From assembly GCA_030539285.1 (NCBI GenBank), contig JAUNSH010000017.1:1-50394 (forward strand): DNA of 50,394 nucleotides. Direction: 5' to 3'. The translations under genes were made by a program, and so were the position numbers. Shown here piece by piece: positions 1-50,394 of this stretch; positions within the stretch are counted from its first letter, which is position 1; each line of letters opens with the position of its first letter. Origin of the DNA: Eubacteriales bacterium. GTDB lineage: Bacteria > Bacillota > Clostridia > Oscillospirales > Oscillospiraceae. The notes under the pieces were generated by a model that had not been told where the DNA came from, did not search any database, and saw only the letters and a program-made list of their open reading frames with translations.

Positions 1-435
1 GCTGCCAACGACGCCATCTGTATCGCCCTGTGCTCTGCCGACGGCATTGCCAAGGATAACGAGGAGCGTATGAAGCACTGCCACAACATGCTCGAGCGCG
101 GCATGAGCCTGGGCATGGACGCCACCGACCTGTGGTTCGACCCCCTGTTCCTGGTTGTCAAGGGTATGCAGGACAAGCAGATGGAAGTTCTGGAAGCCAT
201 CAAGCTGTTCTCCAATGAGGGCCTGAAGTCCACCGGCGGTCTGTCCAACAACAGTAACGGCGCGCCCAAGACCGTCCGTCCCATCATGGACTCCGCTCTG
301 GTCGCCATGTGCATGATGCAGGGTCTGACCTCCGCCATCGTCAACCCCAACGACCTGCGCCTGATGGAGACCATCAAGTCCTGCGACATCTTCAAGAACC
401 ACGTTCTGTACTCCGACTCCTACCTCGACCTGTAA
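1..435 (+). CDS. acsE: 5'-truncated AcsE: methyl-THF:corrinoid/iron-sulfur protein methyltransferase
   Basis: The reading frame is open from base 1, so the gene starts upstream of the window. About 144 residues remain of a family that is usually about 260-270 aa, which makes this the C-terminal half of the TIM barrel. The visible sequence (LWFDPLFLVVKGMQ, GGLSNNSNGAP, ending in YSDSYLDL) matches the methyltetrahydrofolate-binding fold of AcsE. The family moves the methyl group from methyl-THF to the cobalt of the corrinoid iron-sulfur protein, linking the two branches of the Wood-Ljungdahl pathway. acsB follows downstream, as in other clostridial acs clusters. acsC and acsD are presumably upstream (inference). 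The TAA stop is the first triplet of a dispersed repeat. Confidence 0.93.
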   Translation, partial: AANDAICIALCSADGIAKDNEERMKHCHNMLERGMSLGMDATDLWFDPLFLVVKGMQDKQMEVLEAIKLFSNEGLKSTGGLSNNSNGAPKTVRPIMDSALVAMCMMQGLTSAIVNPNDLRLMETIKSCDIFKNHVLYSDSYLDL

Positions 436-511
436 GCAGCGAGTCGCCGCAGACAATGCGTGCCCGGCTGGTGTGTATAATCGTAACGCCATTGGGTACC
501 GCTCGGTATCG
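433..511 (+). repeat. Stop-codon-associated structured repeat, copy 1 (after acsE)
   Basis: A ~79-bp element starting at the TAA of acsE. It has an imperfect GCAGCGA/TCGCCGC hairpin, then CAATGCGT pairing with ACGCCATTG (one bulged C), then a small TACCG/CGGTA hairpin. It aligns nearly end to end with copies at 3359-3436 and (inverted) 26888-26964. All three begin on a stop codon. I do not know a name for this family. Confidence 0.8.
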
Positions 512-530
512 CTACTGCCTGTAAGGTAGG

Positions 531-609
531 GCGGGGGTGGTGCTCCGCGCAGCGAATCAAAATTATGATGATTGCCAGTGGCAATCATACCATAATTTAT
601 TGCCCCCGC
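531..609. repeat. Large imperfect hairpin between acsE and the next gene
   Basis: GCGGGGG at 531-537 pairs with CCCCCGC at 603-609. AAATTATG (560-567) pairs with CATAATTT (591-598), and 568-588 is a perfect palindrome (arms ATGATTGCCA/TGGCAATCAT around one G). Together they form a long stem with internal loops. It could be a remnant of a small mobile element or an mRNA-processing hairpin. No protein is encoded. Confidence 0.6.
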
Positions 610-659
610 TGTCCGCGATGCGGAATGTACAGAGCGCTATTGAAAACGTCCCAAGCTAT

Positions 660-686
660 GGCTGGGAGGGAACTCCCCTCCCAGCC
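660..686 (+). terminator. Strong GC hairpin upstream of the PH-like gene
   Basis: GGCTGGGAGG pairs with CCTCCCAGCC around a 7-nt loop. The following T-run is poor (AGTTTGCATTTTAT), so this may be a weak terminator or an attenuating hairpin in an acs transcript rather than a full stop. Confidence 0.45.
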
Positions 687-717
687 AGTTTGCATTTTAT
701 CCGAAAGGAACATCCCT

Positions 718-1146
718 ATGACCCCCAGCCAACTGGGCATTCTCGCCGGAGCGGCACTGGTGCTGCTGCTGGCAATTCGTTCGTCCCTGCAAAAGCGCCA
801 AGAGCGCAAAGAGCGGGACTTCACCCGCACGCTGGAAACCGCCCTGCTGCCAAAGGAGACCGTCAAAGTCATCTGCCCCCAGAAAAAAGGCCGGTACATC
901 CTGACCAATAAACGGCTGATTTTGGAGGAAAAAGGCAGTTTTCACGCCATCCCCTTTGACAAAATCAAATCCATCCAAGGTAAAAACGCCGCCGGAAACC
1001 GCACCACGTCTCCGGCCAACATGGTGAGCCTGACCATCAAGGCAGACAAGGACATCACCATTCAAAACAGTAACGACCAGTTCCCGGAACTGACAAAGCT
1101 TCTTCAATCAGAGCTAAAAAAGAGAAAGGAAAAAGCGGAGAAATAA
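718..1146 (+). CDS. Small single-pass membrane protein with a PH-like domain
   Basis: 142 aa. The ATG at 718 follows a GAAAGGA ribosome site; upstream in-frame starts would add residues from hairpin sequence and are rejected. Residues ~5-20 (LGILAGAALVLLLAI) form one membrane segment, followed by a basic stretch (KRQERKERD). From ~55 on, the pattern YILTNKRLILEEKG...IPFDKIKSIQ is the strand layout of bacterial PH-like (bPH) domains. The tail is lysine-rich. It sits between acsE and acsB, where acetogens usually have no such gene. The function is unknown, and a direct role in acetyl-CoA synthesis is not supported by any motif. Confidence 0.72.
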   Translation: MTPSQLGILAGAALVLLLAIRSSLQKRQERKERDFTRTLETALLPKETVKVICPQKKGRYILTNKRLILEEKGSFHAIPFDKIKSIQGKNAAGNRTTSPANMVSLTIKADKDITIQNSNDQFPELTKLLQSELKKRKEKAEK

Positions 1147-1201
1147 CTCCACACTATCTAAAGCGGTATATTCAGCCCCTTTCGGCTCTATATAGATAAA
1201 T

Positions 1202-1223
1202 CCAATTTTGAAATCAAATTTGG
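1202..1223 (+). promoter_or_regulatory. Hairpin abutting the acsB ribosome-binding site
   Basis: CCAATTTTGA (1202-1211) pairs with TCAAATTTGG (1214-1223) with one mismatch. The 3' arm runs into the GGGAGG ribosome site (1222-1227), so folding could limit translation or protect the mRNA 5' side. Just upstream, TATCTA and TAGATA arms flank a further weak stem. Confidence 0.4.
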
Positions 1224-1234
1224 GAGGAATTTCA

Positions 1235-3361
1235 ATGAGTGTATTAACCGATCTGATTTACGGCGGCTCCAACGCCGTGGCCGGCCTGACCGAGAGCGCC
1301 GTCAAGGACGCCATCGCCAAGTACGGCGCGGACAAGGCCATCGCCTTCCCCGACACCGCCTACTTCTTCCCCACCATCTACGCCGCCACCGGCGTGAAGG
1401 TCAAGACCCTGGGCGACCTGCCCGCCTGCGTGGACGTGCTCAAGAGCCTGATCACCAATCAGGAGGACCTGGGGCAGGCTCTGAATGCCGGTCTTGCCAC
1501 CGCTGTGGGCGCCGAGATCATTGAAGGCCTGAAATATGTGGACGGCACCAACCCCTACGAGAACGACACCGGCATCGGCTTCGTGCCCGATCCCATCATC
1601 CGTTCTCTGGGTGTGCCTCTGGTCACCGGCGATATCCCCGGCGTGGCGGTCGTTCTGGGCAAGGCTGAGAATCCCGCCGACGTGGTGAAGGTTGTCAAGG
1701 ATTACCAGTCCAAGGGCCTGCTGACCTTCCTGGTGGGCGACGTCATCGAGCAGTGCAACCAGGGCGGCGTGAAGATGGGTCTGGAGCTGCGCGTCATTCC
1801 CCTGGGCCATGACGTGACCTCCGTCATCCACGTTGTCACCGTTGCCATCCGTGCCGCTTTGATTTTCGGCAATGTCCAGCCCGGCAATCTGGCCGGCCTG
1901 CTGGACTACACCAAGAACCGTGTGCCCGCTTTCGTCAATACCTTCGGCGCCATCGACGCCGTTGTGGTCTCCGCCGGTGCCGGTGCCATCGCCCTGGGCT
2001 TCCCCGTGGTGGTGGACATCGATCTGGGTGAGAATCAGGTGCCCGGCGCTCTGGAATCCGTCTGCGACCACGCCGAGACCGTGAAGAAGTCTCTGGAGCT
2101 GCGGAACATCAAGATCAAGGTCAAGGAGCTGCCCATCCCCGTGGCCTTTGCCGCCGCCTTCGAGGGCGAGATCATCCGCAAGTCCGACATGCACAACGAG
2201 TGCTGGTCTGCCAAGAACCCCACCGCCGAGCTGGTGGTCATGCGGGACTTAAACGAAGTCGAGGATCACAAGATCACCATCATCGGACCCGATCTGGCTG
2301 ACCAGAAGGAACTGGCTCTGGCTACTTACGTGGAGGTCGCCGGCAAGAAGATGCAGGCTGACTTTGAGTCCGTCATCGAGCGGAAGTTCCACGCATGGTT
2401 CAACTACATGGAGGGTGTCATGCACACCGGCCAGCGCAATCAGGTCCGTGTCCGTGTGTCCAACGCCGCTTTCGAGGCAGGCCTCAAGCTGAAGGACTTC
2501 GCCGAGGTGCTGTACGTCATGATCATGGACGAGTTCGACGCCGTTGTTGACAAGTGCCAGGTCACCCTGATCACCGACGCCGCCGAGGCCGCCAAGTTCC
2601 GTGACGAGGTCGCCATGCCCCGTTACAATGCCCGTGACGACCGTCTGGCTTCCATGACCGACGAGGCCGTGGACCGCTATTACACCTGCATTCTGTGCCA
2701 GTCTTTCGCCCCCGCCCACTGCTGCGTAGTCACCCCCGAGCGTCTGGGCCTGTGCGGCGCCGTCAGCTGGCTGGACGCCAAGGCCACCCACGAGCTGAAC
2801 ACCAACGGCCCCTGCCAGCCCATCTTCAAGGAGGGCTGCCTGGACGAGCGCACCGGCCGCTTCGAGTCTGTCAACAAGGCCATCACCGATGCCACCCACG
2901 GCGCTGTGGAGAATGTCACCCTGTACTCCATTCTGGAGGACCCCATGACCTCCTGCGGCTGCTTCGAATGCATTTGCGGCATCGAGCCTATGTCCAACGG
3001 CTTCATCGTGGTGAACCGGGAATACAAGGGCATGACCCCCGCCGGTATGACCTTCGGCGAGCTGGCCTCCTGCACCGGCGGCGGCGTCCAGACTCCCGGC
3101 TACATGGGCCATGGCCGTCACTTCATCTCCTCCAAGAAGTTCATCGCTGCCGAGGGCGGCATTGAGCGCATCGTCTGGATGCCCAAGGAGCTGAAGGATG
3201 ACGTTGCCGAGCGTCTGAACAAGACCGCCAAGGAGCTGTACGGCATGGACAACTTCACCGACATGGTGGCCGACGAGACCATCACCACCGACTGCGAGGA
3301 GCTGCTGAACTGGCTGACCGAGAAGGGCCACCCTGTTCTGAACATGGAGCCTCTGATGTAA
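1235..3361 (+). CDS. acsB: Acetyl-CoA synthase catalytic subunit (CODH/ACS beta)
   Basis: 708 aa from the ATG at 1235, which has GGGAGG 7 nt upstream; the TTG at 1208 is rejected. The enzyme makes acetyl-CoA from CO, the methyl group on the corrinoid protein, and CoA. All A-cluster cysteines are present: C485, C488, C497 and C507 (spacing 2, 8 and 9 residues, as in the Moorella enzyme) and C574-G-C576, the pair that binds the proximal nickel. The length is close to the ~729 aa of the Moorella protein. It has the N-terminal CODH-contacting region (PDTAYFFPTIYAATG), so it is the long bacterial form rather than the short archaeal form. It lies between acsE and acsV. The TAA stop begins the second copy of the dispersed repeat. 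Confidence 0.98.
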   Translation: MSVLTDLIYGGSNAVAGLTESAVKDAIAKYGADKAIAFPDTAYFFPTIYAATGVKVKTLGDLPACVDVLKSLITNQEDLGQALNAGLATAVGAEIIEGLKYVDGTNPYENDTGIGFVPDPIIRSLGVPLVTGDIPGVAVVLGKAENPADVVKVVKDYQSKGLLTFLVGDVIEQCNQGGVKMGLELRVIPLGHDVTSVIHVVTVAIRAALIFGNVQPGNLAGLLDYTKNRVPAFVNTFGAIDAVVVSAGAGAIALGFPVVVDIDLGENQVPGALESVCDHAETVKKSLELRNIKIKVKELPIPVAFAAAFEGEIIRKSDMHNECWSAKNPTAELVVMRDLNEVEDHKITIIGPDLADQKELALATYVEVAGKKMQADFESVIERKFHAWFNYMEGVMHTGQRNQVRVRVSNAAFEAGLKLKDFAEVLYVMIMDEFDAVVDKCQVTLITDAAEAAKFRDEVAMPRYNARDDRLASMTDEAVDRYYTCILCQSFAPAHCCVVTPERLGLCGAVSWLDAKATHELNTNGPCQPIFKEGCLDERTGRFESVNKAITDATHGAVENVTLYSILEDPMTSCGCFECICGIEPMSNGFIVVNREYKGMTPAGMTFGELASCTGGGVQTPGYMGHGRHFISSKKFIAAEGGIERIVWMPKELKDDVAERLNKTAKELYGMDNFTDMVADETITTDCEELLNWLTEKGHPVLNMEPLM

Positions 3362-3436
3362 GCGGCGAGTCGCCACAGACAATGCGTGCACAAGGTGTGT
3401 ATAATCGTTACGCCATTGGGCACCGCTCCGTATCGA
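3359..3436 (+). repeat. Stop-codon-associated structured repeat, copy 2 (after acsB)
   Basis: Starts on the acsB TAA. It has the same three stems as copy 1: GCGGCGA/TCGCCAC, CAATGCGT with ACGCCATTG, and a weak ACCG/CGGT-like end. It ends 4 nt before the ATG of the RAYT gene, so the element forms the whole 5' side of that gene. Confidence 0.82.
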
Positions 3437-3440
3437 TACC

Positions 3441-3926
3441 ATGCAGAAAAACCGTAAACAAAATCGCCTGGCTGGCTTTGACTACAGCCAGCTAGGCGCA
3501 TATTTCATCACCATCTGTACCAAGGACAGGAAGTGCCTGCTCAGTACCATCGTAGGGGGCGATGCCCACATCGCCCCTTACGCCGCACTAACGTCCACGG
3601 GAGCAGTCGTCCAGAGGTACCTTCTGACAATTCCGGGAATTGACCGATATGTGATCATGCCAAATCATGTGCACATGATTCTCCGTATTTCCGCAACTGC
3701 GCCCGTGACCGGCCCAATGTGGCCAGATGCCCCGGCGGAAGCTTGCGTTCCCTCCTTGATCCGTTCATGGAAAACGTTGGTTTCTAAGGAACTGGGGTTC
3801 TCTATTTGGCAGAAGTCCTACTACGACCACATTATTCGGGACGAACTTGACTATATTACGAAAGCACAATACATAGACAACAATCCCGCGAAATGGCTTG
3901 AAGACAAGTATTACTCCATTTCTTAG
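3441..3926 (+). CDS. REP-associated tyrosine transposase (RAYT, IS200-like Y1)
   Basis: 161 aa, full length for the family. It shows the N-terminal motif FDYSQLGAYFITICTKDR, the HUH metal motif in IMPNHVHMIL and the catalytic Tyr region QKSYYDHIIRDELDY, so it appears intact. RAYTs are single-copy domesticated relatives of IS200 transposases that cut single-stranded REP hairpins. No ribosome site precedes the ATG, and the stop-codon repeat ends 4 nt upstream. A REP palindrome lies inside the frame (3551-3578, coding VGGDAHIAP) and an identical inverted copy follows the gene (3954-3981). It separates acsB from acsV, and the intervening DNA is otherwise gene-free. Confidence 0.88.
   Translation: MQKNRKQNRLAGFDYSQLGAYFITICTKDRKCLLSTIVGGDAHIAPYAALTSTGAVVQRYLLTIPGIDRYVIMPNHVHMILRISATAPVTGPMWPDAPAEACVPSLIRSWKTLVSKELGFSIWQKSYYDHIIRDELDYITKAQYIDNNPAKWLEDKYYSIS
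3551..3578 (+). repeat. REP palindrome inside the RAYT coding frame
   Basis: 28 bp with arms around GGGGCGATG / CATCGCCCC. It is identical base for base to 32081-32108, and its reverse complement is identical to 3954-3981. Read in frame it encodes VGGDAHIAP without breaking the RAYT. Confidence 0.85.
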
Positions 3927-3953
3927 GGTATGCCTTGGATCTTAGCCGTGCCA

Positions 3954-3981
3954 AGGGGCGATGTGGGCATCGCCCCCTACG
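3954..3981 (-). repeat. REP palindrome, inverted copy 3' of the RAYT
   Basis: Exact reverse complement of 3551-3578, 27 nt after the RAYT stop and 51 nt before acsV. The two copies face each other, which is the usual RAYT/REP arrangement except that one copy is intragenic. Confidence 0.85.
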
Positions 3982-4032
3982 TTTGCATTTATCCCACGCG
4001 AATGAAATGAGACAAGAAAGGAAGATTGTCCC

Positions 4033-5958
4033 ATGAAAGTAACCTTCCAAATCGAGGGCGCAAGCCCCGTTATCATCGAATGCAACGCCGGAGATAATCT
4101 GCTGGAACTGGCCCGCCGAGGCAATGTCGCTATCGACGCCCCCTGCTCCGGCAACGGCTCCTGCGGCAAGTGCCGCGTAAAGCTCATTGAGGGCGAACTG
4201 GAATCCCTTCCCAGCCGCCACATCTCCGACGAGGAATACAAGGAGGGCTGGCGGCTGTCCTGCTCTTCCAAGGTGCGCTCCGACTGCACCGTTTTTGTGC
4301 CGGATATTGCCAGCGCCTACCAGTCCCGGATGAAGACCGCTGACCTGAGCAGCCCCAAGGAAGTGGCGATTTTTGACGAGTGTCAGGAGAACCTGAAAAA
4401 CAGCGGCATCCACTTCACCAACCGCTACCGCGCCAAGGTCATTACCATGGCGGAACCGTCGCTAGAGGACACCATGCCCGACAACGAGCGGCTGACCTGG
4501 GCCATCGAGGAAGCCTTCGGCGTGGAAAATGTCCACATTCCCTTTCCCGTCATGGTGGGTCTTGCCCGCACCCTGCGGGAAAACCACTTCACCGTCTGCG
4601 TCAAGGGTGAGCTGACGGAAAACACCTTCCATTGCATGGAGGTCTGCGCCCCTGATGATACCGCCATTGTGGGCTGCGCCATCGACATCGGTACCACCAC
4701 CGTCACCATGGTTCTGACGGATTTGGAGACCGGCAAGCTGCTGGCGAAAGGCTCCTCCGGCAACGGTCAGATCCGCTATGGAGCGGATGTCATCAACCGC
4801 ATCATCGAGCAGGGCCGCCCCGGCGGACGGAAAAAGCTTCAGGATGCTATTCTGAAAGAAACCCTCATTCCCATTATTGCCAATCTCTGCAAAACCGCCA
4901 AGATCAGCGCCCGCAGCATTCTGCGGCTGTGCGTCGGCGCCAACACCACCATGAACCACCTGTTCGTGGGCGTTGACGCGGAATCCGTCCGCATGGAACC
5001 CTATGTGCCCAGTTTCTTCCACTGGGACGGCCTGCTGGCGGGAGATCTGAAGCTCCCCGCCAATCCTCTGGCCCCCGTGCTCATCGCTCCAAACATCGGC
5101 TCTTACGTGGGCGGTGACATTACCGCAGGTACTCTCGCCTCCGGCATCTGGGACAAGGACGAAATGAGCCTGTTCATCGACCTGGGCACCAACGGCGAAA
5201 TCGTCTTCGGCAACCGGGACTTCCTCATGTCCTGCGCCTGCTCTGCTGGCCCCGCCTTTGAGGGCGGCGACATTTCCAGCGGTATGCGGGCCACCGACGG
5301 CGCGGTGGAGGCCTGCGTCATTGACGTGGACACCATGGAACCCACCCTTTCCATCATCGGCGACGAGGGCCAGAAGTGCGTGGGTATCTGCGGCAGCGGC
5401 ATCATCGACCTGATCTCCGAGCTGTACCGCTGCGGCATCATCAACGCCAAGGGCCTGTTCGTCCGGGAGGGCGCGCGGGTGCGCCGGGATGCCCACGGCA
5501 TGGGCCGCTACGTAGTGGCTTTCCCCGAGGAATCCGAGACGGGCCGGGAGATTTCTCTGAACGAAGTGGACATCGACAACTTCATCCGGGCCAAGGGCGC
5601 CATTTTCTCCGCCATCGACACCCTGCTTTCCTCCGTGGACATGAGCGTGGAAATGATCGACCGGGTGTATGTCGCCGGCGGCATCGGCAGCGGCATCAAT
5701 ATGAAAAACGCCGTGAATATCGGCATGTTCCCGGATGTGGACATTGAAAAGTTCCATTATATCGGCAACTCCTCCCTGACCGGCTCCTACGCCATGGTCA
5801 TGAGCGACGAGGCAAATGCCAAGTGTGCCGAGGTGGCCTCCAACATGACCTATCTGGAACTGAGCACCCACCCCGGCTACATGGACGCCTTTGTGGCCGC
5901 CTGCTTCCTGCCCCACACCGACGCTCGGCTGTTCCCCCACAGCATTCAGGAGAGGTAA
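4033..5958 (+). CDS. acsV: Reductive activator of the corrinoid/iron-sulfur protein (RACo)
   Basis: 641 aa. The N-terminal [2Fe-2S] ferredoxin domain carries C38, C44, C47 and C77 (C-x5-C-x2-C then a distant Cys). The large C-terminal part is the ASKHA/actin-like ATPase of the DUF4445 family, with glycine-rich phosphate loops DIGTTTVTM (~220) and DLGTNGEI (~385) and VYVAGGIGSG near the end. RACo uses ATP to return inactive Co(II) of the corrinoid protein AcsCD to Co(I), so the methyl transfer cycle can restart. The ATG follows an AAAGGAAG site. It is downstream of acsB, separated by the RAYT/REP insertion, and 2 nt ahead of the DUF3786 gene, with which it must be co-transcribed. Confidence 0.95.
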   Translation: MKVTFQIEGASPVIIECNAGDNLLELARRGNVAIDAPCSGNGSCGKCRVKLIEGELESLPSRHISDEEYKEGWRLSCSSKVRSDCTVFVPDIASAYQSRMKTADLSSPKEVAIFDECQENLKNSGIHFTNRYRAKVITMAEPSLEDTMPDNERLTWAIEEAFGVENVHIPFPVMVGLARTLRENHFTVCVKGELTENTFHCMEVCAPDDTAIVGCAIDIGTTTVTMVLTDLETGKLLAKGSSGNGQIRYGADVINRIIEQGRPGGRKKLQDAILKETLIPIIANLCKTAKISARSILRLCVGANTTMNHLFVGVDAESVRMEPYVPSFFHWDGLLAGDLKLPANPLAPVLIAPNIGSYVGGDITAGTLASGIWDKDEMSLFIDLGTNGEIVFGNRDFLMSCACSAGPAFEGGDISSGMRATDGAVEACVIDVDTMEPTLSIIGDEGQKCVGICGSGIIDLISELYRCGIINAKGLFVREGARVRRDAHGMGRYVVAFPEESETGREISLNEVDIDNFIRAKGAIFSAIDTLLSSVDMSVEMIDRVYVAGGIGSGINMKNAVNIGMFPDVDIEKFHYIGNSSLTGSYAMVMSDEANAKCAEVASNMTYLELSTHPGYMDAFVAACFLPHTDARLFPHSIQER

Positions 5959-5960
5959 GT

Positions 5961-6572
5961 ATGGAAATCGAAAATCACAAGGAAGAAGTACCCTTTGCCT
6001 TTTACGAGGAAAAGTTCCGCACTCTGAACCCCGAGGATGTGACGGCGCGTCTCAATGATGTCCGTTGGGACGGAACGGAATTCACCGTCCGTCTGCTAGG
6101 CAGGGATTTTGCCATTGCCCACCCGGATTACGCTATCCGTGCCCTGGACGGCGGGGCCATCCCGCCCCTGCCCACCCAGACCTTCCTGCTGCGCTACCTG
6201 CTGGAAAGCAGGGACGTCCGCTGGGGCGGCGAGTGGAAGACCTTTCGGGAAATGCCCTGGGGGGAAATGTACATCAAGCCCTACACCGGCCGGGTGCTGA
6301 CCCGGGCCGCCTTCACCTTCGGCACACGAGTAGCCGCTTTCCGCTCTGCCGCCGAAAAAATGGGAGGTCTGCCCCTGCCCAACGGCGACGCGGGTTACCA
6401 ATTTGACCTGATCGGCGGCTACCGGATGCGGATTCTGGTGTGGGAGGGGGATGACGAGTTCCCGCCCAACGCCCAGGTGCTGTATTCCGACAACTTTGCC
6501 GAAGGCTTTGCCGCGGAAGACCGTGTTGTGGCAGGAGATATCCTAATTTCTACCATTAAAAGTTATATGTGA
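5961..6572 (+). CDS. DUF3786 protein of the acs cluster
   Basis: 203 aa, ATG 2 nt after the acsV stop with AGGAGAGG just upstream; longer in-frame versions would overlap acsV. The sequence has the features of DUF3786 (TFLLRYLLES, GEMYIKPYTGR, AGYQFDLIGGYRMRILVWEGDDEFPPNAQVLYSDNF). It has no signal peptide or membrane segment and no cysteine cluster. This family tends to occur near corrinoid and acetyl-CoA pathway genes in acetogens and methanogens, but its biochemical role is not known to me. The tight coupling to acsV suggests it works on or with the corrinoid protein (inference). A strong terminator overlaps its stop and ends the operon. Confidence 0.82.
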   Translation: MEIENHKEEVPFAFYEEKFRTLNPEDVTARLNDVRWDGTEFTVRLLGRDFAIAHPDYAIRALDGGAIPPLPTQTFLLRYLLESRDVRWGGEWKTFREMPWGEMYIKPYTGRVLTRAAFTFGTRVAAFRSAAEKMGGLPLPNGDAGYQFDLIGGYRMRILVWEGDDEFPPNAQVLYSDNFAEGFAAEDRVVAGDILISTIKSYM

Positions 6573-6602
6573 GAAAGGCTCCCCGAAAAGGGGAGCCTTT
6601 CT
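6572..6602 (+). terminator. Rho-independent terminator of the acs operon
   Basis: AAAGGCTCCCC / GGGGAGCCTTT hairpin with a GAAAA loop, followed by T-rich DNA. Confidence 0.85.
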
Positions 6603-6695
6603 GCACCTTCCCCCAGCAAAAGCGCACCTTGGCAGCACACGACTTGTGCAGTCCGTGCCGATGTGATAAGATGAAACCACGAAAGGGGGCCGGGT

Positions 6696-7136
6696 ATGAA
6701 AATTACGGTAGAACATACGGATTCAGAAGAAAACGAGGTCATCCTGCGCTGCCGGGCGCTGGATGACGAAATGCTCCGCCTGCTGGCGCTGGTACGCTCC
6801 GGGATGCAGAAGCTGCTGGTATGGAACGAACAGAAGGAGCTGCTGCCGCTGAGCGTTTCGGAAGTGGTATACTGCGAGACGGTGGAGGAAAAAACCTTTG
6901 TCTACACGCAAAGTAGTATGTACCAGACTGCCCTGACACTGGCGGAGCTGGAGGAACGCTGGGCCGCCACCGGGCTGCTGCGCTGCGGCAAATCCTGCTT
7001 GGTGAATCTCTACGCCATCCGGCGGCTGCGCAGCTGCGGGGCCGGGCGCATCGAGGCCGCCCTGTCCACCGGAGAAAAAATCATGATCTCCCGGCACTAT
7101 GCCCCCGCCCTGCGGGAGCGGCTGGGAATGGGATGA
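6696..7136 (+). CDS. LytTR-type DNA-binding regulator
   Basis: 146 aa. Residues ~45-146 form a LytTR domain: LLPLSVSEVVYCETVEEKTFVYT, then LRCGKSCLVNLYAIRRLR and IMISRHYAPALRERLG. The N-terminal ~40 residues resemble the short extension seen in LytTR proteins that lack a response-regulator receiver domain. The ATG follows AAAGGGGGCC. It is 13 nt ahead of a DUF3021 membrane protein. LytTR/DUF3021 pairs are a recurrent Firmicutes module in which the membrane partner is thought to control the regulator. The targets are unknown. Confidence 0.85.
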   Translation: MKITVEHTDSEENEVILRCRALDDEMLRLLALVRSGMQKLLVWNEQKELLPLSVSEVVYCETVEEKTFVYTQSSMYQTALTLAELEERWAATGLLRCGKSCLVNLYAIRRLRSCGAGRIEAALSTGEKIMISRHYAPALRERLGMG

Positions 7137-7149
7137 AAGGAGCAAAACT

Positions 7150-7587
7150 ATGAGCGGATTCAATCGGTTTTACCTGTGGGGCGTGAAGATGAAGTACCAT
7201 ATGTGCATCTACACCGTATCTGGACTTTTCTTCAAAGCCATCGCCAATGCACTGCAAGGGGTGTACACTGTGGACAGCCTGACGATGCTGGAAATGCTGG
7301 TGGTGAGTATGATCTTTGCCAGCATAGAAACCGCCATCTTCCCGGAAGCGCATCCCTTTGGTGAAAGCAAAGGAAGGGTCTTTCTCTGGGCCGTTCTGGC
7401 AAACGTAGCCTTCCTGGGCGGCGCGCTGGGCTTCGGCTGGTTCCGGGGCATTCCGGTGTGGGCCGGTGTGGTGCTGGTGTTAATTCTCGAAGGGGCAATG
7501 GCTGCCATGTGGTACGCCATGCGTTTGGAAAAGAAACAGGATACAAAGGCTCTGAACCAAAATCTCAGAAAATTTCAGGGTGAATAA
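7150..7587 (+). CDS. DUF3021 family four-helix membrane protein
   Basis: 145 aa from the ATG at 7150, preceded by AAAGGAGC. Four hydrophobic segments are visible at about residues 17-37, 45-65, 78-98 and 102-122, with a KKQDTKALNQN cytoplasmic tail. The size, topology and position right after a LytTR regulator fit DUF3021. It probably acts as the membrane partner or antagonist of that regulator (inference from the recurring pairing). A terminator follows directly. Confidence 0.75.
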   Translation: MSGFNRFYLWGVKMKYHMCIYTVSGLFFKAIANALQGVYTVDSLTMLEMLVVSMIFASIETAIFPEAHPFGESKGRVFLWAVLANVAFLGGALGFGWFRGIPVWAGVVLVLILEGAMAAMWYAMRLEKKQDTKALNQNLRKFQGE

Positions 7588-7590
7588 AAA

Positions 7591-7620
7591 ATGCCTTCCC
7601 CGGAGGGGAAGGCTTTTTTG
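7591..7620 (+). terminator. Terminator after the LytTR-DUF3021 pair
   Basis: GCCTTCCCC / GGGGAAGGC hairpin with a GGA loop, followed by TTTTTTG. Confidence 0.88.
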
Positions 7621-7693
7621 TTCAAAAATGAACAATTCGCTCTTGACATTTATATCCGTCGGTGGTATACTTCCAAAGGTTCAAAAACGAACA
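7619..7693 (+). promoter_or_regulatory. Promoter and paired operators of the MarR operon
   Basis: TTGACA (7643-7648), a 17-nt spacer and TATACT (7666-7671) form a near-ideal sigma-A promoter. It is bracketed by two related palindromes: TGTTCAAAAATGAACA (7619-7634) and GGTTCAAAAACGAACA (7678-7693). The second covers the expected transcription start, a classic site for MarR autorepression. Confidence 0.82.
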
Positions 7694-7709
7694 TTACGGA
7701 GGATTCCAA

Positions 7710-8138
7710 ATGGAGCTGTCCAACTACTTTGACGCCATGAACAGGGCAAAAAAGGAATACGTCCGCTGTCTGGAACCAGTGTGCAGGCAGTACCAACTGA
7801 CCCAGAACGAACTGACGGTGCTGCTGTTTCTGCACAACAACCCCGGCCTTGACCGGGCAGCGGATATCGTCTCCTGCCGGGGCATCGCCAAATCCCATGT
7901 GTCGCTGGCGGTTTCCAATCTGGAAGCCCGAGGCATTCTGGCCCGATGCCTCGCGCCTGCCGACCGCCGGGCCTGCCATCTGGCCCTGACCAAAAAGGGC
8001 ATGGAGATCGCGGATGCCGGGGCAGAACGCCAGCGGCAGTTCTTCGAGGCCCTGTACACTGGGGTTACCCCGGAGGAACGGGAGCTGATGCGCTCCATCA
8101 CCCAAAAAATCATGGACAATGTTGCGTCCTTTGCGTGA
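7710..8138 (+). CDS. MarR-family transcriptional regulator
   Basis: 142 aa; the ATG at 7710 has GGAGG 6 nt upstream and the earlier in-frame start lies inside the promoter. It has the winged-helix core (LTQNELTVLLFLHNN, RGIAKSHVSLAVSNLEARGIL recognition helix, CLAPADRRACHLALTKKG wing) and a C-terminal dimer helix. It likely represses its own operon through the two GTTC/GAAC palindromes around its promoter and is released by a small ligand. It is followed by a TSUP exporter and a MATE pump, so the signal may be a toxic or sulfur-containing compound (inference). Confidence 0.88.
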   Translation: MELSNYFDAMNRAKKEYVRCLEPVCRQYQLTQNELTVLLFLHNNPGLDRAADIVSCRGIAKSHVSLAVSNLEARGILARCLAPADRRACHLALTKKGMEIADAGAERQRQFFEALYTGVTPEERELMRSITQKIMDNVASFA

Positions 8139-8155
8139 ACTCAGGAGGTTTTTTC

Positions 8156-8935
8156 ATGCAGTCGATCCTAATCACCATTCTTGTCTGTTTCTTCGCCGGA
8201 ATGGGCGCGGGCCTCGGCACCGGCTTCGCTGGCATGAGCGCCGCGGCGGTCATCACCCCGGTGCTGGTAACATTCCTCAAAATGGATGCCTATCAGGCCG
8301 TGGGCATCGCCCTGGCCTCTGACGTGCTGGCCAGCGCCATCAGCGCTTATGAATACGGCAAAAACAAAAATCTGGACATCCGCAACGGTCTTGTCATGAT
8401 GATCTCCGTACTGATATTCACCATGGTGGGCAGCTGGGTATCCAGCTTGCTGGACAATCAGGTCATGGGCGGCGCGTCGGTGTTCATGACCATGCTGCTG
8501 GGCATGAAATTCATCGTCCGGCCCGTCATGACCACCAAGGAATCCATGCAGGCCGTCAGCGCCCAAAAGCGGGCCATTCAGTCGATCGTCTGCGGTGTCC
8601 TCATCGGCTTCATCTGCGGCTTCATCGGCGCGGGCGGCGGCATGATGATGCTGCTGATCCTCACCAGCGTACTGGGCTACGAGCTGAAAACCGCCGTAGG
8701 AACCAGCGTGTTCATCATGGCCTTCACCGCCTTTACTGGCTCCATGAGCCACTTCGCCATCGGCGGCGTGCCGGACTGGACGGTGCTGGCACTGTGCGTC
8801 GTATTCACCCTGCTGTGGGCCAGAGTCGCCGCGATTTTCGCCAACAAGGCCGATCCCAAGACCCTGAACCGGGCCACCGGCGTGGTACTGGTGATGCTGG
8901 GCGTCATCGTACTGGGATTCCAAACGCTGACATAA
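8156..8935 (+). CDS. TauE/SafE (TSUP) family anion exporter
   Basis: 259 aa from the ATG at 8156 (AGGAGG 9 nt upstream). It has eight or so hydrophobic helices arranged as two halves. The glycine-rich motifs GLGTGFAGMSAAAVITPVL (N half) and GFIGAGGGMMMLLILTSVLG (C half) mark the TSUP repeats. Members move sulfite, sulfoacetate, taurine-derived or other small organic anions. The substrate cannot be told from sequence. It is the second gene of the MarR operon, so it is probably induced when the MarR ligand is present. Confidence 0.85.
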   Translation: MQSILITILVCFFAGMGAGLGTGFAGMSAAAVITPVLVTFLKMDAYQAVGIALASDVLASAISAYEYGKNKNLDIRNGLVMMISVLIFTMVGSWVSSLLDNQVMGGASVFMTMLLGMKFIVRPVMTTKESMQAVSAQKRAIQSIVCGVLIGFICGFIGAGGGMMMLLILTSVLGYELKTAVGTSVFIMAFTAFTGSMSHFAIGGVPDWTVLALCVVFTLLWARVAAIFANKADPKTLNRATGVVLVMLGVIVLGFQTLT

Positions 8936-8953
8936 GTGAGGACGGAATTCTCT

Positions 8954-10321
8954 ATGGCTGATACAGAGAAAAAAGACATGGGCACCGGATCCGTAAAAAA
9001 ATGGATGCTGGAACTGGCGGTGCCCGCGGTGGTGGCCCAGGTCATCAACCTGCTCTACAACATCGTTGACCGCATTTACTTGGGACACATCCCCGGCATC
9101 GGCGGGCTGGCACTGACCGGCGTGGGCCTGTTCACTCCTATTTTGATGCTGATCACTGCCTTTGCCATGCTGGCGGGTGCCGGCGGCGCGCCCCGGGCAG
9201 CCATCGCTATGGGCCAGGGAAACCGGGAAAGGGCGGAGAGAATCATGGGCAACTGCTTCGCGGTGCTGATGATCCTCGCTGTAATCCTCACCGCGGTGTT
9301 CTTAAAATTCTGCCCCAGCCTGATCCGGCTCTTCGGCGGCAGCGACGCGACCCTCCCCTACGCGCTGGAATATGCCAACATTTATATTATCGGAAGCGTG
9401 TTCGTCCTCACCGTCATGGGCATGAACCCCTTCATCACCACCCAAGGTTTCTCCAAAATCAGTATGCTCACCACCGTCATCGGCGCGGTCATCAACATCG
9501 TCCTTGACCCCATTCTGATTTTTGGGCTGAACATGGGCGTTTCCGGGGCGGCGCTGGCAACGGTGCTGTCTCAGGCAGTCAGCGCTATCTGGATCCTCTG
9601 CTTCCTGCTGGGAAAGAAAACCAATCTGAAGCTCCGGCTCGCCAACATGAAGCTGGTGCCCTCCGTCATCGGCCCCTGTCTGGCCCTGGGCGTGTCCAGC
9701 TTTGTCATGGTATCCACAGAGAGCATTCTGTCCATCAGCTTCACTTCCTCTCTGGCACGGTTCGGCGGAGACGTGGCGGTGGGTGCAATGACAGTGCTGA
9801 CTTCCATCAACCAGCTGGTCACCATGCCCCTGAACGGCATCTGCCAGGGCGGCCAGCCCCTCATGAGCTTCAACTACGGTGCCAAAAAGCTGGACCGGGT
9901 GAAAGAAGCCTTCTATTGCCAGTTCACGGTCTGCGTGACCTACACCGCCGCGTTCTGGCTGCTGCTGATGGTGGTGCCCCGGATGTTCGCAGGTATCTTC
10001 ACCTCGGACACCGCGCTGGTGGACTATGCCGCCTGGGCTATGCGCATCTACTTTGCCGGCATCTTCTCCGTGGGCTTCCAGATCAGCTGCCAGCAGGCCT
10101 TCATGGCCCTGGGCCAGGCGAAAAACTGCCTCCTTCTGGCCTGCCTGCGAAAGATCATCCTGCTGATCCCCCTGATCTTCATTCTCCCCCACTTCTTTGC
10201 GAACAAGGCCTTTGCCGTGTTCCTGGCGGAGCCGGTGTCCGATGTGATCGCCGCCGCCGTCACCGTCACCACCTTCTTCCGGTTCTTCACCCGGATGCTG
10301 AAAGCGGGGAAAACAGAATAA
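8954..10321 (+). CDS. MATE-family multidrug/sodium antiporter
   Basis: 455 aa from the ATG at 8954; the upstream GTG at 8936 lacks a ribosome site. It has about twelve transmembrane helices. Family signatures include LAVPAVVAQVINLLYNIVDR, GGGAP-type loop AGAGGAPRAAIAMGQGN, and NGICQGGQPLMSFNYGAKK in the second half. It exports cationic or hydrophobic compounds in exchange for Na+ or H+. It ends the MarR-TSUP-MATE operon, and a terminator follows within 10 nt. Confidence 0.93.
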   Translation: MADTEKKDMGTGSVKKWMLELAVPAVVAQVINLLYNIVDRIYLGHIPGIGGLALTGVGLFTPILMLITAFAMLAGAGGAPRAAIAMGQGNRERAERIMGNCFAVLMILAVILTAVFLKFCPSLIRLFGGSDATLPYALEYANIYIIGSVFVLTVMGMNPFITTQGFSKISMLTTVIGAVINIVLDPILIFGLNMGVSGAALATVLSQAVSAIWILCFLLGKKTNLKLRLANMKLVPSVIGPCLALGVSSFVMVSTESILSISFTSSLARFGGDVAVGAMTVLTSINQLVTMPLNGICQGGQPLMSFNYGAKKLDRVKEAFYCQFTVCVTYTAAFWLLLMVVPRMFAGIFTSDTALVDYAAWAMRIYFAGIFSVGFQISCQQAFMALGQAKNCLLLACLRKIILLIPLIFILPHFFANKAFAVFLAEPVSDVIAAAVTVTTFFRFFTRMLKAGKTE

Positions 10322-10329
10322 ATGAATAT

Positions 10330-10359
10330 GGCTCCCCTGATAGGGGAGCCTTTCTTTTT
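10330..10359 (+). terminator. Terminator after the MATE gene
   Basis: GGCTCCCC / GGGGAGCC hairpin with TGATA loop, then TTTCTTTTT. Confidence 0.88.
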
Positions 10360-10391
10360 CAACTTTTTCTTCGTAATGTTCACCAAATATC

Positions 10392-10420
10392 TTGCATTCT
10401 TTTTGTTGAAGTGCTATAAT
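10392..10420 (+). promoter_or_regulatory. typA promoter
   Basis: TTGCAT (10392-10397), 17-nt spacer, TATAAT (10415-10420) with an upstream TG (extended -10). Confidence 0.75.
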
Positions 10421-10470
10421 GCAAAATCGAGAGTTTATGTCAAGTATCTTCAAAAAGGAGAATAAATTAT

Positions 10471-12306
10471 ATGTTTTCTCAGGACAAAATCCGCAATATT
10501 GCCATTATTGCCCACGTTGACCACGGTAAGACCACGTTGGTGGACGAAATGCTGAAACAGGGCGGCATCTACCGGGAAAATCAGGCCACGGTGGAGCGCG
10601 TCATGGACTCCGGCGATCTGGAGCGGGAGCGGGGCATCACCATTCTGGCCAAGAACACCTCCGTGCATTATAAGGACTACAAGATCAACATTGTGGACAC
10701 CCCGGGCCATGCCGACTTCGGCGGCGAGGTGGAGCGGATCCTGAAAATGGTCAACGGCGTTATCCTGCTGGTGGATGCCGCCGAAGGCCCCATGCCTCAG
10801 ACCCGGTTCGTGCTCCAGAAGGCGCTGGAGCTGGGCCACAAGGTCATTGTTGCCGTCAACAAGATTGACAAGCCCGACGCCCGTATTCATGAAGTCATGG
10901 ACGAGGTGCTGGAGCTGCTGCTGGAGCTGGACGCCACCGACGAGCAGTTCAACTCCCCCACCGTCTTCTGCTCCGGCCGTCAGGGCACCGCTTCCTACGG
11001 CCCCGACGAGGTGGGCACCGACCTGACCCCCCTGTTCGAGACCATCGTTAACTACATTCCCGCCCCCGGCGGCGACGATACCGCGCCTTTGCAGCTGCTG
11101 GTGTCCTCCATCGACTACAACGAATACGTGGGCCGTATCGCTGTGGGCCGTGTGGAGCGGGGCACCATCAAGGTCAATCAGGAGGTCACCATCTGCGACT
11201 TCCACGACCCCGAGGTCAAGCAGAAGGGCAAGGTCGTGGCCCTGTACGAGTTCGACGGCCTGGGCAAGAACCCCATTCCCGAGGCCCACGCCGGTGAGAT
11301 CGTGGCCCTTTCCGGTATGGCGGACATCACCATTGGCCGGACTCTGTGCGCCCCCGACTGTGTGGATCCCCTGCCCTTCGTGAAGATCTCCGACCCCACC
11401 ATCGAAATGACCTTCGCCGTCAACGACTCCCCCTTCGCCGGCAAGGAGGGCAAGTTCGTCACCTCCCGGAACCTGCGGGACCGACTGGAAAAGGAGCTTC
11501 TCAAGGACGTGTCCCTCCACGTCACCGAGCAGGGCACCGACGCCTTCAACGTGGCTGGCCGGGGCGAGATGCACCTGTCCATCCTGATGGAGACCATGCG
11601 CCGGGAGGGCTACGAGTTCTCCGTGTCCACCCCCCGCGTGCTGACCAAGACCATCGACGGCAAGCTCTGTGAGCCTATCGAGCGGATGGTCGCCGACGTG
11701 CCCGAGGAGTGCATGGGCGCGGTCATCGAGAAAATGGGCCGTCGGAAGGCTGACCTGCTGGGCATGACCCCCATGGGCAACCGCTACCGTCTGGAATTCC
11801 TGGTCCCCTCCCGGGGCCTGTTCGGCTACCGCAGTGAGTTCCTTACCGATACCAAGGGCGAGGGCATCATGTCCTCCGTGCTGGATTCCTACGCCCCCAT
11901 GAAGGGCGAGATCGAGCGCCGTCTGGTCGGCTCTCTCATCGCTTTCGAGACTGGCGAGGCCGTGACCTACGGTCTGGGCGCCGCTCAGGAGCGGGGCACC
12001 CTGCTGATCGGCCCCGGCACCCCGGTCTATGCCGGTATGGTGGTGGGCATTTGCAGCCGGAACGAGGACATGACCGTCAACGTCTGCAAGCGCAAGCAGC
12101 TGACCAATATGCGGGCCGCCGGTTCCGACGACGCCATCCGTCTGGTGCCCCCCAAGAATATGTCTCTGGAACAGTGTCTGGAATTTCTGGCAGACGACGA
12201 GCTGCTGGAATGCACCCCCAAGAGCCTGCGTATCCGCAAGCGGGAGCTGGATCACAGCATCCGTATGCGCAACCTCATGAAGAAGCGGGCGCAGGAGCAG
12301 GGCTAA
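10471..12306 (+). CDS. typA: Ribosome-associated translational GTPase TypA/BipA
   Basis: 611 aa, typical length. The GTPase motifs are in order: [10 protein letters not shown] (G1), RGITI (G2), [14 protein letters not shown] (G3), NKIDKPDAR (G4). Domain II, EF-G-like domains III and V, and the TypA-specific C-terminal domain ([21 protein letters not shown]) follow. It binds the ribosome and helps 50S assembly and stress adaptation. It has a clear promoter and an AAAAGGAG site. A CapA-like lipoprotein starts 19 nt after its stop and is probably co-transcribed. Confidence 0.98.
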
Positions 12307-12325
12307 AAGAAGGAGCGATGCCGCC

Positions 12326-13420
12326 GTGGGCGCTGAAAAATCCATTCTGTTCGCCCTTATTTGCGCGCTTTGTCTGACGGGCTGCGGAAAGTCTTTCCCG
12401 GAAGAAACGCATCCAACCACGCAGGCCCCTCTGCCGGTGATGGCAGCGGACACCGCCGCAGAAACCACAGTGTCAACGGAGCCAGAAGAGGAACGGTTCC
12501 TCCTGACCTTCGTTGGGGACTGCACCCTGGGCGCGAATCCAAAAAACACCTACGCCGACGTGGGCTTTCCCCGGGTGGTCGGCGAAGATTACGCCTATCC
12601 CTTCCGCAATGTGGTTTCCTTTTTTGAAGCCGACGACGCCACCTTTGTGAATCTGGAAGGAACGCTCACCGACGTGGGAAACCCGGCGGACAAGACCTAC
12701 ACCTTCCGCGGCTCCTCCGCCTACAGCCACATCCTCACGGACAACTCCGTGGAGGTGGTGACCCTGGCCAATAACCACAGCTTTGATTATGGGCAGGCCG
12801 GGTACGATTCCACCCGGACGGTGCTGGAAGAAGCTGGCATTCCTTATGCCCAGCGGGACAGCGGTGTGCTCATCGCGCTGGGCTGCGGCCTGAAAGTGGG
12901 CCTGTACGGCATGGTCTACTACAAGCTGGACGTTGAAGACATGAAAGCAGAAATCGCTTCTCTGCGGGAACAGGGGGCGGAACTGGTGATCGTGGCGCCC
13001 CATTGGGGCGTGGAGGGCAGCTACCGCCCTACCCAGCTGCAAACCGATGTTGGTCACGCCGCCGTTGACGCGGGGGCGGACATCGTCTGGGGCAGCCATC
13101 CCCATGTGCTCCAGCCCATTGAGGAGTACGGAGATGGGATCATCTACTACTCCATGGGCAACTTCTGCTTCGGCGGAAACAGCAAGCCCGAGGATTTTGA
13201 CACCGTGCTTTTGCAGCAGGAGGTCATCCGGGATCCGGAAGGGCAGATCACTCTGGGAAGTTTGAAAATCGTCCCCTGCTCCATCAGCTCCGTGGAAAGC
13301 GTCAACAACTATCAACCCACCCCCATGGATGTGGATTCGCAAAGATACGCCCGGGTCCTCAGCAAGCTGGACGGCTCCTTTGAAGGCCCCAATCTGAAAA
13401 TCCGCAAAATTGGGAAATAA
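12326..13420 (+). CDS. CapA-like lipoprotein (poly-gamma-glutamate-type metallophosphatase fold)
   Basis: 364 aa, starting at GTG 12326 with AAGGAG 11 nt upstream; the nearby ATG at 12318 is in another frame and stops soon. The N terminus is a lipoprotein signal (LFALICALCLTGC, lipobox Cys20). A Thr/Glu-rich spacer leads to a CapA domain: FVGDCTLG, FVNLEGTLTD, VVTLANNHSFDYG, IVAPHWG and GSHPHVLQPIE, all metal-site loops of this metallophosphatase superfamily. It is anchored outside the membrane. CapA relatives act in surface polymer synthesis; the substrate here is unknown. Confidence 0.88.
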   Translation: MGAEKSILFALICALCLTGCGKSFPEETHPTTQAPLPVMAADTAAETTVSTEPEEERFLLTFVGDCTLGANPKNTYADVGFPRVVGEDYAYPFRNVVSFFEADDATFVNLEGTLTDVGNPADKTYTFRGSSAYSHILTDNSVEVVTLANNHSFDYGQAGYDSTRTVLEEAGIPYAQRDSGVLIALGCGLKVGLYGMVYYKLDVEDMKAEIASLREQGAELVIVAPHWGVEGSYRPTQLQTDVGHAAVDAGADIVWGSHPHVLQPIEEYGDGIIYYSMGNFCFGGNSKPEDFDTVLLQQEVIRDPEGQITLGSLKIVPCSISSVESVNNYQPTPMDVDSQRYARVLSKLDGSFEGPNLKIRKIGK

Positions 13421-13423
13421 ATA

Positions 13424-13477
13424 TTGACCAAACCGCTTTTTTCGGTTATAATGGTCAGGCATGACCATGATGGTCAT
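13424..13477 (+). promoter_or_regulatory. rpmH promoter with phased TGGTCA boxes
   Basis: TTGACC (13424-13429), 17-nt spacer, TATAAT (13447-13452). Directly after it lie three TGGTCA/TGACCA boxes at about 10-nt steps: ATGGTCA (13451), TGACCAT (13462) and ATGGTCA (13470). The last two form the palindrome ATGACCAT-G-ATGGTCAT (13461-13477). They may be an operator or a leader hairpin. Confidence 0.65.
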
Positions 13478-13547
13478 GTGAATTTGTGTTGCTGCGGTCA
13501 ATTTTGACTGTTGAGCATATTGATTTTTGACAGGAGGTGTAAGTGTT

Positions 13548-13682
13548 ATGAAGCGTACCTACCAGCCCAGCCGTCGTCATCGTTCCAAGGTCCACGGTTT
13601 CCGTCAGAGAATGGCTACTTCCAACGGCCGTAAGGTTCTGGCCCGCCGTCGTGCCAAGGGCCGCAAGGTTCTGTCCGCCTGA
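13548..13682 (+). CDS. rpmH: 50S ribosomal protein L34
   Basis: 44 aa, the usual length: starts [19 protein letters not shown] and ends KGRKVLSA. The ATG has an AGGAGG site. It is the first gene of the conserved rpmH-rnpA-yidD-yidC-jag cluster. An in-frame TGA at 13680 ends it. Confidence 0.97.
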
Positions 13683-13799
13683 TGCGCCTGTGAAGTGGGT
13701 CGATACCACCCAAACGGAATAGCGCTTGCAGAGCGAAACGGGAGCTACAGCGGGGTGAATGGAGCATTCGCCCCGCTCCCTTTTTACAAGGATGATTTC

Positions 13800-14147
13800 A
13801 TGAAGTATTCAACCAGTCTGAAACTCAATCACATTTTTCGCCGCCTGTACCACACCTCCGGCTTTGCAGACGGGTATCTCGTGCTCTACGCCCGGAAGAA
13901 CCGGACCCCGGAAAACCGGGTGGGCATCACCGTCAGCAAAAAGCTGGGCAAGGCCCATGTGCGCAACCGCACCCGCCGCCGCCTGCGGGAGGTCTACCGG
14001 CTGAACGAGGCGAAATTCCGTCCCGGCTGGGACATTGTAGTGGTTGCCCGGACGAAAGCGGTGGATGCCGAATTTTCCCAGCTGACCAGAAGCTACCTGG
14101 CACTGGCGAAAAAGGCGGGCATCCTCCGGGAAGGCGCGCAGTCATGA
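13800..14147 (+). CDS. rnpA: Ribonuclease P protein component
   Basis: 115 aa from the ATG at 13800 (AAGGA upstream); longer in-frame versions run back through the intergenic DNA. It has the RNR motif [14 protein letters not shown] that binds the RNase P RNA, plus N-terminal FRRLY and [10 protein letters not shown]. It supports removal of tRNA 5' leaders. Its end overlaps the start of yidD by 4 nt (ATGA), so the two are translationally coupled. Confidence 0.95.
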
Positions 14148-14356
14148 AAACGATCCTGTTAGCGCTCATTCGCTTTTATCAGCGCAGTATCTCCCCGTTT
14201 TTTCCGGCACGGTGCCGGTTTCGGCCTACCTGCAGCGCCTACGCCATGGAGGCAATTGGCAAGTACGGGGCATGGAAGGGCGGCATTCTCGCCCTGAAGC
14301 GGTTTTTACGCTGCAATCCCTTCTACAAGGGGGATATCTACGACCCCGTTCCCTGA
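14144..14356 (+). CDS. yidD: Membrane protein insertion efficiency factor YidD
   Basis: 70 aa, the usual short size. It has the signature [21 protein letters not shown] followed by [13 protein letters not shown] and [18 protein letters not shown]. The N-terminal helix is amphipathic and the protein sits on the inner face of the membrane. It overlaps rnpA and is 32 nt ahead of yidC, the insertase it assists. Confidence 0.96.
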
Positions 14357-14388
14357 TTATTTCCCACAATCCTTAAGGAGGAAAGCCA

Positions 14389-15627
14389 ATGATTCTCGCA
14401 TTCAAGCTCAGCGACATCATCACCGTTCCCTTTGGCTGGCTGCTGGCCCTGCTGTACCACACCACCAATAACTACGGTGTCGCTTTGATCATCTTCGCTC
14501 TGGCGGTACAGGCCATCCTGACCCCCATCAATGCCAAGGCGAAAAAGGGCATGATGGGCATGTCCCGTCTGACCCCCCAGGTGCAGGACATCCAGCGCCG
14601 CTACCCCAACGACCCTCAGAAGCAGAATGAGCTGACCCAGAAGCTGTACCAGGATTCCGGCGTGTCCATGACCGGCGGCTGCCTGTGGAGCTTTATCCCC
14701 ATGCTGATCCTGATCCCCCTGTACGCCGTCATCCGGCAGCCCATCACCTACATCCTGATGGAGTCTCAGGAGACTGTCACCGAGATCATCCGGGTTCTGA
14801 AAGAGATCGCTCCCGATATCTTCACCAAGAACAGCTACTACGACGAAATTTCCGCCGCCCAGGCCATTCCCATGTACGCCGAGCAGCTGAAGGCCGCCAT
14901 CCCCGCCATCAAGGATATCACGCTGGCAGGCATTAACTTTAACTTCCTGGGCATCAACCTGGGTGCTGTGCCCCAGTTCAACATCTTCAGCTCCACCTGG
15001 GTCTGGAACTGGGCCCACATCGGTGCTTTCCTGATCCCCTGCCTGTCTGCCGGCTCTCAGGTGCTGCAGATGTGGATCAGCCAGAAGACCAACGACTCCG
15101 TCATCACCAACGAAAAGGGCGTTCAGGACAAGGAGACCGCCAAGAATTCCCAGAACGCTCAGACCAACCAGATGATGATGTGGATGATGCCCCTCATGTC
15201 CCTGTGGATCGGCTTCACCCTGTCCGCGGGCCTGTCCCTGTACTGGTTCATCGGCGGCGTGTTCCGCATGATCACCGACCCCATCATGACCAACCACTAC
15301 CGCAAGATCTATGACGCCGAGGACGCCATTCGGCTCCAGAAGGCCATGGAGGAGGAGCGGATCGAGGCCGAAAAGGAGCGCGTCCGCGCCGAGCGCCGGG
15401 CTGCCAATCCCGACGGCATCACCACCAATACCAGCAAAAAGAAGCTGCTCAAGCAGCAAAAGGATCAGGAGCAGGCCGCTAAGGCTGCCGCCGCCAAGGA
15501 GTATGCTGCCCGGAAGGGAATCGTGGAGGAAGAGGACGCGGAAGACTGCATGTCCGGCATTCCCAGCCGTCCCTACTGCAAGGGCCGCAACTACGACCCC
15601 AACCGCTACAGCGCAACGGAGGAATAA
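14389..15627 (+). CDS. yidC: YidC/Oxa1-family membrane protein insertase
   Basis: 412 aa. Core: first helix (FGWLLALLYHTTNNYGVALIIFALAV), cytoplasmic basic loop (NAKAKKGMMGMSRLTPQVQDIQ), YQDSGVSMTGGCLWSFIPMLILIPLY, and late helices around MMMWMMPLMSLWIGF and GLSLYWFIGGVFRM. There is no signal peptide or lipobox, unlike the SpoIIIJ lipoprotein form. Between the second and third core helices there is an extracellular insert of roughly 90 residues (ESQETVTEIIRV to WVWNWAHIG), larger than in Bacillus. The C-terminal tail is long, charged and Lys/Glu-rich and probably contacts ribosomes. Confidence 0.95.
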   Translation: MILAFKLSDIITVPFGWLLALLYHTTNNYGVALIIFALAVQAILTPINAKAKKGMMGMSRLTPQVQDIQRRYPNDPQKQNELTQKLYQDSGVSMTGGCLWSFIPMLILIPLYAVIRQPITYILMESQETVTEIIRVLKEIAPDIFTKNSYYDEISAAQAIPMYAEQLKAAIPAIKDITLAGINFNFLGINLGAVPQFNIFSSTWVWNWAHIGAFLIPCLSAGSQVLQMWISQKTNDSVITNEKGVQDKETAKNSQNAQTNQMMMWMMPLMSLWIGFTLSAGLSLYWFIGGVFRMITDPIMTNHYRKIYDAEDAIRLQKAMEEERIEAEKERVRAERRAANPDGITTNTSKKKLLKQQKDQEQAAKAAAAKEYAARKGIVEEEDAEDCMSGIPSRPYCKGRNYDPNRYSATEE

Positions 15628-15630
15628 ACC

Positions 15631-16539
15631 ATGGAAAAAACCATCGTATCCACCGGAAAAACCATTGATCTGGCCATTGAGGCCGCTCTGAACCAGCTGG
15701 GTCTGGATCGGGACAGCGTGTCCGTTATGGTCCTGCAGCAGGCCAAGTCCGGCTTTCTGGGCTTCGGTGCCCAGCCTGCCAAGGTCCAGCTGACCTACGA
15801 GGTGCCGGACCCCGTGGTGGAGAAAGCCCCCGAGAAGCCCAAGAGCGCCCTGGGCAGCGCCTCCCGCTCCAAGCCCAAGGCCACTGCCATTCCCGGCGTG
15901 ACCCCGGAGCCTGCTAAGCCCGAGGCCCCCAAGCCCGCCGCTGTCAAGCAGGAAGCGCCTAAGGCCCCCCGGCAGGACAAGCCCAAGGCTCCCCGCCCCG
16001 AGAAAAAAGCAGAAGCCCCCAAGGCCCCCAGAGAGCCGAAGCCCGAAAAGAAGGCAGAGCCTAAGGTCTATGCCCCCGCCGAGACCGGCTCCACCGAGGA
16101 GAAGATCGAACAGTTCATCAAGGGTCTGCTGGAGCACATGGGCTCCAAGGCTGTTCCCCACTGTGAAAAGGTGGACGCCAACACCTACAAGGTGGATCTG
16201 GTGGGCGACGATCTGGGCTACCTGATCGGCCGCCGGGGCGACACCCTGGACGCTATCCAGCACCTGACCAACTACACCATCAACCGCGGCGTGGATGGTC
16301 ACGTCCGGGTGAATGTGGATGCCGAGTGCTACCGGGAAAAGCGGGAGGAAAGCCTGCGCCGCTACGCCCGCAAGAAGGCCCAGCAGGTGCTGAAGGCCCG
16401 CCGCCGCACCACTCTGGAGCCCATGAACGCCTACGAGCGGCACGTGATCCACGCCGCCCTGCAGGACATGGACAACATCACCACCCACTCTACCGGTGTG
16501 GAACCCAACCGCCGGGTCGTCATCGAGTACGTAAGATAA
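15631..16539 (+). CDS. jag: Jag/KhpB RNA-binding protein
   Basis: 302 aa. Jag N-terminal domain at residues 1-55 (EAALNQLGLDRDSVSVMV, SGFLGFGAQPA), then a ~95-residue Pro/Lys/Ala-rich linker, a KH domain (VDLVGDDLGYLIGRRGDTLDA) and a C-terminal R3H domain (RRTTLEPMNAYERHVIHAAL, ending RRVVIEYVR). It is a cytoplasmic RNA-binding regulator linked to cell-wall and division control. It begins 3 nt after the yidC stop. A shared bidirectional terminator follows; mnmE, expected next in many Firmicutes, is absent here. Confidence 0.95.
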   Translation: MEKTIVSTGKTIDLAIEAALNQLGLDRDSVSVMVLQQAKSGFLGFGAQPAKVQLTYEVPDPVVEKAPEKPKSALGSASRSKPKATAIPGVTPEPAKPEAPKPAAVKQEAPKAPRQDKPKAPRPEKKAEAPKAPREPKPEKKAEPKVYAPAETGSTEEKIEQFIKGLLEHMGSKAVPHCEKVDANTYKVDLVGDDLGYLIGRRGDTLDAIQHLTNYTINRGVDGHVRVNVDAECYREKREESLRRYARKKAQQVLKARRRTTLEPMNAYERHVIHAALQDMDNITTHSTGVEPNRRVVIEYVR

Positions 16540-16545
16540 CACATA

Positions 16546-16574
16546 AGCCCCAGCCGAATCGGCTGGGGCTTTCC
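16546..16574. terminator. Bidirectional terminator between jag and mobB
   Basis: AGCCCCAGCC / GGCTGGGGCT hairpin with a 5-nt loop. T-rich DNA follows on the plus side. It separates two convergent operons. Confidence 0.8.
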
Positions 16575-17075
16575 TTATGGGTCATATAAAAGTCCCGCGG
16601 CGGTTTTGACAAAGGCCGTGATCCCCGGAATGTCCTCCAGAGAGAAAACCGGGATGTGCTTTGCCCGTATGGACTCGTCATCGGTAACAATGGCAATGTA
16701 GTCTTCCGCCGGGTGGGGCAGGCCCTTTCCGGCGGCCTTCCGACAAATACCGATCCGGGGGATGTCCTCCTGCTTGTAGCCCTCCACCAGGATCAGGTCA
16801 ACATCGTGGGCCATGGCAGCGACTTGAGAAAAGCTGCGCTCCCGCTGCTCAATGACGGCGGTTTTTTCTGGGGAACTGAGGATGGTCATATCCGCCCCCG
16901 CCTGGGTAAACCGCCAGGAATCCTTGCCCTCCCGGTCGATCTCAAACCGGTGGGCATCATGCTTGATGACGCAGACCCGGTATCCCTGGGTCTTCAGTTC
17001 CCGGATGATCTTCGTGATCAGAGTGGTCTTACCCGTACCGGAATAGGCGGCAAAGCCGATCATTGGGATGTTCAT
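16575..17075 (-). CDS. mobB: MobB: GTP-binding adapter of molybdenum-cofactor dinucleotide synthesis
   Basis: 166 aa. P-loop GFAAYSGTGKTTL at residues 7-19, KHDAHRFEIDREGKDSWRFTQAGAD after the second strand, and VDLILVEGYKQEDIPRI for the Walker B region are all typical of MobB. It aids MobA in attaching GMP to molybdopterin. It is the last gene of moeA-NTPase-mobB and overlaps the NTPase by 4 nt. The likely client in this window is the formate dehydrogenase. Confidence 0.94.
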   Translation of the reverse strand: MNIPMIGFAAYSGTGKTTLITKIIRELKTQGYRVCVIKHDAHRFEIDREGKDSWRFTQAGADMTILSSPEKTAVIEQRERSFSQVAAMAHDVDLILVEGYKQEDIPRIGICRKAAGKGLPHPAEDYIAIVTDDESIRAKHIPVFSLEDIPGITAFVKTAAGLLYDP

Positions 17076-17599
17076 GGTAAATCCTCCAATTGTGATCGCA
17101 TAAAGTCCAGCACCTCCCGGAACAGAGCCTCCCGGTTTTCCGGGGTGATGTAGAAACAGCGGGCATTGGGGTGGGCACGCACGGAGCGCAGAAAGGGCGT
17201 GTCCTTGTCCCGGACGGCGGCAAGAACAGGCCTGCTGCCATCCAGAAGGGTGAGGATCCTGTCACAAAAGAGCTGGGACCGGGTTTCCAGAAATCCGATC
17301 TCGTCCATTTCGATAACGCAGTCCGCATCTGTCGGTTCGGAGAACTGCCGGGCAAACCGGTCGAATCCTTCCAGGACTGCCGATGCCTTTCGATCCCGGC
17401 AGTAGCCCACCAAATTTTCCGGGGTCTGCCGGTGGGGCTTCCCCGCTTCATAGATATAGATAGGACTGCCCTGCGCGTCCGCCAGCGCATCCTCTTTCAC
17501 AGTTTCAAAGCCCGCCACAGGCTTTTGCAGGGCCTGCAATACCCTGCGGATCAGGGTGGTTTTCCCGGTGCCGTTGGCACCGACGATCAGAGCGTGCAT
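17072..17599 (-). CDS. THEP1-like nucleoside-triphosphatase of the moeA-mobB operon
   Basis: 175 aa. P-loop IVGANGTGKTTLIRRVLQ near the N terminus, IEMDEIGFLE as Walker B, and VLAAVRDKDTPFLRSV downstream fit the NTPase_1/THEP1 family (P-loop nucleotide hydrolases of the size of MobB). It overlaps moeA by 1 nt (TGATG) and mobB by 4 nt, so it is made in step with both. Its role is unproven. A function in molybdenum or tungsten cofactor handling is suggested by position only. Confidence 0.8.
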   Translation of the reverse strand: MHALIVGANGTGKTTLIRRVLQALQKPVAGFETVKEDALADAQGSPIYIYEAGKPHRQTPENLVGYCRDRKASAVLEGFDRFARQFSEPTDADCVIEMDEIGFLETRSQLFCDRILTLLDGSRPVLAAVRDKDTPFLRSVRAHPNARCFYITPENREALFREVLDFMRSQLEDLP

Positions 17600-18813
17600 C
17601 AGATCAAAAACCCCTTTAGTTCCGTCCCCTCCGGGATGGCGTCGCTGCCCGCGGGGATGATGGCCATGACATTACAGCCGATGGCGCTGCTTAAGACTGC
17701 ATTCCCCTGTTCGCTGGGCACCCGCATCCGGACGGTGCCGTCGGACAGATCCAGCATTCCCCGCAGGAACCGGGTGCCCGGGCTTTTCTTGCGGAAGCCG
17801 TTCACCAACTTCACGGAGATCTCCTGCGGGATGCAGCTGCTCTGCCCGCTGAGCTTCCGCAGGACCGGCGCAGCGATGGCATGGAAATTGGTGATGGCAG
17901 AGGCGGGATTCCCGGACAGAGCGCAGACGGGTTTCCCCTCCCAAACGCCGTAGGCACAGGCCATTCCGGGCTTCATATCCACGCCCCGGAATAAAAGCTC
18001 CACGCCTGCCTGCTCCATGGCATCGGGGGTCAGGTCGTAGTCGCCCACCGAAACGCCGCCGGTGAGCAGCAGCCCATCGCACTGGGCAAGGCCCTGCCGG
18101 ATGCAGGCGAGGATATCCGGCACATTGTCCGCGGCCTGCCCGATGAGCACCGGCTCCATGCCCAATTTGCTCACCGCCGCGCAGAGCATATAGCGGTTGG
18201 AATCATAGATCTTTCCCGGGATCCGGGGGCTTCCCACCTCCACAAGCTCACTGCCCGTGGAGATGATACCGATGCGGGGGACCCGGTAAACCTCCGCAGA
18301 CGGGATGTTCTGGGATGCCAGCGTCCCCAGAAGGCCCGCGTCAATTCGCGCACCGGCCTTTACCAGCAGGTCCCCGGCCCGAACATCCTCCCCGGCCCGG
18401 ACAATGTTGCTGCCGCTTTTGCAGGGCGAAAAAATGGTCACCGTTTCGGCTGTAAATTCCGTCCGCTCAAATTTGATGACCGCGTCCGCCCCGTCGGGGA
18501 TAGGAGCACCCGTCAGCACCTTCACGGCGCAGCCCTCTGTCACCGGGCAATGGGACACAGAGCCGGCGGGAATTTCCTCCAAAATTCGCAGGGTGACCGG
18601 GCTGCCCTGAGATGCCTGAACAGTGTCCCCGGCCCGGAAGGCGTAGCCGTCATAGGGGGAACGGTCAAAGGGGGGAATGCTCTCCCGGGCCGAAACATCC
18701 CGGGCCAAAATCCGCCCGGGCAGCCGGGAAAGGGAAACCTGTTCGGTATCCACCGGGAAGACCCGTTCCAGCATCCGGCTGCGGGCCTCGGTATGGGAAA
18801 TGAATTTGGACAT
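17599..18813 (-). CDS. moeA: Molybdopterin molybdenumtransferase MoeA
   Basis: 404 aa from the ATG at 18813, which has AGAGAGG upstream; the longer frame runs into the leader RNA and is rejected. Domains in order: MoeA N (ARDVSARESIPPFDRSPYDGYAFRAGD), the MPT-binding domain (PRIGIISTGSELVE, LLLTGGVSVGDYD, PGMACAYG, LSGNPASAITNF) and a C-terminal beta domain. It inserts molybdate (or tungstate) into adenylated molybdopterin. It is the first gene of moeA-NTPase-mobB and is preceded by a ~220-nt structured leader ending in a terminator. Confidence 0.95.
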   Translation of the reverse strand: MSKFISHTEARSRMLERVFPVDTEQVSLSRLPGRILARDVSARESIPPFDRSPYDGYAFRAGDTVQASQGSPVTLRILEEIPAGSVSHCPVTEGCAVKVLTGAPIPDGADAVIKFERTEFTAETVTIFSPCKSGSNIVRAGEDVRAGDLLVKAGARIDAGLLGTLASQNIPSAEVYRVPRIGIISTGSELVEVGSPRIPGKIYDSNRYMLCAAVSKLGMEPVLIGQAADNVPDILACIRQGLAQCDGLLLTGGVSVGDYDLTPDAMEQAGVELLFRGVDMKPGMACAYGVWEGKPVCALSGNPASAITNFHAIAAPVLRKLSGQSSCIPQEISVKLVNGFRKKSPGTRFLRGMLDLSDGTVRMRVPSEQGNAVLSSAIGCNVMAIIPAGSDAIPEGTELKGFLI

Positions 18814-18839
18814 AAAACCAAACCTCTCTATCTTACGGT

Positions 18840-18881
18840 AAAAAAGAAAGCGTCCGTCTCTTTTGAGCAAGAAACGGACGC
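18840..18881 (-). terminator. Attenuator terminator in the moeA leader
   Basis: On the minus strand GCGTCCGTTTCTT pairs with AAGAGACGGACGC (13 bp, one G-U) around a 6-nt loop, followed by TTTCTTTTTT. It ends 27 nt before the moeA ATG, so unless it is prevented, transcription stops ahead of the gene. Confidence 0.85.
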
Positions 18882-19035
18882 AAAAGCCCCGCGGAGTCTG
18901 ACGCTCCGCAGAAAATATTTCGATCCGTCTTCTTCTCAAATACGGAAAGTCACACCGTTTCCAATGCGGCTCGGAACCACGAGTGGTTCGGCAAAGCCGC
19001 CTTGGCGCAGGCTTTAGGCGGCAGTGCTTGAAGAC
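18882..19035 (-). ncRNA. Structured moeA leader; candidate molybdenum/tungsten cofactor (Moco/Tuco) riboswitch
   Basis: The leader runs from the promoter to the attenuator. Near its 5' end CCGCCT and AGGCGG pair around AAAGCCTGCGCCA, then GAACCA and TGGTTC pair around CTCG, and GGAAACGGTGTGAC follows. A second hairpin (TGCGGAG/CTCCGCG) lies just before the attenuator. Moco riboswitches (Rfam RF01055) control Moco synthesis and use genes, so the context fits. I could not score it against the model, so the class is inferred. Confidence 0.5.
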
Positions 19036-19041
19036 ATGATT

Positions 19042-19070
19042 ATACTAGCAAATCGGTTGGAAACTGTCAA
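19042..19070 (-). promoter_or_regulatory. moeA operon promoter
   Basis: TTGACA (19065-19070), 17-nt spacer, TAGTAT (19042-19047) preceded by TGC (extended -10). It lies in the 3' end of fdhD. Confidence 0.75.
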
Positions 19071-19794
19071 TCGTTTCTTTTTCCAACGGGTCCGAAAAGA
19101 GCTTCATCCGGTCCCGCCGGGCGGCGCACAGCAAGGTCAGCCTATGCTGCCGGGCCAGCGCCACGGCGCTGGCGGTGGGGGCGCCCTTGCTGGCAAGCAG
19201 GGGGATCCCTGCCCGGATGGCTTTCGCTGCCATGTCGGCAGGCATCCTGCCGCTAGAATAGAGCAGGCAGGTGCTTAGGTCAATGCCGTTCATCAGGGCG
19301 TAGCCCACGGCCTTGTCCACGGCATTGTGACGGCCGGTGTCCTCGCACTGGAAGAGAAGTTCTTTGCCCCTGGCAAGAAAGCAGCTGTGGGTGGCGCAGG
19401 TCAGCTCATGCAGCGGCATTCCCTGGGCGAAACGGTCCGCCAGAGAGAAGACCCATTCAGTCTCCCATGGGCGAGGGATCACATCGGGCATCGGCCCCGG
19501 CCCGATCAGAGCTTTCAGGGTGACCTCGGCGGAATCCCGGGAAATGGAAAGGGACACCACATCCTCCGCACGGTGGAGGTACCCCTCCGTCACGAGATGT
19601 CCCAGGATCAGCTCCGGCAGGAACTGGGGCAGGCACACAAATTCCATTTCCAGCCGTCCGTTCACCAGAACCTTGACACTGTGCTCCCGCAGGACTTGCT
19701 CTGTCTGCACATACCCGGTGCCGTCCCTTCCGATGAAGCGGTGCTCCACCTCCCGGGTCAGCGGCTCCACGGGAAAGGCATTTTGAATCATCAT
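19045..19794 (-). CDS. fdhD: FdhD: sulfurtransferase for formate dehydrogenase
   Basis: 249 aa. Family motifs: RFIGRDGTGYVQTEQVLREHSVKVLVNG, LPELILGHLVTEGYL, the cysteine pair in ELTCATHSC (active persulfide site) and CEDTGRHNAVDKAVGYAL. FdhD passes sulfur to the Mo-bis-MGD cofactor, a step formate dehydrogenases need for activity. It is divergent from mobA, and the formate dehydrogenase genes start 0.8 kb away. The moeA promoter lies within its last codons. Confidence 0.95.
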   Translation of the reverse strand: MMIQNAFPVEPLTREVEHRFIGRDGTGYVQTEQVLREHSVKVLVNGRLEMEFVCLPQFLPELILGHLVTEGYLHRAEDVVSLSISRDSAEVTLKALIGPGPMPDVIPRPWETEWVFSLADRFAQGMPLHELTCATHSCFLARGKELLFQCEDTGRHNAVDKAVGYALMNGIDLSTCLLYSSGRMPADMAAKAIRAGIPLLASKGAPTASAVALARQHRLTLLCAARRDRMKLFSDPLEKETIDSFQPIC

Positions 19795-19823
19795 TACCAG
19801 CGCCCCCTTTGTATCTTACCGCT

Positions 19824-19852
19824 ATTTTACAACGGCGTACACTTTTTTTCAA
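19824..19852 (-). promoter_or_regulatory. fdhD promoter
   Basis: TTGAAA (19847-19852), 17-nt spacer, TAAAAT (19824-19829). It is back to back with a weaker mobA promoter: TTGATT (19860-19865), 17 nt, TAGCAT (19883-19888) on the plus strand. Confidence 0.7.
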
Positions 19853-19912
19853 CAGTCTCTTGATTCCTTCGGCGGCTTGCGGTAGCATAAAACAAAAAGG
19901 AGGGGATGTGCA

Positions 19913-20497
19913 ATGACGGGAGAAAACTTCTCGATGATCGTGCTGGCTGGGGGTAAAAGCAGCCGCATGGGCACGGACAAGGCGGATTTGACCATTGGAG
20001 ACAAAACCTTTCTGCAAATCCAGATCGAAAAGGGGAGAAAGCTGGGCATCCGGGACATTCAGGTCTCCGGCTACCGGGGGACAAACTGCGATATCCCGGT
20101 CACACCAGACCGTTTTCCGAATAAAGGGCCGCTGGGAGGATTGGAAAGCTGCCTGCGCGGGGCGAGACACGAAAAATGCCTGGTCCTCAGCGTGGATGTT
20201 CCGCTGGTCCCCGTGGAGGAGCTGGAAAATCTCCTCCACGCCGGTGATCCAGGCGGCGCTTCCGCAATGATCCTGAAAAACAACGGGAAAGAGCAGCCCC
20301 TGATTGCCGTTTATCACAAGGATCTGGCGGATGCCATGCTGGCGGAGATCACGGATGGCAATGGCTCTGTTTTTGCCTTTTTGAACAAAACGGGCTACGC
20401 GGTATACGAAAGCGCCGTTCCGGCGGAATGCTTTCTCAACGTCAACGCCCCGGAAGCATACGCGGACGTAAAGAAAAAAATCTGCCGTTTTATGTAA
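19913..20497 (+). CDS. mobA: MobA: molybdenum cofactor guanylyltransferase
   Basis: 194 aa. Nucleotidyltransferase motif VLAGGKSSRMGTDKA at the N terminus, GPLGGLESCLRGA, and the metal-binding region VLSVDVPLVPVEEL. It transfers GMP from GTP to molybdopterin to make the bis-MGD form used by formate dehydrogenase. The ATG follows AGGAGGGG. The intergenic gap to the formate dehydrogenase operon (101 nt) contains a separate promoter. Confidence 0.93.
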   Translation: MTGENFSMIVLAGGKSSRMGTDKADLTIGDKTFLQIQIEKGRKLGIRDIQVSGYRGTNCDIPVTPDRFPNKGPLGGLESCLRGARHEKCLVLSVDVPLVPVEELENLLHAGDPGGASAMILKNNGKEQPLIAVYHKDLADAMLAEITDGNGSVFAFLNKTGYAVYESAVPAECFLNVNAPEAYADVKKKICRFM

Positions 20498-20504
20498 AAT
20501 TGTA

Positions 20505-20563
20505 TTGCAGAATGTTTGTGAGTATTGTATAATCGACATGTAACATTGCATATTTGATATGTC
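20505..20563 (+). promoter_or_regulatory. Formate dehydrogenase operon promoter and possible operator
   Basis: TTGCAG (20505-20510), 17-nt spacer, TATAAT (20528-20533). Just downstream, 20535-20563 is an imperfect inverted repeat with GACAT and ATGTC ends, placed over the expected start site. Confidence 0.65.
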
Positions 20564-20598
20564 TATTTTTTATAACACCATAAGGAGGCATTATTCTT

Positions 20599-21081
20599 AT
20601 GCTTGAGCAGTCGTATTATGCAAAGGCAGATGAGATCATCGGGGTGTATGGTCCCACGCCTGCCTCGCTGATCCCCATTATGCAGGATATCCAGGCGGAA
20701 TACCGCTATCTGCCCGCGGAGCTTCTGACCTATGTGGCGGATAAGATCAGCGTGACCAAAGCCAAGGCCTATTCTGTGGCAACTTTCTATGAAAATTTTT
20801 CCTTTGAGGCCAAGGGGAAGTACGTCATCAAGGTCTGTGACGGCACTGCCTGCCACGTCAAAAAGTCCATGCCGGTTCTGGCGGCCCTGTACAAGAAGCT
20901 GGGGCTCAGCGCCCAGAAGCACACCACCGACGACATGATGTTCACGGTGGAGACCGTCTCCTGTCTGGGTGCCTGCGGTCTGGCCCCCACCATGATGGTC
21001 AACGAGGAAGTCCATCCCCGTATGACTCCGGAATCCGCTGTCGCGCTGATTGATTCCTTAAGAGGAGGTGCCGCAGAATGA
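20599..21081 (+). CDS. NuoE/HydC-like [2Fe-2S] subunit of the formate dehydrogenase
   Basis: 160 aa. Thioredoxin-like ferredoxin fold with the four ligands in CDGTAC and CLGAC. It is very close in sequence to HydC of the hydrogenase at the end of this window (for example the shared AKAYSVATFYENFSFEAKGK stretch). It carries electrons to or from the flavin subunit encoded by the next gene, which it overlaps by 4 nt. The complex with NuoF-like and FdhA proteins is a soluble pyridine-nucleotide-linked formate dehydrogenase. Confidence 0.93.
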   Translation: MLEQSYYAKADEIIGVYGPTPASLIPIMQDIQAEYRYLPAELLTYVADKISVTKAKAYSVATFYENFSFEAKGKYVIKVCDGTACHVKKSMPVLAALYKKLGLSAQKHTTDDMMFTVETVSCLGACGLAPTMMVNEEVHPRMTPESAVALIDSLRGGAAE

Positions 21082-22958
21082 TCGATACCATCGACGCTCT
21101 GAACAAGGTCCGTGAAGCTGCCGCGGCGCAGCTGGCAGGTTACGACTGCCGCATTCTCGTGTGTTCCGGCACCGGCTGTATTGCCACCGGCTCTGAGAAA
21201 ATTTACGAAAAATTCCGGGAGATCACCGCGAATACCCCCGGTGTCGTGCTGGATTTCGCCCCCTGCGGCGGTCACGACAAGAACCTCGGCATCAAGAAGA
21301 CCGGCTGTCAGGGCATCTGCGAGCTGGGACCTTTGGTGCGCATCCAGAAGGGAAGCGACGTGATCCAGTACACCAAGGTTTCCCTTGCTGACTGTGAGGA
21401 TATCTTCAACACCAGCGTGCTGGGCGACGGCGTGGTTGAACGCCTGCTGTACAAGCAGAACGGCAATACTTATGTGAAGCCGGAAGAAATTCCCTTCATT
21501 GCCAAGCAGACAAGAATCGTTCTGGAAAACTGCGGCAAATTTGACGCAGGCTCTCTGGATGAATACCTGGCCGGCGGCGGCTTCAAGGCCCTGGAAAAGG
21601 CCATGACGGCCATGACCCCCGACCAGATCATTGACGAGGTCGAGAAGTCCGGCCTTCGTGGCCGTGGCGGCGGCGGCTTCCCCACCGGCAAGAAGTGGCG
21701 TCAGGTGGCAAACCAGAAGGAGACCACCCGTTACGTGGTCTGCAACGGCGACGAGGGCGACCCCGGCGCGTTTATGGACGGCTCCGTCATGGAGGGCGAC
21801 CCCTTCAAGCTCATTGAGGGCATGATGATCGCCGCCTACGCGGTGAAGGCACAGCATGGCTACATCTACGTCCGGGCCGAATATCCCAACTCCGTCAAGC
21901 GCCTGCGCAGCGCCATTACCGAGCTGGAAAGCCGGGGGCTGCTGGGCGAGAATATCCTCGGCACGGGCTTTAACTTCCATATGCACATCAACCGCGGCGC
22001 GGGCGCATTCGTCTGCGGCGAAGGCTCCGCTCTGACCGCCTCCATCGAAGGCAGCCGGGGTATGCCCCGTGTCAAGCCCCCCAGAACCGTGGAGCAGGGC
22101 CTGTGGGCAAAGCCTACGGTGCTGAATAACGTTGAAACTTACGCCAACGTACCCAAGATCATTTTGGAGGGTTCCGAATGGTACCGCTCCATCGGCACGG
22201 AGGGCAGCCCCGGCTGCAAGACCTTCTCCCTCACCGGCTCCATCCAAAATACGGGCCTCATCGAGGTGCCCATGGGCACCACCCTGCGGGAGATCATCTT
22301 TGACATCGGCGGTGGTCTGAAAAACGGCGCAAAATTCAAGGCTGTTCAGATCGGCGGCCCCTCCGGCGGCTGTCTAACGGAGGAGCATCTGGATGTGCCG
22401 CTGGACTTTGATTCCGTCAAGAAGTACGGCGCCATCGTCGGCTCCGGCGGCCTTGTGGTCATGGACGAGAACACCTGCATGGTGGAGGTGGCCCGGTTCT
22501 TCATGGGCTTCACCCAGCGGGAGTCCTGCGGCAAGTGCGGCCCCTGCCGCATCGGCACCAAGCGGATGCTGGAGATTTTGGAAAAGATCGTAGCGGGCAA
22601 GGGCACCATGAAGGACCTGGAAAAGCTGGAAGAAACTGCCCGGTTCGTCAAGGAGCGCTCCCTGTGCGGCCTTGGCAAGAGCGCCCCCCTGCCGGTGCTC
22701 AGCACCATCAAGAACTTCCGGGAGGAGTATGTGGAGCACATCGTGCAGCACAAGTGTCGTGCCCACGTCTGCACCGCTCTGCTGAACTATACCATCGACG
22801 CCGACAAGTGCAAGGGCTGCGGCAAATGCGCCCGGAACTGTCCTGTCAGCGCCATCACCGGCGAAAAGAAAGCGCCCCATACCATCAACACGGCCAAGTG
22901 CATCAAGTGCGGCACCTGTCTGGGCGGCTGTCCCTTTGACGCCATCGAAGTCCGGTAA
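21078..22958 (+). CDS. NuoF/HydB-like FMN and NAD(P)-binding subunit of the formate dehydrogenase
   Basis: 626 aa. Domains in order: N-terminal thioredoxin-like [2Fe-2S] domain (CSGTGCIATG, CGGHDKNLG, CQGICELG), the FMN/NAD site GLRGRGGGGFPTGKKW and CNGDEGDPGAFMDG, the SLBB domain, the [4Fe-4S] site ESCGKCGPCRIGTKRM, and a two-cluster ferredoxin tail (CKGCGKCARNCPVSAI and CIKCGTCLGGCPFDAI). This layout is that of HydB of electron-bifurcating hydrogenases, and the protein closely matches the HydB at 47887-49776. In this operon it probably couples formate dehydrogenase to NAD(P)H and possibly ferredoxin. Confidence 0.94.
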   Translation: MIDTIDALNKVREAAAAQLAGYDCRILVCSGTGCIATGSEKIYEKFREITANTPGVVLDFAPCGGHDKNLGIKKTGCQGICELGPLVRIQKGSDVIQYTKVSLADCEDIFNTSVLGDGVVERLLYKQNGNTYVKPEEIPFIAKQTRIVLENCGKFDAGSLDEYLAGGGFKALEKAMTAMTPDQIIDEVEKSGLRGRGGGGFPTGKKWRQVANQKETTRYVVCNGDEGDPGAFMDGSVMEGDPFKLIEGMMIAAYAVKAQHGYIYVRAEYPNSVKRLRSAITELESRGLLGENILGTGFNFHMHINRGAGAFVCGEGSALTASIEGSRGMPRVKPPRTVEQGLWAKPTVLNNVETYANVPKIILEGSEWYRSIGTEGSPGCKTFSLTGSIQNTGLIEVPMGTTLREIIFDIGGGLKNGAKFKAVQIGGPSGGCLTEEHLDVPLDFDSVKKYGAIVGSGGLVVMDENTCMVEVARFFMGFTQRESCGKCGPCRIGTKRMLEILEKIVAGKGTMKDLEKLEETARFVKERSLCGLGKSAPLPVLSTIKNFREEYVEHIVQHKCRAHVCTALLNYTIDADKCKGCGKCARNCPVSAITGEKKAPHTINTAKCIKCGTCLGGCPFDAIEVR

Positions 22959-22973
22959 GGGAGGATAGGAAAC

Positions 22974-25682
22974 ATGATTCATCTGAAAATTAACGGAATT
23001 CCCGTGGAAGTGGAAAAAGGCACCACGGTGCTTGCCGCCGCGAAGAAGATCGGCGTGAAGATCCCCACCCTGTGCTATCTGGAAGACCTGCTGCCCGACG
23101 GCTCCTGCCGCATCTGCGTGGTGGAAATGACCGCAAACGGCAGAACCTGGGTGGACACCGCCTGTACCGCCCAGTGTTCCGAGGGCATGGAAGTGGACAC
23201 CATGTCAGCCAAGGTCATCGATTCCAGAAGAAAGACCCTTGACCTGCTGCTCAGTGAGCACCTCATCAACTGCTTCAGCTGCGAAGCTAACGGCGATTGC
23301 AAGCTCCAGAGCCTGTGCGTGGAATACGGTCTGGAAAAGACCAGCTATTCCGCTCCCCGGAAGCTGAAGCCCATCGACGATTCCAACAAGTTCTTCACCT
23401 ACGACCCCAACAAGTGCATCCTGTGCCACCGCTGCGTCAACACCTGCAACGAGATCGTGGGCCGGGGCGCCATCGACACCATGAACCGGGGCTTCACCTC
23501 CGTCATCGGCGCGCCTTTTGACGACAACTGGCTGACCTCCACCTGTGAGTCCTGCGGCAACTGCGTGCAGGCCTGCCCCACCGGCGCTCTTAGCATGAAG
23601 CGGCGGAAGAAGTACCGCACCTTCCAGATCGAGAAGAAAGTCCTGACCACCTGTCCCCACTGCGCCACCGGCTGCCAGTTCTATGCGCTGGTGAAGGACG
23701 GCAAGGTGATGGACACCGAGGCCTACAACGGCCCCTCCAACCGTGGCCTTCTGTGCGTCAAGGGCCGCAGCGGCAGCTTTGACTTTGCCCAGTCTCCCGA
23801 CCGGCTCAAGTATCCCCTTATTAAGAATAAGCAGACCGGCGAATTTGAGCGGGCCACCTGGGACGAGGCCCTGGATCTGGTCGCCTCCAAGTTCATGGAG
23901 CTGAAAAAGAAGTACGGCCCCGACGCACTGGCGGGCTTTGCCTGCTCCCGTTCTCCCAACGAGGACGTATACATGGTGCAGAAGATGGTGCGTACCTGCT
24001 TCGGCACCAACAACACCGATAACTGCGCCCGTGTCTGCCACTCCGCCTCCGTTTCCGGCCTTGCCATGACCCTTGGCTCCGGAGCCATGACCAACCCCAT
24101 CGAGGATATCACTCAGAAGCCCGACGTCATCATGCTGGTGGGCTCCAATCCCGAGGAAGCCCATCCCGTTGTGGGTATGCAGATCCGTCAGGCCGTCAAG
24201 CGTGGCTGCAAGCTCATCGTGGTCGATCCCCGTGACATTGGCCTTGCCAAGAAGGCTGACATCCACCTGAAGCTGAAGCCCGGCACCAACGTGGCCTTCG
24301 CCAACGGCATGATGCACGTCATCATCGAGGAGGGCCTGCAGGACGACAAATTCATCGCCGAGCGCACCGAAGGCTACGAGGAGATTAAGGAAATTGTCAA
24401 GAAGTACACCCCCGAGGTAGTCGCGGAGATCTGCCACATCAACGCCGACGATTTGCGGGCCGCCGCCCGGATGTACGCCAAGGCCGACAAAGCCCCCATC
24501 ATCTACTGTCTGGGCGTTACCGAGCACTCCACCGGCACCGAGGGCGTTATGTCCATGTCCAACATGGCTCTGCTGGTGGGCAAGCTGGGCCGGGAAGGCT
24601 GCGGCGTGAACCCCCTCCGGGGTCAGAACAACGTGCAGGGCGCCTGTGACATGGGTGCGTCCCCCACGGATTTCCCCGGCTACCAGAAGATCGCCAAGCC
24701 CGGCGTGGTGGAAAAGTTCGAGGAGGCCTGGGGCGTTCCCCTGAACCGCAATGTGGGCACCCACGCCACCGATGTATTCCCCAATGCCATCACAGGCGAA
24801 ATTAGGGGCCTGTACATCTACGGCGAAGACCCGGTGGTCACCGACCCCGACACCACCCACATCATTAAGGCCCTGAAGAGCCTGGACTTCTTCGTGATCC
24901 AGGAGCTGTTCATGACCGAGACCGCCAAGTACGCGGACGTGATCCTGCCCGGATGCAGCTATCTGGAGAAGGAAGGCACCTTCACCAACACCGAGCGCCG
25001 TGTCCAGCGTGTCCGCAAGGCCATCGATCCCCCCGGCGAGGCCCGGCTGGATACCGACATCATCATTGACCTGATGAACCGCATGGGCTATCCTCAGAAG
25101 CACATGACCTCCGCCCAGATCATGGACGAGATCGCCACCGTCACCCCCAGCTTCGGCGGCATCAGCCACGCCCGACTGGACAGCGACGAGGTCGGCGGCC
25201 GGGGCCTGCAGTGGCCCTGCCCCACCAAGGATCATCCCGGCACCTACATCATGCACGTGGGCAAGTTCGCCCGGGGCCTGGGCTGGTTCTACCCGGCAGA
25301 GTATGTGCCCTCTGCGGAGCTGCCCGACGAGGACTACCCCATCATCCTGATGACGGGCCGTATCCTGTACCACTACACAACCCGTGCCATGACCGGCCGG
25401 ACCCCGGAGCTGATGGAGATTGAGGGCAAGTCCTTCATCGAAATGAACATCGTGGATGCCGACAAGCTGGGCATTGCCGACGGCGACCGGGTGCGGGTCT
25501 CCTCCCGCCGCGGCTCCATCGAATCCACCGCCCGGGTGGGCACCAAGACCTCTCCCGGCGAGAGCTGGATGCCCTTCCACTTCCCGGACGGCAACGCCAA
25601 CTGGCTGACCAACGCGGCGCTGGATAAGTACGCCCGGATCCCGGAGTATAAGGTCTGTGCCGTCAAGATTGAGAAAGCTTAA
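22974..25682 (+). CDS. fdhA: Formate dehydrogenase catalytic subunit, cysteine type
   Basis: 902 aa. The N-terminal NuoG-like part has a [2Fe-2S] domain (PDGSCRICVVEM), a His-Cys cluster (HLINCFSCEANGDCKLQSLC) and two [4Fe-4S] sites (CILCHRCVNTCNE, CESCGNCVQACP). The Mo-bis-MGD domain starts at CPHCATGCQF and GLLCVKGRSG. The metal ligand is C355 in ARVCHSASV, followed by the conserved H356. There is no in-frame TGA, so this is a Cys rather than a selenocysteine enzyme. It catalyses CO2/formate interconversion, the first step of the methyl branch. It is the third gene of the operon, 15 nt after the NuoF-like gene. Confidence 0.96.
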   Translation: MIHLKINGIPVEVEKGTTVLAAAKKIGVKIPTLCYLEDLLPDGSCRICVVEMTANGRTWVDTACTAQCSEGMEVDTMSAKVIDSRRKTLDLLLSEHLINCFSCEANGDCKLQSLCVEYGLEKTSYSAPRKLKPIDDSNKFFTYDPNKCILCHRCVNTCNEIVGRGAIDTMNRGFTSVIGAPFDDNWLTSTCESCGNCVQACPTGALSMKRRKKYRTFQIEKKVLTTCPHCATGCQFYALVKDGKVMDTEAYNGPSNRGLLCVKGRSGSFDFAQSPDRLKYPLIKNKQTGEFERATWDEALDLVASKFMELKKKYGPDALAGFACSRSPNEDVYMVQKMVRTCFGTNNTDNCARVCHSASVSGLAMTLGSGAMTNPIEDITQKPDVIMLVGSNPEEAHPVVGMQIRQAVKRGCKLIVVDPRDIGLAKKADIHLKLKPGTNVAFANGMMHVIIEEGLQDDKFIAERTEGYEEIKEIVKKYTPEVVAEICHINADDLRAAARMYAKADKAPIIYCLGVTEHSTGTEGVMSMSNMALLVGKLGREGCGVNPLRGQNNVQGACDMGASPTDFPGYQKIAKPGVVEKFEEAWGVPLNRNVGTHATDVFPNAITGEIRGLYIYGEDPVVTDPDTTHIIKALKSLDFFVIQELFMTETAKYADVILPGCSYLEKEGTFTNTERRVQRVRKAIDPPGEARLDTDIIIDLMNRMGYPQKHMTSAQIMDEIATVTPSFGGISHARLDSDEVGGRGLQWPCPTKDHPGTYIMHVGKFARGLGWFYPAEYVPSAELPDEDYPIILMTGRILYHYTTRAMTGRTPELMEIEGKSFIEMNIVDADKLGIADGDRVRVSSRRGSIESTARVGTKTSPGESWMPFHFPDGNANWLTNAALDKYARIPEYKVCAVKIEKA

Positions 25683-25690
25683 TACTAATC

Positions 25691-25840
25691 CTGATAAAAC
25701 CATTTGATTTTATCAGGTAGACACCGCCTTTGGCGTTGTCGTATTCATGATTTTCGAAATAGAAAATCATGAATACCCGTCTCATTATGATCTTCATATA
25801 GAAAATTTCAATTTGTTCCAAATTAAAGTTTTCTATTGAA
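25691..25840. repeat. Run of four hairpins after fdhA
   Basis: Intergenic. CTGATAAAA/TTTTATCAG (25691-25715), a short GACACCGCC/GGCGTTGTC stem (~25720-25740), a perfect 15-bp stem GTATTCATGATTTTC with its complement (25741-25776), and an AT-rich imperfect stem (~25793-25840). No coding sequence or U-tract is obvious. It may be a decayed mobile element or an mRNA-stability region. Confidence 0.55.
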
Positions 25841-25864
25841 TATCAGTATAAGTTCCACCCATAC

Positions 25865-25900
25865 AACAACCAGACCGCCTTGCGGGCGGTCTGGTTGTTT
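25865..25900 (+). terminator. Terminator of the formate dehydrogenase operon
   Basis: ACAACCAGACCGCC pairs with GGCGGTCTGGTTGT, then TTTCTG. A 14-bp stem. Confidence 0.88.
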
Positions 25901-25901
25901 C

Positions 25902-25937
25902 TGCAAAATAAGGGAGCAGCCTGCGCGGCTGCTCCCT
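25902..25937 (-). terminator. Terminator after folD
   Basis: Minus strand: AGGGAGCAGC / GCTGCTCCCT hairpin followed by TATTTTG. It ends the fchA-folD unit facing the fdh terminator. Confidence 0.8.
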
Positions 25938-25951
25938 GTGCTGTTATGCAG

Positions 25952-26830
25952 TTAGGCCCGCTCAGCGGCCTCCACAACGTGCTTCATCAGCACGGAGGTG
26001 GTGACGGATCCGACACCGCCGGGAACGGGGGTGATGGCGTCCACGATGGCGGCCACTTCATCGAACTTGGCGTCGCCGGCGATGGCGCCCTTGCCGCCCT
26101 TGGCGTTGGGCTTGTTCTCGTCCCAGTTGATGGACACGTCGATGACCACCTGGCCGGGCCGGACATAGTCGGCGGTCAGAGAGTTCAGCACACCGGCAGC
26201 GGAGACGATGATGTCCGCGTTCTTGCAGATTTCGGCAGTGTTCACAGTCTTGGTGTGGCAGACAGTGACGGTGGCGTTCTTGCCCATGAGCATCATGGCA
26301 GCAGGCTTGCCGACCACCAGGGACCGTCCGATGACCACGGCGTTCTTACCCTTGCAGTCGATGCCGTAGAAGTCCAGGATCTCCATGCAGGCGGAGGGGG
26401 TGCAGGGGGCGAAGCCCAGATCGTTCAGGCCCTCGAAGACACCGGCGTTGGAAAGGTGGGTCATGCAGTCCACATCCTTCTGGGGCGCCAGACGGTTGCA
26501 GATCTCGTTCTGGTCGGCCTTCAGGTGCTTGGGCAGGGGCCGGAACATCAGGACACCGTGGATGGAGTCGTCGGCGTTGACCTGATCGATGACGGCCAGC
26601 ACGTCTTCCTTGGTGGCGTCGGCGGGCAGCTCGAACTTCTTGACCTCCACGCCCACCAGCTCGGCACGCTTGGTAGCGCCCTTCTCGTAGGACAGGTCGG
26701 AGGGGTCAGCGCCCACGCGGATGATGCCCAGAGTGGGGACGACGCCCTTCTCCCGCAGCGCGGCGGTACGGGTCTGCAGATTGGCGTTCAGGGCATCGGT
26801 GACTTCCTTGCCCAGCAGCAGTTTTGCCAT
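25952..26830 (-). CDS. folD: FolD: methylene-THF dehydrogenase/methenyl-THF cyclohydrolase
   Basis: 292 aa, family length. It shows the FolD signatures GVLMFRPLPKHL (catalytic loop), PCTPSACMEIL, VVIGRSLVVGKPAAMMLMGKNATVTVCHT (NAD(P) fold) and the terminal PVPGGVGSVTTSVLMKHVV. In the Wood-Ljungdahl pathway it reduces methenyl- to methylene-THF. It lies 131 nt after fchA on the same strand, with a copy of the stop-codon repeat in that gap. Start chosen at the ATG with AAGGAGAAATG upstream. Confidence 0.97.
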   Translation of the reverse strand: MAKLLLGKEVTDALNANLQTRTAALREKGVVPTLGIIRVGADPSDLSYEKGATKRAELVGVEVKKFELPADATKEDVLAVIDQVNADDSIHGVLMFRPLPKHLKADQNEICNRLAPQKDVDCMTHLSNAGVFEGLNDLGFAPCTPSACMEILDFYGIDCKGKNAVVIGRSLVVGKPAAMMLMGKNATVTVCHTKTVNTAEICKNADIIVSAAGVLNSLTADYVRPGQVVIDVSINWDENKPNAKGGKGAIAGDAKFDEVAAIVDAITPVPGGVGSVTTSVLMKHVVEAAERA

Positions 26831-26887
26831 GTTACATTTCTCCTTACTATATTCAAAATATCAATAGTAAACTATTTCAGGCGGCTT

Positions 26888-26964
26888 GGTTACCGAGCAG
26901 TGCCCAATGGCGTTACGACTATAGACACGTTGGTAACGCATTGCCTGCGGCGGCTCGCCGCTTA
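26888..26964 (-). repeat. Stop-codon-associated structured repeat, copy 3 (after fchA)
   Basis: Starts on the TAA of fchA. Stems: GCGGC/GCCGC, then CAATGCGTTAC with GTAACGCCATTG (11 pairs, one bulged C), then an ACTGCTCGGT end. It is the copy with the best second stem. It lies between fchA and folD in what appears to be one transcript. Confidence 0.82.
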
Positions 26965-27582
26965 TTGGCCGAAGCCGGCTTTGACTTCGTTGAAGATCTC
27001 GTCTGCCAGGGCGCAGTATTTGTTCAGCATGGCGTTGGCCTTGGCGTTCAGCTCCTCGGCGACCTGCCGGTTTTTCAGGGTCTTGGTGTTGATGAACACG
27101 TTCAGGGAAGCGGCCTGCAGGGCGGCCTTGCAGCACACCGCGCCGCAGCCGGCGTCGGAGACGGCCAGACGGGAGCCCTTGGCGGCAAAGACAGCCACGC
27201 AGTCGATGGCCTCGCAACACAGCTCCATGATGTGCATGGGCACCTTGCAGGCAGTGATGGTGGCGTCCTCCAGGATCGCGTCCCGGTTGGGGTCATCCTT
27301 GGGGATGCCGTAGGCCTTGGACAGGGGGACGAAGCCCTTGTCGTCCTCTTCCACCTGGTTCAGCAGTTCGGTCTGCAGAGCGTCGCACTTGGCTTTCAGG
27401 GCAATGATCTCCGCTTCCACGTCGGCGTACTTCTTCTTGCCCACGGTCAGGGAGCCAACCATGTTGCCCAGAGCGGTGCCGATGGCGCCCACCAGCGCGG
27501 CAGCGCCGCCGCCGCCAGGAGCGGGAGCGTTGGAGGCCAGCACCTCAACGAAAGTGCGGCAGGATTCCATTGTCATATCCAT
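26962..27582 (-). CDS. fchA: Formimidoyltetrahydrofolate cyclodeaminase family (methenyl-THF cyclohydrolase)
   Basis: 206 aa. FTCD-type cyclodeaminase fold: EVLASNAPAPGGGGAAALVGAIGTALGNMVGSLTVGKKKY is the family-defining N-terminal part, followed by helical segments (AFGVPK-like AYGIPKDDPNRDAILEDA). In acetogens this protein closes formyl-THF to methenyl-THF between Fhs and FolD. It is encoded between them here. A terminator separates it from fhs, so it may have its own promoter. Its TAA begins the third repeat copy. Confidence 0.93.
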   Translation of the reverse strand: MDMTMESCRTFVEVLASNAPAPGGGGAAALVGAIGTALGNMVGSLTVGKKKYADVEAEIIALKAKCDALQTELLNQVEEDDKGFVPLSKAYGIPKDDPNRDAILEDATITACKVPMHIMELCCEAIDCVAVFAAKGSRLAVSDAGCGAVCCKAALQAASLNVFINTKTLKNRQVAEELNAKANAMLNKYCALADEIFNEVKAGFGQ

Positions 27583-27618
27583 ATGTTTGGTTTCTCCTTA
27601 TCGATAAGTTTCGTCTAA

Positions 27619-27704
27619 TATACAAGATACTAAAGATACCAGATACAAGATATTGCCTCAAAACAGCGTTTATCTTGTATCTTGTATCTCGTATCTCCGT
27701 ATCT
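27619..27704. repeat. Heptad-phased hairpin upstream of fchA
   Basis: Left arm ...AGATACC AGATACA AGATA and right arm whose reverse complement reads AGATACA AGATACA AGATA: 7-nt-period repeats facing each other around a ~19-nt loop, with about 18-20 paired bases next to the loop. Similar 7-nt-phased hairpins flank blaI (39533-39595, 40061-40135). Confidence 0.7.
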
Positions 27705-27705
27705 C

Positions 27706-27740
27706 AAAAAAGCACAGGCGAGGGGTCGCCTGTGCTTTTT
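27706..27740 (-). terminator. Terminator after fhs
   Basis: Minus strand: AAAGCACAGGCG / CGCCTGTGCTTTTTT around ACCCCT. Confidence 0.88.
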
Positions 27741-27755
27741 GTGTTAAGTAAGCGC

Positions 27756-29432
27756 TTAGAACAGGCCGGTGATCTTGCCGGTCTCGTCCACGTCGATGCG
27801 CTCGGCAGCGGGAACCTTGGGCAGGCCGGGCATGGTCATGATCTCGCCGGTCAGGGCAACCAGGAAGCCGGCACCAGCGGAGACCTTCACGTTGCGGACG
27901 GTGATGGTGAAGCCCCGGGGCGCGCCCAGCTTGGTCTGGTCGTCGGAGAAGGAGTACTGGGTCTTGGCCATGCAGATGGGCATATGGTCGTAGCCCAGCT
28001 CGGTCAGGGTCTTGATCTGCTTCTCGGCGTTAGCAGTGAAGTTCACGCCGTCAGCGTGGTAGATCCGCTTGGCAATGGCCTCGATCTTCTCCTTGATGGT
28101 GCAGTCCAGCTCGTAAGCGAAGGAGAAGTCATTGGGCTGCTCGCACAGACGGACAACTTCCTTAGCCAGCTCGATGCCGCCTTCGCCGCCCTTGCCCCAA
28201 ACCTCGGACAGAGCCACGTTGACGCCCAGCTCCTTGCACTTGGTCTCGATGAGCTTCAGCTCGGCCTCGGTGTCGGTGGGGAAGCGGTTGATAGCAACCA
28301 CGCAGGGCAGCTTGTAAACGGTGGTGATGTTCTCAACGTGCTGCAGCAGGTTGGGCAGGCCCTTCTCCAGAGCCTCCAGGTTCTCCTTGCCGGTCTCGGC
28401 CTTGGGCACGCCGCCGTTGTACTTGAGGGCTCGGGCAGTAGCAACCAGAACCACGCAGGAGGGGGCCAACCCAGCCATGCGGCACTTGATGTCCAGGAAC
28501 TTCTCAGCGCCCAGGTCAGCACCGAAGCCAGCCTCAGTGATGGCATAGTCACCCAGCTTCAGAGCGATCTTGGTAGCGGTGACGGAGTTGCAGCCGTGGG
28601 CGATGTTGGCGAAGGGGCCGCCGTGGACGAACGCGGGGGTGTGCTCCAGGGTCTGAACCAGGTTGGGCTTCAGAGCGTCCTTCAGCAGAGCGGCCATAGC
28701 GCCCTGAGCGTTCAGATCACCGGCGGTGACGGGCTTGCCAGCGTAGGTGTAGCCCACCACCAGACGGGCCAGACGGTTCTTCAGGTCGGTGATGTCGGAG
28801 GCCAGGCACAGAACAGCCATGATCTCGGAAGCCACGGTGATGTCGTAGCCGTCCTCACGGGGGGTGCCGTTGACCTTGCCGCCCAGGCCGTCAACGACGA
28901 AGCGGAGCTGACGGTCGTTCATGTCGACGCAGCGGCGCCAGGTGATCTGGCGGGGGTCGATGCCCAGAGCGTTGCCCTGATAAATATGGTTGTCGAGCAT
29001 CGCGGCCAGCAGGTTGTTGGCAGCGCCGATGGCGTGGAAGTCACCGGTGAAGTGCAGGTTGATGTCCTCCATGGGGACGACCTGAGCGTAGCCGCCGCCG
29101 GCAGCGCCGCCCTTGACGCCGAACACGGGGCCCAGAGAGGGCTCACGCAGGGCGACCATGACGTTCTTGCCCAGCTTGCGCATACCGTCAGCCAGACCGA
29201 CGGTGGTAGTGGTCTTGCCCTCACCGGCGGGGGTGGGGTTGATGGCGGTGACCAGAACCAGCTTGCCGTTGGGCTTGTCAGCCATGTCCTTGAGGATGTT
29301 GTAGTCAACCTTGGCCTTGTAGTTGCCGTACTGCTCCAGATACTTCTCGTCCACACCCGCGGTCTTGGCGATCTCGCGAATGTGCAGCATCTCGGTTTCC
29401 TGTGCGATTTCGATGTCAGACTTGAATCCCAT
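27756..29432 (-). CDS. fhs: Formate-tetrahydrofolate ligase
   Basis: 558 aa, full length. P-loop region [39 protein letters not shown], the folate-site segment [23 protein letters not shown], and [19 protein letters not shown] are all present. It makes formyl-THF from formate, THF and ATP, so it uses the product of the formate dehydrogenase 2 kb away. It has its own promoter with a perfect 20-bp palindrome over the start site and a terminator behind it. Confidence 0.98.
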
Positions 29433-29535
29433 GATAATACACTCCTTGTAATATGTTGGTGCCTACCGTTTTGTGAGGATCGGCCCATACAGGATGGATG
29501 CGGCTGCCGTTGAAATGGCTCACCGCACGTATTTA

Positions 29536-29587
29536 TTCGGTACTTAAGTACCGAAATAAGAATACCACTCTTTCCATGGATTGTCAA
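29536..29587 (-). promoter_or_regulatory. fhs promoter with a perfect palindromic operator
   Basis: Minus strand: TTGACA (29582-29587), 17-nt spacer, TATTCT (29559-29564). The next bases, 29536-29555, read TTCGGTACTTAAGTACCGAA, a perfect 20-bp palindrome covering about +1 to +17. A dimeric repressor site is the natural reading. The ~105-nt leader to the ATG shows nothing else clear. Confidence 0.75.
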
Positions 29588-29662
29588 TATATATCCGTGA
29601 TTTTCTTTGTAAAATTTCTTCTGTTTCTGTGGATAGAAGACAAATCCCGGCAGTCTATATCC

Positions 29663-31999
29663 TTACTTTTTATGGATTTGGAACAGAATCTCCACATCAT
29701 CGGTCTGATCGGTGGAAATGGTCAGCTTTGCCTGTCCCGCGCGGCCAATCGTGCGGATATATGTACCGGTCATTCCGCCCTCGGCGGTGACCACATTGGG
29801 GCCAGTCAGAGCCGCGTCCCCTGTCAGGGCCAGGCGCACCGGCAGCTGGGCGTAGGGAGCGGGGTTTCCGTTTTCGTCCAGCAGGCGGATGCGGACGGAG
29901 GCCATGTCGTAGGTCGCGCCTTCCGTCAGGCGGACGCTGCTGGGGATGGCTTCCAGGTGGAGCCGGGCGCTGGGTCCCAGGGTACAGCTTGCCACCACTT
30001 CCCCGTCCTTCACCGCCATCAGCCGCCAAATCGTGGCCTCGCCGCCCCAGTTGCCCACGTATTTTTCGTAAAGGCGTACCGCGTCGGCGTATTTCATGCC
30101 GTATTTCATCATGACGTAGCCCATTTTTGCCGCTTCCGCCGGAGGAAGGTTTGCAAGGCCGTACTTTCTCACCGACAGCAGGCAGGAACGAACCAATTCC
30201 GCTTTCTTTTTCTCGAAGCCCTCCTGGGTTTCCAGCAGCGCACCGATGGTGTCGTCGATGACCATGGGGCTGTGGGGAAGGGCTGCCCAACGCTCTCCTG
30301 TGAGCCGGGTAACGAAGGTGCCGTTTTTATAGAGGTTCACGGAGTCAGCGTTGGTAAACACCAGCACGTCCCCGATCTGTCCGCCGGGGTAGTCGCCGAT
30401 GTCCATGGTGGTGCCCACCGCCAGAACCGGCTTTTCCTCCCCCTGACTGGCATAGGCGTAAGCCGCCAGCTTGGGGTTTCGGAAAGCGTCCATGACGCCG
30501 TGATAGCACACCCGGTCGCCGGAGCCAAAGTCCCGGTGGGTGGGGTAGTCGAACATACACCAGCCGAAGCAGCCCAGATGCTCCCCGTCCGCCATAGCGT
30601 CATTCAGCACCTGCATGTGCCGCCGGGCCTGCTCCTGCCGCTTCTGCCAGGGGTCAAAGGATTTTGTGGGGAACATATGGCCGTTGTGCTCGGAGATCAG
30701 CAGGGGCTTCTCCGCCGTGACCGCCTTTTTTTGCTTGCAGCCGGGGTTATCGCCGGTGTGGGAAAAGTCATTGTAGGCATATACATCCTCCAATGGGCTG
30801 CTCTTTTCCAAATAACGCACACCAGAAGTGGGGCGGCTGGGGTCCAGGGCGCGGGCGATGCCGTTCGTCATGCGGTACAGCTCGTCATCATCCTGGCTTT
30901 CGTTGATGCGCACGCCCCAAAGGACGATGCTGGGGTGGTTTCTGTATTGCAGCACCATCTCCCGGGTGTTTTCCATGGCCTGCTTCTTCCAGTCCGTGCC
31001 GCCGATGTGCTGCCAGCCGGGGATCTCCGTGAATACCAGCAGACCCAGCCGGTCACACTCGTCCAAAAAATGGTGGCTCTGGGGATAGTGGGAAGTGCGC
31101 ACGGCGGTGCAGGCCAGTTCTTCCTTCAAAATCCGGGCATCCTCCCGCTGCAGGGATTCCGGGGCGGCGTAGCCGATGTGGGGCCAGCACTGGTGCCGGT
31201 TCAGGCCCCGCAGGAAGGTCTTCTTCCCATTGAGAAAGAAGCCGTCATTTCGGAACTCCGCCACCCGGAACCCCACCTTCTGCTCCTTCACATCCATGAC
31301 CCGGCCGATCTTCAGCAGGGTCACACGGCAGGTGTAGAGCACGGGGCGGTTCGTATCCCAGGGCTTGACTCCGGGGCACTGGATGGTGATGACGCCATCG
31401 GTGGTAAAGGCCTTGCGGATGAGCACCCGCTCCCCTTTCATCAGCTCCACCAGCAGCAGGCAGCCGTGAGCATCGTGTAGAGTTGGACGGATCTTTAAGG
31501 TAGTCAAAGTGGGCGTGGTGATGAAGATATCTTCAATATAGCTCTTCTCCCGGACATCCAGCCAGACCTCCCGGTACAGGCCGCCGTAGGTCAGGTAGTC
31601 GATGACGTGGCCGAAGGGCGGGATCGACGTGTTTTCTGTGGTGTCCAGCCGAACACACAGCAGGTTTTCCCCTCCCAGGACCGCCACATCGGTGATCTCC
31701 ACCCGAAAGCCGGTATAGCCGCAGCGGTGGGTGGTCAGCTCCCGCCCGTTTAAAGAAACCGTGGCAATGTGGGCCGCGCCGTCAAGTTGCAGGAAGATGT
31801 GCTTTCCCGCCAGCTCCGGTCCCAGCTCCAGCTTTCTTCGGTAACCGCAGATACCCTGATAGGCCGTGTGGTCGGCATAGTGCAGCGGCAGCTCCGCCAC
31901 CGTGTGGGGCAGCCGGACGGCTTCTCCCTCCCCTTCTCCTAAAGCGAATCCATCAAACCATTCCGGAGTAAATTCCCATTCATTGCAAAGACTGAGCAT
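29663..31999 (-). CDS. Glycoside hydrolase family 2 (beta-galactosidase/beta-glucuronidase type)
   Basis: 778 aa, no signal peptide, so cytoplasmic. N-terminal sugar-binding jelly roll (~1-150: LPHTVAELPLHY, FLQLDGAAHIATVSLNG), an Ig-like domain (~150-250), a TIM barrel (~255-545) and C-terminal Ig-like domains (~640-778: GATYDMASVRIRLLDENGNP). The expected acid/base Glu is E367 in WGVRINES and the nucleophile Glu is E437 in LLISEHNGHMFP. It cleaves beta-linked sugars taken up by the cell; the substrate is not predictable. RBS AGGAGG precedes the ATG. A repeat element lies between its promoter and start codon. Confidence 0.9.
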   Translation of the reverse strand: MLSLCNEWEFTPEWFDGFALGEGEGEAVRLPHTVAELPLHYADHTAYQGICGYRRKLELGPELAGKHIFLQLDGAAHIATVSLNGRELTTHRCGYTGFRVEITDVAVLGGENLLCVRLDTTENTSIPPFGHVIDYLTYGGLYREVWLDVREKSYIEDIFITTPTLTTLKIRPTLHDAHGCLLLVELMKGERVLIRKAFTTDGVITIQCPGVKPWDTNRPVLYTCRVTLLKIGRVMDVKEQKVGFRVAEFRNDGFFLNGKKTFLRGLNRHQCWPHIGYAAPESLQREDARILKEELACTAVRTSHYPQSHHFLDECDRLGLLVFTEIPGWQHIGGTDWKKQAMENTREMVLQYRNHPSIVLWGVRINESQDDDELYRMTNGIARALDPSRPTSGVRYLEKSSPLEDVYAYNDFSHTGDNPGCKQKKAVTAEKPLLISEHNGHMFPTKSFDPWQKRQEQARRHMQVLNDAMADGEHLGCFGWCMFDYPTHRDFGSGDRVCYHGVMDAFRNPKLAAYAYASQGEEKPVLAVGTTMDIGDYPGGQIGDVLVFTNADSVNLYKNGTFVTRLTGERWAALPHSPMVIDDTIGALLETQEGFEKKKAELVRSCLLSVRKYGLANLPPAEAAKMGYVMMKYGMKYADAVRLYEKYVGNWGGEATIWRLMAVKDGEVVASCTLGPSARLHLEAIPSSVRLTEGATYDMASVRIRLLDENGNPAPYAQLPVRLALTGDAALTGPNVVTAEGGMTGTYIRTIGRAGQAKLTISTDQTDDVEILFQIHKK

Positions 32000-32080
32000 G
32001 ATAACAGCCTCCTAATATCTATTTCACTCAAGGCAGGGCGGGGACTTGCCCCCCGCCGCAGACTGCCGAAAAAGCAATCC

Positions 32081-32108
32081 CGTAGGGGGCGATGCCCACA
32101 TCGCCCCT
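32081..32108 (+). repeat. REP palindrome identical to the RAYT-linked copies
   Basis: 28 of 28 bases match 3551-3578 and the complement of 3954-3981, about 28 kb away. Confidence 0.88.
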
Positions 32109-32161
32109 CCGTACAGGTTTCGATTTCGCCGAAAACAATCTGTAATCAACCCCTTCTGCCG

Positions 32162-32189
32162 CGGGCCGATGCAGGCGTCGGCCCCTACG
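32162..32189 (-). repeat. Variant REP palindrome
   Basis: Minus strand reads CGTAGGGGCCGACGCCTGCA then TCGGCCCG: same CGTAGGGG lead and length as the main REP but with a compensated stem. It pairs with 32081-32108 as a head-to-head set. Confidence 0.75.
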
Positions 32190-32262
32190 GCGAGAAAACA
32201 CAGGTTTTTCGACACGCTGAGACGGGAGCAAGCCCCACCCTGCCTTTCGAAGTCTATTTACC

Positions 32263-32291
32263 ATTATACGCTTCATAATGGCCTGACGCAA
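32263..32291 (-). promoter_or_regulatory. GH2 gene promoter
   Basis: Minus strand: TTGCGT (32286-32291), 17-nt spacer, TATAAT (32263-32268). It lies upstream of the composite element, so that element would be transcribed as a ~260-nt 5' leader. Confidence 0.65.
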
Positions 32292-32296
32292 GAAGG

Positions 32297-32324
32297 AAAA
32301 AAGCCCGCCCTCGCGGGCAGGCTT
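32297..32324 (-). terminator. Terminator after the sortase gene
   Basis: Minus strand: AAGCCTGCCCGCGAGGGCGGGCTT-type hairpin followed by TTTTCC. Confidence 0.82.
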
Positions 32325-32331
32325 GATTCTA

Positions 32332-33129
32332 TCAGGTGATCCGCACGGCGGCGACTACCAGGCGTCCATTGTCCAGCGTATACTCGCAGGTGGACAGGCA
32401 GATCAGCTTATCGCCGTAGACAGGGGTGATGCCGGTGTCGTAGAAGGCCAGATTCTTGCAGGTCGCCACAAACTCGTTGAACTCCTGCTCGTTGGCAGCA
32501 TCCACGAACTTGTGGTAGCTGAAGCCCTGACCCACGTTGGCAGAGGTCTTGAACACCGCAAAGATCTTGTAGGTGTGGTACTCGGTCAGCGTGTCGAAGA
32601 AGATCAGGTTGTTCTTGTCCCAGGCATCCTTGCTGGTGTAGTCATTCAGCGCTGCGAACATGCTGCCGTCAGCCATGTGGTGACCAAAGAGGGTAATATT
32701 GTCGCTGGGCTCGTTGATATCGGCCTCGCTCCAGGCGTAGATACTGCCGTGCGTGCTGTCCTTCTTGTCAAAGTCCCGGTACAGGTAGTAGTTGGGGTCG
32801 TCAGGGGTCTGAAGGACGGGGTAGTTGATCTTGGTGCCCTCCATCTTGATCCAGCCAACGGTATCGTTGTTCTGCTCGTAGATATCCTTGTAGCCGGGGA
32901 GCATCCCGCCAGCGGTAGTCGCCGCGGGCCGGGTAGTCTCGGCGGTTTCCTCCGTTGTCTCCGCAGCCTCCGTCGTCTCCGTCTGGGCGTTGGAAACGAT
33001 CTGAGAAAGGTCATCCATCCGGTCCGCCTGTTTCTTGCCGTCGAGAAGATAATTGCCAACCATAAAGGCACTGATGCCGAAAGCAGCCACAAGCAGGAGG
33101 ATGGTTACCGTAAATAACGTTTTTTTCAT
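32332..33129 (-). CDS. srtB: Class B sortase
   Basis: 265 aa from the ATG at 33129 (GGAGGG 7 nt upstream; the TTG two codons earlier is rejected). Residues ~5-27 form the N-terminal membrane anchor, then a Thr/Glu-rich stalk. The sortase fold follows with catalytic His in LFGHHMADG, Cys in LSTCEY and Arg in the terminal GRLVVAAVR. NYYLYRDFDKKDSTHGSIY is typical of class B. It is extracytoplasmic and joins surface proteins to the wall or pilins to each other. No LPxTG-like substrate is seen next to it; the adjacent leucine-rich-type protein lacks a sorting signal. Confidence 0.92.
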   Translation of the reverse strand: MKKTLFTVTILLLVAAFGISAFMVGNYLLDGKKQADRMDDLSQIVSNAQTETTEAAETTEETAETTRPAATTAGGMLPGYKDIYEQNNDTVGWIKMEGTKINYPVLQTPDDPNYYLYRDFDKKDSTHGSIYAWSEADINEPSDNITLFGHHMADGSMFAALNDYTSKDAWDKNNLIFFDTLTEYHTYKIFAVFKTSANVGQGFSYHKFVDAANEQEFNEFVATCKNLAFYDTGITPVYGDKLICLSTCEYTLDNGRLVVAAVRIT

Positions 33130-33149
33130 TTGCAATCCCTCCGCTGAAC

Positions 33150-33178
33150 ATTATAGTATAGAAAGTCCCGGCAGTCAA
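33150..33178 (-). promoter_or_regulatory. srtB promoter
   Basis: TTGACT (33173-33178), 17-nt spacer, TATAAT (33150-33155), minus strand. Confidence 0.78.
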
Positions 33179-33206
33179 GCCGCCAAACCTTTAAGAAATT
33201 CTTACG

Positions 33207-34805
33207 TCAGTTCATGTAATACATCCCAAGGCAGTCCCGCATATCGTAGTAGTTGGGCAGCCTGCGCCAGCCGCCGCCCACCGTAGCGTCGCCGTTGAGC
33301 ACCACCCGGGTATCCGGCAGGGCCTGGGTGCACTGCCATGCCGCGCCGCCGCTGCAGAAGATCATGTACAGATTTTTCAGCCACGTCATCTGGGTAATGG
33401 GGGTAATGTCACAGTAGGTCTTGCCGATGTTCAGGTCTTCCAAGGCGGTGCAGTCCACCAAGGGAGAATAATCCCGGATGCAGCTGTTGTCCAGCTCCAG
33501 CCAGATCAGATTTTTGCAGCTGCGGATGGGTTCGATGTACTGGACCTCCGTCCAGGCCAGGATCAGGTATTTGAGCTTGGGCATGAAGCTGACGAAGCTG
33601 ATGTCCGTCAGGGTCATGTGGCCCACATCCAGGCACACCATATCCTCACAGTAGCGCAGGTTGTAGGCGTAGTCGTCGAAGAGCCGGCCCACGCCGAAGT
33701 GGTTGGGCATGAAGTTGTCCTTATCTGTCCGCAGGGCGATGCTGGGGCCAAGACGCACCGTCCAGACGACCTTGTATTTGTCCCGGACCCGGTCCCGGTA
33801 GGCCGCCATGTCCTCGTTTTCGATCTCGCAGGCCACGACCTTGGCCTTGCTGTTGCCCCAGTCGGGGTTATCGATACCGCACAGGCCGAAAATGACGGTT
33901 TCCGCATTAGGAAGGTATTCCATCTGCGCTTCCACCTCGGCAATATCCGTCACCACAGTCTGGGACAGATCGATCTCTGTGTCGGTGCTCTGGAATACGC
34001 TGTCCCCGATGTGCACCTCCCAGCTGATGTCCATATCCGGATAGGCTTCCACCAGCGCTGTCAGCGCCGCCGGGTCTGCCGCCGGGTCCACCATGTGAAG
34101 GGTCTGCAGCTCGGTCAGACTGCCGATCAGGGAAAGGTCGGCATCGGTGATGTTCTCCACCGTCAGTTCCTGTGCATCCGTTTCCACCAGTTCGCCGCCG
34201 ATATGGAATCGAAACGTCAGACCGTTATCCCGGCAATACTGGCTCAGCGCCGAAAAGTCCTGCCCCGCCTCGCCGCTGTCCACCGTCACCGTGCGCAGAT
34301 TCGTCAGGAAGGGCAGCAGCTCCAGATTCTCCGCGCTGGCAGTTTTCAGCTGCACCGCGTCCGCGTCCGCCGGATACTCGGTGCCGTCCAGCGTCACCTG
34401 GCAGAAGACTGTCAAATTGGGATAGGTCTGCCGCAGCTTTGTCAGATCGTCATAGTCCCGGCAGTTCTCCGCGTGGACGATTTCCAGCTCCGGGAAATAG
34501 GCAATCACCGCCATATCCTCCTCAGACAGCGTGTCCACGGTGATCTCAGTCGTGTCGCTGGGCAGCTTCCCGTCCTGGAAGGGCACATTCCAGAGAATTT
34601 TGCACTTTGGCATTTTCTGCCGCAGGGTCTCATAGTGCGCGATGCTGATATCCTCTTCCCGCAGATCCATGCTCGCAGCATTTTTAGGATACAGCTTCAA
34701 ATCGATCAGATAATTGTTGTTCAGGATCAAAAATGCCCCTCCGGCGACAGACAGCAGGATCGCCAGAATCAGAATGACCGCCAAAAGCGCCGATTTTCCG
34801 CGCAT
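33207..34805 (-). CDS. Membrane-anchored leucine-rich-repeat-like surface protein
   Basis: 532 aa from the ATG at 34805 (GGGAGGAAC upstream). Residues ~4-30 (SALLAVILILAILLSVAGGAFLIL) form an uncleaved N-terminal anchor; the rest is extracytoplasmic. Irregular LRR-type units recur, e.g. LELLPFLTNLRTVTVD, LSLIGSLTELQTLHMVD, MEYLPNAETVIFGLCG, VSFMPKLKYLILAWT, CKNLIWLELDNSCI and CTALEDLNIGKT. No enzyme motif is visible. The function is unknown; a binding or adhesion role is the usual inference for such surfaces. It is divergent from ymdB. Confidence 0.78.
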   Translation of the reverse strand: MRGKSALLAVILILAILLSVAGGAFLILNNNYLIDLKLYPKNAASMDLREEDISIAHYETLRQKMPKCKILWNVPFQDGKLPSDTTEITVDTLSEEDMAVIAYFPELEIVHAENCRDYDDLTKLRQTYPNLTVFCQVTLDGTEYPADADAVQLKTASAENLELLPFLTNLRTVTVDSGEAGQDFSALSQYCRDNGLTFRFHIGGELVETDAQELTVENITDADLSLIGSLTELQTLHMVDPAADPAALTALVEAYPDMDISWEVHIGDSVFQSTDTEIDLSQTVVTDIAEVEAQMEYLPNAETVIFGLCGIDNPDWGNSKAKVVACEIENEDMAAYRDRVRDKYKVVWTVRLGPSIALRTDKDNFMPNHFGVGRLFDDYAYNLRYCEDMVCLDVGHMTLTDISFVSFMPKLKYLILAWTEVQYIEPIRSCKNLIWLELDNSCIRDYSPLVDCTALEDLNIGKTYCDITPITQMTWLKNLYMIFCSGGAAWQCTQALPDTRVVLNGDATVGGGWRRLPNYYDMRDCLGMYYMN

Positions 34806-34827
34806 AGTTCGTTCCTCCCGGATATTC

Positions 34828-34886
34828 AGGCAGGGATCCCTGCCTATATTTCTTTTTATTATGCGGTGAATTTTCCCATAAGTCAA
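34828..34886 (-). promoter_or_regulatory. Promoter and leader palindrome of the LRR-like gene
   Basis: Minus strand: TTGACT (34881-34886), 17-nt spacer, CATAAT (34858-34863). Downstream in the leader, 34828-34845 is the perfect palindrome AGGCAGGGATCCCTGCCT, which is either an operator or a hairpin. Confidence 0.65.
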
Positions 34887-34914
34887 GGGCGAAATGTCCG
34901 ATCGGGGCTAATAC

Positions 34915-34943
34915 TTGCGAAACCGGGCATTCTGGTATATAAT
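34915..34943 (+). promoter_or_regulatory. ymdB promoter
   Basis: TTGCGA (34915-34920), 17-nt spacer, TATAAT (34938-34943). It drives ymdB and probably yhaO-yhaN. Confidence 0.75.
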
Positions 34944-34969
34944 GGGGAAACAGAAATGGAGGAGCAAAC

Positions 34970-35746
34970 ATGGATTTCAAGGTATTGGCAGTGGGCGACG
35001 TGGTGGGAAACCCGGGGCTTGACCGGGTACGCCGCCATCTGCGGCAGCTGAAACGGAAGACCGGGGCGGATTTTGCCGTGGTCAACGGAGAAAACGCCGC
35101 GGTGGTAGGCCTGCTTCCCCATCAGGCGGAGGACATTCTGGACGCCGGGGCGGACGTGATCACCATGGGCAACCACACCTGGGGCAAGCGGGAGATCGTA
35201 GACTTCATGGAGGACTGCCCCCAGATCCTTCGGCCCGCCAACTATGCCCCCCAGGTGCCCGGACGGGGCTGGAACGTTTTCGACACCAAGGCCGGGCCTG
35301 TTGCCGTCATCGACCTGATCGGGCGGTGCAATATGGATTACGGCCCGGACAACCCCTTTCTGATGATCGACAAAATTCTGAAAGAAATTGACGCAAAAAT
35401 AATCTTAGTGGAAATTCACGCGGAAGCCACCTCGGAAAAGCTGGCCATGGGGTATTTGCTGGACGGACGGGTCAGCGCGGTCTGGGGCACCCACACCCAT
35501 GTGCCCACAGCGGACGCCCGGATCCTGCCCAAGGGCACGGGCTACGTCACCGACCTGGGCATGACCGGTCCGAGAGATTCCATTCTCGGCATCCGGCCTG
35601 AGCTTTCGATTGCCAAATTTCGGGGCGATCTCACCGAGCGCTACCGCTGGGCGGATGGCCCCACCAAAATGGAGGCGGTGCTGTTCACCATCGACAGCGC
35701 CACTGGACTGTGCCGCAAGGCGGAAAGAGTGGACGAATGGGACTGA
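34970..35746 (+). CDS. ymdB: YmdB-family metallophosphoesterase
   Basis: 258 aa. Metal-site motifs in order: VGDVVGNPG, VVNGENAA, MGNHTWGKREI, EIHAEATSEK and GTHTHVPTADARI, all typical of the TIGR00282/YmdB family, a cytoplasmic phosphodiesterase acting on 2',3'-cyclic nucleotides. ATG with GGAGG upstream. The next gene overlaps it by 10 nt, so it shares a transcript with the YhaO/YhaN-like pair. This differs from the rny-ymdB order common in other Firmicutes. Confidence 0.94.
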   Translation: MDFKVLAVGDVVGNPGLDRVRRHLRQLKRKTGADFAVVNGENAAVVGLLPHQAEDILDAGADVITMGNHTWGKREIVDFMEDCPQILRPANYAPQVPGRGWNVFDTKAGPVAVIDLIGRCNMDYGPDNPFLMIDKILKEIDAKIILVEIHAEATSEKLAMGYLLDGRVSAVWGTHTHVPTADARILPKGTGYVTDLGMTGPRDSILGIRPELSIAKFRGDLTERYRWADGPTKMEAVLFTIDSATGLCRKAERVDEWD

Positions 35747-36801
35747 AAATTTTACACAGCGCTGACCTTCATCTGGATTCCCCTTTTGGGGGCTTTTCCG
35801 AAGATCAGCGGCAGCTTTTGAAGGAGCAGCAGAAGCTGCTCCCCGGAAAGATCGCGGACCTGTGTCAGCGGGAGGGCTGCGATTTGGTTTTGCTGGCTGG
35901 CGATATCTTTGACGGACAGCCAAACCGGGACACCATTGATCTCCTGAAAGGAGCGCTGTCCCGGTGCGGCGTGCCGGTGTTCATTGCCCCCGGCAATCAC
36001 GATTTCTGCGCCCCGGACAGCCCGTGGCTGACAGAAATCTGGCCGGAAAATGTGCACATTTTCACAGCCGGGCTGGAATCGGTGGTTCTGGAAGACCTGT
36101 CCTGCCGGGTCTACGGCGCAGGCTTCCGAAGCATGGACTGCCCGCCCCTGCTGGACGGTTTTCATGCCGAGGGCAGCGAGCAATACAAAATCGCCGTCTT
36201 TCACGGCGACCCCACCCAGCGGGAATCCCCCTACAACCCCATCACTGCCGGGCAGGTCAAGGCCTCGGGCCTACAGTATCTGGCCCTGGGCCACATCCAC
36301 AAGGCCGGGGCCTTCCGGGCGGGGAACACCCTGTGCGTCTGGCCCGGGTGCCCCATGGGCCGGGGCTGGGACGAAATTGGCGACAAGGGCGTATGTATCG
36401 TAACGCTGGAAGAGGACGCCCAGGTGCAGGCAGTGAGTCTGGACGCCATCCGCTTCTACGATCTGGAAGCCGACGCGGGAGCCGACGCCGTGTCCGCCCT
36501 GGAAAGCCTGCTGCCGCCCCAAGGGAGCCGGGATTTTTACCGGGTGGCCCTCACCGGCAACGCGGATGTGGATCTCAAGTCGGTTTATAAGGAATTTCCG
36601 GATTTTCCCAACCTAACTTTACTTGACAAGACGGAGCCGCCTATCGACCTGTGGCAGAATACGGACTCCGACACGCTGGAAGGGATGTACTTCCAGCTTT
36701 TGCGCCGCGCCATGGAGGAACAGCCGGAAAACGCCCGGCAGATCCAACTGGCGGCGGAAATTTCCCGCAAGCTGCTGGACGGAAGGGAGGTCACTCTGTG
36801 A
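35737..36801 (+). CDS. yhaO: YhaO/SbcD-like metallophosphatase (DNA repair exonuclease family)
   Basis: 354 aa from the ATG at 35737, inside the end of ymdB. Calcineurin-like motifs: HSADLHLDSPF, LAGDIFDG, APGNHDF, VFHGDP and LGHIHKAG. The C-terminal part (~270-354) is the capping/ATPase-contact region of Mre11-like proteins. It overlaps the ATPase gene by 4 nt (GTGA), matching the SbcD-SbcC and Mre11-Rad50 pairing. It likely trims DNA ends or damaged DNA together with it. Confidence 0.9.
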   Translation: MGLKILHSADLHLDSPFGGFSEDQRQLLKEQQKLLPGKIADLCQREGCDLVLLAGDIFDGQPNRDTIDLLKGALSRCGVPVFIAPGNHDFCAPDSPWLTEIWPENVHIFTAGLESVVLEDLSCRVYGAGFRSMDCPPLLDGFHAEGSEQYKIAVFHGDPTQRESPYNPITAGQVKASGLQYLALGHIHKAGAFRAGNTLCVWPGCPMGRGWDEIGDKGVCIVTLEEDAQVQAVSLDAIRFYDLEADAGADAVSALESLLPPQGSRDFYRVALTGNADVDLKSVYKEFPDFPNLTLLDKTEPPIDLWQNTDSDTLEGMYFQLLRRAMEEQPENARQIQLAAEISRKLLDGREVTL

Positions 36802-38915
36802 GAATTTACAAAATGACCGCCACCTTCGGCAAGCTGGAGCATGAGACGCTGACGCTGGAGCCGGGGCTGAACATCATCACCGCCCCCAACGAGTGGGGTA
36901 AAAGCACCTGGTGCGCTTTCCTCATTGCCATGCTCTACGGGCTGGACACCCGGGCCAAGACCACCAAGACCGCCTTGGCGGACAAGGAGCGCTACCAGCC
37001 CTGGTCGGGAAGCCCCATGTCCGGGCGCATTGACTTAAACTGGAACGGCCGGGACATCACCATCGAGCGCACCACCCGCCGCCGGGTGCCGCTGGGAGAG
37101 TTCAAAGCCTACGAAACAGTGTCCGGTCTTCCCGTGGAGGAGCTGAACGCGGCTAACTGCGGCCCTGTGCTTCTCGGCGTGGAACAGACCGTGTTCCGCC
37201 GGGCGGGGTTCATCCGCTTTTCCGATCTGCCGGTGACCCAGGACGAGGCCCTGCGCCGCCGTCTCAACGCTCTCGTCACCACCGGCGACGACAGCGGCGC
37301 GGCAGACCGGCTGTCGGCAAGCCTGAAGGACCTGAAAAACCGCTGCCGCTACAACCGCACGGGCCTGCTCCCTCAGGCGGAGGCCCAGCGGGATCAGCTG
37401 GAAGAAAAGCTCACCGAGCTGGAGACCCTGAACAGCCAATGCCAGAAGCTGAAAATGCGCATTGACGAGGTCAAGGACTGGCTGCGGCAGCTATATAACC
37501 ACCAGCAGGCTCTGGCCTACGCCAAAATGGAATCCGGCCTTGTCCAGCTTGCCCAGGCGAGGGAAGCTGTGAGCGAAACCGAACAGACTCTGCGGGAACT
37601 GGAAGCCGCCTGCGCTTCCCTGCCCCCGCAGGCAGAAGTGGAAACCAAGGTGCGGGAGCTGCGCGCCTTCCGGGACCAGTGGAGCGCCCTTTGCGCCGAG
37701 GAGCGGCAGGCCCCCACGGAGCCCCAGAAGCCGGAGCTGCCCAATCCCTTCACCGGGCTGACGGCGGAAAGTGCCCGGGCCATGGCACGGGAAGACGCCA
37801 GGGAACTGACGGAGCTTTCCCAGTCCAAAATGTCCCTGATCTTCATGATCATCGGCGTCATCGGCCTGCTGGCAGCAGGAGGTCTTGCCCATATGACGGC
37901 TTACGTCTTCGCGGTCATCGCCGGAGGTGTGGGCCTGCTGGCTTTTGTTTGGGGCGTCATTGACCGGGTAGCCACAAGAAAAAAAGCCCTTGCCATCGTG
38001 GAAAAGTACGGCACCGCCGACTGGAAAACATGGACGGCTCCCATCGCGGAATACGAGCAGGATATGATCGCCTACTCTGAAGCCCTGAAAACCTATCAGG
38101 AGGTTGGGAGCGACTTGGAAGTCCGTCTCATGGTGGCCCGGAAGAAGCGGGACTCCCTGTGCGGCCTGCAGGAGCCCGAGGAGGTGCTGGACTTCTGGCA
38201 GGAGTCCCAGCATCAGTGGGAGCAGTACGACCGGGCACGGGCCGACGCCGTCACGGCCAAGCGGCATTTTGAGGCCCTGAACGCCATGGTAAAGCCAGTG
38301 GAAAAGCCCACGTTCCCCGACAATCTGACCCAGAATGAAGCCCAGACCGCCCAGCTGTTAGCAGAATGTGCCGCGGAGCAGCAAAGGCTCCAAAACCGGC
38401 TGGGCCAGTATCAGGGCCGGATGGAAATCATCGGCAGCGCCAAAGACCTGCGCTTGCAGCACAAGCGGATCTGTGACCGCATCGCCCGCCTTGAGGACAC
38501 CTACACCGCCCTGACCATCGCTCAGGAGACGCTGGCCCAAGCCCGCTCTGAACTTCAGCGGCGGTTTGCCCCCCGGATCACCCAGCGGGCACAGGAATTG
38601 CTGTCCGCCATGACGGGTGGACGCTACCAGAGCCTGACTATGGGAGAGGATTTCTCCCTCCGGGCGGCGGCCGGGCAGGAGGACGTGCAGTGCGACGCCA
38701 TCTGGCGCAGCGACGGCACCATCGACCAGCTGTACCTGGCCCTCCGTCTGGCAGTTGCCGAGGAACTGACCCCCGATGCCCCGCTGATCCTGGACGACGC
38801 GCTGGTGCGCTTTGACGACATACGCATGGCGGCGGCACTGGACATTTTGCGGAAGATGGCAGAAAACAAGCAGGTCATCTGCTTTACCTGCCAAGGCCGG
38901 GAAGCGAATGCGTAA
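36798..38915 (+). CDS. yhaN: YhaN-like AAA ATPase with internal membrane hairpin (SbcC/Rad50-like)
   Basis: 705 aa, GTG start at 36798 with GGGAGG upstream. Walker A is APNEWGKSTWC near residue 35; the signature and Walker B are at the C terminus (LILDDALVRFD). Between are coiled-coil arms (~170-300 and ~440-590). In place of a zinc hook there are two adjoining transmembrane helices at ~345-388 (LIFMIIGVIGLLAAGG and YVFAVIAGGVGLLAFVWGVI), as in Bacillus YhaN. The complex would therefore be tethered to the membrane. Confidence 0.9.
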   Translation: MRIYKMTATFGKLEHETLTLEPGLNIITAPNEWGKSTWCAFLIAMLYGLDTRAKTTKTALADKERYQPWSGSPMSGRIDLNWNGRDITIERTTRRRVPLGEFKAYETVSGLPVEELNAANCGPVLLGVEQTVFRRAGFIRFSDLPVTQDEALRRRLNALVTTGDDSGAADRLSASLKDLKNRCRYNRTGLLPQAEAQRDQLEEKLTELETLNSQCQKLKMRIDEVKDWLRQLYNHQQALAYAKMESGLVQLAQAREAVSETEQTLRELEAACASLPPQAEVETKVRELRAFRDQWSALCAEERQAPTEPQKPELPNPFTGLTAESARAMAREDARELTELSQSKMSLIFMIIGVIGLLAAGGLAHMTAYVFAVIAGGVGLLAFVWGVIDRVATRKKALAIVEKYGTADWKTWTAPIAEYEQDMIAYSEALKTYQEVGSDLEVRLMVARKKRDSLCGLQEPEEVLDFWQESQHQWEQYDRARADAVTAKRHFEALNAMVKPVEKPTFPDNLTQNEAQTAQLLAECAAEQQRLQNRLGQYQGRMEIIGSAKDLRLQHKRICDRIARLEDTYTALTIAQETLAQARSELQRRFAPRITQRAQELLSAMTGGRYQSLTMGEDFSLRAAAGQEDVQCDAIWRSDGTIDQLYLALRLAVAEELTPDAPLILDDALVRFDDIRMAAALDILRKMAENKQVICFTCQGREANA

Positions 38916-38919
38916 AAAA

Positions 38920-38970
38920 GGCCTTCCCCTTCGGGGAAGGCTTAAGCACCGGGTTTCCCGGTGCTTTTTC
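38920..38970 (+). terminator. Double hairpin terminator after yhaN
   Basis: GCCTTCCCC/GGGGAAGGC (38920-38942) then AGCACCGGG/CCCGGTGCT followed by TTTTTC (38945-38970). The second has the true U-tract. Confidence 0.85.
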
Positions 38971-39516
38971 TTATTCCCAAGGGAAGGGCTTTCCTGTGAG
39001 GACGTCCTCTTTTAAGTAGCGGAAGGTCTCCTTTTCCCCCTTTTCTGCCAGCATGGTGAGGATATGTCCCAGCTGGCGGCAGGTCTCCGGGTGCATCAGC
39101 GTCCGCTCCCGGCTTTTCTGGAAGTAATTGAGGGCGGAATCGTCCCGGTAGTCCTTCCCCTGATAGGTCATGCAGGCCGCCCGGCGGTCCATGACCATCT
39201 CCACCAGATATTTCCGGGGCATGGGGATCGGTTCATAGCGGCGGGTCTCCCGGTTCATGTCCGTCCAGTATTCGTAGTGGTGGCGGTTGCGGCCCTTGTG
39301 GTGCATCCAGGCCTCGCTGTAGCCCTTATCCTCCCGCTCGGCGGCGTTGGGGCTGCGGGTGCCCTGATAGTATTTCGCCCCGATCCAGAATTCCGTGGGG
39401 GAATATTTGGACAGGTCGTGGGTCAGGCCCTGCCAATAAAGCCCCACCCGGAAGCAGCCCTTCAGCACAAGCCAGCGATGCTTGGTTATGGTTTTCAAAT
39501 GCTGCCATGTCTTCAT
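38971..39516 (-). CDS. DUF5662 family protein
   Basis: 181 aa from the ATG at 39516 (CGGAGG upstream; a TTG two codons earlier is rejected). It is rich in His, Tyr and Trp: LTHDLSKYSPTEFW, WMHHKGRNRHHYEYW and MPRKYLVEMVMDRRAACMTYQG. These residues match the DUF5662 pattern; the clustered HH and HHYEYW suggest a metal or phosphoesterase-like site, but no function is established that I know. It has no membrane segment. It is convergent with yhaN and divergent from blaI. Confidence 0.8.
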   Translation of the reverse strand: MKTWQHLKTITKHRWLVLKGCFRVGLYWQGLTHDLSKYSPTEFWIGAKYYQGTRSPNAAEREDKGYSEAWMHHKGRNRHHYEYWTDMNRETRRYEPIPMPRKYLVEMVMDRRAACMTYQGKDYRDDSALNYFQKSRERTLMHPETCRQLGHILTMLAEKGEKETFRYLKEDVLTGKPFPWE

Positions 39517-39532
39517 GGGCAAACCTCCGATT

Positions 39533-39595
39533 CAGAGTTGAGAGTACAGAGTGGAGAGTGGATTTGATTTTTTTCACTCTCCACTCTTCACACTT
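39533..39595. repeat. Heptad-phased hairpin upstream of blaI
   Basis: Left arm CAGAGTT GAGAGTA CAGAGTG GAGAGTG GA is strictly 7-periodic; the right arm's complement reads AAGTGTG AAGAGTG GAGAGTG A. About 13 bp pair beside a T-rich loop. Confidence 0.75.
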
Positions 39596-39634
39596 TATCC
39601 GTATTATACTCTCTGCGGAAGCAGAAAGCAAGGG

Positions 39635-39690
39635 TTGACAAACGAGGTTTAATGCGTTAAACTTCACATATGAGGTTTAACGCGTTAAAC
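39635..39690 (+). promoter_or_regulatory. blaI promoter with two operators
   Basis: TTGACA (39635-39640), 17-nt spacer, TAAACT (39658-39663). Palindromes GTTTAATGCGTTAAAC (39647-39662) and GTTTAACGCGTTAAAC (39675-39690) are 28 nt apart. One overlaps the -10 box and the other covers the early transcribed region. They are the evident BlaI binding sites, though not the TACA/TGTA type of staphylococcal bla/mec. Confidence 0.85.
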
Positions 39691-39709
39691 TAGCAAGGAG
39701 GATGCATTT

Positions 39710-40069
39710 ATGGAAACCCCGAAAATTTTTGAAAGTGAATACCGCTTCTGCCTGATCCTGTGGGAGCACGAGCCGGTGAACTCCACCAGGCTCGTGGAGC
39801 TGTGCAAGGAAAATTTAGGCTGGAGCAAAGCCACCACCTACACCGTCATCCGCCGGCTGTCCGAACGTGGCGTTCTGAAAAATGAGAATACCATTGTCTC
39901 ATCTCTGATCTCCAAGGAGGAAGCGCAGAAATCCCGGTTGGAAGAAATGGTGGAGGAGACCTTCGAAGGCTCCATGCCCGCCTTCATCGCCGCCTTCTCC
40001 AAAAGCAAGCGGCTGAGTAAGGAGGAAGTGGAACAGCTGCGGCAGCTTATTGACAGCTACGAAGAGTGA
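39710..40069 (+). CDS. blaI: BlaI/MecI-family repressor
   Basis: 119 aa. Winged helix: FRFCLILWEHEPVNSTRLVEL, recognition helix around WSKATTYTVIRRLSERGVL, wing with NENTIVSSLISKEE, then the dimer helix. In this family the M56 partner triggers cleavage within the dimer region to lift repression. It lies behind two strong operators and 87 nt ahead of the M56 sensor gene; a heptad-phased hairpin begins at its own last codons. Confidence 0.92.
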   Translation: METPKIFESEYRFCLILWEHEPVNSTRLVELCKENLGWSKATTYTVIRRLSERGVLKNENTIVSSLISKEEAQKSRLEEMVEETFEGSMPAFIAAFSKSKRLSKEEVEQLRQLIDSYEE

Positions 40070-40135
40070 GAAGTTTGAAGTTAGGAGTGAGGAGTTGTCT
40101 ACTCACTCACCACTCCACACTTCAAACTCCACACT
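40061..40135. repeat. Heptad-phased hairpin between blaI and the M56 gene
   Basis: Left arm GAAGAGT GAGAAGT then TTGAAGT TAGGAGT GAGGAGT (7-periodic, ending AGT); right arm's complement reads AGTGTGG AGTTTGA AGTGTGG AGTGGTG AGTGAGT. It starts inside the blaI stop region, so both genes' mRNA carries it. Confidence 0.75.
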
Positions 40136-40156
40136 GAGAAAAAGGAGGAAAGATAC

Positions 40157-43141
40157 ATGGAATCCCTGTTTTCGAACGTTCTCACCGCCAGCTTTCATGG
40201 CAGCGTTGTGATTCTGGTGGTGATGGCGCTGCGGGTGCTGTTAAAGAAAGCGCCCCGGAAGTTTATCTGTTTTCTGTGGCTGCTGGCGGGGGTGCGGCTG
40301 CTGATGCCCTTTGAAATTCAGAGCAGTCTCAGTTTGCAGCCCATGCCGGAGGTCAGTCAGGTGCGGCAGGTGTCCGCGCCTGCCCCAATAGAAGCCTTCC
40401 CGGAAGTCTCTGTGGAGCGGCAGGAGGTCCCAGCCGTCCAGCCCACAGTGGAAGCGGTGACACGGCGCGATTCGGCCCCTGCCTCCCCCGCCCCGGCGGC
40501 AAGATCCACCGGGAACTGGAAAAAAGCCGTGCCCTACGTCTGGCTGTCCATCGCCGCCTGCTTCGGTATCTACACCCTGTACGCCTATCTGAGTCTTAAG
40601 TATAAAGTGCGGGAAGCGGTGAAGATTCGGGGCGGTTATGAATGTGAGGGCATCGAGACGGCTTTCATTTTGGGCTTCATCCGCCCGAAAATCTACATCC
40701 CCATGGGCCTAAGCCCCACGGTGCGCAGGCACATCCTTGCCCACGAGCGCACCCATCTGGAAAAGGGCGACCACTGGTTCAAGATGATCGGCTTCATCGC
40801 GCTGGCCCTGCACTGGTTCAATCCCCTGGTGTGGGCGGCCTACATTCTGTTGTGCCGGGACATTGAGCTGGCCTGTGACGAGCGGGTGGTGCAGTTCATG
40901 GAGCTGGAGGAGCGGAAAAGCTACTCCGCCGCCCTGCTCAGCTGTTCCACCAGCCGCGCCCACTTCGCCGCCTGCCCCGTGGCCTTTGGGGAGGTCAGCG
41001 TGAAGGACAGAATTAAAACGGTTCTCAACTACCGCCGCCCCAGCTTCTGGGTGAGCCTGCTGGCGGTGATCGCAATCCTGTTCGTAGCGGTGTGCCTGCT
41101 GACGAATCCCGTGGACAAGGCCCCTGCCGAGGTGGAAACCGAGCCAACGGAAACCACCGCGCCTTTGACTGAGGAAGAAAAGCAGGAGAAAATCCTGTCT
41201 CAAGAGGAAGAAATGCAGCAGCGTATTCGGGATGGACTGAATTCCATGCTGAACGCGCAGGAAGGTGCCATTACTTTCATGGCAACCAATGAAAATGACC
41301 ACTCCGTGCCGTGGTCGTGCACCTATTATATGCGGGGCAGCGACCGGATGTGGTACATTTTGGATTCCCGGAACGGATTCTCGGAAGTGGAGCACATGAT
41401 TCTGGATGGTGTTCATTACGAATACACGAACGGCATTTGGGTCGCCTGTGACCCCGCGGATGACCCCACGGACGAATACCGGCAGTGGTTCCAGTGGGAC
41501 GATATGGAGGAAGTCGATGACTTTTCCGAAAGCACCACCACAACTACGGATGGATATTCCTACAGCCAGGTCAAGTTCTGCGGCGTCCGGGACAATAATA
41601 TCATTACCTTTACCTTCAGCTTTTCCGGTGACGGAACCTTTACCGGCGGCAGTGTGAAGGGCCTGAAAACCAAATACGGCGACACGGTGAGTATCGGCAG
41701 CTTTCCCGCTAATGAAAGCGAGGTTCAGCAGCAGTTTGAGAATGCCGCCGAATTGGCAATGACCCCGGAGGAATACGAAAACGATAAAATTCCCAGCAAT
41801 TATACCGAATATGACAAGGACTTCATGCTGGGTTCCGGGCAGGTGCGCTGGCACTACTTTAACGACAGCTGGCAGTTCGCTTTGGGCGCGGAGAATGCCA
41901 CCGCCACCGGGCTGACGCTGGTCTACTGTGAATCCGGCGACGGCCACAAGTCTCTGACCGCCGATGAGGGCTTCTGGATTGAAAAGCTGGTGGACGGCAA
42001 GTGGACGCTGGTCACGCCCAAGGCCGAGGTCACCAATGCCCCCGCAACGGAGATCCACGTTTCGTGGACGGCGAAAGACAGACTCACCGTGGACTGGACG
42101 GACAGCTACGGCGCGCTGGACTATGGCTTCTACCGTCTGGGCCGCTACCACACAGTGACCATGGCCTCCGGCGAAAGCGAGACACAGCACTGCTACGCCA
42201 AATTCCGGCTGTATGACCCCAATCAGGACGCACTGCTGAGCAAATGCACACAGGCGTTGGACACTCTGCTGAATCAGGACAGCTACCATCTCTACACCTT
42301 CGACTGGATGACGAGTTCACCGGACATGGATTACTACCTTCAGGAAGAGATCTGGAAAAATGGAAATGACTACATTTCCGTCTACAGCTATCCCCTGCGA
42401 AACAATCTGGCGGAAATGAAAAGTGTCAGCGGCAGCCTGTGGAGAAACGGGAAATACTATGGGCTGGAATGGAGCGGCGACCCCGCCGCCTCTCCTGTGA
42501 GCAGCTGGTGGCTCAGTGCTGACGGCTATATGGACGGCTCCAATCTGTCCCTGTGGACGATTGGCTTTACATGGTACGACGCAAATGTTGCGGAAGTTGT
42601 TCAGGACGGAAATACCATCTGCATTCTGGAAACCTACGATTTTGACACCCGGTATCAGTATTCCGAAATCAGTCTCACCTTTGACGACAGCGGGAATTTG
42701 AAGGGCATGGTACAATCCTACCTGCCCCAGCGGAACAGCACCCAGAGCGAGAAGGTCATCGGTGAGGAAATGGTGGTATTTGACACCTCCGCCGCGGAGA
42801 TCCGGGATGTCATTCAGCGGCAGGATGTTTCCTCCCCCATCCCCTTCTCCTACGCGGAGGACGTGGCAAACCATCCGGACGCTCAGACCAGCGGCTTCAA
42901 AAACACCTCCGCAAAAACCGTGTCCACTGTGAATGATGCCATCGCCTTTGCGGACAAGGAATGCACACTGTCTGACCCGGGCATCGGAATTGCCACACCT
43001 TATTGTCAAGTATCCGTCTACCGGGATGCCGACGCAGGGATCTGGAAGGTGGAGCTGTTCTGGTGGCAGGATGACGACTGTTATCAGGCGGTTTACATGA
43101 ACGATCAGGGTATCACGCAGATGATTGTGAGCGAGAAGTAA
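40157..43141 (+). CDS. BlaR1-like M56 metallopeptidase sensor with a large novel ectodomain
   Basis: 994 aa. N-terminal helices (~14-30, 35-50), a long Pro/Glu-rich loop (~60-118), a helix at ~127-147, then the M56 zinc site HILAHERTH (H196-E197..H200) with the downstream RDIELACDE ligand region, and a helix at ~296-317. Residues ~320-994 are outside the membrane. No penicillin-binding SxxK/SxN/KTG set is seen; instead there are Asp/Trp/Tyr-rich beta segments, an Ig-like stretch (~625-690, WTAKDRLTVDWTDSYGALDYGFYRLG) and lipoprotein-like beta repeats (YYLQEEIWKNGNDYISV, KYYGLEWSGDP). It likely senses an unknown envelope signal and inactivates BlaI. Confidence 0.88.
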   Translation: MESLFSNVLTASFHGSVVILVVMALRVLLKKAPRKFICFLWLLAGVRLLMPFEIQSSLSLQPMPEVSQVRQVSAPAPIEAFPEVSVERQEVPAVQPTVEAVTRRDSAPASPAPAARSTGNWKKAVPYVWLSIAACFGIYTLYAYLSLKYKVREAVKIRGGYECEGIETAFILGFIRPKIYIPMGLSPTVRRHILAHERTHLEKGDHWFKMIGFIALALHWFNPLVWAAYILLCRDIELACDERVVQFMELEERKSYSAALLSCSTSRAHFAACPVAFGEVSVKDRIKTVLNYRRPSFWVSLLAVIAILFVAVCLLTNPVDKAPAEVETEPTETTAPLTEEEKQEKILSQEEEMQQRIRDGLNSMLNAQEGAITFMATNENDHSVPWSCTYYMRGSDRMWYILDSRNGFSEVEHMILDGVHYEYTNGIWVACDPADDPTDEYRQWFQWDDMEEVDDFSESTTTTTDGYSYSQVKFCGVRDNNIITFTFSFSGDGTFTGGSVKGLKTKYGDTVSIGSFPANESEVQQQFENAAELAMTPEEYENDKIPSNYTEYDKDFMLGSGQVRWHYFNDSWQFALGAENATATGLTLVYCESGDGHKSLTADEGFWIEKLVDGKWTLVTPKAEVTNAPATEIHVSWTAKDRLTVDWTDSYGALDYGFYRLGRYHTVTMASGESETQHCYAKFRLYDPNQDALLSKCTQALDTLLNQDSYHLYTFDWMTSSPDMDYYLQEEIWKNGNDYISVYSYPLRNNLAEMKSVSGSLWRNGKYYGLEWSGDPAASPVSSWWLSADGYMDGSNLSLWTIGFTWYDANVAEVVQDGNTICILETYDFDTRYQYSEISLTFDDSGNLKGMVQSYLPQRNSTQSEKVIGEEMVVFDTSAAEIRDVIQRQDVSSPIPFSYAEDVANHPDAQTSGFKNTSAKTVSTVNDAIAFADKECTLSDPGIGIATPYCQVSVYRDADAGIWKVELFWWQDDDCYQAVYMNDQGITQMIVSEK

Positions 43142-43241
43142 TCACAACATCCCCATCAAATACGACCAGAGTCGAAAATAATCACGATATATGCGAATCG
43201 AGAATTGAAACATTCGGATAATGCGGAAAACGCACCCCGTA

Positions 43242-43361
43242 TGTCATTCCGACCGAGCAAAGCGAGTGGAGGAATCTTCCCCGTTACCGCTTGAAGGAAC
43301 GTCAAAGGAAGAACGAACGGAAAAGATTCCTCCATTCCGCTGCGCTTCAGTCGGAATGACA
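43242..43361. mobile_element. 120-bp MITE-like inverted-repeat element
   Basis: The left end TGTCATTCCGACCGAGC and the complement of the right end TGTCATTCCGACTGAAGC match over ~40 nt, including GGAGGAATCTT. It has no coding content. It resembles short non-autonomous elements common in gut Firmicutes. It fills part of the 486-nt gap between the M56 gene and the antiporter. Confidence 0.7.
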
Positions 43362-43410
43362 CACGTTTTTTCGATTTCTTACATTTTCAAGCCATGATTT
43401 GCATCATTTA

Positions 43411-43460
43411 GGAGGGGCAATGCCCCTCCCAAAGCCTTCCCCTTCGGGGAAGGCTTTTAT
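43411..43460 (+). terminator. Two hairpins ending the blaI-M56 unit
   Basis: GGAGGGGCA/TGCCCCTCC with one loop base (43411-43429), then AAGCCTTCCCC/GGGGAAGGCTT followed by TTATTTG (43432-43460). Confidence 0.75.
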
Positions 43461-43550
43461 TTGTGAAATCTGTTCAAAATTATCGATTGAAAACCGACGA
43501 AGTGCACAAAGAATCTGCCCCATTCCGGAAATCTTTGGCGGGAATGCGCC

Positions 43551-43579
43551 TTGCCAGCGGCGTGCGGCGGTGCTATGAT
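43551..43579 (+). promoter_or_regulatory. Antiporter promoter
   Basis: TTGCCA (43551-43556), 17-nt spacer, TATGAT (43574-43579) with extended TGC. A GTGCT/AGCAC inverted repeat (43570-43585) overlaps the -10. Confidence 0.65.
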
Positions 43580-43628
43580 AAGCACGCTTAAAAAGTAAGG
43601 ATATTTGGAAAGAATCGAGGTTTTGAAC

Positions 43629-44897
43629 GTGGAAGTTTCTCTGATTTCTCTTGCCGTCGCATTGGTCGGCGGCCTGATGCTTTCCCGTGTGACCAAGCTG
43701 GTCAAGCTCCCCGCCGTCACCGCCTATCTGGTGGCCGGACTGCTTCTCGGCCCCTTCTGCATCGGCGCGCTGAAAATTCCCGGGCTGGGCTTTAACACCG
43801 CCGAACAGGTGGACGGCCTGAAGATCATCACCCAGACCGCTCTGGGCTTCATCGCCTTCACCATCGGCAACGAGTTCCGGCTGAGCCAGCTGAAAGCCAC
43901 CGGCGCGAAAGCCATCACCATCGGCATTTTGCAGGCCGTCATTGCCACGGTCTTCGTGGACATCACCCTGATCGTGCTGCACCTGCTGTATCCCAGCCTG
44001 ATCTCCATTCCCTGCGCCATCACCCTGGGTGCCATCGCCTCCGCAACCGCTCCCGCCGCAACCCTGATGGTGGTTCGGCAGTACAAGGCTGACGGCCCTC
44101 TGACCCGGCTTCTCATGCTGGTGGTGGCCATTGATGATGCCGTGGGTTTGGTGCTGTTCAGCGTGTCCTTCGGCATCGCCACCGCCCTGTCCGCCGGACA
44201 CGTCAGCGTAGTCGCCGTGGTGGTTGAGCCGATCGTGGAAGTTGTCCTGTCTCTGGGACTGGGCGCGGCCATGGGTTGGCTCCTCAACTGGGTGGAGCAG
44301 TTCTTCCACTCCCGCTCCAAGCGTATGAGCATCTCCGTGGCCTTCGTCATGCTGACCGTGGGCCTGAGTATGCTGGAATTCGACGTGGGCGGCATCCACT
44401 GCGGGTTCTCCCTGCTTTTGGTGTGCATGATGACCGGTACCATTTTCTGCAACATCTGCTCCACCTCCGAAGAACTGATGGGCCGTATCGACGGCTGGAC
44501 CACCCCGCTGAACGTGCTGTTCTTCGTGATCTCCGGCGCGGAGCTGGATCTGAACGTGCTGGCCCAGCCCGTGACGCTGCTGGTGGGTGTACTGTATATC
44601 ATCGCCCGCAGCGCAGGTAAGTATTACGGCTCCGCTTTCAGCTGCCGTCTCACCGGGCAGCCCAAGCCCATCACCGACCATCTGGGCATCACGCTGCTGC
44701 CCCAGGCGGGCGTGGCTCTGGGCATGGCCATCACTGCTGCCACCCTGCCCGACGGTACGCTGGCCCGGAACGTGGTGCTGTTCAGCGTGCTGGTGTACGA
44801 ACTGGTTGGCCCCGCCCTGACCAAGCGCTCCCTGCTGGCCGTGGGTGAGATCAAGCCCGAAGGCCGCACCAGTGCCCGGCAGGAAAACAAAAAATAA
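43629..44897 (+). CDS. CPA2-type cation:proton antiporter
   Basis: 422 aa from GTG 43629, which has GAGG 8 nt upstream; TTG starts at 43605 and 43623 are alternatives. It has about 12 transmembrane helices. Kef/CPA2 features: LVKLPAVTAYLVAGLLLGPF, ALGFIAFTIGNEFRLSQLK, the helix VVAIDDAVGLVLFSVSFG with the ion-site Asp pair, and LLPQAGVALGMAI. There is no TrkA-N or TrkA-C regulatory domain after the membrane part, so it is the short form. It exchanges Na+ or K+ for H+. Confidence 0.88.
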   Translation: MEVSLISLAVALVGGLMLSRVTKLVKLPAVTAYLVAGLLLGPFCIGALKIPGLGFNTAEQVDGLKIITQTALGFIAFTIGNEFRLSQLKATGAKAITIGILQAVIATVFVDITLIVLHLLYPSLISIPCAITLGAIASATAPAATLMVVRQYKADGPLTRLLMLVVAIDDAVGLVLFSVSFGIATALSAGHVSVVAVVVEPIVEVVLSLGLGAAMGWLLNWVEQFFHSRSKRMSISVAFVMLTVGLSMLEFDVGGIHCGFSLLLVCMMTGTIFCNICSTSEELMGRIDGWTTPLNVLFFVISGAELDLNVLAQPVTLLVGVLYIIARSAGKYYGSAFSCRLTGQPKPITDHLGITLLPQAGVALGMAITAATLPDGTLARNVVLFSVLVYELVGPALTKRSLLAVGEIKPEGRTSARQENKK

Positions 44898-44899
44898 GC

Positions 44900-44938
44900 A
44901 AAAATACGCCTGTCCCAGCCGGGGCAGGCGTATTTTTT
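44900..44938. terminator. Bidirectional terminator
   Basis: AATACGCCTG(T)CCC pairs with GGG(G)CAGGCGTATT, with A- and T-runs on both sides. It serves the antiporter and the convergent gene. Confidence 0.85.
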
Positions 44939-44941
44939 GCC

Positions 44942-44965
44942 CGTAGGGGACGGCGTCACCTACGG
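44942..44965 (-). repeat. Short REP-like palindrome overlapping a stop codon
   Basis: CGTAGGGGACG / CGTCACCTACG arms (one mismatch) around GC. It begins CGTAGG like the main REPs. On the minus strand it supplies the TAG that ends the neighbouring gene. Confidence 0.55.
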
Positions 44966-45889
44966 ATTTCCATATTCCGGGTGGCACTGAGCCTGACGGC
45001 GCACCCAGTGGCTGTTCAGGTTATGGAAGGGCGCGGGGCCTTCCAGCTCGCAGTCATCAATGGTCATGTCCGCCCGGATGGCGCTGTCGTAGATGGAGTG
45101 GCCCAGAAAGGGAACGGGGATCCGGGCCGGGGCCGTGAGGAAGCAGGCATGATACTGCACCTCCGCCGCGAAGCTGGGAAAGGACACATCGGCGGTGTAT
45201 GTGGCAAGGATCGCCAGCGTTTCAAAGGCATTCGGATGCTCCCTGTCCCGGATGAAAATGAATTCGTGGTCGCAGACGGTGTATCCAGCGCGAGCGTTGT
45301 TCTCCTCGATAAATGCCGGGAGACGGCTGCCTTTTTTCGCCTTTTTGTATGAATCCGGTGTCGGAACCCTGCCATTTTCCGCCAAACTTGCGATTTTCCG
45401 CACATATTCCTCGGCGATAAGGTAGGCCCCCACGGACTCCGTCTTTTCAAAATACCATTTCAGCGCCGGGTGATGGTGCTGGCCCCGGAAGGACACCACC
45501 CGGTTGATCTCCCGGTTCAGGGCCTGCCGGTTTTCAAAGGCCGGCGACGCAAGGCATTGTGTCAAAATTTCCGGCTGAAAGGCAATAAAGCTCACCGTCA
45601 CGCCGGGGGTGTCCCCGTCGCCGACGCGGCCCTCCTCCCTGTCGTGCTCCTGCTCCCGCAGCTTCACGAGACTATAGACCCAGCCCTCGTCCTCAATGGC
45701 ATAGAGGTGCCAGTCGTCAAAAAACAGGCCGCACTCCCGCTCCTGTCCCCGATCGCTGGGGAAGGTTCGGATACTCTTTTCCAGAAGAATGTCCGCAATG
45801 GATTTCCGGGACATCCAGAAGCCGTCGCTGGTATGGACAGCGGGCAAGCCCAGTTCCCGGAATCTGGGCGGAATCTGTTCGTTCGTCAT
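44960..45889 (-). CDS. Unrecognised 309-aa cytoplasmic protein
   Basis: The ATG at 45889 has GGGAGAAC upstream; the longer frame runs through a MITE-like element and is rejected. It has no signal peptide or membrane helix. It is rich in aromatic, His and acidic residues, with stretches such as ECGLFFDDWHLYAIEDEGW, FRGQHHHPALKWYFEKTES, YTVCDHEFIFIRDREHPNAF and VQYHACFLTAPARIPVPFLG. I do not recognise a domain. The stop TAG comes from a REP-like palindrome, so the last residues may have changed when that repeat arrived. Confidence 0.72.
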   Translation of the reverse strand: MTNEQIPPRFRELGLPAVHTSDGFWMSRKSIADILLEKSIRTFPSDRGQERECGLFFDDWHLYAIEDEGWVYSLVKLREQEHDREEGRVGDGDTPGVTVSFIAFQPEILTQCLASPAFENRQALNREINRVVSFRGQHHHPALKWYFEKTESVGAYLIAEEYVRKIASLAENGRVPTPDSYKKAKKGSRLPAFIEENNARAGYTVCDHEFIFIRDREHPNAFETLAILATYTADVSFPSFAAEVQYHACFLTAPARIPVPFLGHSIYDSAIRADMTIDDCELEGPAPFHNLNSHWVRRQAQCHPEYGNP

Positions 45890-45937
45890 AGCAGTTCTCC
45901 CTGATATATGTCTGTCTGGCTGGGTATGACCCCCGCC

Positions 45938-46093
45938 AAAGGCTTCCCCTCTGGGGAAGCTGGCAAAAATCCTTGATTTTTGACTGAAGAGGGCGATGGT
46001 AACTGCCGTCATCGGCGACTTTCATTGAAATGGTACCGCAGCCTCTTCCGACCTTGCTGACGCTCGGCCACCTTCCCCAGAGGGGAAGGCTTT
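45938..46093. mobile_element. 156-bp MITE-like element with inverted ends
   Basis: Left AAAGGCTTCCCCTCTGGGGA then AGCTGGC; right GGCCACC then TTCCCCAGAGGGGAAGGCTT. Each end is itself a hairpin. The inner parts also face each other loosely (CTGAAGAGGG... and ...CCTCTTCCG). It accounts for most of the 290-nt gap and has no gene. Confidence 0.72.
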
Positions 46094-46134
46094 TGTTCTA
46101 CGATATCCCTTTTCCCTTTAAATGTCAACAGTGT

Positions 46135-46166
46135 AAAAAGCGCCCCCGCGATTTTCGCGGGGGCGC
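46135..46166 (-). terminator. Terminator of the hydCBA operon
   Basis: Minus strand: GCGCCCCCGCGA / TCGCGGGGGCGC hairpin followed by TTTTTAC. Confidence 0.88.
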
Positions 46167-46179
46167 AGCGGGTAAACGC

Positions 46180-47874
46180 TTATTCGTGATGGCTGGTGTG
46201 CAGCAGGTCGTGGGTCTTGTCCTTGAAGGGGCCGTTGTAGAATACGTCCATCAGGGGGTTCTCATGGGGCTTCTTGATGACCGTGTCGCTGTCCGCGTTG
46301 TACAGGCCCTGACGGCGGGTGGCGACACGGGTGGCCTTGGTGCCGTAGATGGGCTGACCGCCGCCCATGACGCAGCCGCCAGGGCAGGCCATGACCTCGA
46401 TGAAATGGTAGTTCTTCTCGCCGGATCGGACGGATTCCAGCACCTTCTTGGCATTTGCCAGACCGGAAGCCACGCAGATATTGACATCGATCCCCTTGTA
46501 GGGTACGGTGAACTCCCGGATGCCCTCCTTGCCCCGGACGCCGCAGTCAGCGATCGCATCCAGAGAGGGAGTGTCCTCGCCATCGGACAGGCGGCGCAGG
46601 ACCGCCTCGGTAACGCCGCCGGTGGTGCCGAAGATCACGCCGCCGCCGGAGCCCATGCCGAAGGGCATATCGCAGGCTTCGCTGGGGAGCGTCTCAAAGT
46701 TCACGCCGTGGGCGTCGATCATGCGGATCAGCTCGGTGGTGGTAAGCACAAGGTCGGTATCCTGCTGGCCGTAGGTGTGGTAGTCCGGGCGACGGGCTTC
46801 CAGCTTCTTGGCGGTGCAGGGCATGATGGAGACCACCACGGTCTTCTTGCCCTTGGCGTTCTTCTCGTCCCGGTAGTATTCCTTCAGCACGGCAGAGAAC
46901 ATCCCCTGAGGAGAACGGCAGGTGGAGATATTGGGCTTGAATTCGGGGAATTCATTCTCTACGAACTTGACCCAGGCGGGGCAGCAGGAGGTGAGCAATG
47001 GCAGGGTGCCGCCATTGGCCACCCGGTCCAGGAACTCGGCAGACTCCTCCATGATGGTTAGGTCCGCGGAGTAGACGGTGTCGTAGACCTCGTCAAAGCC
47101 CATGCGGTGCAGGGCCGCCACGATCTTGCCGATGGAGTTCTCGCCCTTCGGGAGGCCAAAGGCCTCGCTGACCGCCACACGGACGGCGGGAGCGATCTGG
47201 GCTACGACCCGGACGTTGGGATCGCCCAGAGCCTGCCACACATCGGTCATGTTGTGGTGGATGGTCAGCGCACCGGTGGGGCAGACCACCCGGCACTGGC
47301 CGCAGCCGACACAGTTGGTATCGCCCAAAAGGCGGTTGAAGGCGGGAGTGACGACGGCGTCGGTGCCGCGATGGGCAAAGCCCAGCACGCCGATGCCCTG
47401 CAGTTCCGAGCAGGCCCGGACGCAGTTACCGCACAGGACACACTTGTTGGGGTCCCGGACGATGGAGGGTGAGGAGAAGTCCACGGGCTGCTCTTCCCGG
47501 TGGTTTTCAAACCGAACCTGATTGACGCCCAGCTGGTAAGCAAGCTTCTGAAGCTTACACTTGCCGTGCTTATCGCAGGTGGTGCAGTCCCGGCAGTGGG
47601 CCGCCAGCAGCAGCTCAACAATCAGCTTGCGGTGCTTGCGCAGCCGCTCGGTGTGGGTATAGATCACCATGCCGTCCCGGGGTTCTTCCGAGCAGGATGC
47701 AAAGCAGCGGCCCCGGTCATCCTCCACCGTACACAGGCGGCAGGCGCCGAACACGGAAAGCTCCGGCTGGTAGCACAGGGTGGGGACCTCGATACCCGCG
47801 TTGCGGATGATGGTCAGGACGTTTTTTTCATTGGTAAATTCGTATTTTTTACCGTTAATCGTGATAGTTCCCAT
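46180..47874 (-). CDS. hydA: [FeFe] hydrogenase catalytic subunit HydA
   Basis: 564 aa. N-terminal [2Fe-2S] domain (SVFGACRLCTVEDDRGRC), His-Cys [4Fe-4S] region (AAHCRDCTTCDKHGKCKLQ), two [4Fe-4S] sites (CVLCGNCVRACSE, CVGCGQCRVVCPTGA), then the H-cluster domain with all three motifs: TSCCPAWVKF, MPCTAKKLEAR and EVMACPGGCVMGGGQP. It makes or uses H2. With HydB and HydC it forms the soluble complex that in acetogens couples H2 to both ferredoxin and NAD. It lies 12 nt after hydB. Confidence 0.96.
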   Translation of the reverse strand: MGTITINGKKYEFTNEKNVLTIIRNAGIEVPTLCYQPELSVFGACRLCTVEDDRGRCFASCSEEPRDGMVIYTHTERLRKHRKLIVELLLAAHCRDCTTCDKHGKCKLQKLAYQLGVNQVRFENHREEQPVDFSSPSIVRDPNKCVLCGNCVRACSELQGIGVLGFAHRGTDAVVTPAFNRLLGDTNCVGCGQCRVVCPTGALTIHHNMTDVWQALGDPNVRVVAQIAPAVRVAVSEAFGLPKGENSIGKIVAALHRMGFDEVYDTVYSADLTIMEESAEFLDRVANGGTLPLLTSCCPAWVKFVENEFPEFKPNISTCRSPQGMFSAVLKEYYRDEKNAKGKKTVVVSIMPCTAKKLEARRPDYHTYGQQDTDLVLTTTELIRMIDAHGVNFETLPSEACDMPFGMGSGGGVIFGTTGGVTEAVLRRLSDGEDTPSLDAIADCGVRGKEGIREFTVPYKGIDVNICVASGLANAKKVLESVRSGEKNYHFIEVMACPGGCVMGGGQPIYGTKATRVATRRQGLYNADSDTVIKKPHENPLMDVFYNGPFKDKTHDLLHTSHHE

Positions 47875-47886
47875 GGTTTCCCCTCC

Positions 47887-49776
47887 TTATGCTTCCACAT
47901 AGATGGCATCGAAGGCGCAGTTCTCTTTACAGGCGCCGCACTTGATGCACTTATTGGAATCGATGGTGTAGGGCTTCTTGACCACGCCGGAAATGGCGTT
48001 GACGGGACAGTTCCGGGCACACTTAGAGCAGCCTTTACAGAACGCGGGATTGATGACATACCGGCGCAGGGCAGTGCACTGCTTGGCGCGGCACTTCTTG
48101 TCCACGATGTGCTCGATGTACTCATCCCGGAAGGTGGCAAGGGTAGACAGGACAGGCAGCGGGGCGGACTTGCCCAGACCGCACAGAGCCATGGTCTGGA
48201 TCATTTTTGCCAGCTCTTCCAAAGTGTCCAGATCTTCCAGCTGGCCCTGACCGTTTACGATTCGCTCCAGGATCTCCAGCATTCGCTTGGTGCCCTCCCG
48301 GCAGGGGGTGCACTTGCCGCAGGATTCCCGCTGGGTGAAGCTCATGAAGAACCGGGCGACCTCCACCATACAGGTGTCCTGACCCATGACCACCATACCG
48401 CCGGAGCCGATGATGGCGTTGTACTTCTTGACGGAGTCAAAGTCCAGAGGAATATCCAGATGGGCTTCCGTCAGGCAGCCGCCGGAGGGGCCGCCGATCT
48501 GCACGGCCTTGAAATCCGCGCCGTTTTTCAGGCCGCCGCCGATGTCGAAGATGATCTGCCGCAGGGTGGAGCCCATGGGCACTTCAATGAGGCCGGTATT
48601 CTCAATGGCACCGGTAAGGGAGAAGGTCTTGCAGCCGGGGCTGCCGGGGGTGCCGATGGACTTAAACCAGTCCGCGCCCTGCAAAATGATCTTGGGCACG
48701 TTGGCGTAGGTCTCCACGTTGTTCAGCACCGTGGGCTTTTCCCACAGACCCTTTTCCACCGTTCTGGGGGGCTTGGTTCTGGGCATACCCCGGTTACCTT
48801 CGATGGAAGCGGTCAGAGCGGAGCCTTCGCCGCAGACAAACGCGCCCGCGCCCTTATTGATGTGCATATGGAAGCTAAAGTCACTGCCGAGGATGTTGTC
48901 GCCCAGCAGGCCCCGCTCTTCCAGCTGGGCGATGGCGTTCTTCAGCCGGGCCACGGACATGGGGTATTCGGCACGGACGTAGATGTAGCCGTTTTCCGCA
49001 CGGACAGCGTAGCCCGCGATCATCATGCCTTCGATGAGCTTGAAGGGGTCGCCTTCCATGACGGAGCCGTCCATGAACGCGCCGGGGTCGCCCTCGTCGC
49101 CGTTGCAGACCACATACCGCTCGGTTTCCTTCTGACGGGCCACCTGCTTCCACTTCTTGCCGGTGGGGAAGCCGCCGCCGCCCCGGCCACGGAGGCCGGA
49201 CTTGTCCACTTCGTCAATGACCGCGTCCCGGGTCATTTCGAACATGGCCTTTTTCAGAGCGGCAAAGCCGCCGGCGGCCAGGTACTCGTCCAGAGACTCG
49301 GCATCAAACTTGCCGCAGTTTTCCAGAACGATCCGGGTCTGCTTGGCGATGAAGGGGATCTCGTCGGGCTGGACGTAGGCCTGATCGCCCTTCTTGTACA
49401 GCAGCCGCTCGATGACCTCGTCACCGATGACGCTCTTTTCCAGAATTTCCTTACAGTCCTCGGGCTGGACCTTTACGTACTGAATGACCCTGCCGCCCTT
49501 CTGGATGCGCACCAGAGGGCCAAGCTCACAGAAGCCCTGACAGCCGGTCTTCTTGACGCCGACAGCCTTGTCGTCGTGATGGCCGCCGCAGGGGGAGAAC
49601 ACCAGCTCTACGCCCTCGGTGTTTTTCACCAATTCGGAGAAAATTTCGTGAATTTTGTTGGAGCCGGTGGCGATACAGCCGGTGCCGGAACAGACCAGGA
49701 TCCGGCAGTCATAGAACTTGATTTCTTCGCTGGCATGGGCCTGCGCCTGGGCCAGTTCTTCAGCAGTCTTAATCAT
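47887..49776 (-). CDS. hydB: HydB: FMN/NAD-binding subunit of the hydrogenase
   Basis: 629 aa. Same domain order as the formate dehydrogenase partner: thioredoxin-like [2Fe-2S] domain (CSGTGCIATG), GLRGRGGGGFPTGKKW, CNGDEGDPGAFMDG, SLBB, ESCGKCTPCREGTKRM and a two-[4Fe-4S] tail (CKGCSKCARNCPVNAI, CIKCGACKENCAFDAI). The two proteins match almost column by column outside short variable stretches, so they are recent paralogues. It overlaps hydC by 1 nt. Confidence 0.96.
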   Translation of the reverse strand: MIKTAEELAQAQAHASEEIKFYDCRILVCSGTGCIATGSNKIHEIFSELVKNTEGVELVFSPCGGHHDDKAVGVKKTGCQGFCELGPLVRIQKGGRVIQYVKVQPEDCKEILEKSVIGDEVIERLLYKKGDQAYVQPDEIPFIAKQTRIVLENCGKFDAESLDEYLAAGGFAALKKAMFEMTRDAVIDEVDKSGLRGRGGGGFPTGKKWKQVARQKETERYVVCNGDEGDPGAFMDGSVMEGDPFKLIEGMMIAGYAVRAENGYIYVRAEYPMSVARLKNAIAQLEERGLLGDNILGSDFSFHMHINKGAGAFVCGEGSALTASIEGNRGMPRTKPPRTVEKGLWEKPTVLNNVETYANVPKIILQGADWFKSIGTPGSPGCKTFSLTGAIENTGLIEVPMGSTLRQIIFDIGGGLKNGADFKAVQIGGPSGGCLTEAHLDIPLDFDSVKKYNAIIGSGGMVVMGQDTCMVEVARFFMSFTQRESCGKCTPCREGTKRMLEILERIVNGQGQLEDLDTLEELAKMIQTMALCGLGKSAPLPVLSTLATFRDEYIEHIVDKKCRAKQCTALRRYVINPAFCKGCSKCARNCPVNAISGVVKKPYTIDSNKCIKCGACKENCAFDAIYVEA

Positions 49777-50252
49777 TAGCCTTTCCCCCTCAATTCCTCG
49801 ATGAGTGCCAATGCCTTCTCCGGGGTCATGGACGGATGGACCTGGTCGTTGACCATCATGGTCGGGGCCAGACCGCAGGCGCCCAGACAGGACACCGTTT
49901 CAACCGTGAAGAGCATATCGTCGGTGGTGTGCTTTTTCTTGCTGAGGCCCAGTTCCTTCCACAGGGCTTCCAGCACCGGGGTGGAGTGGCGGACGTGACA
50001 GGCGGTACCGTCGCAGACCTTGATGACGTACTTGCCCTTTGCTTCAAAGGAGAAGTTCTCGTAGAAGGTGGCTACGGAGTAGGCCTTTGCCTCGGTGATC
50101 CCGATCTGCTTCGCCACGTAGCTCAGAAGCTCCGCGGGCAGGTAGCGGTATTCCGCCTGAATATCCTGCATAATGGGGATCAGGGAGCGGGCATCCCGCA
50201 CGTAACGGGAAATGATCTCGTCCGTTTTGCGGTAGTAGGATGCGTCCAGCAT
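49776..50252 (-). CDS. hydC: HydC: [2Fe-2S] subunit of the hydrogenase
   Basis: 158 aa from the ATG at 50252, with AAGGAGG upstream; the longer frame reads back through the promoter. NuoE fold with CDGTAC and CLGAC ligands. Most of the protein is shared with the formate dehydrogenase NuoE-like subunit; differences gather near residues 13-20 and 95-110. It is the first gene of hydCBA. Upstream, TATAAT (50313-50318, minus strand) with an extended TGC is the probable promoter; no good -35 is seen. Confidence 0.94.
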   Translation of the reverse strand: MLDASYYRKTDEIISRYVRDARSLIPIMQDIQAEYRYLPAELLSYVAKQIGITEAKAYSVATFYENFSFEAKGKYVIKVCDGTACHVRHSTPVLEALWKELGLSKKKHTTDDMLFTVETVSCLGACGLAPTMMVNDQVHPSMTPEKALALIEELRGKG

Positions 50253-50394
50253 AGTATGTTTTACCTCCTTATACTTATCCCGGGGACAAATGCTTTTCGG
50301 ATTACCAGAACAATTATAGCAAAGAAACCCGTTACTTTCCATGATAAGGTACAATAAGTTGCGCAAATTGAAAAAAGCAAAAAAGTAGACACGG

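Follow-up and report, generated by a model that had tools for sequence, protein, structure and literature searches.

Three genes of the Wood-Ljungdahl pathway in the window (the whole 50,394-nt stretch of DNA analysed here) are each followed by a copy of a structured repeat, which raises the question of whether the repeat is a signal belonging to these genes or an element that comes to lie at stop codons in some other way. The initial annotation placed it at the ends of acsE, acsB and fchA, and in each case the gene's in-frame TAA does lie immediately before the copy (Table 1). These are the only matches to the repeat (R1 matches) on the window contig at E≤0.01.

Table 1. Repeat copies in the window and the genes that adjoin them.
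Feature	Position	Strand	Description
acsE 3′ part	70..435	+	PF00809; NCBIfam NF040758; truncated at window edge; gene upstream of copy 1
acsE TAA stop	433..435	+	directly 5′ of copy 1
Repeat copy 1	436..516	+	R1 match 435–516, 84 bits
Copy 1 stem 1 (5′ hairpin)	436..450	+	GCAGCG-AGT-CGCCGC
Copy 1 stem 2	454..494	+	CAATGCGT (454–461) with ACG-C-CATTG (486–494); bulged C at 489
Copy 1 stem 3	495..510	+	GGTACC (495–500) with GGTATC (505–510); stem weakly supported, 3′ arm sequence-conserved
acsB (CO dehydrogenase/acetyl-CoA synthase)	1208..3361	+	PF03598/PF19436; gene upstream of copy 2
acsB TAA stop	3359..3361	+	directly 5′ of copy 2
Repeat copy 2	3362..3440	+	R1 match 3361–3440, 85 bits
RAYT-like ORF (resembles REP-associated tyrosine transposases)	3441..3926	+	NF047646, E=2.2e-15, 56.8 bits against a cut-off of 80
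Repeat copy 3	26883..26961	-	R1 match 26883–26962, 75 bits; between fchA and folD
fchA TAA stop	26962..26964	-	directly 5′ of copy 3
fchA	26962..27582	-	PF04961; gene upstream of copy 3

The window copies are members of a dispersed repeat family restricted to one clostridial genus. There are 38 R1 matches in the source draft genome and matches in 27 of the 61 genomes of the genus (up to at least 76 per genome in relatives), and none in the 146 other genomes of an order-wide sample. Tandem copies lie ~100–130 nt apart. A set of 186 copies, mostly best-scoring and with the duplicate matches L086 and L091 excluded, was examined together with its flanks; 72 of these copies are without a called upstream gene. 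Rfam has no gathering-level matches at the copies, and a permissive scan around one copy gave nothing beyond miRNA models that fell short of the gathering score. No paper describing the family was found among openly licensed papers searched by title and start of abstract.

The repeat unit is ~80 nt long and comprises a GC-rich 5′ hairpin and a conserved core with GCTCGGTATCG at its end. Three stems were initially described as kept, which applies to the pairing of stem 1 but not to the other two. Within the 5′ hairpin the letters vary and the pairing is kept, with a kept double change at all six pairs among 27 aligned copies. In the same alignment stem 2 is sequence-conserved, none of its pairs having changed in both partners. 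Its bulged C is invariant as claimed. In stem 3 one pair fails to form in 14 copies; RNAalifold draws stem 1 but not stems 2 and 3 in the form described. Folded singly as RNA, the copies show no clear gain in stability over shuffled sequences (z of −0.30 to −1.28), and RNA-level selection gains no support from the plus-strand counts in stem 1, where 13 G.T against 21 A.C is no G.T excess. The stem 2 counts (G.T 53, A.C 113) were left out of this comparison, since by eye they seem to be dominated by a single widespread inherited variant (ACACCATTG). Orthologous copies (e.g. at pta) keep the 5′ hairpin and the 3′ end and differ in the middle, a pattern that also fits constraint or gene conversion.

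The 5′ hairpin lies exactly at the stop codon in 44 of the 114 copies with a called same-strand upstream gene. Off register, only one copy each lies at +2, +6, +7 and +17 and only three at +10, and counting leading modules or a tip sequence places the start of eight further copies at the stop. The register is found in 14 of the 24 genomes with a callable gene. In the source genome, a called stop adjoins 12 of the 38 copies. The other 26 divide into 11 whose called gene lies elsewhere and 15 for which no gene was called; two of the 26 look stop-adjacent by eye (L093 at TAG and L108 at TAA). None of three controls shows the register: the element's right end (0/50 within −1 to +1), GTAG palindromes of the source genome (0/37 sides from 29 loci, an earlier strict-pattern version having given 7 usable sides), and REPs of E. 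coli (0/64 sides from 42 REPs in 300 kb of E. coli K-12, with the codon table trained on E. coli), where 7 sides lie 6–15 nt from a stop, the nearest at 6 nt. Register and controls were compared by Fisher test (n=64 sides for E. coli); the register and right-end counts use the best-scoring gene and the E. coli and 29-locus GTAG controls the nearest called gene. The stop-codon register is far beyond chance, in agreement with the earlier view that it is not random, and the suggestion of an element that targets a stop-codon sequence holds as a description of exact, one-sided adjacency to unrelated genes.

Single units in register are oriented in the sense direction and follow TAA, TA+G and, less often, TGA. 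TAG accounts for 10 of the 44 register stops against 16 of 344 background stops, which include them (p=2e-4), as would be seen if the first G of the element frequently turned a preceding TA into TAG. TGA stops do not differ significantly at register (5/44 versus 76/344 in the background, p=0.12), although at orthologous ends, with rows classed by reading, TGA closes the gene at 1 of the 18 occupied sites but at 5 of the 12 that lack the element (p=0.03). Some non-register copies directly follow terminator-like T-runs in the same orientation, and TTTT occurs within 10 nt upstream of 25 of the 142 non-register copies compared with a background of 5%. A plain TA dinucleotide target agrees with the stop sites but not with the remaining copies; the non-stop copies have no fixed target motif upstream, and the insertion rule is thus undefined.

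Orthologous ends in four close relatives, covering 8 of the 12 register sites, are occupied in 18 of 30 instances and unoccupied in 12, the latter including one row where the contig ends a few bases on (L347) and one from a genome already represented by another locus (L385). The PTS gene end, for example, carries the element in two relatives, whereas two others have a TGA there and no element. Stop codons also exist without the element.

A related longer form of ~200 bp, non-coding and with terminal inverted repeats, internal hairpins and, by eye, an inverted pair of units, is present in G080, G027 and other genomes. It is abundant in G080, where forward and reverse matches to the tip sequence number 84 each (many of the listed places being near contig ends) and a reversed-pattern control has none. 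Only three of the 19 tips with a called gene are at a stop, the tip's own TAA there ending the gene. The ~200-bp forms do not display the register, and the mobility that they suggest may therefore not extend to the short unit.

Several known systems share features with the family. Group IIC introns and other elements insert after terminators, and some copies similarly lie right after a T-run in the same orientation, but the ~80-nt unit is too short for a reverse transcriptase and its main register is stop codons. Integron attC sites have GTTRRRY / RYYYAAC core boxes and an integrase, and the element's GTTACGC does not fit GTTRRRY by eye. The closer likeness is to the REPs and BIMEs of E. coli and Pseudomonas, which are also short, GC-rich, imperfect and intergenic palindromes in tens of copies, with tandem and inverted groupings and often near 3′ ends. 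The family is, like the GTAG/CGTC superfamilies of REPs, a dispersed multi-copy extragenic palindrome, and has the tandem or alternating units of BIMEs (tandem copies, and an inverted pair in the long form). It differs from REPs in that the tag GTAG is at the 5′ foot of only 2 of the 186 copies (the count being of GTAG at the 5′ foot), in having no convincing flanked RAYT partner, with RAYT presence not tracking the element, and in having its edge exactly on the stop. Closeness to stop codons is said to matter for E. coli REPs (PMC12306157). The ~200-bp form shares terminal inverted repeats and internal hairpins with MITEs, whereas no such inverted repeats are seen in the window's copies and the short units of the source genome lack them; no element-flanked transposase was found in a search that covered RAYT, and flanks checked by eye have no clear target site duplication. 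Repeat families with terminal inverted repeats are also on record near RAYT genes (PMC3733652).

The proposal that the repeat is a 3′-end signal common to a Wood-Ljungdahl regulon is very unlikely to be right. Only carbon-fixation genes carry it within the window, and the 12 register genes of the source genome include four of the pathway (acsE, fchA and two acsB genes) plus a related fifth, pta, but the eight not in the pathway are, pta apart, unrelated (rubrerythrin, PTS EIIC, ABC permease, IMPDH, DnaE, CarB and a TPM protein). Register genes in relatives include DnaA, tRNA synthetases, DHDPS, DegV and BlaI-type genes. The genome search that the initial annotation had named as a refuting test finds abundant copies beyond pathway genes, and the element is missing from most pathway gene ends in the genus, being present at 4 and absent at 17 of 21 readable acsB ends (9 of 30 loci were excluded, the end motif having matched the wrong place) and present at 6 and absent at 24 of 30 fchA ends, the source genome included in both. 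A milder bias to pathway genes remains in the four close relatives, with 13 of 14 pathway sites occupied against 11 of 22 other register sites (p=0.01; 7/8 versus 11/22, p=0.10, in the ortholog-end comparison alone), and points to retention at some genes. An ordinary REP/RAYT pair, in which the RAYT-like gene after acsB mobilises the element, is quite improbable. The first base of this NF047646-like ORF adjoins the end of the copy 2 match, and RAYT locus L049 of G009 has an R1 match ~60 nt downstream on the other strand; however, R1 matches are near only 2 of 25 RAYT loci and on one side each (flanks of up to ~1.5 kb per side), loci L452 and L453 of G009 have none in their flanks, and several RAYT genes are flanked instead by a GTAGGGG...CCCCTAC palindrome. 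RAYT matches occur without any R1 match in six genomes (G008, G017, G019, G022, G029 and G033), while G030 shows the opposite, with at least 76 R1 matches but none to RAYT, and the scarcity of GTAG at the 5′ foot also argues against such a pair. The ORF is probably not the element's partner.

The family is best regarded as a mobile REP/BIME/MITE-like repeat with its 5′ hairpin end joined to stop codons, a likely explanation based on the family itself, its copy numbers, the one-sided register, the filled and empty orthologous sites and the element-free stops. From these we infer mobility of the short unit, a joining rule and selection against insertions within genes. A functional mRNA element that tunes termination, ribosome rescue or 3′-end stability, its position kept by selection, is an unlikely alternative: it would account for the sense orientation and exact register, for stem 1 pairing that is slightly better at register (all six pairs intact in 39 of 44 register versus 114 of 142 non-register copies), and for occupation of the same sites in several species, most consistently at pathway genes. 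Against it are the missing G.T excess, the unexceptional stability of the folds, the many copies after T-runs and the 12 unoccupied orthologous ends; moreover, a terminating ribosome should cover a hairpin in this position. Chance insertion between the genes of a compact genome, followed by loss of harmful insertions and with no targeting, fits the location of register sites at 3′ ends, where insertion is tolerated, but a one-sided peak one to three bases wide, and the lack of any peak in two other palindrome families in similar space, make it highly improbable. Under the favoured mobile-repeat explanation, whatever moves the unit would attach it, by the end with the 5′ hairpin, to T/A-rich triplets where genes terminate, and insertions inside genes would be lost through selection. 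The narrower idea that the insertion machinery reads the stop codons that end genes, either directly or by way of DNA or RNA exposure coupled to termination, and joins the hairpin to the base, is unlikely; if true, it would be a safe-harbour strategy, for which no precedent was found in the openly licensed literature. E. coli REPs within 15 nt of a stop offer an analogy for a possible side effect on translation, in which terminating ribosomes might be slowed by the hairpin.

Palindromic repeats are common in bacteria and mostly unexplained. With a stop-abutting family that has clean controls from the same genome and many orthologous sites both filled and empty, targeting and translational selection can be tested directly against each other. 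Targeting would amount to a safe-harbour rule for a mobile repeat, and selection to an element that tunes 3′ ends widely across a genus carrying Wood-Ljungdahl genes.

All three copies of the ~80-nt palindromic element named in the initial annotation are present in the window, and each abuts the TAA of its gene with no bases between; the identities of acsE, acsB and fchA were checked against Pfam and NCBIfam. BLAST with copy 1 gave 31 matches in the window's own draft genome, and an alignment of 27 copies drawn from these was used to build a model of the element (R1), which at E≤0.01 has 38 matches there, including three on the window's contig. Across the genus, 27 of 61 genomes (the own genome among them) have R1 matches, totaling at least ~509 by column sum, with at least 76 in G030; an order-wide sample of 147 genomes (E≤1e-4 with strict filters) gave an R1 match in the own genome only. 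When named genomes were scanned with a DNA pattern, 59 stretches were identified, all in MAGs titled Clostridia, Clostridiales, Oscillospiraceae and, once, Faecousia, with rectum or cecum samples named in two titles. At one locus (L214, 401–829; G000 C57) four copies lie in tandem with a period of 116 bases.

Features of the window
Feature	Position	Strand	Note
Element copy 1	436–516	+	at acsE stop
Element copy 2	3362–3440	+	at acsB stop
RAYT-like ORF	3441–3926		follows copy 2; resembles NF047646, score below its cut-off
Second palindrome, GTAGGGGGCGATGCCCACATCGCCCCTTAC	3552–3581		within RAYT-like frame; 64 further matches in own genome
Molybdenum/tungsten cofactor riboswitch	18913–19045	-	Rfam match
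Element copy 3	26883–26961	-	at fchA stop
FTHFS RNA	29442–29555	-	Rfam match

Flanks were fetched for 186 copies (mostly the best-scoring) from 27 genomes, the upstream gene being the same-strand ORF from a coding-score caller that ends between 60 nt inside and 600 nt upstream of the element. Such a gene is called near 114 copies, and in 44 of these the stop codon ends at the 5′ hairpin edge (register; offsets -1, 0 and +1 in 9, 31 and 4 copies); offsets of +2 to +20 account for 7 of the 114. Eight more copies (L121, L122, L132, L143, L144, L151, L210 and L211) start at the stop if leading modules or tip sequence are counted, two with a partial module only. With a similar caller, the element's right end is at -1 to +1 in 0/50 cases (one is at +5) and GTAG palindromes of the own genome are in register on 0/37 sides, as are 42 REPs, picked out from 300 kb of the E. 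coli K-12 genome by their motif, on 0/64 sides (nearest 6 nt). Fisher tests of 44/114 against these three controls give p = 5e-9, 4e-7 and 8e-11 respectively, although copies that share descent are not independent observations. In eight cases (L103, L079, L182, L080, L069, L222, L091 and L137; offsets -18, -21, -28 and -44) the called gene extends into the element and terminates at a stop codon within it; the C-terminal tails of some of these genes resemble one another (e.g. AASGR, PADNA/PPDNA). By eye, an ORF of ~10 codons (MIKKLPGKRW-like) with a ribosome-binding-site-like sequence upstream precedes the element at L113, L135 and L189, in three species; at L189 its TGA is exactly at the element.

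That only carbon-fixation genes carry the element holds within the window but not beyond it. The 12 register genes of the own genome are acsE, acsB, a second acsB, fchA, pta, rubrerythrin, PTS EIIC, an ABC permease, IMPDH, the DNA polymerase III alpha subunit, the carbamoyl-phosphate synthase large chain and a TPM protein, and ten tested in relatives include DnaA, a class II tRNA synthetase, DHDPS, two DegV proteins, a BlaI-type repressor and an Opp ATPase. Pathway genes are over-represented among own-genome register genes, yet not required. Among the best 30 matching loci for each gene, the element is at the stop in 4/21 readable acsB ends and 6/30 fchA ends (one partial); beyond these sets it is also at G060 acsB and G011 fchA. 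When 17 own-genome sites were looked up in four close relatives, R1 detected the element at 18/30 orthologous ends, which belong to 8 of the 12 register sites, and none at 12/30; fragments lie at some unoccupied ends (e.g. L369, L390). Stop codons exist without the element, which therefore did not bring the stop in those cases. By eye, a RAYT-like frame starts directly after the acsB TAA at L234 (G080) with no element between, so that in another species a different mobile gene occupies this stop codon.

Within the unit (27 aligned copies), the 5′ hairpin (stem 1) has double changes with pairing kept at 6/6 pairs and 95% of cells paired. In stem 2, 94% of cells are paired and the bulged C is invariant, but there are no double changes, and stem 3 is weaker (87% paired, one pair broken in 14/27 copies). 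The claim that all copies keep three stems is not confirmed. RNAalifold predicts stem 1 plus a downstream helix that differs from stems 2 and 3, and RNA folds of single copies have z of -0.30 to -1.28 relative to shuffled sequences. Stem 1 occurs in exchangeable forms, and some sites have at least two stem-1 modules in a row followed by one core; part of its covariation may therefore reflect whole-module swapping rather than base-by-base change.

A mobile palindromic repeat is the best reading of the element family. Some genomes, G080 and G027 among them, contain the unit inside a ~200-bp element whose inverted repeats begin TAAATTG; in G080 the tip sequence is matched 84 times in each orientation at ≤2 mismatches (reversed-pattern control, 0). 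Many tip places, among the matches listed, are near contig ends, as expected because near-identical repeats break assemblies. Long forms are off register except where the tip's own TAA ends the gene, as it does at 3 of the 19 tips (among 59) for which a gene was called. Of 25 RAYT loci, two have an R1 match nearby: the one in the window and L049 in G009. The GTAG palindrome, rather than the element, flanks several RAYT genes. Occupancy of pathway sites in the four relatives counts against the mobile-repeat reading: 13/14 are occupied (acsE 3/4, second acsB 4/4, fchA 4/4, acsB 2/2 readable) versus 11/22 other register sites (p=0.01).

Selection for an effect on translation termination is a possible explanation of how the register is kept, and a 2025 tool paper (PMC12306157) states that the closeness of E. 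coli REPs to stop codons matters. However, the stem 1 counts (G.T 13, A.C 21) argue against selection at the RNA level. The earlier E. coli REP study behind the tool paper's statement is reportedly that of Liang, Rudd and Deutscher from 2015. We favour insertion targeting as the explanation of the stop-codon register, since the peak is narrow, one-sided and missing from two other palindrome families.
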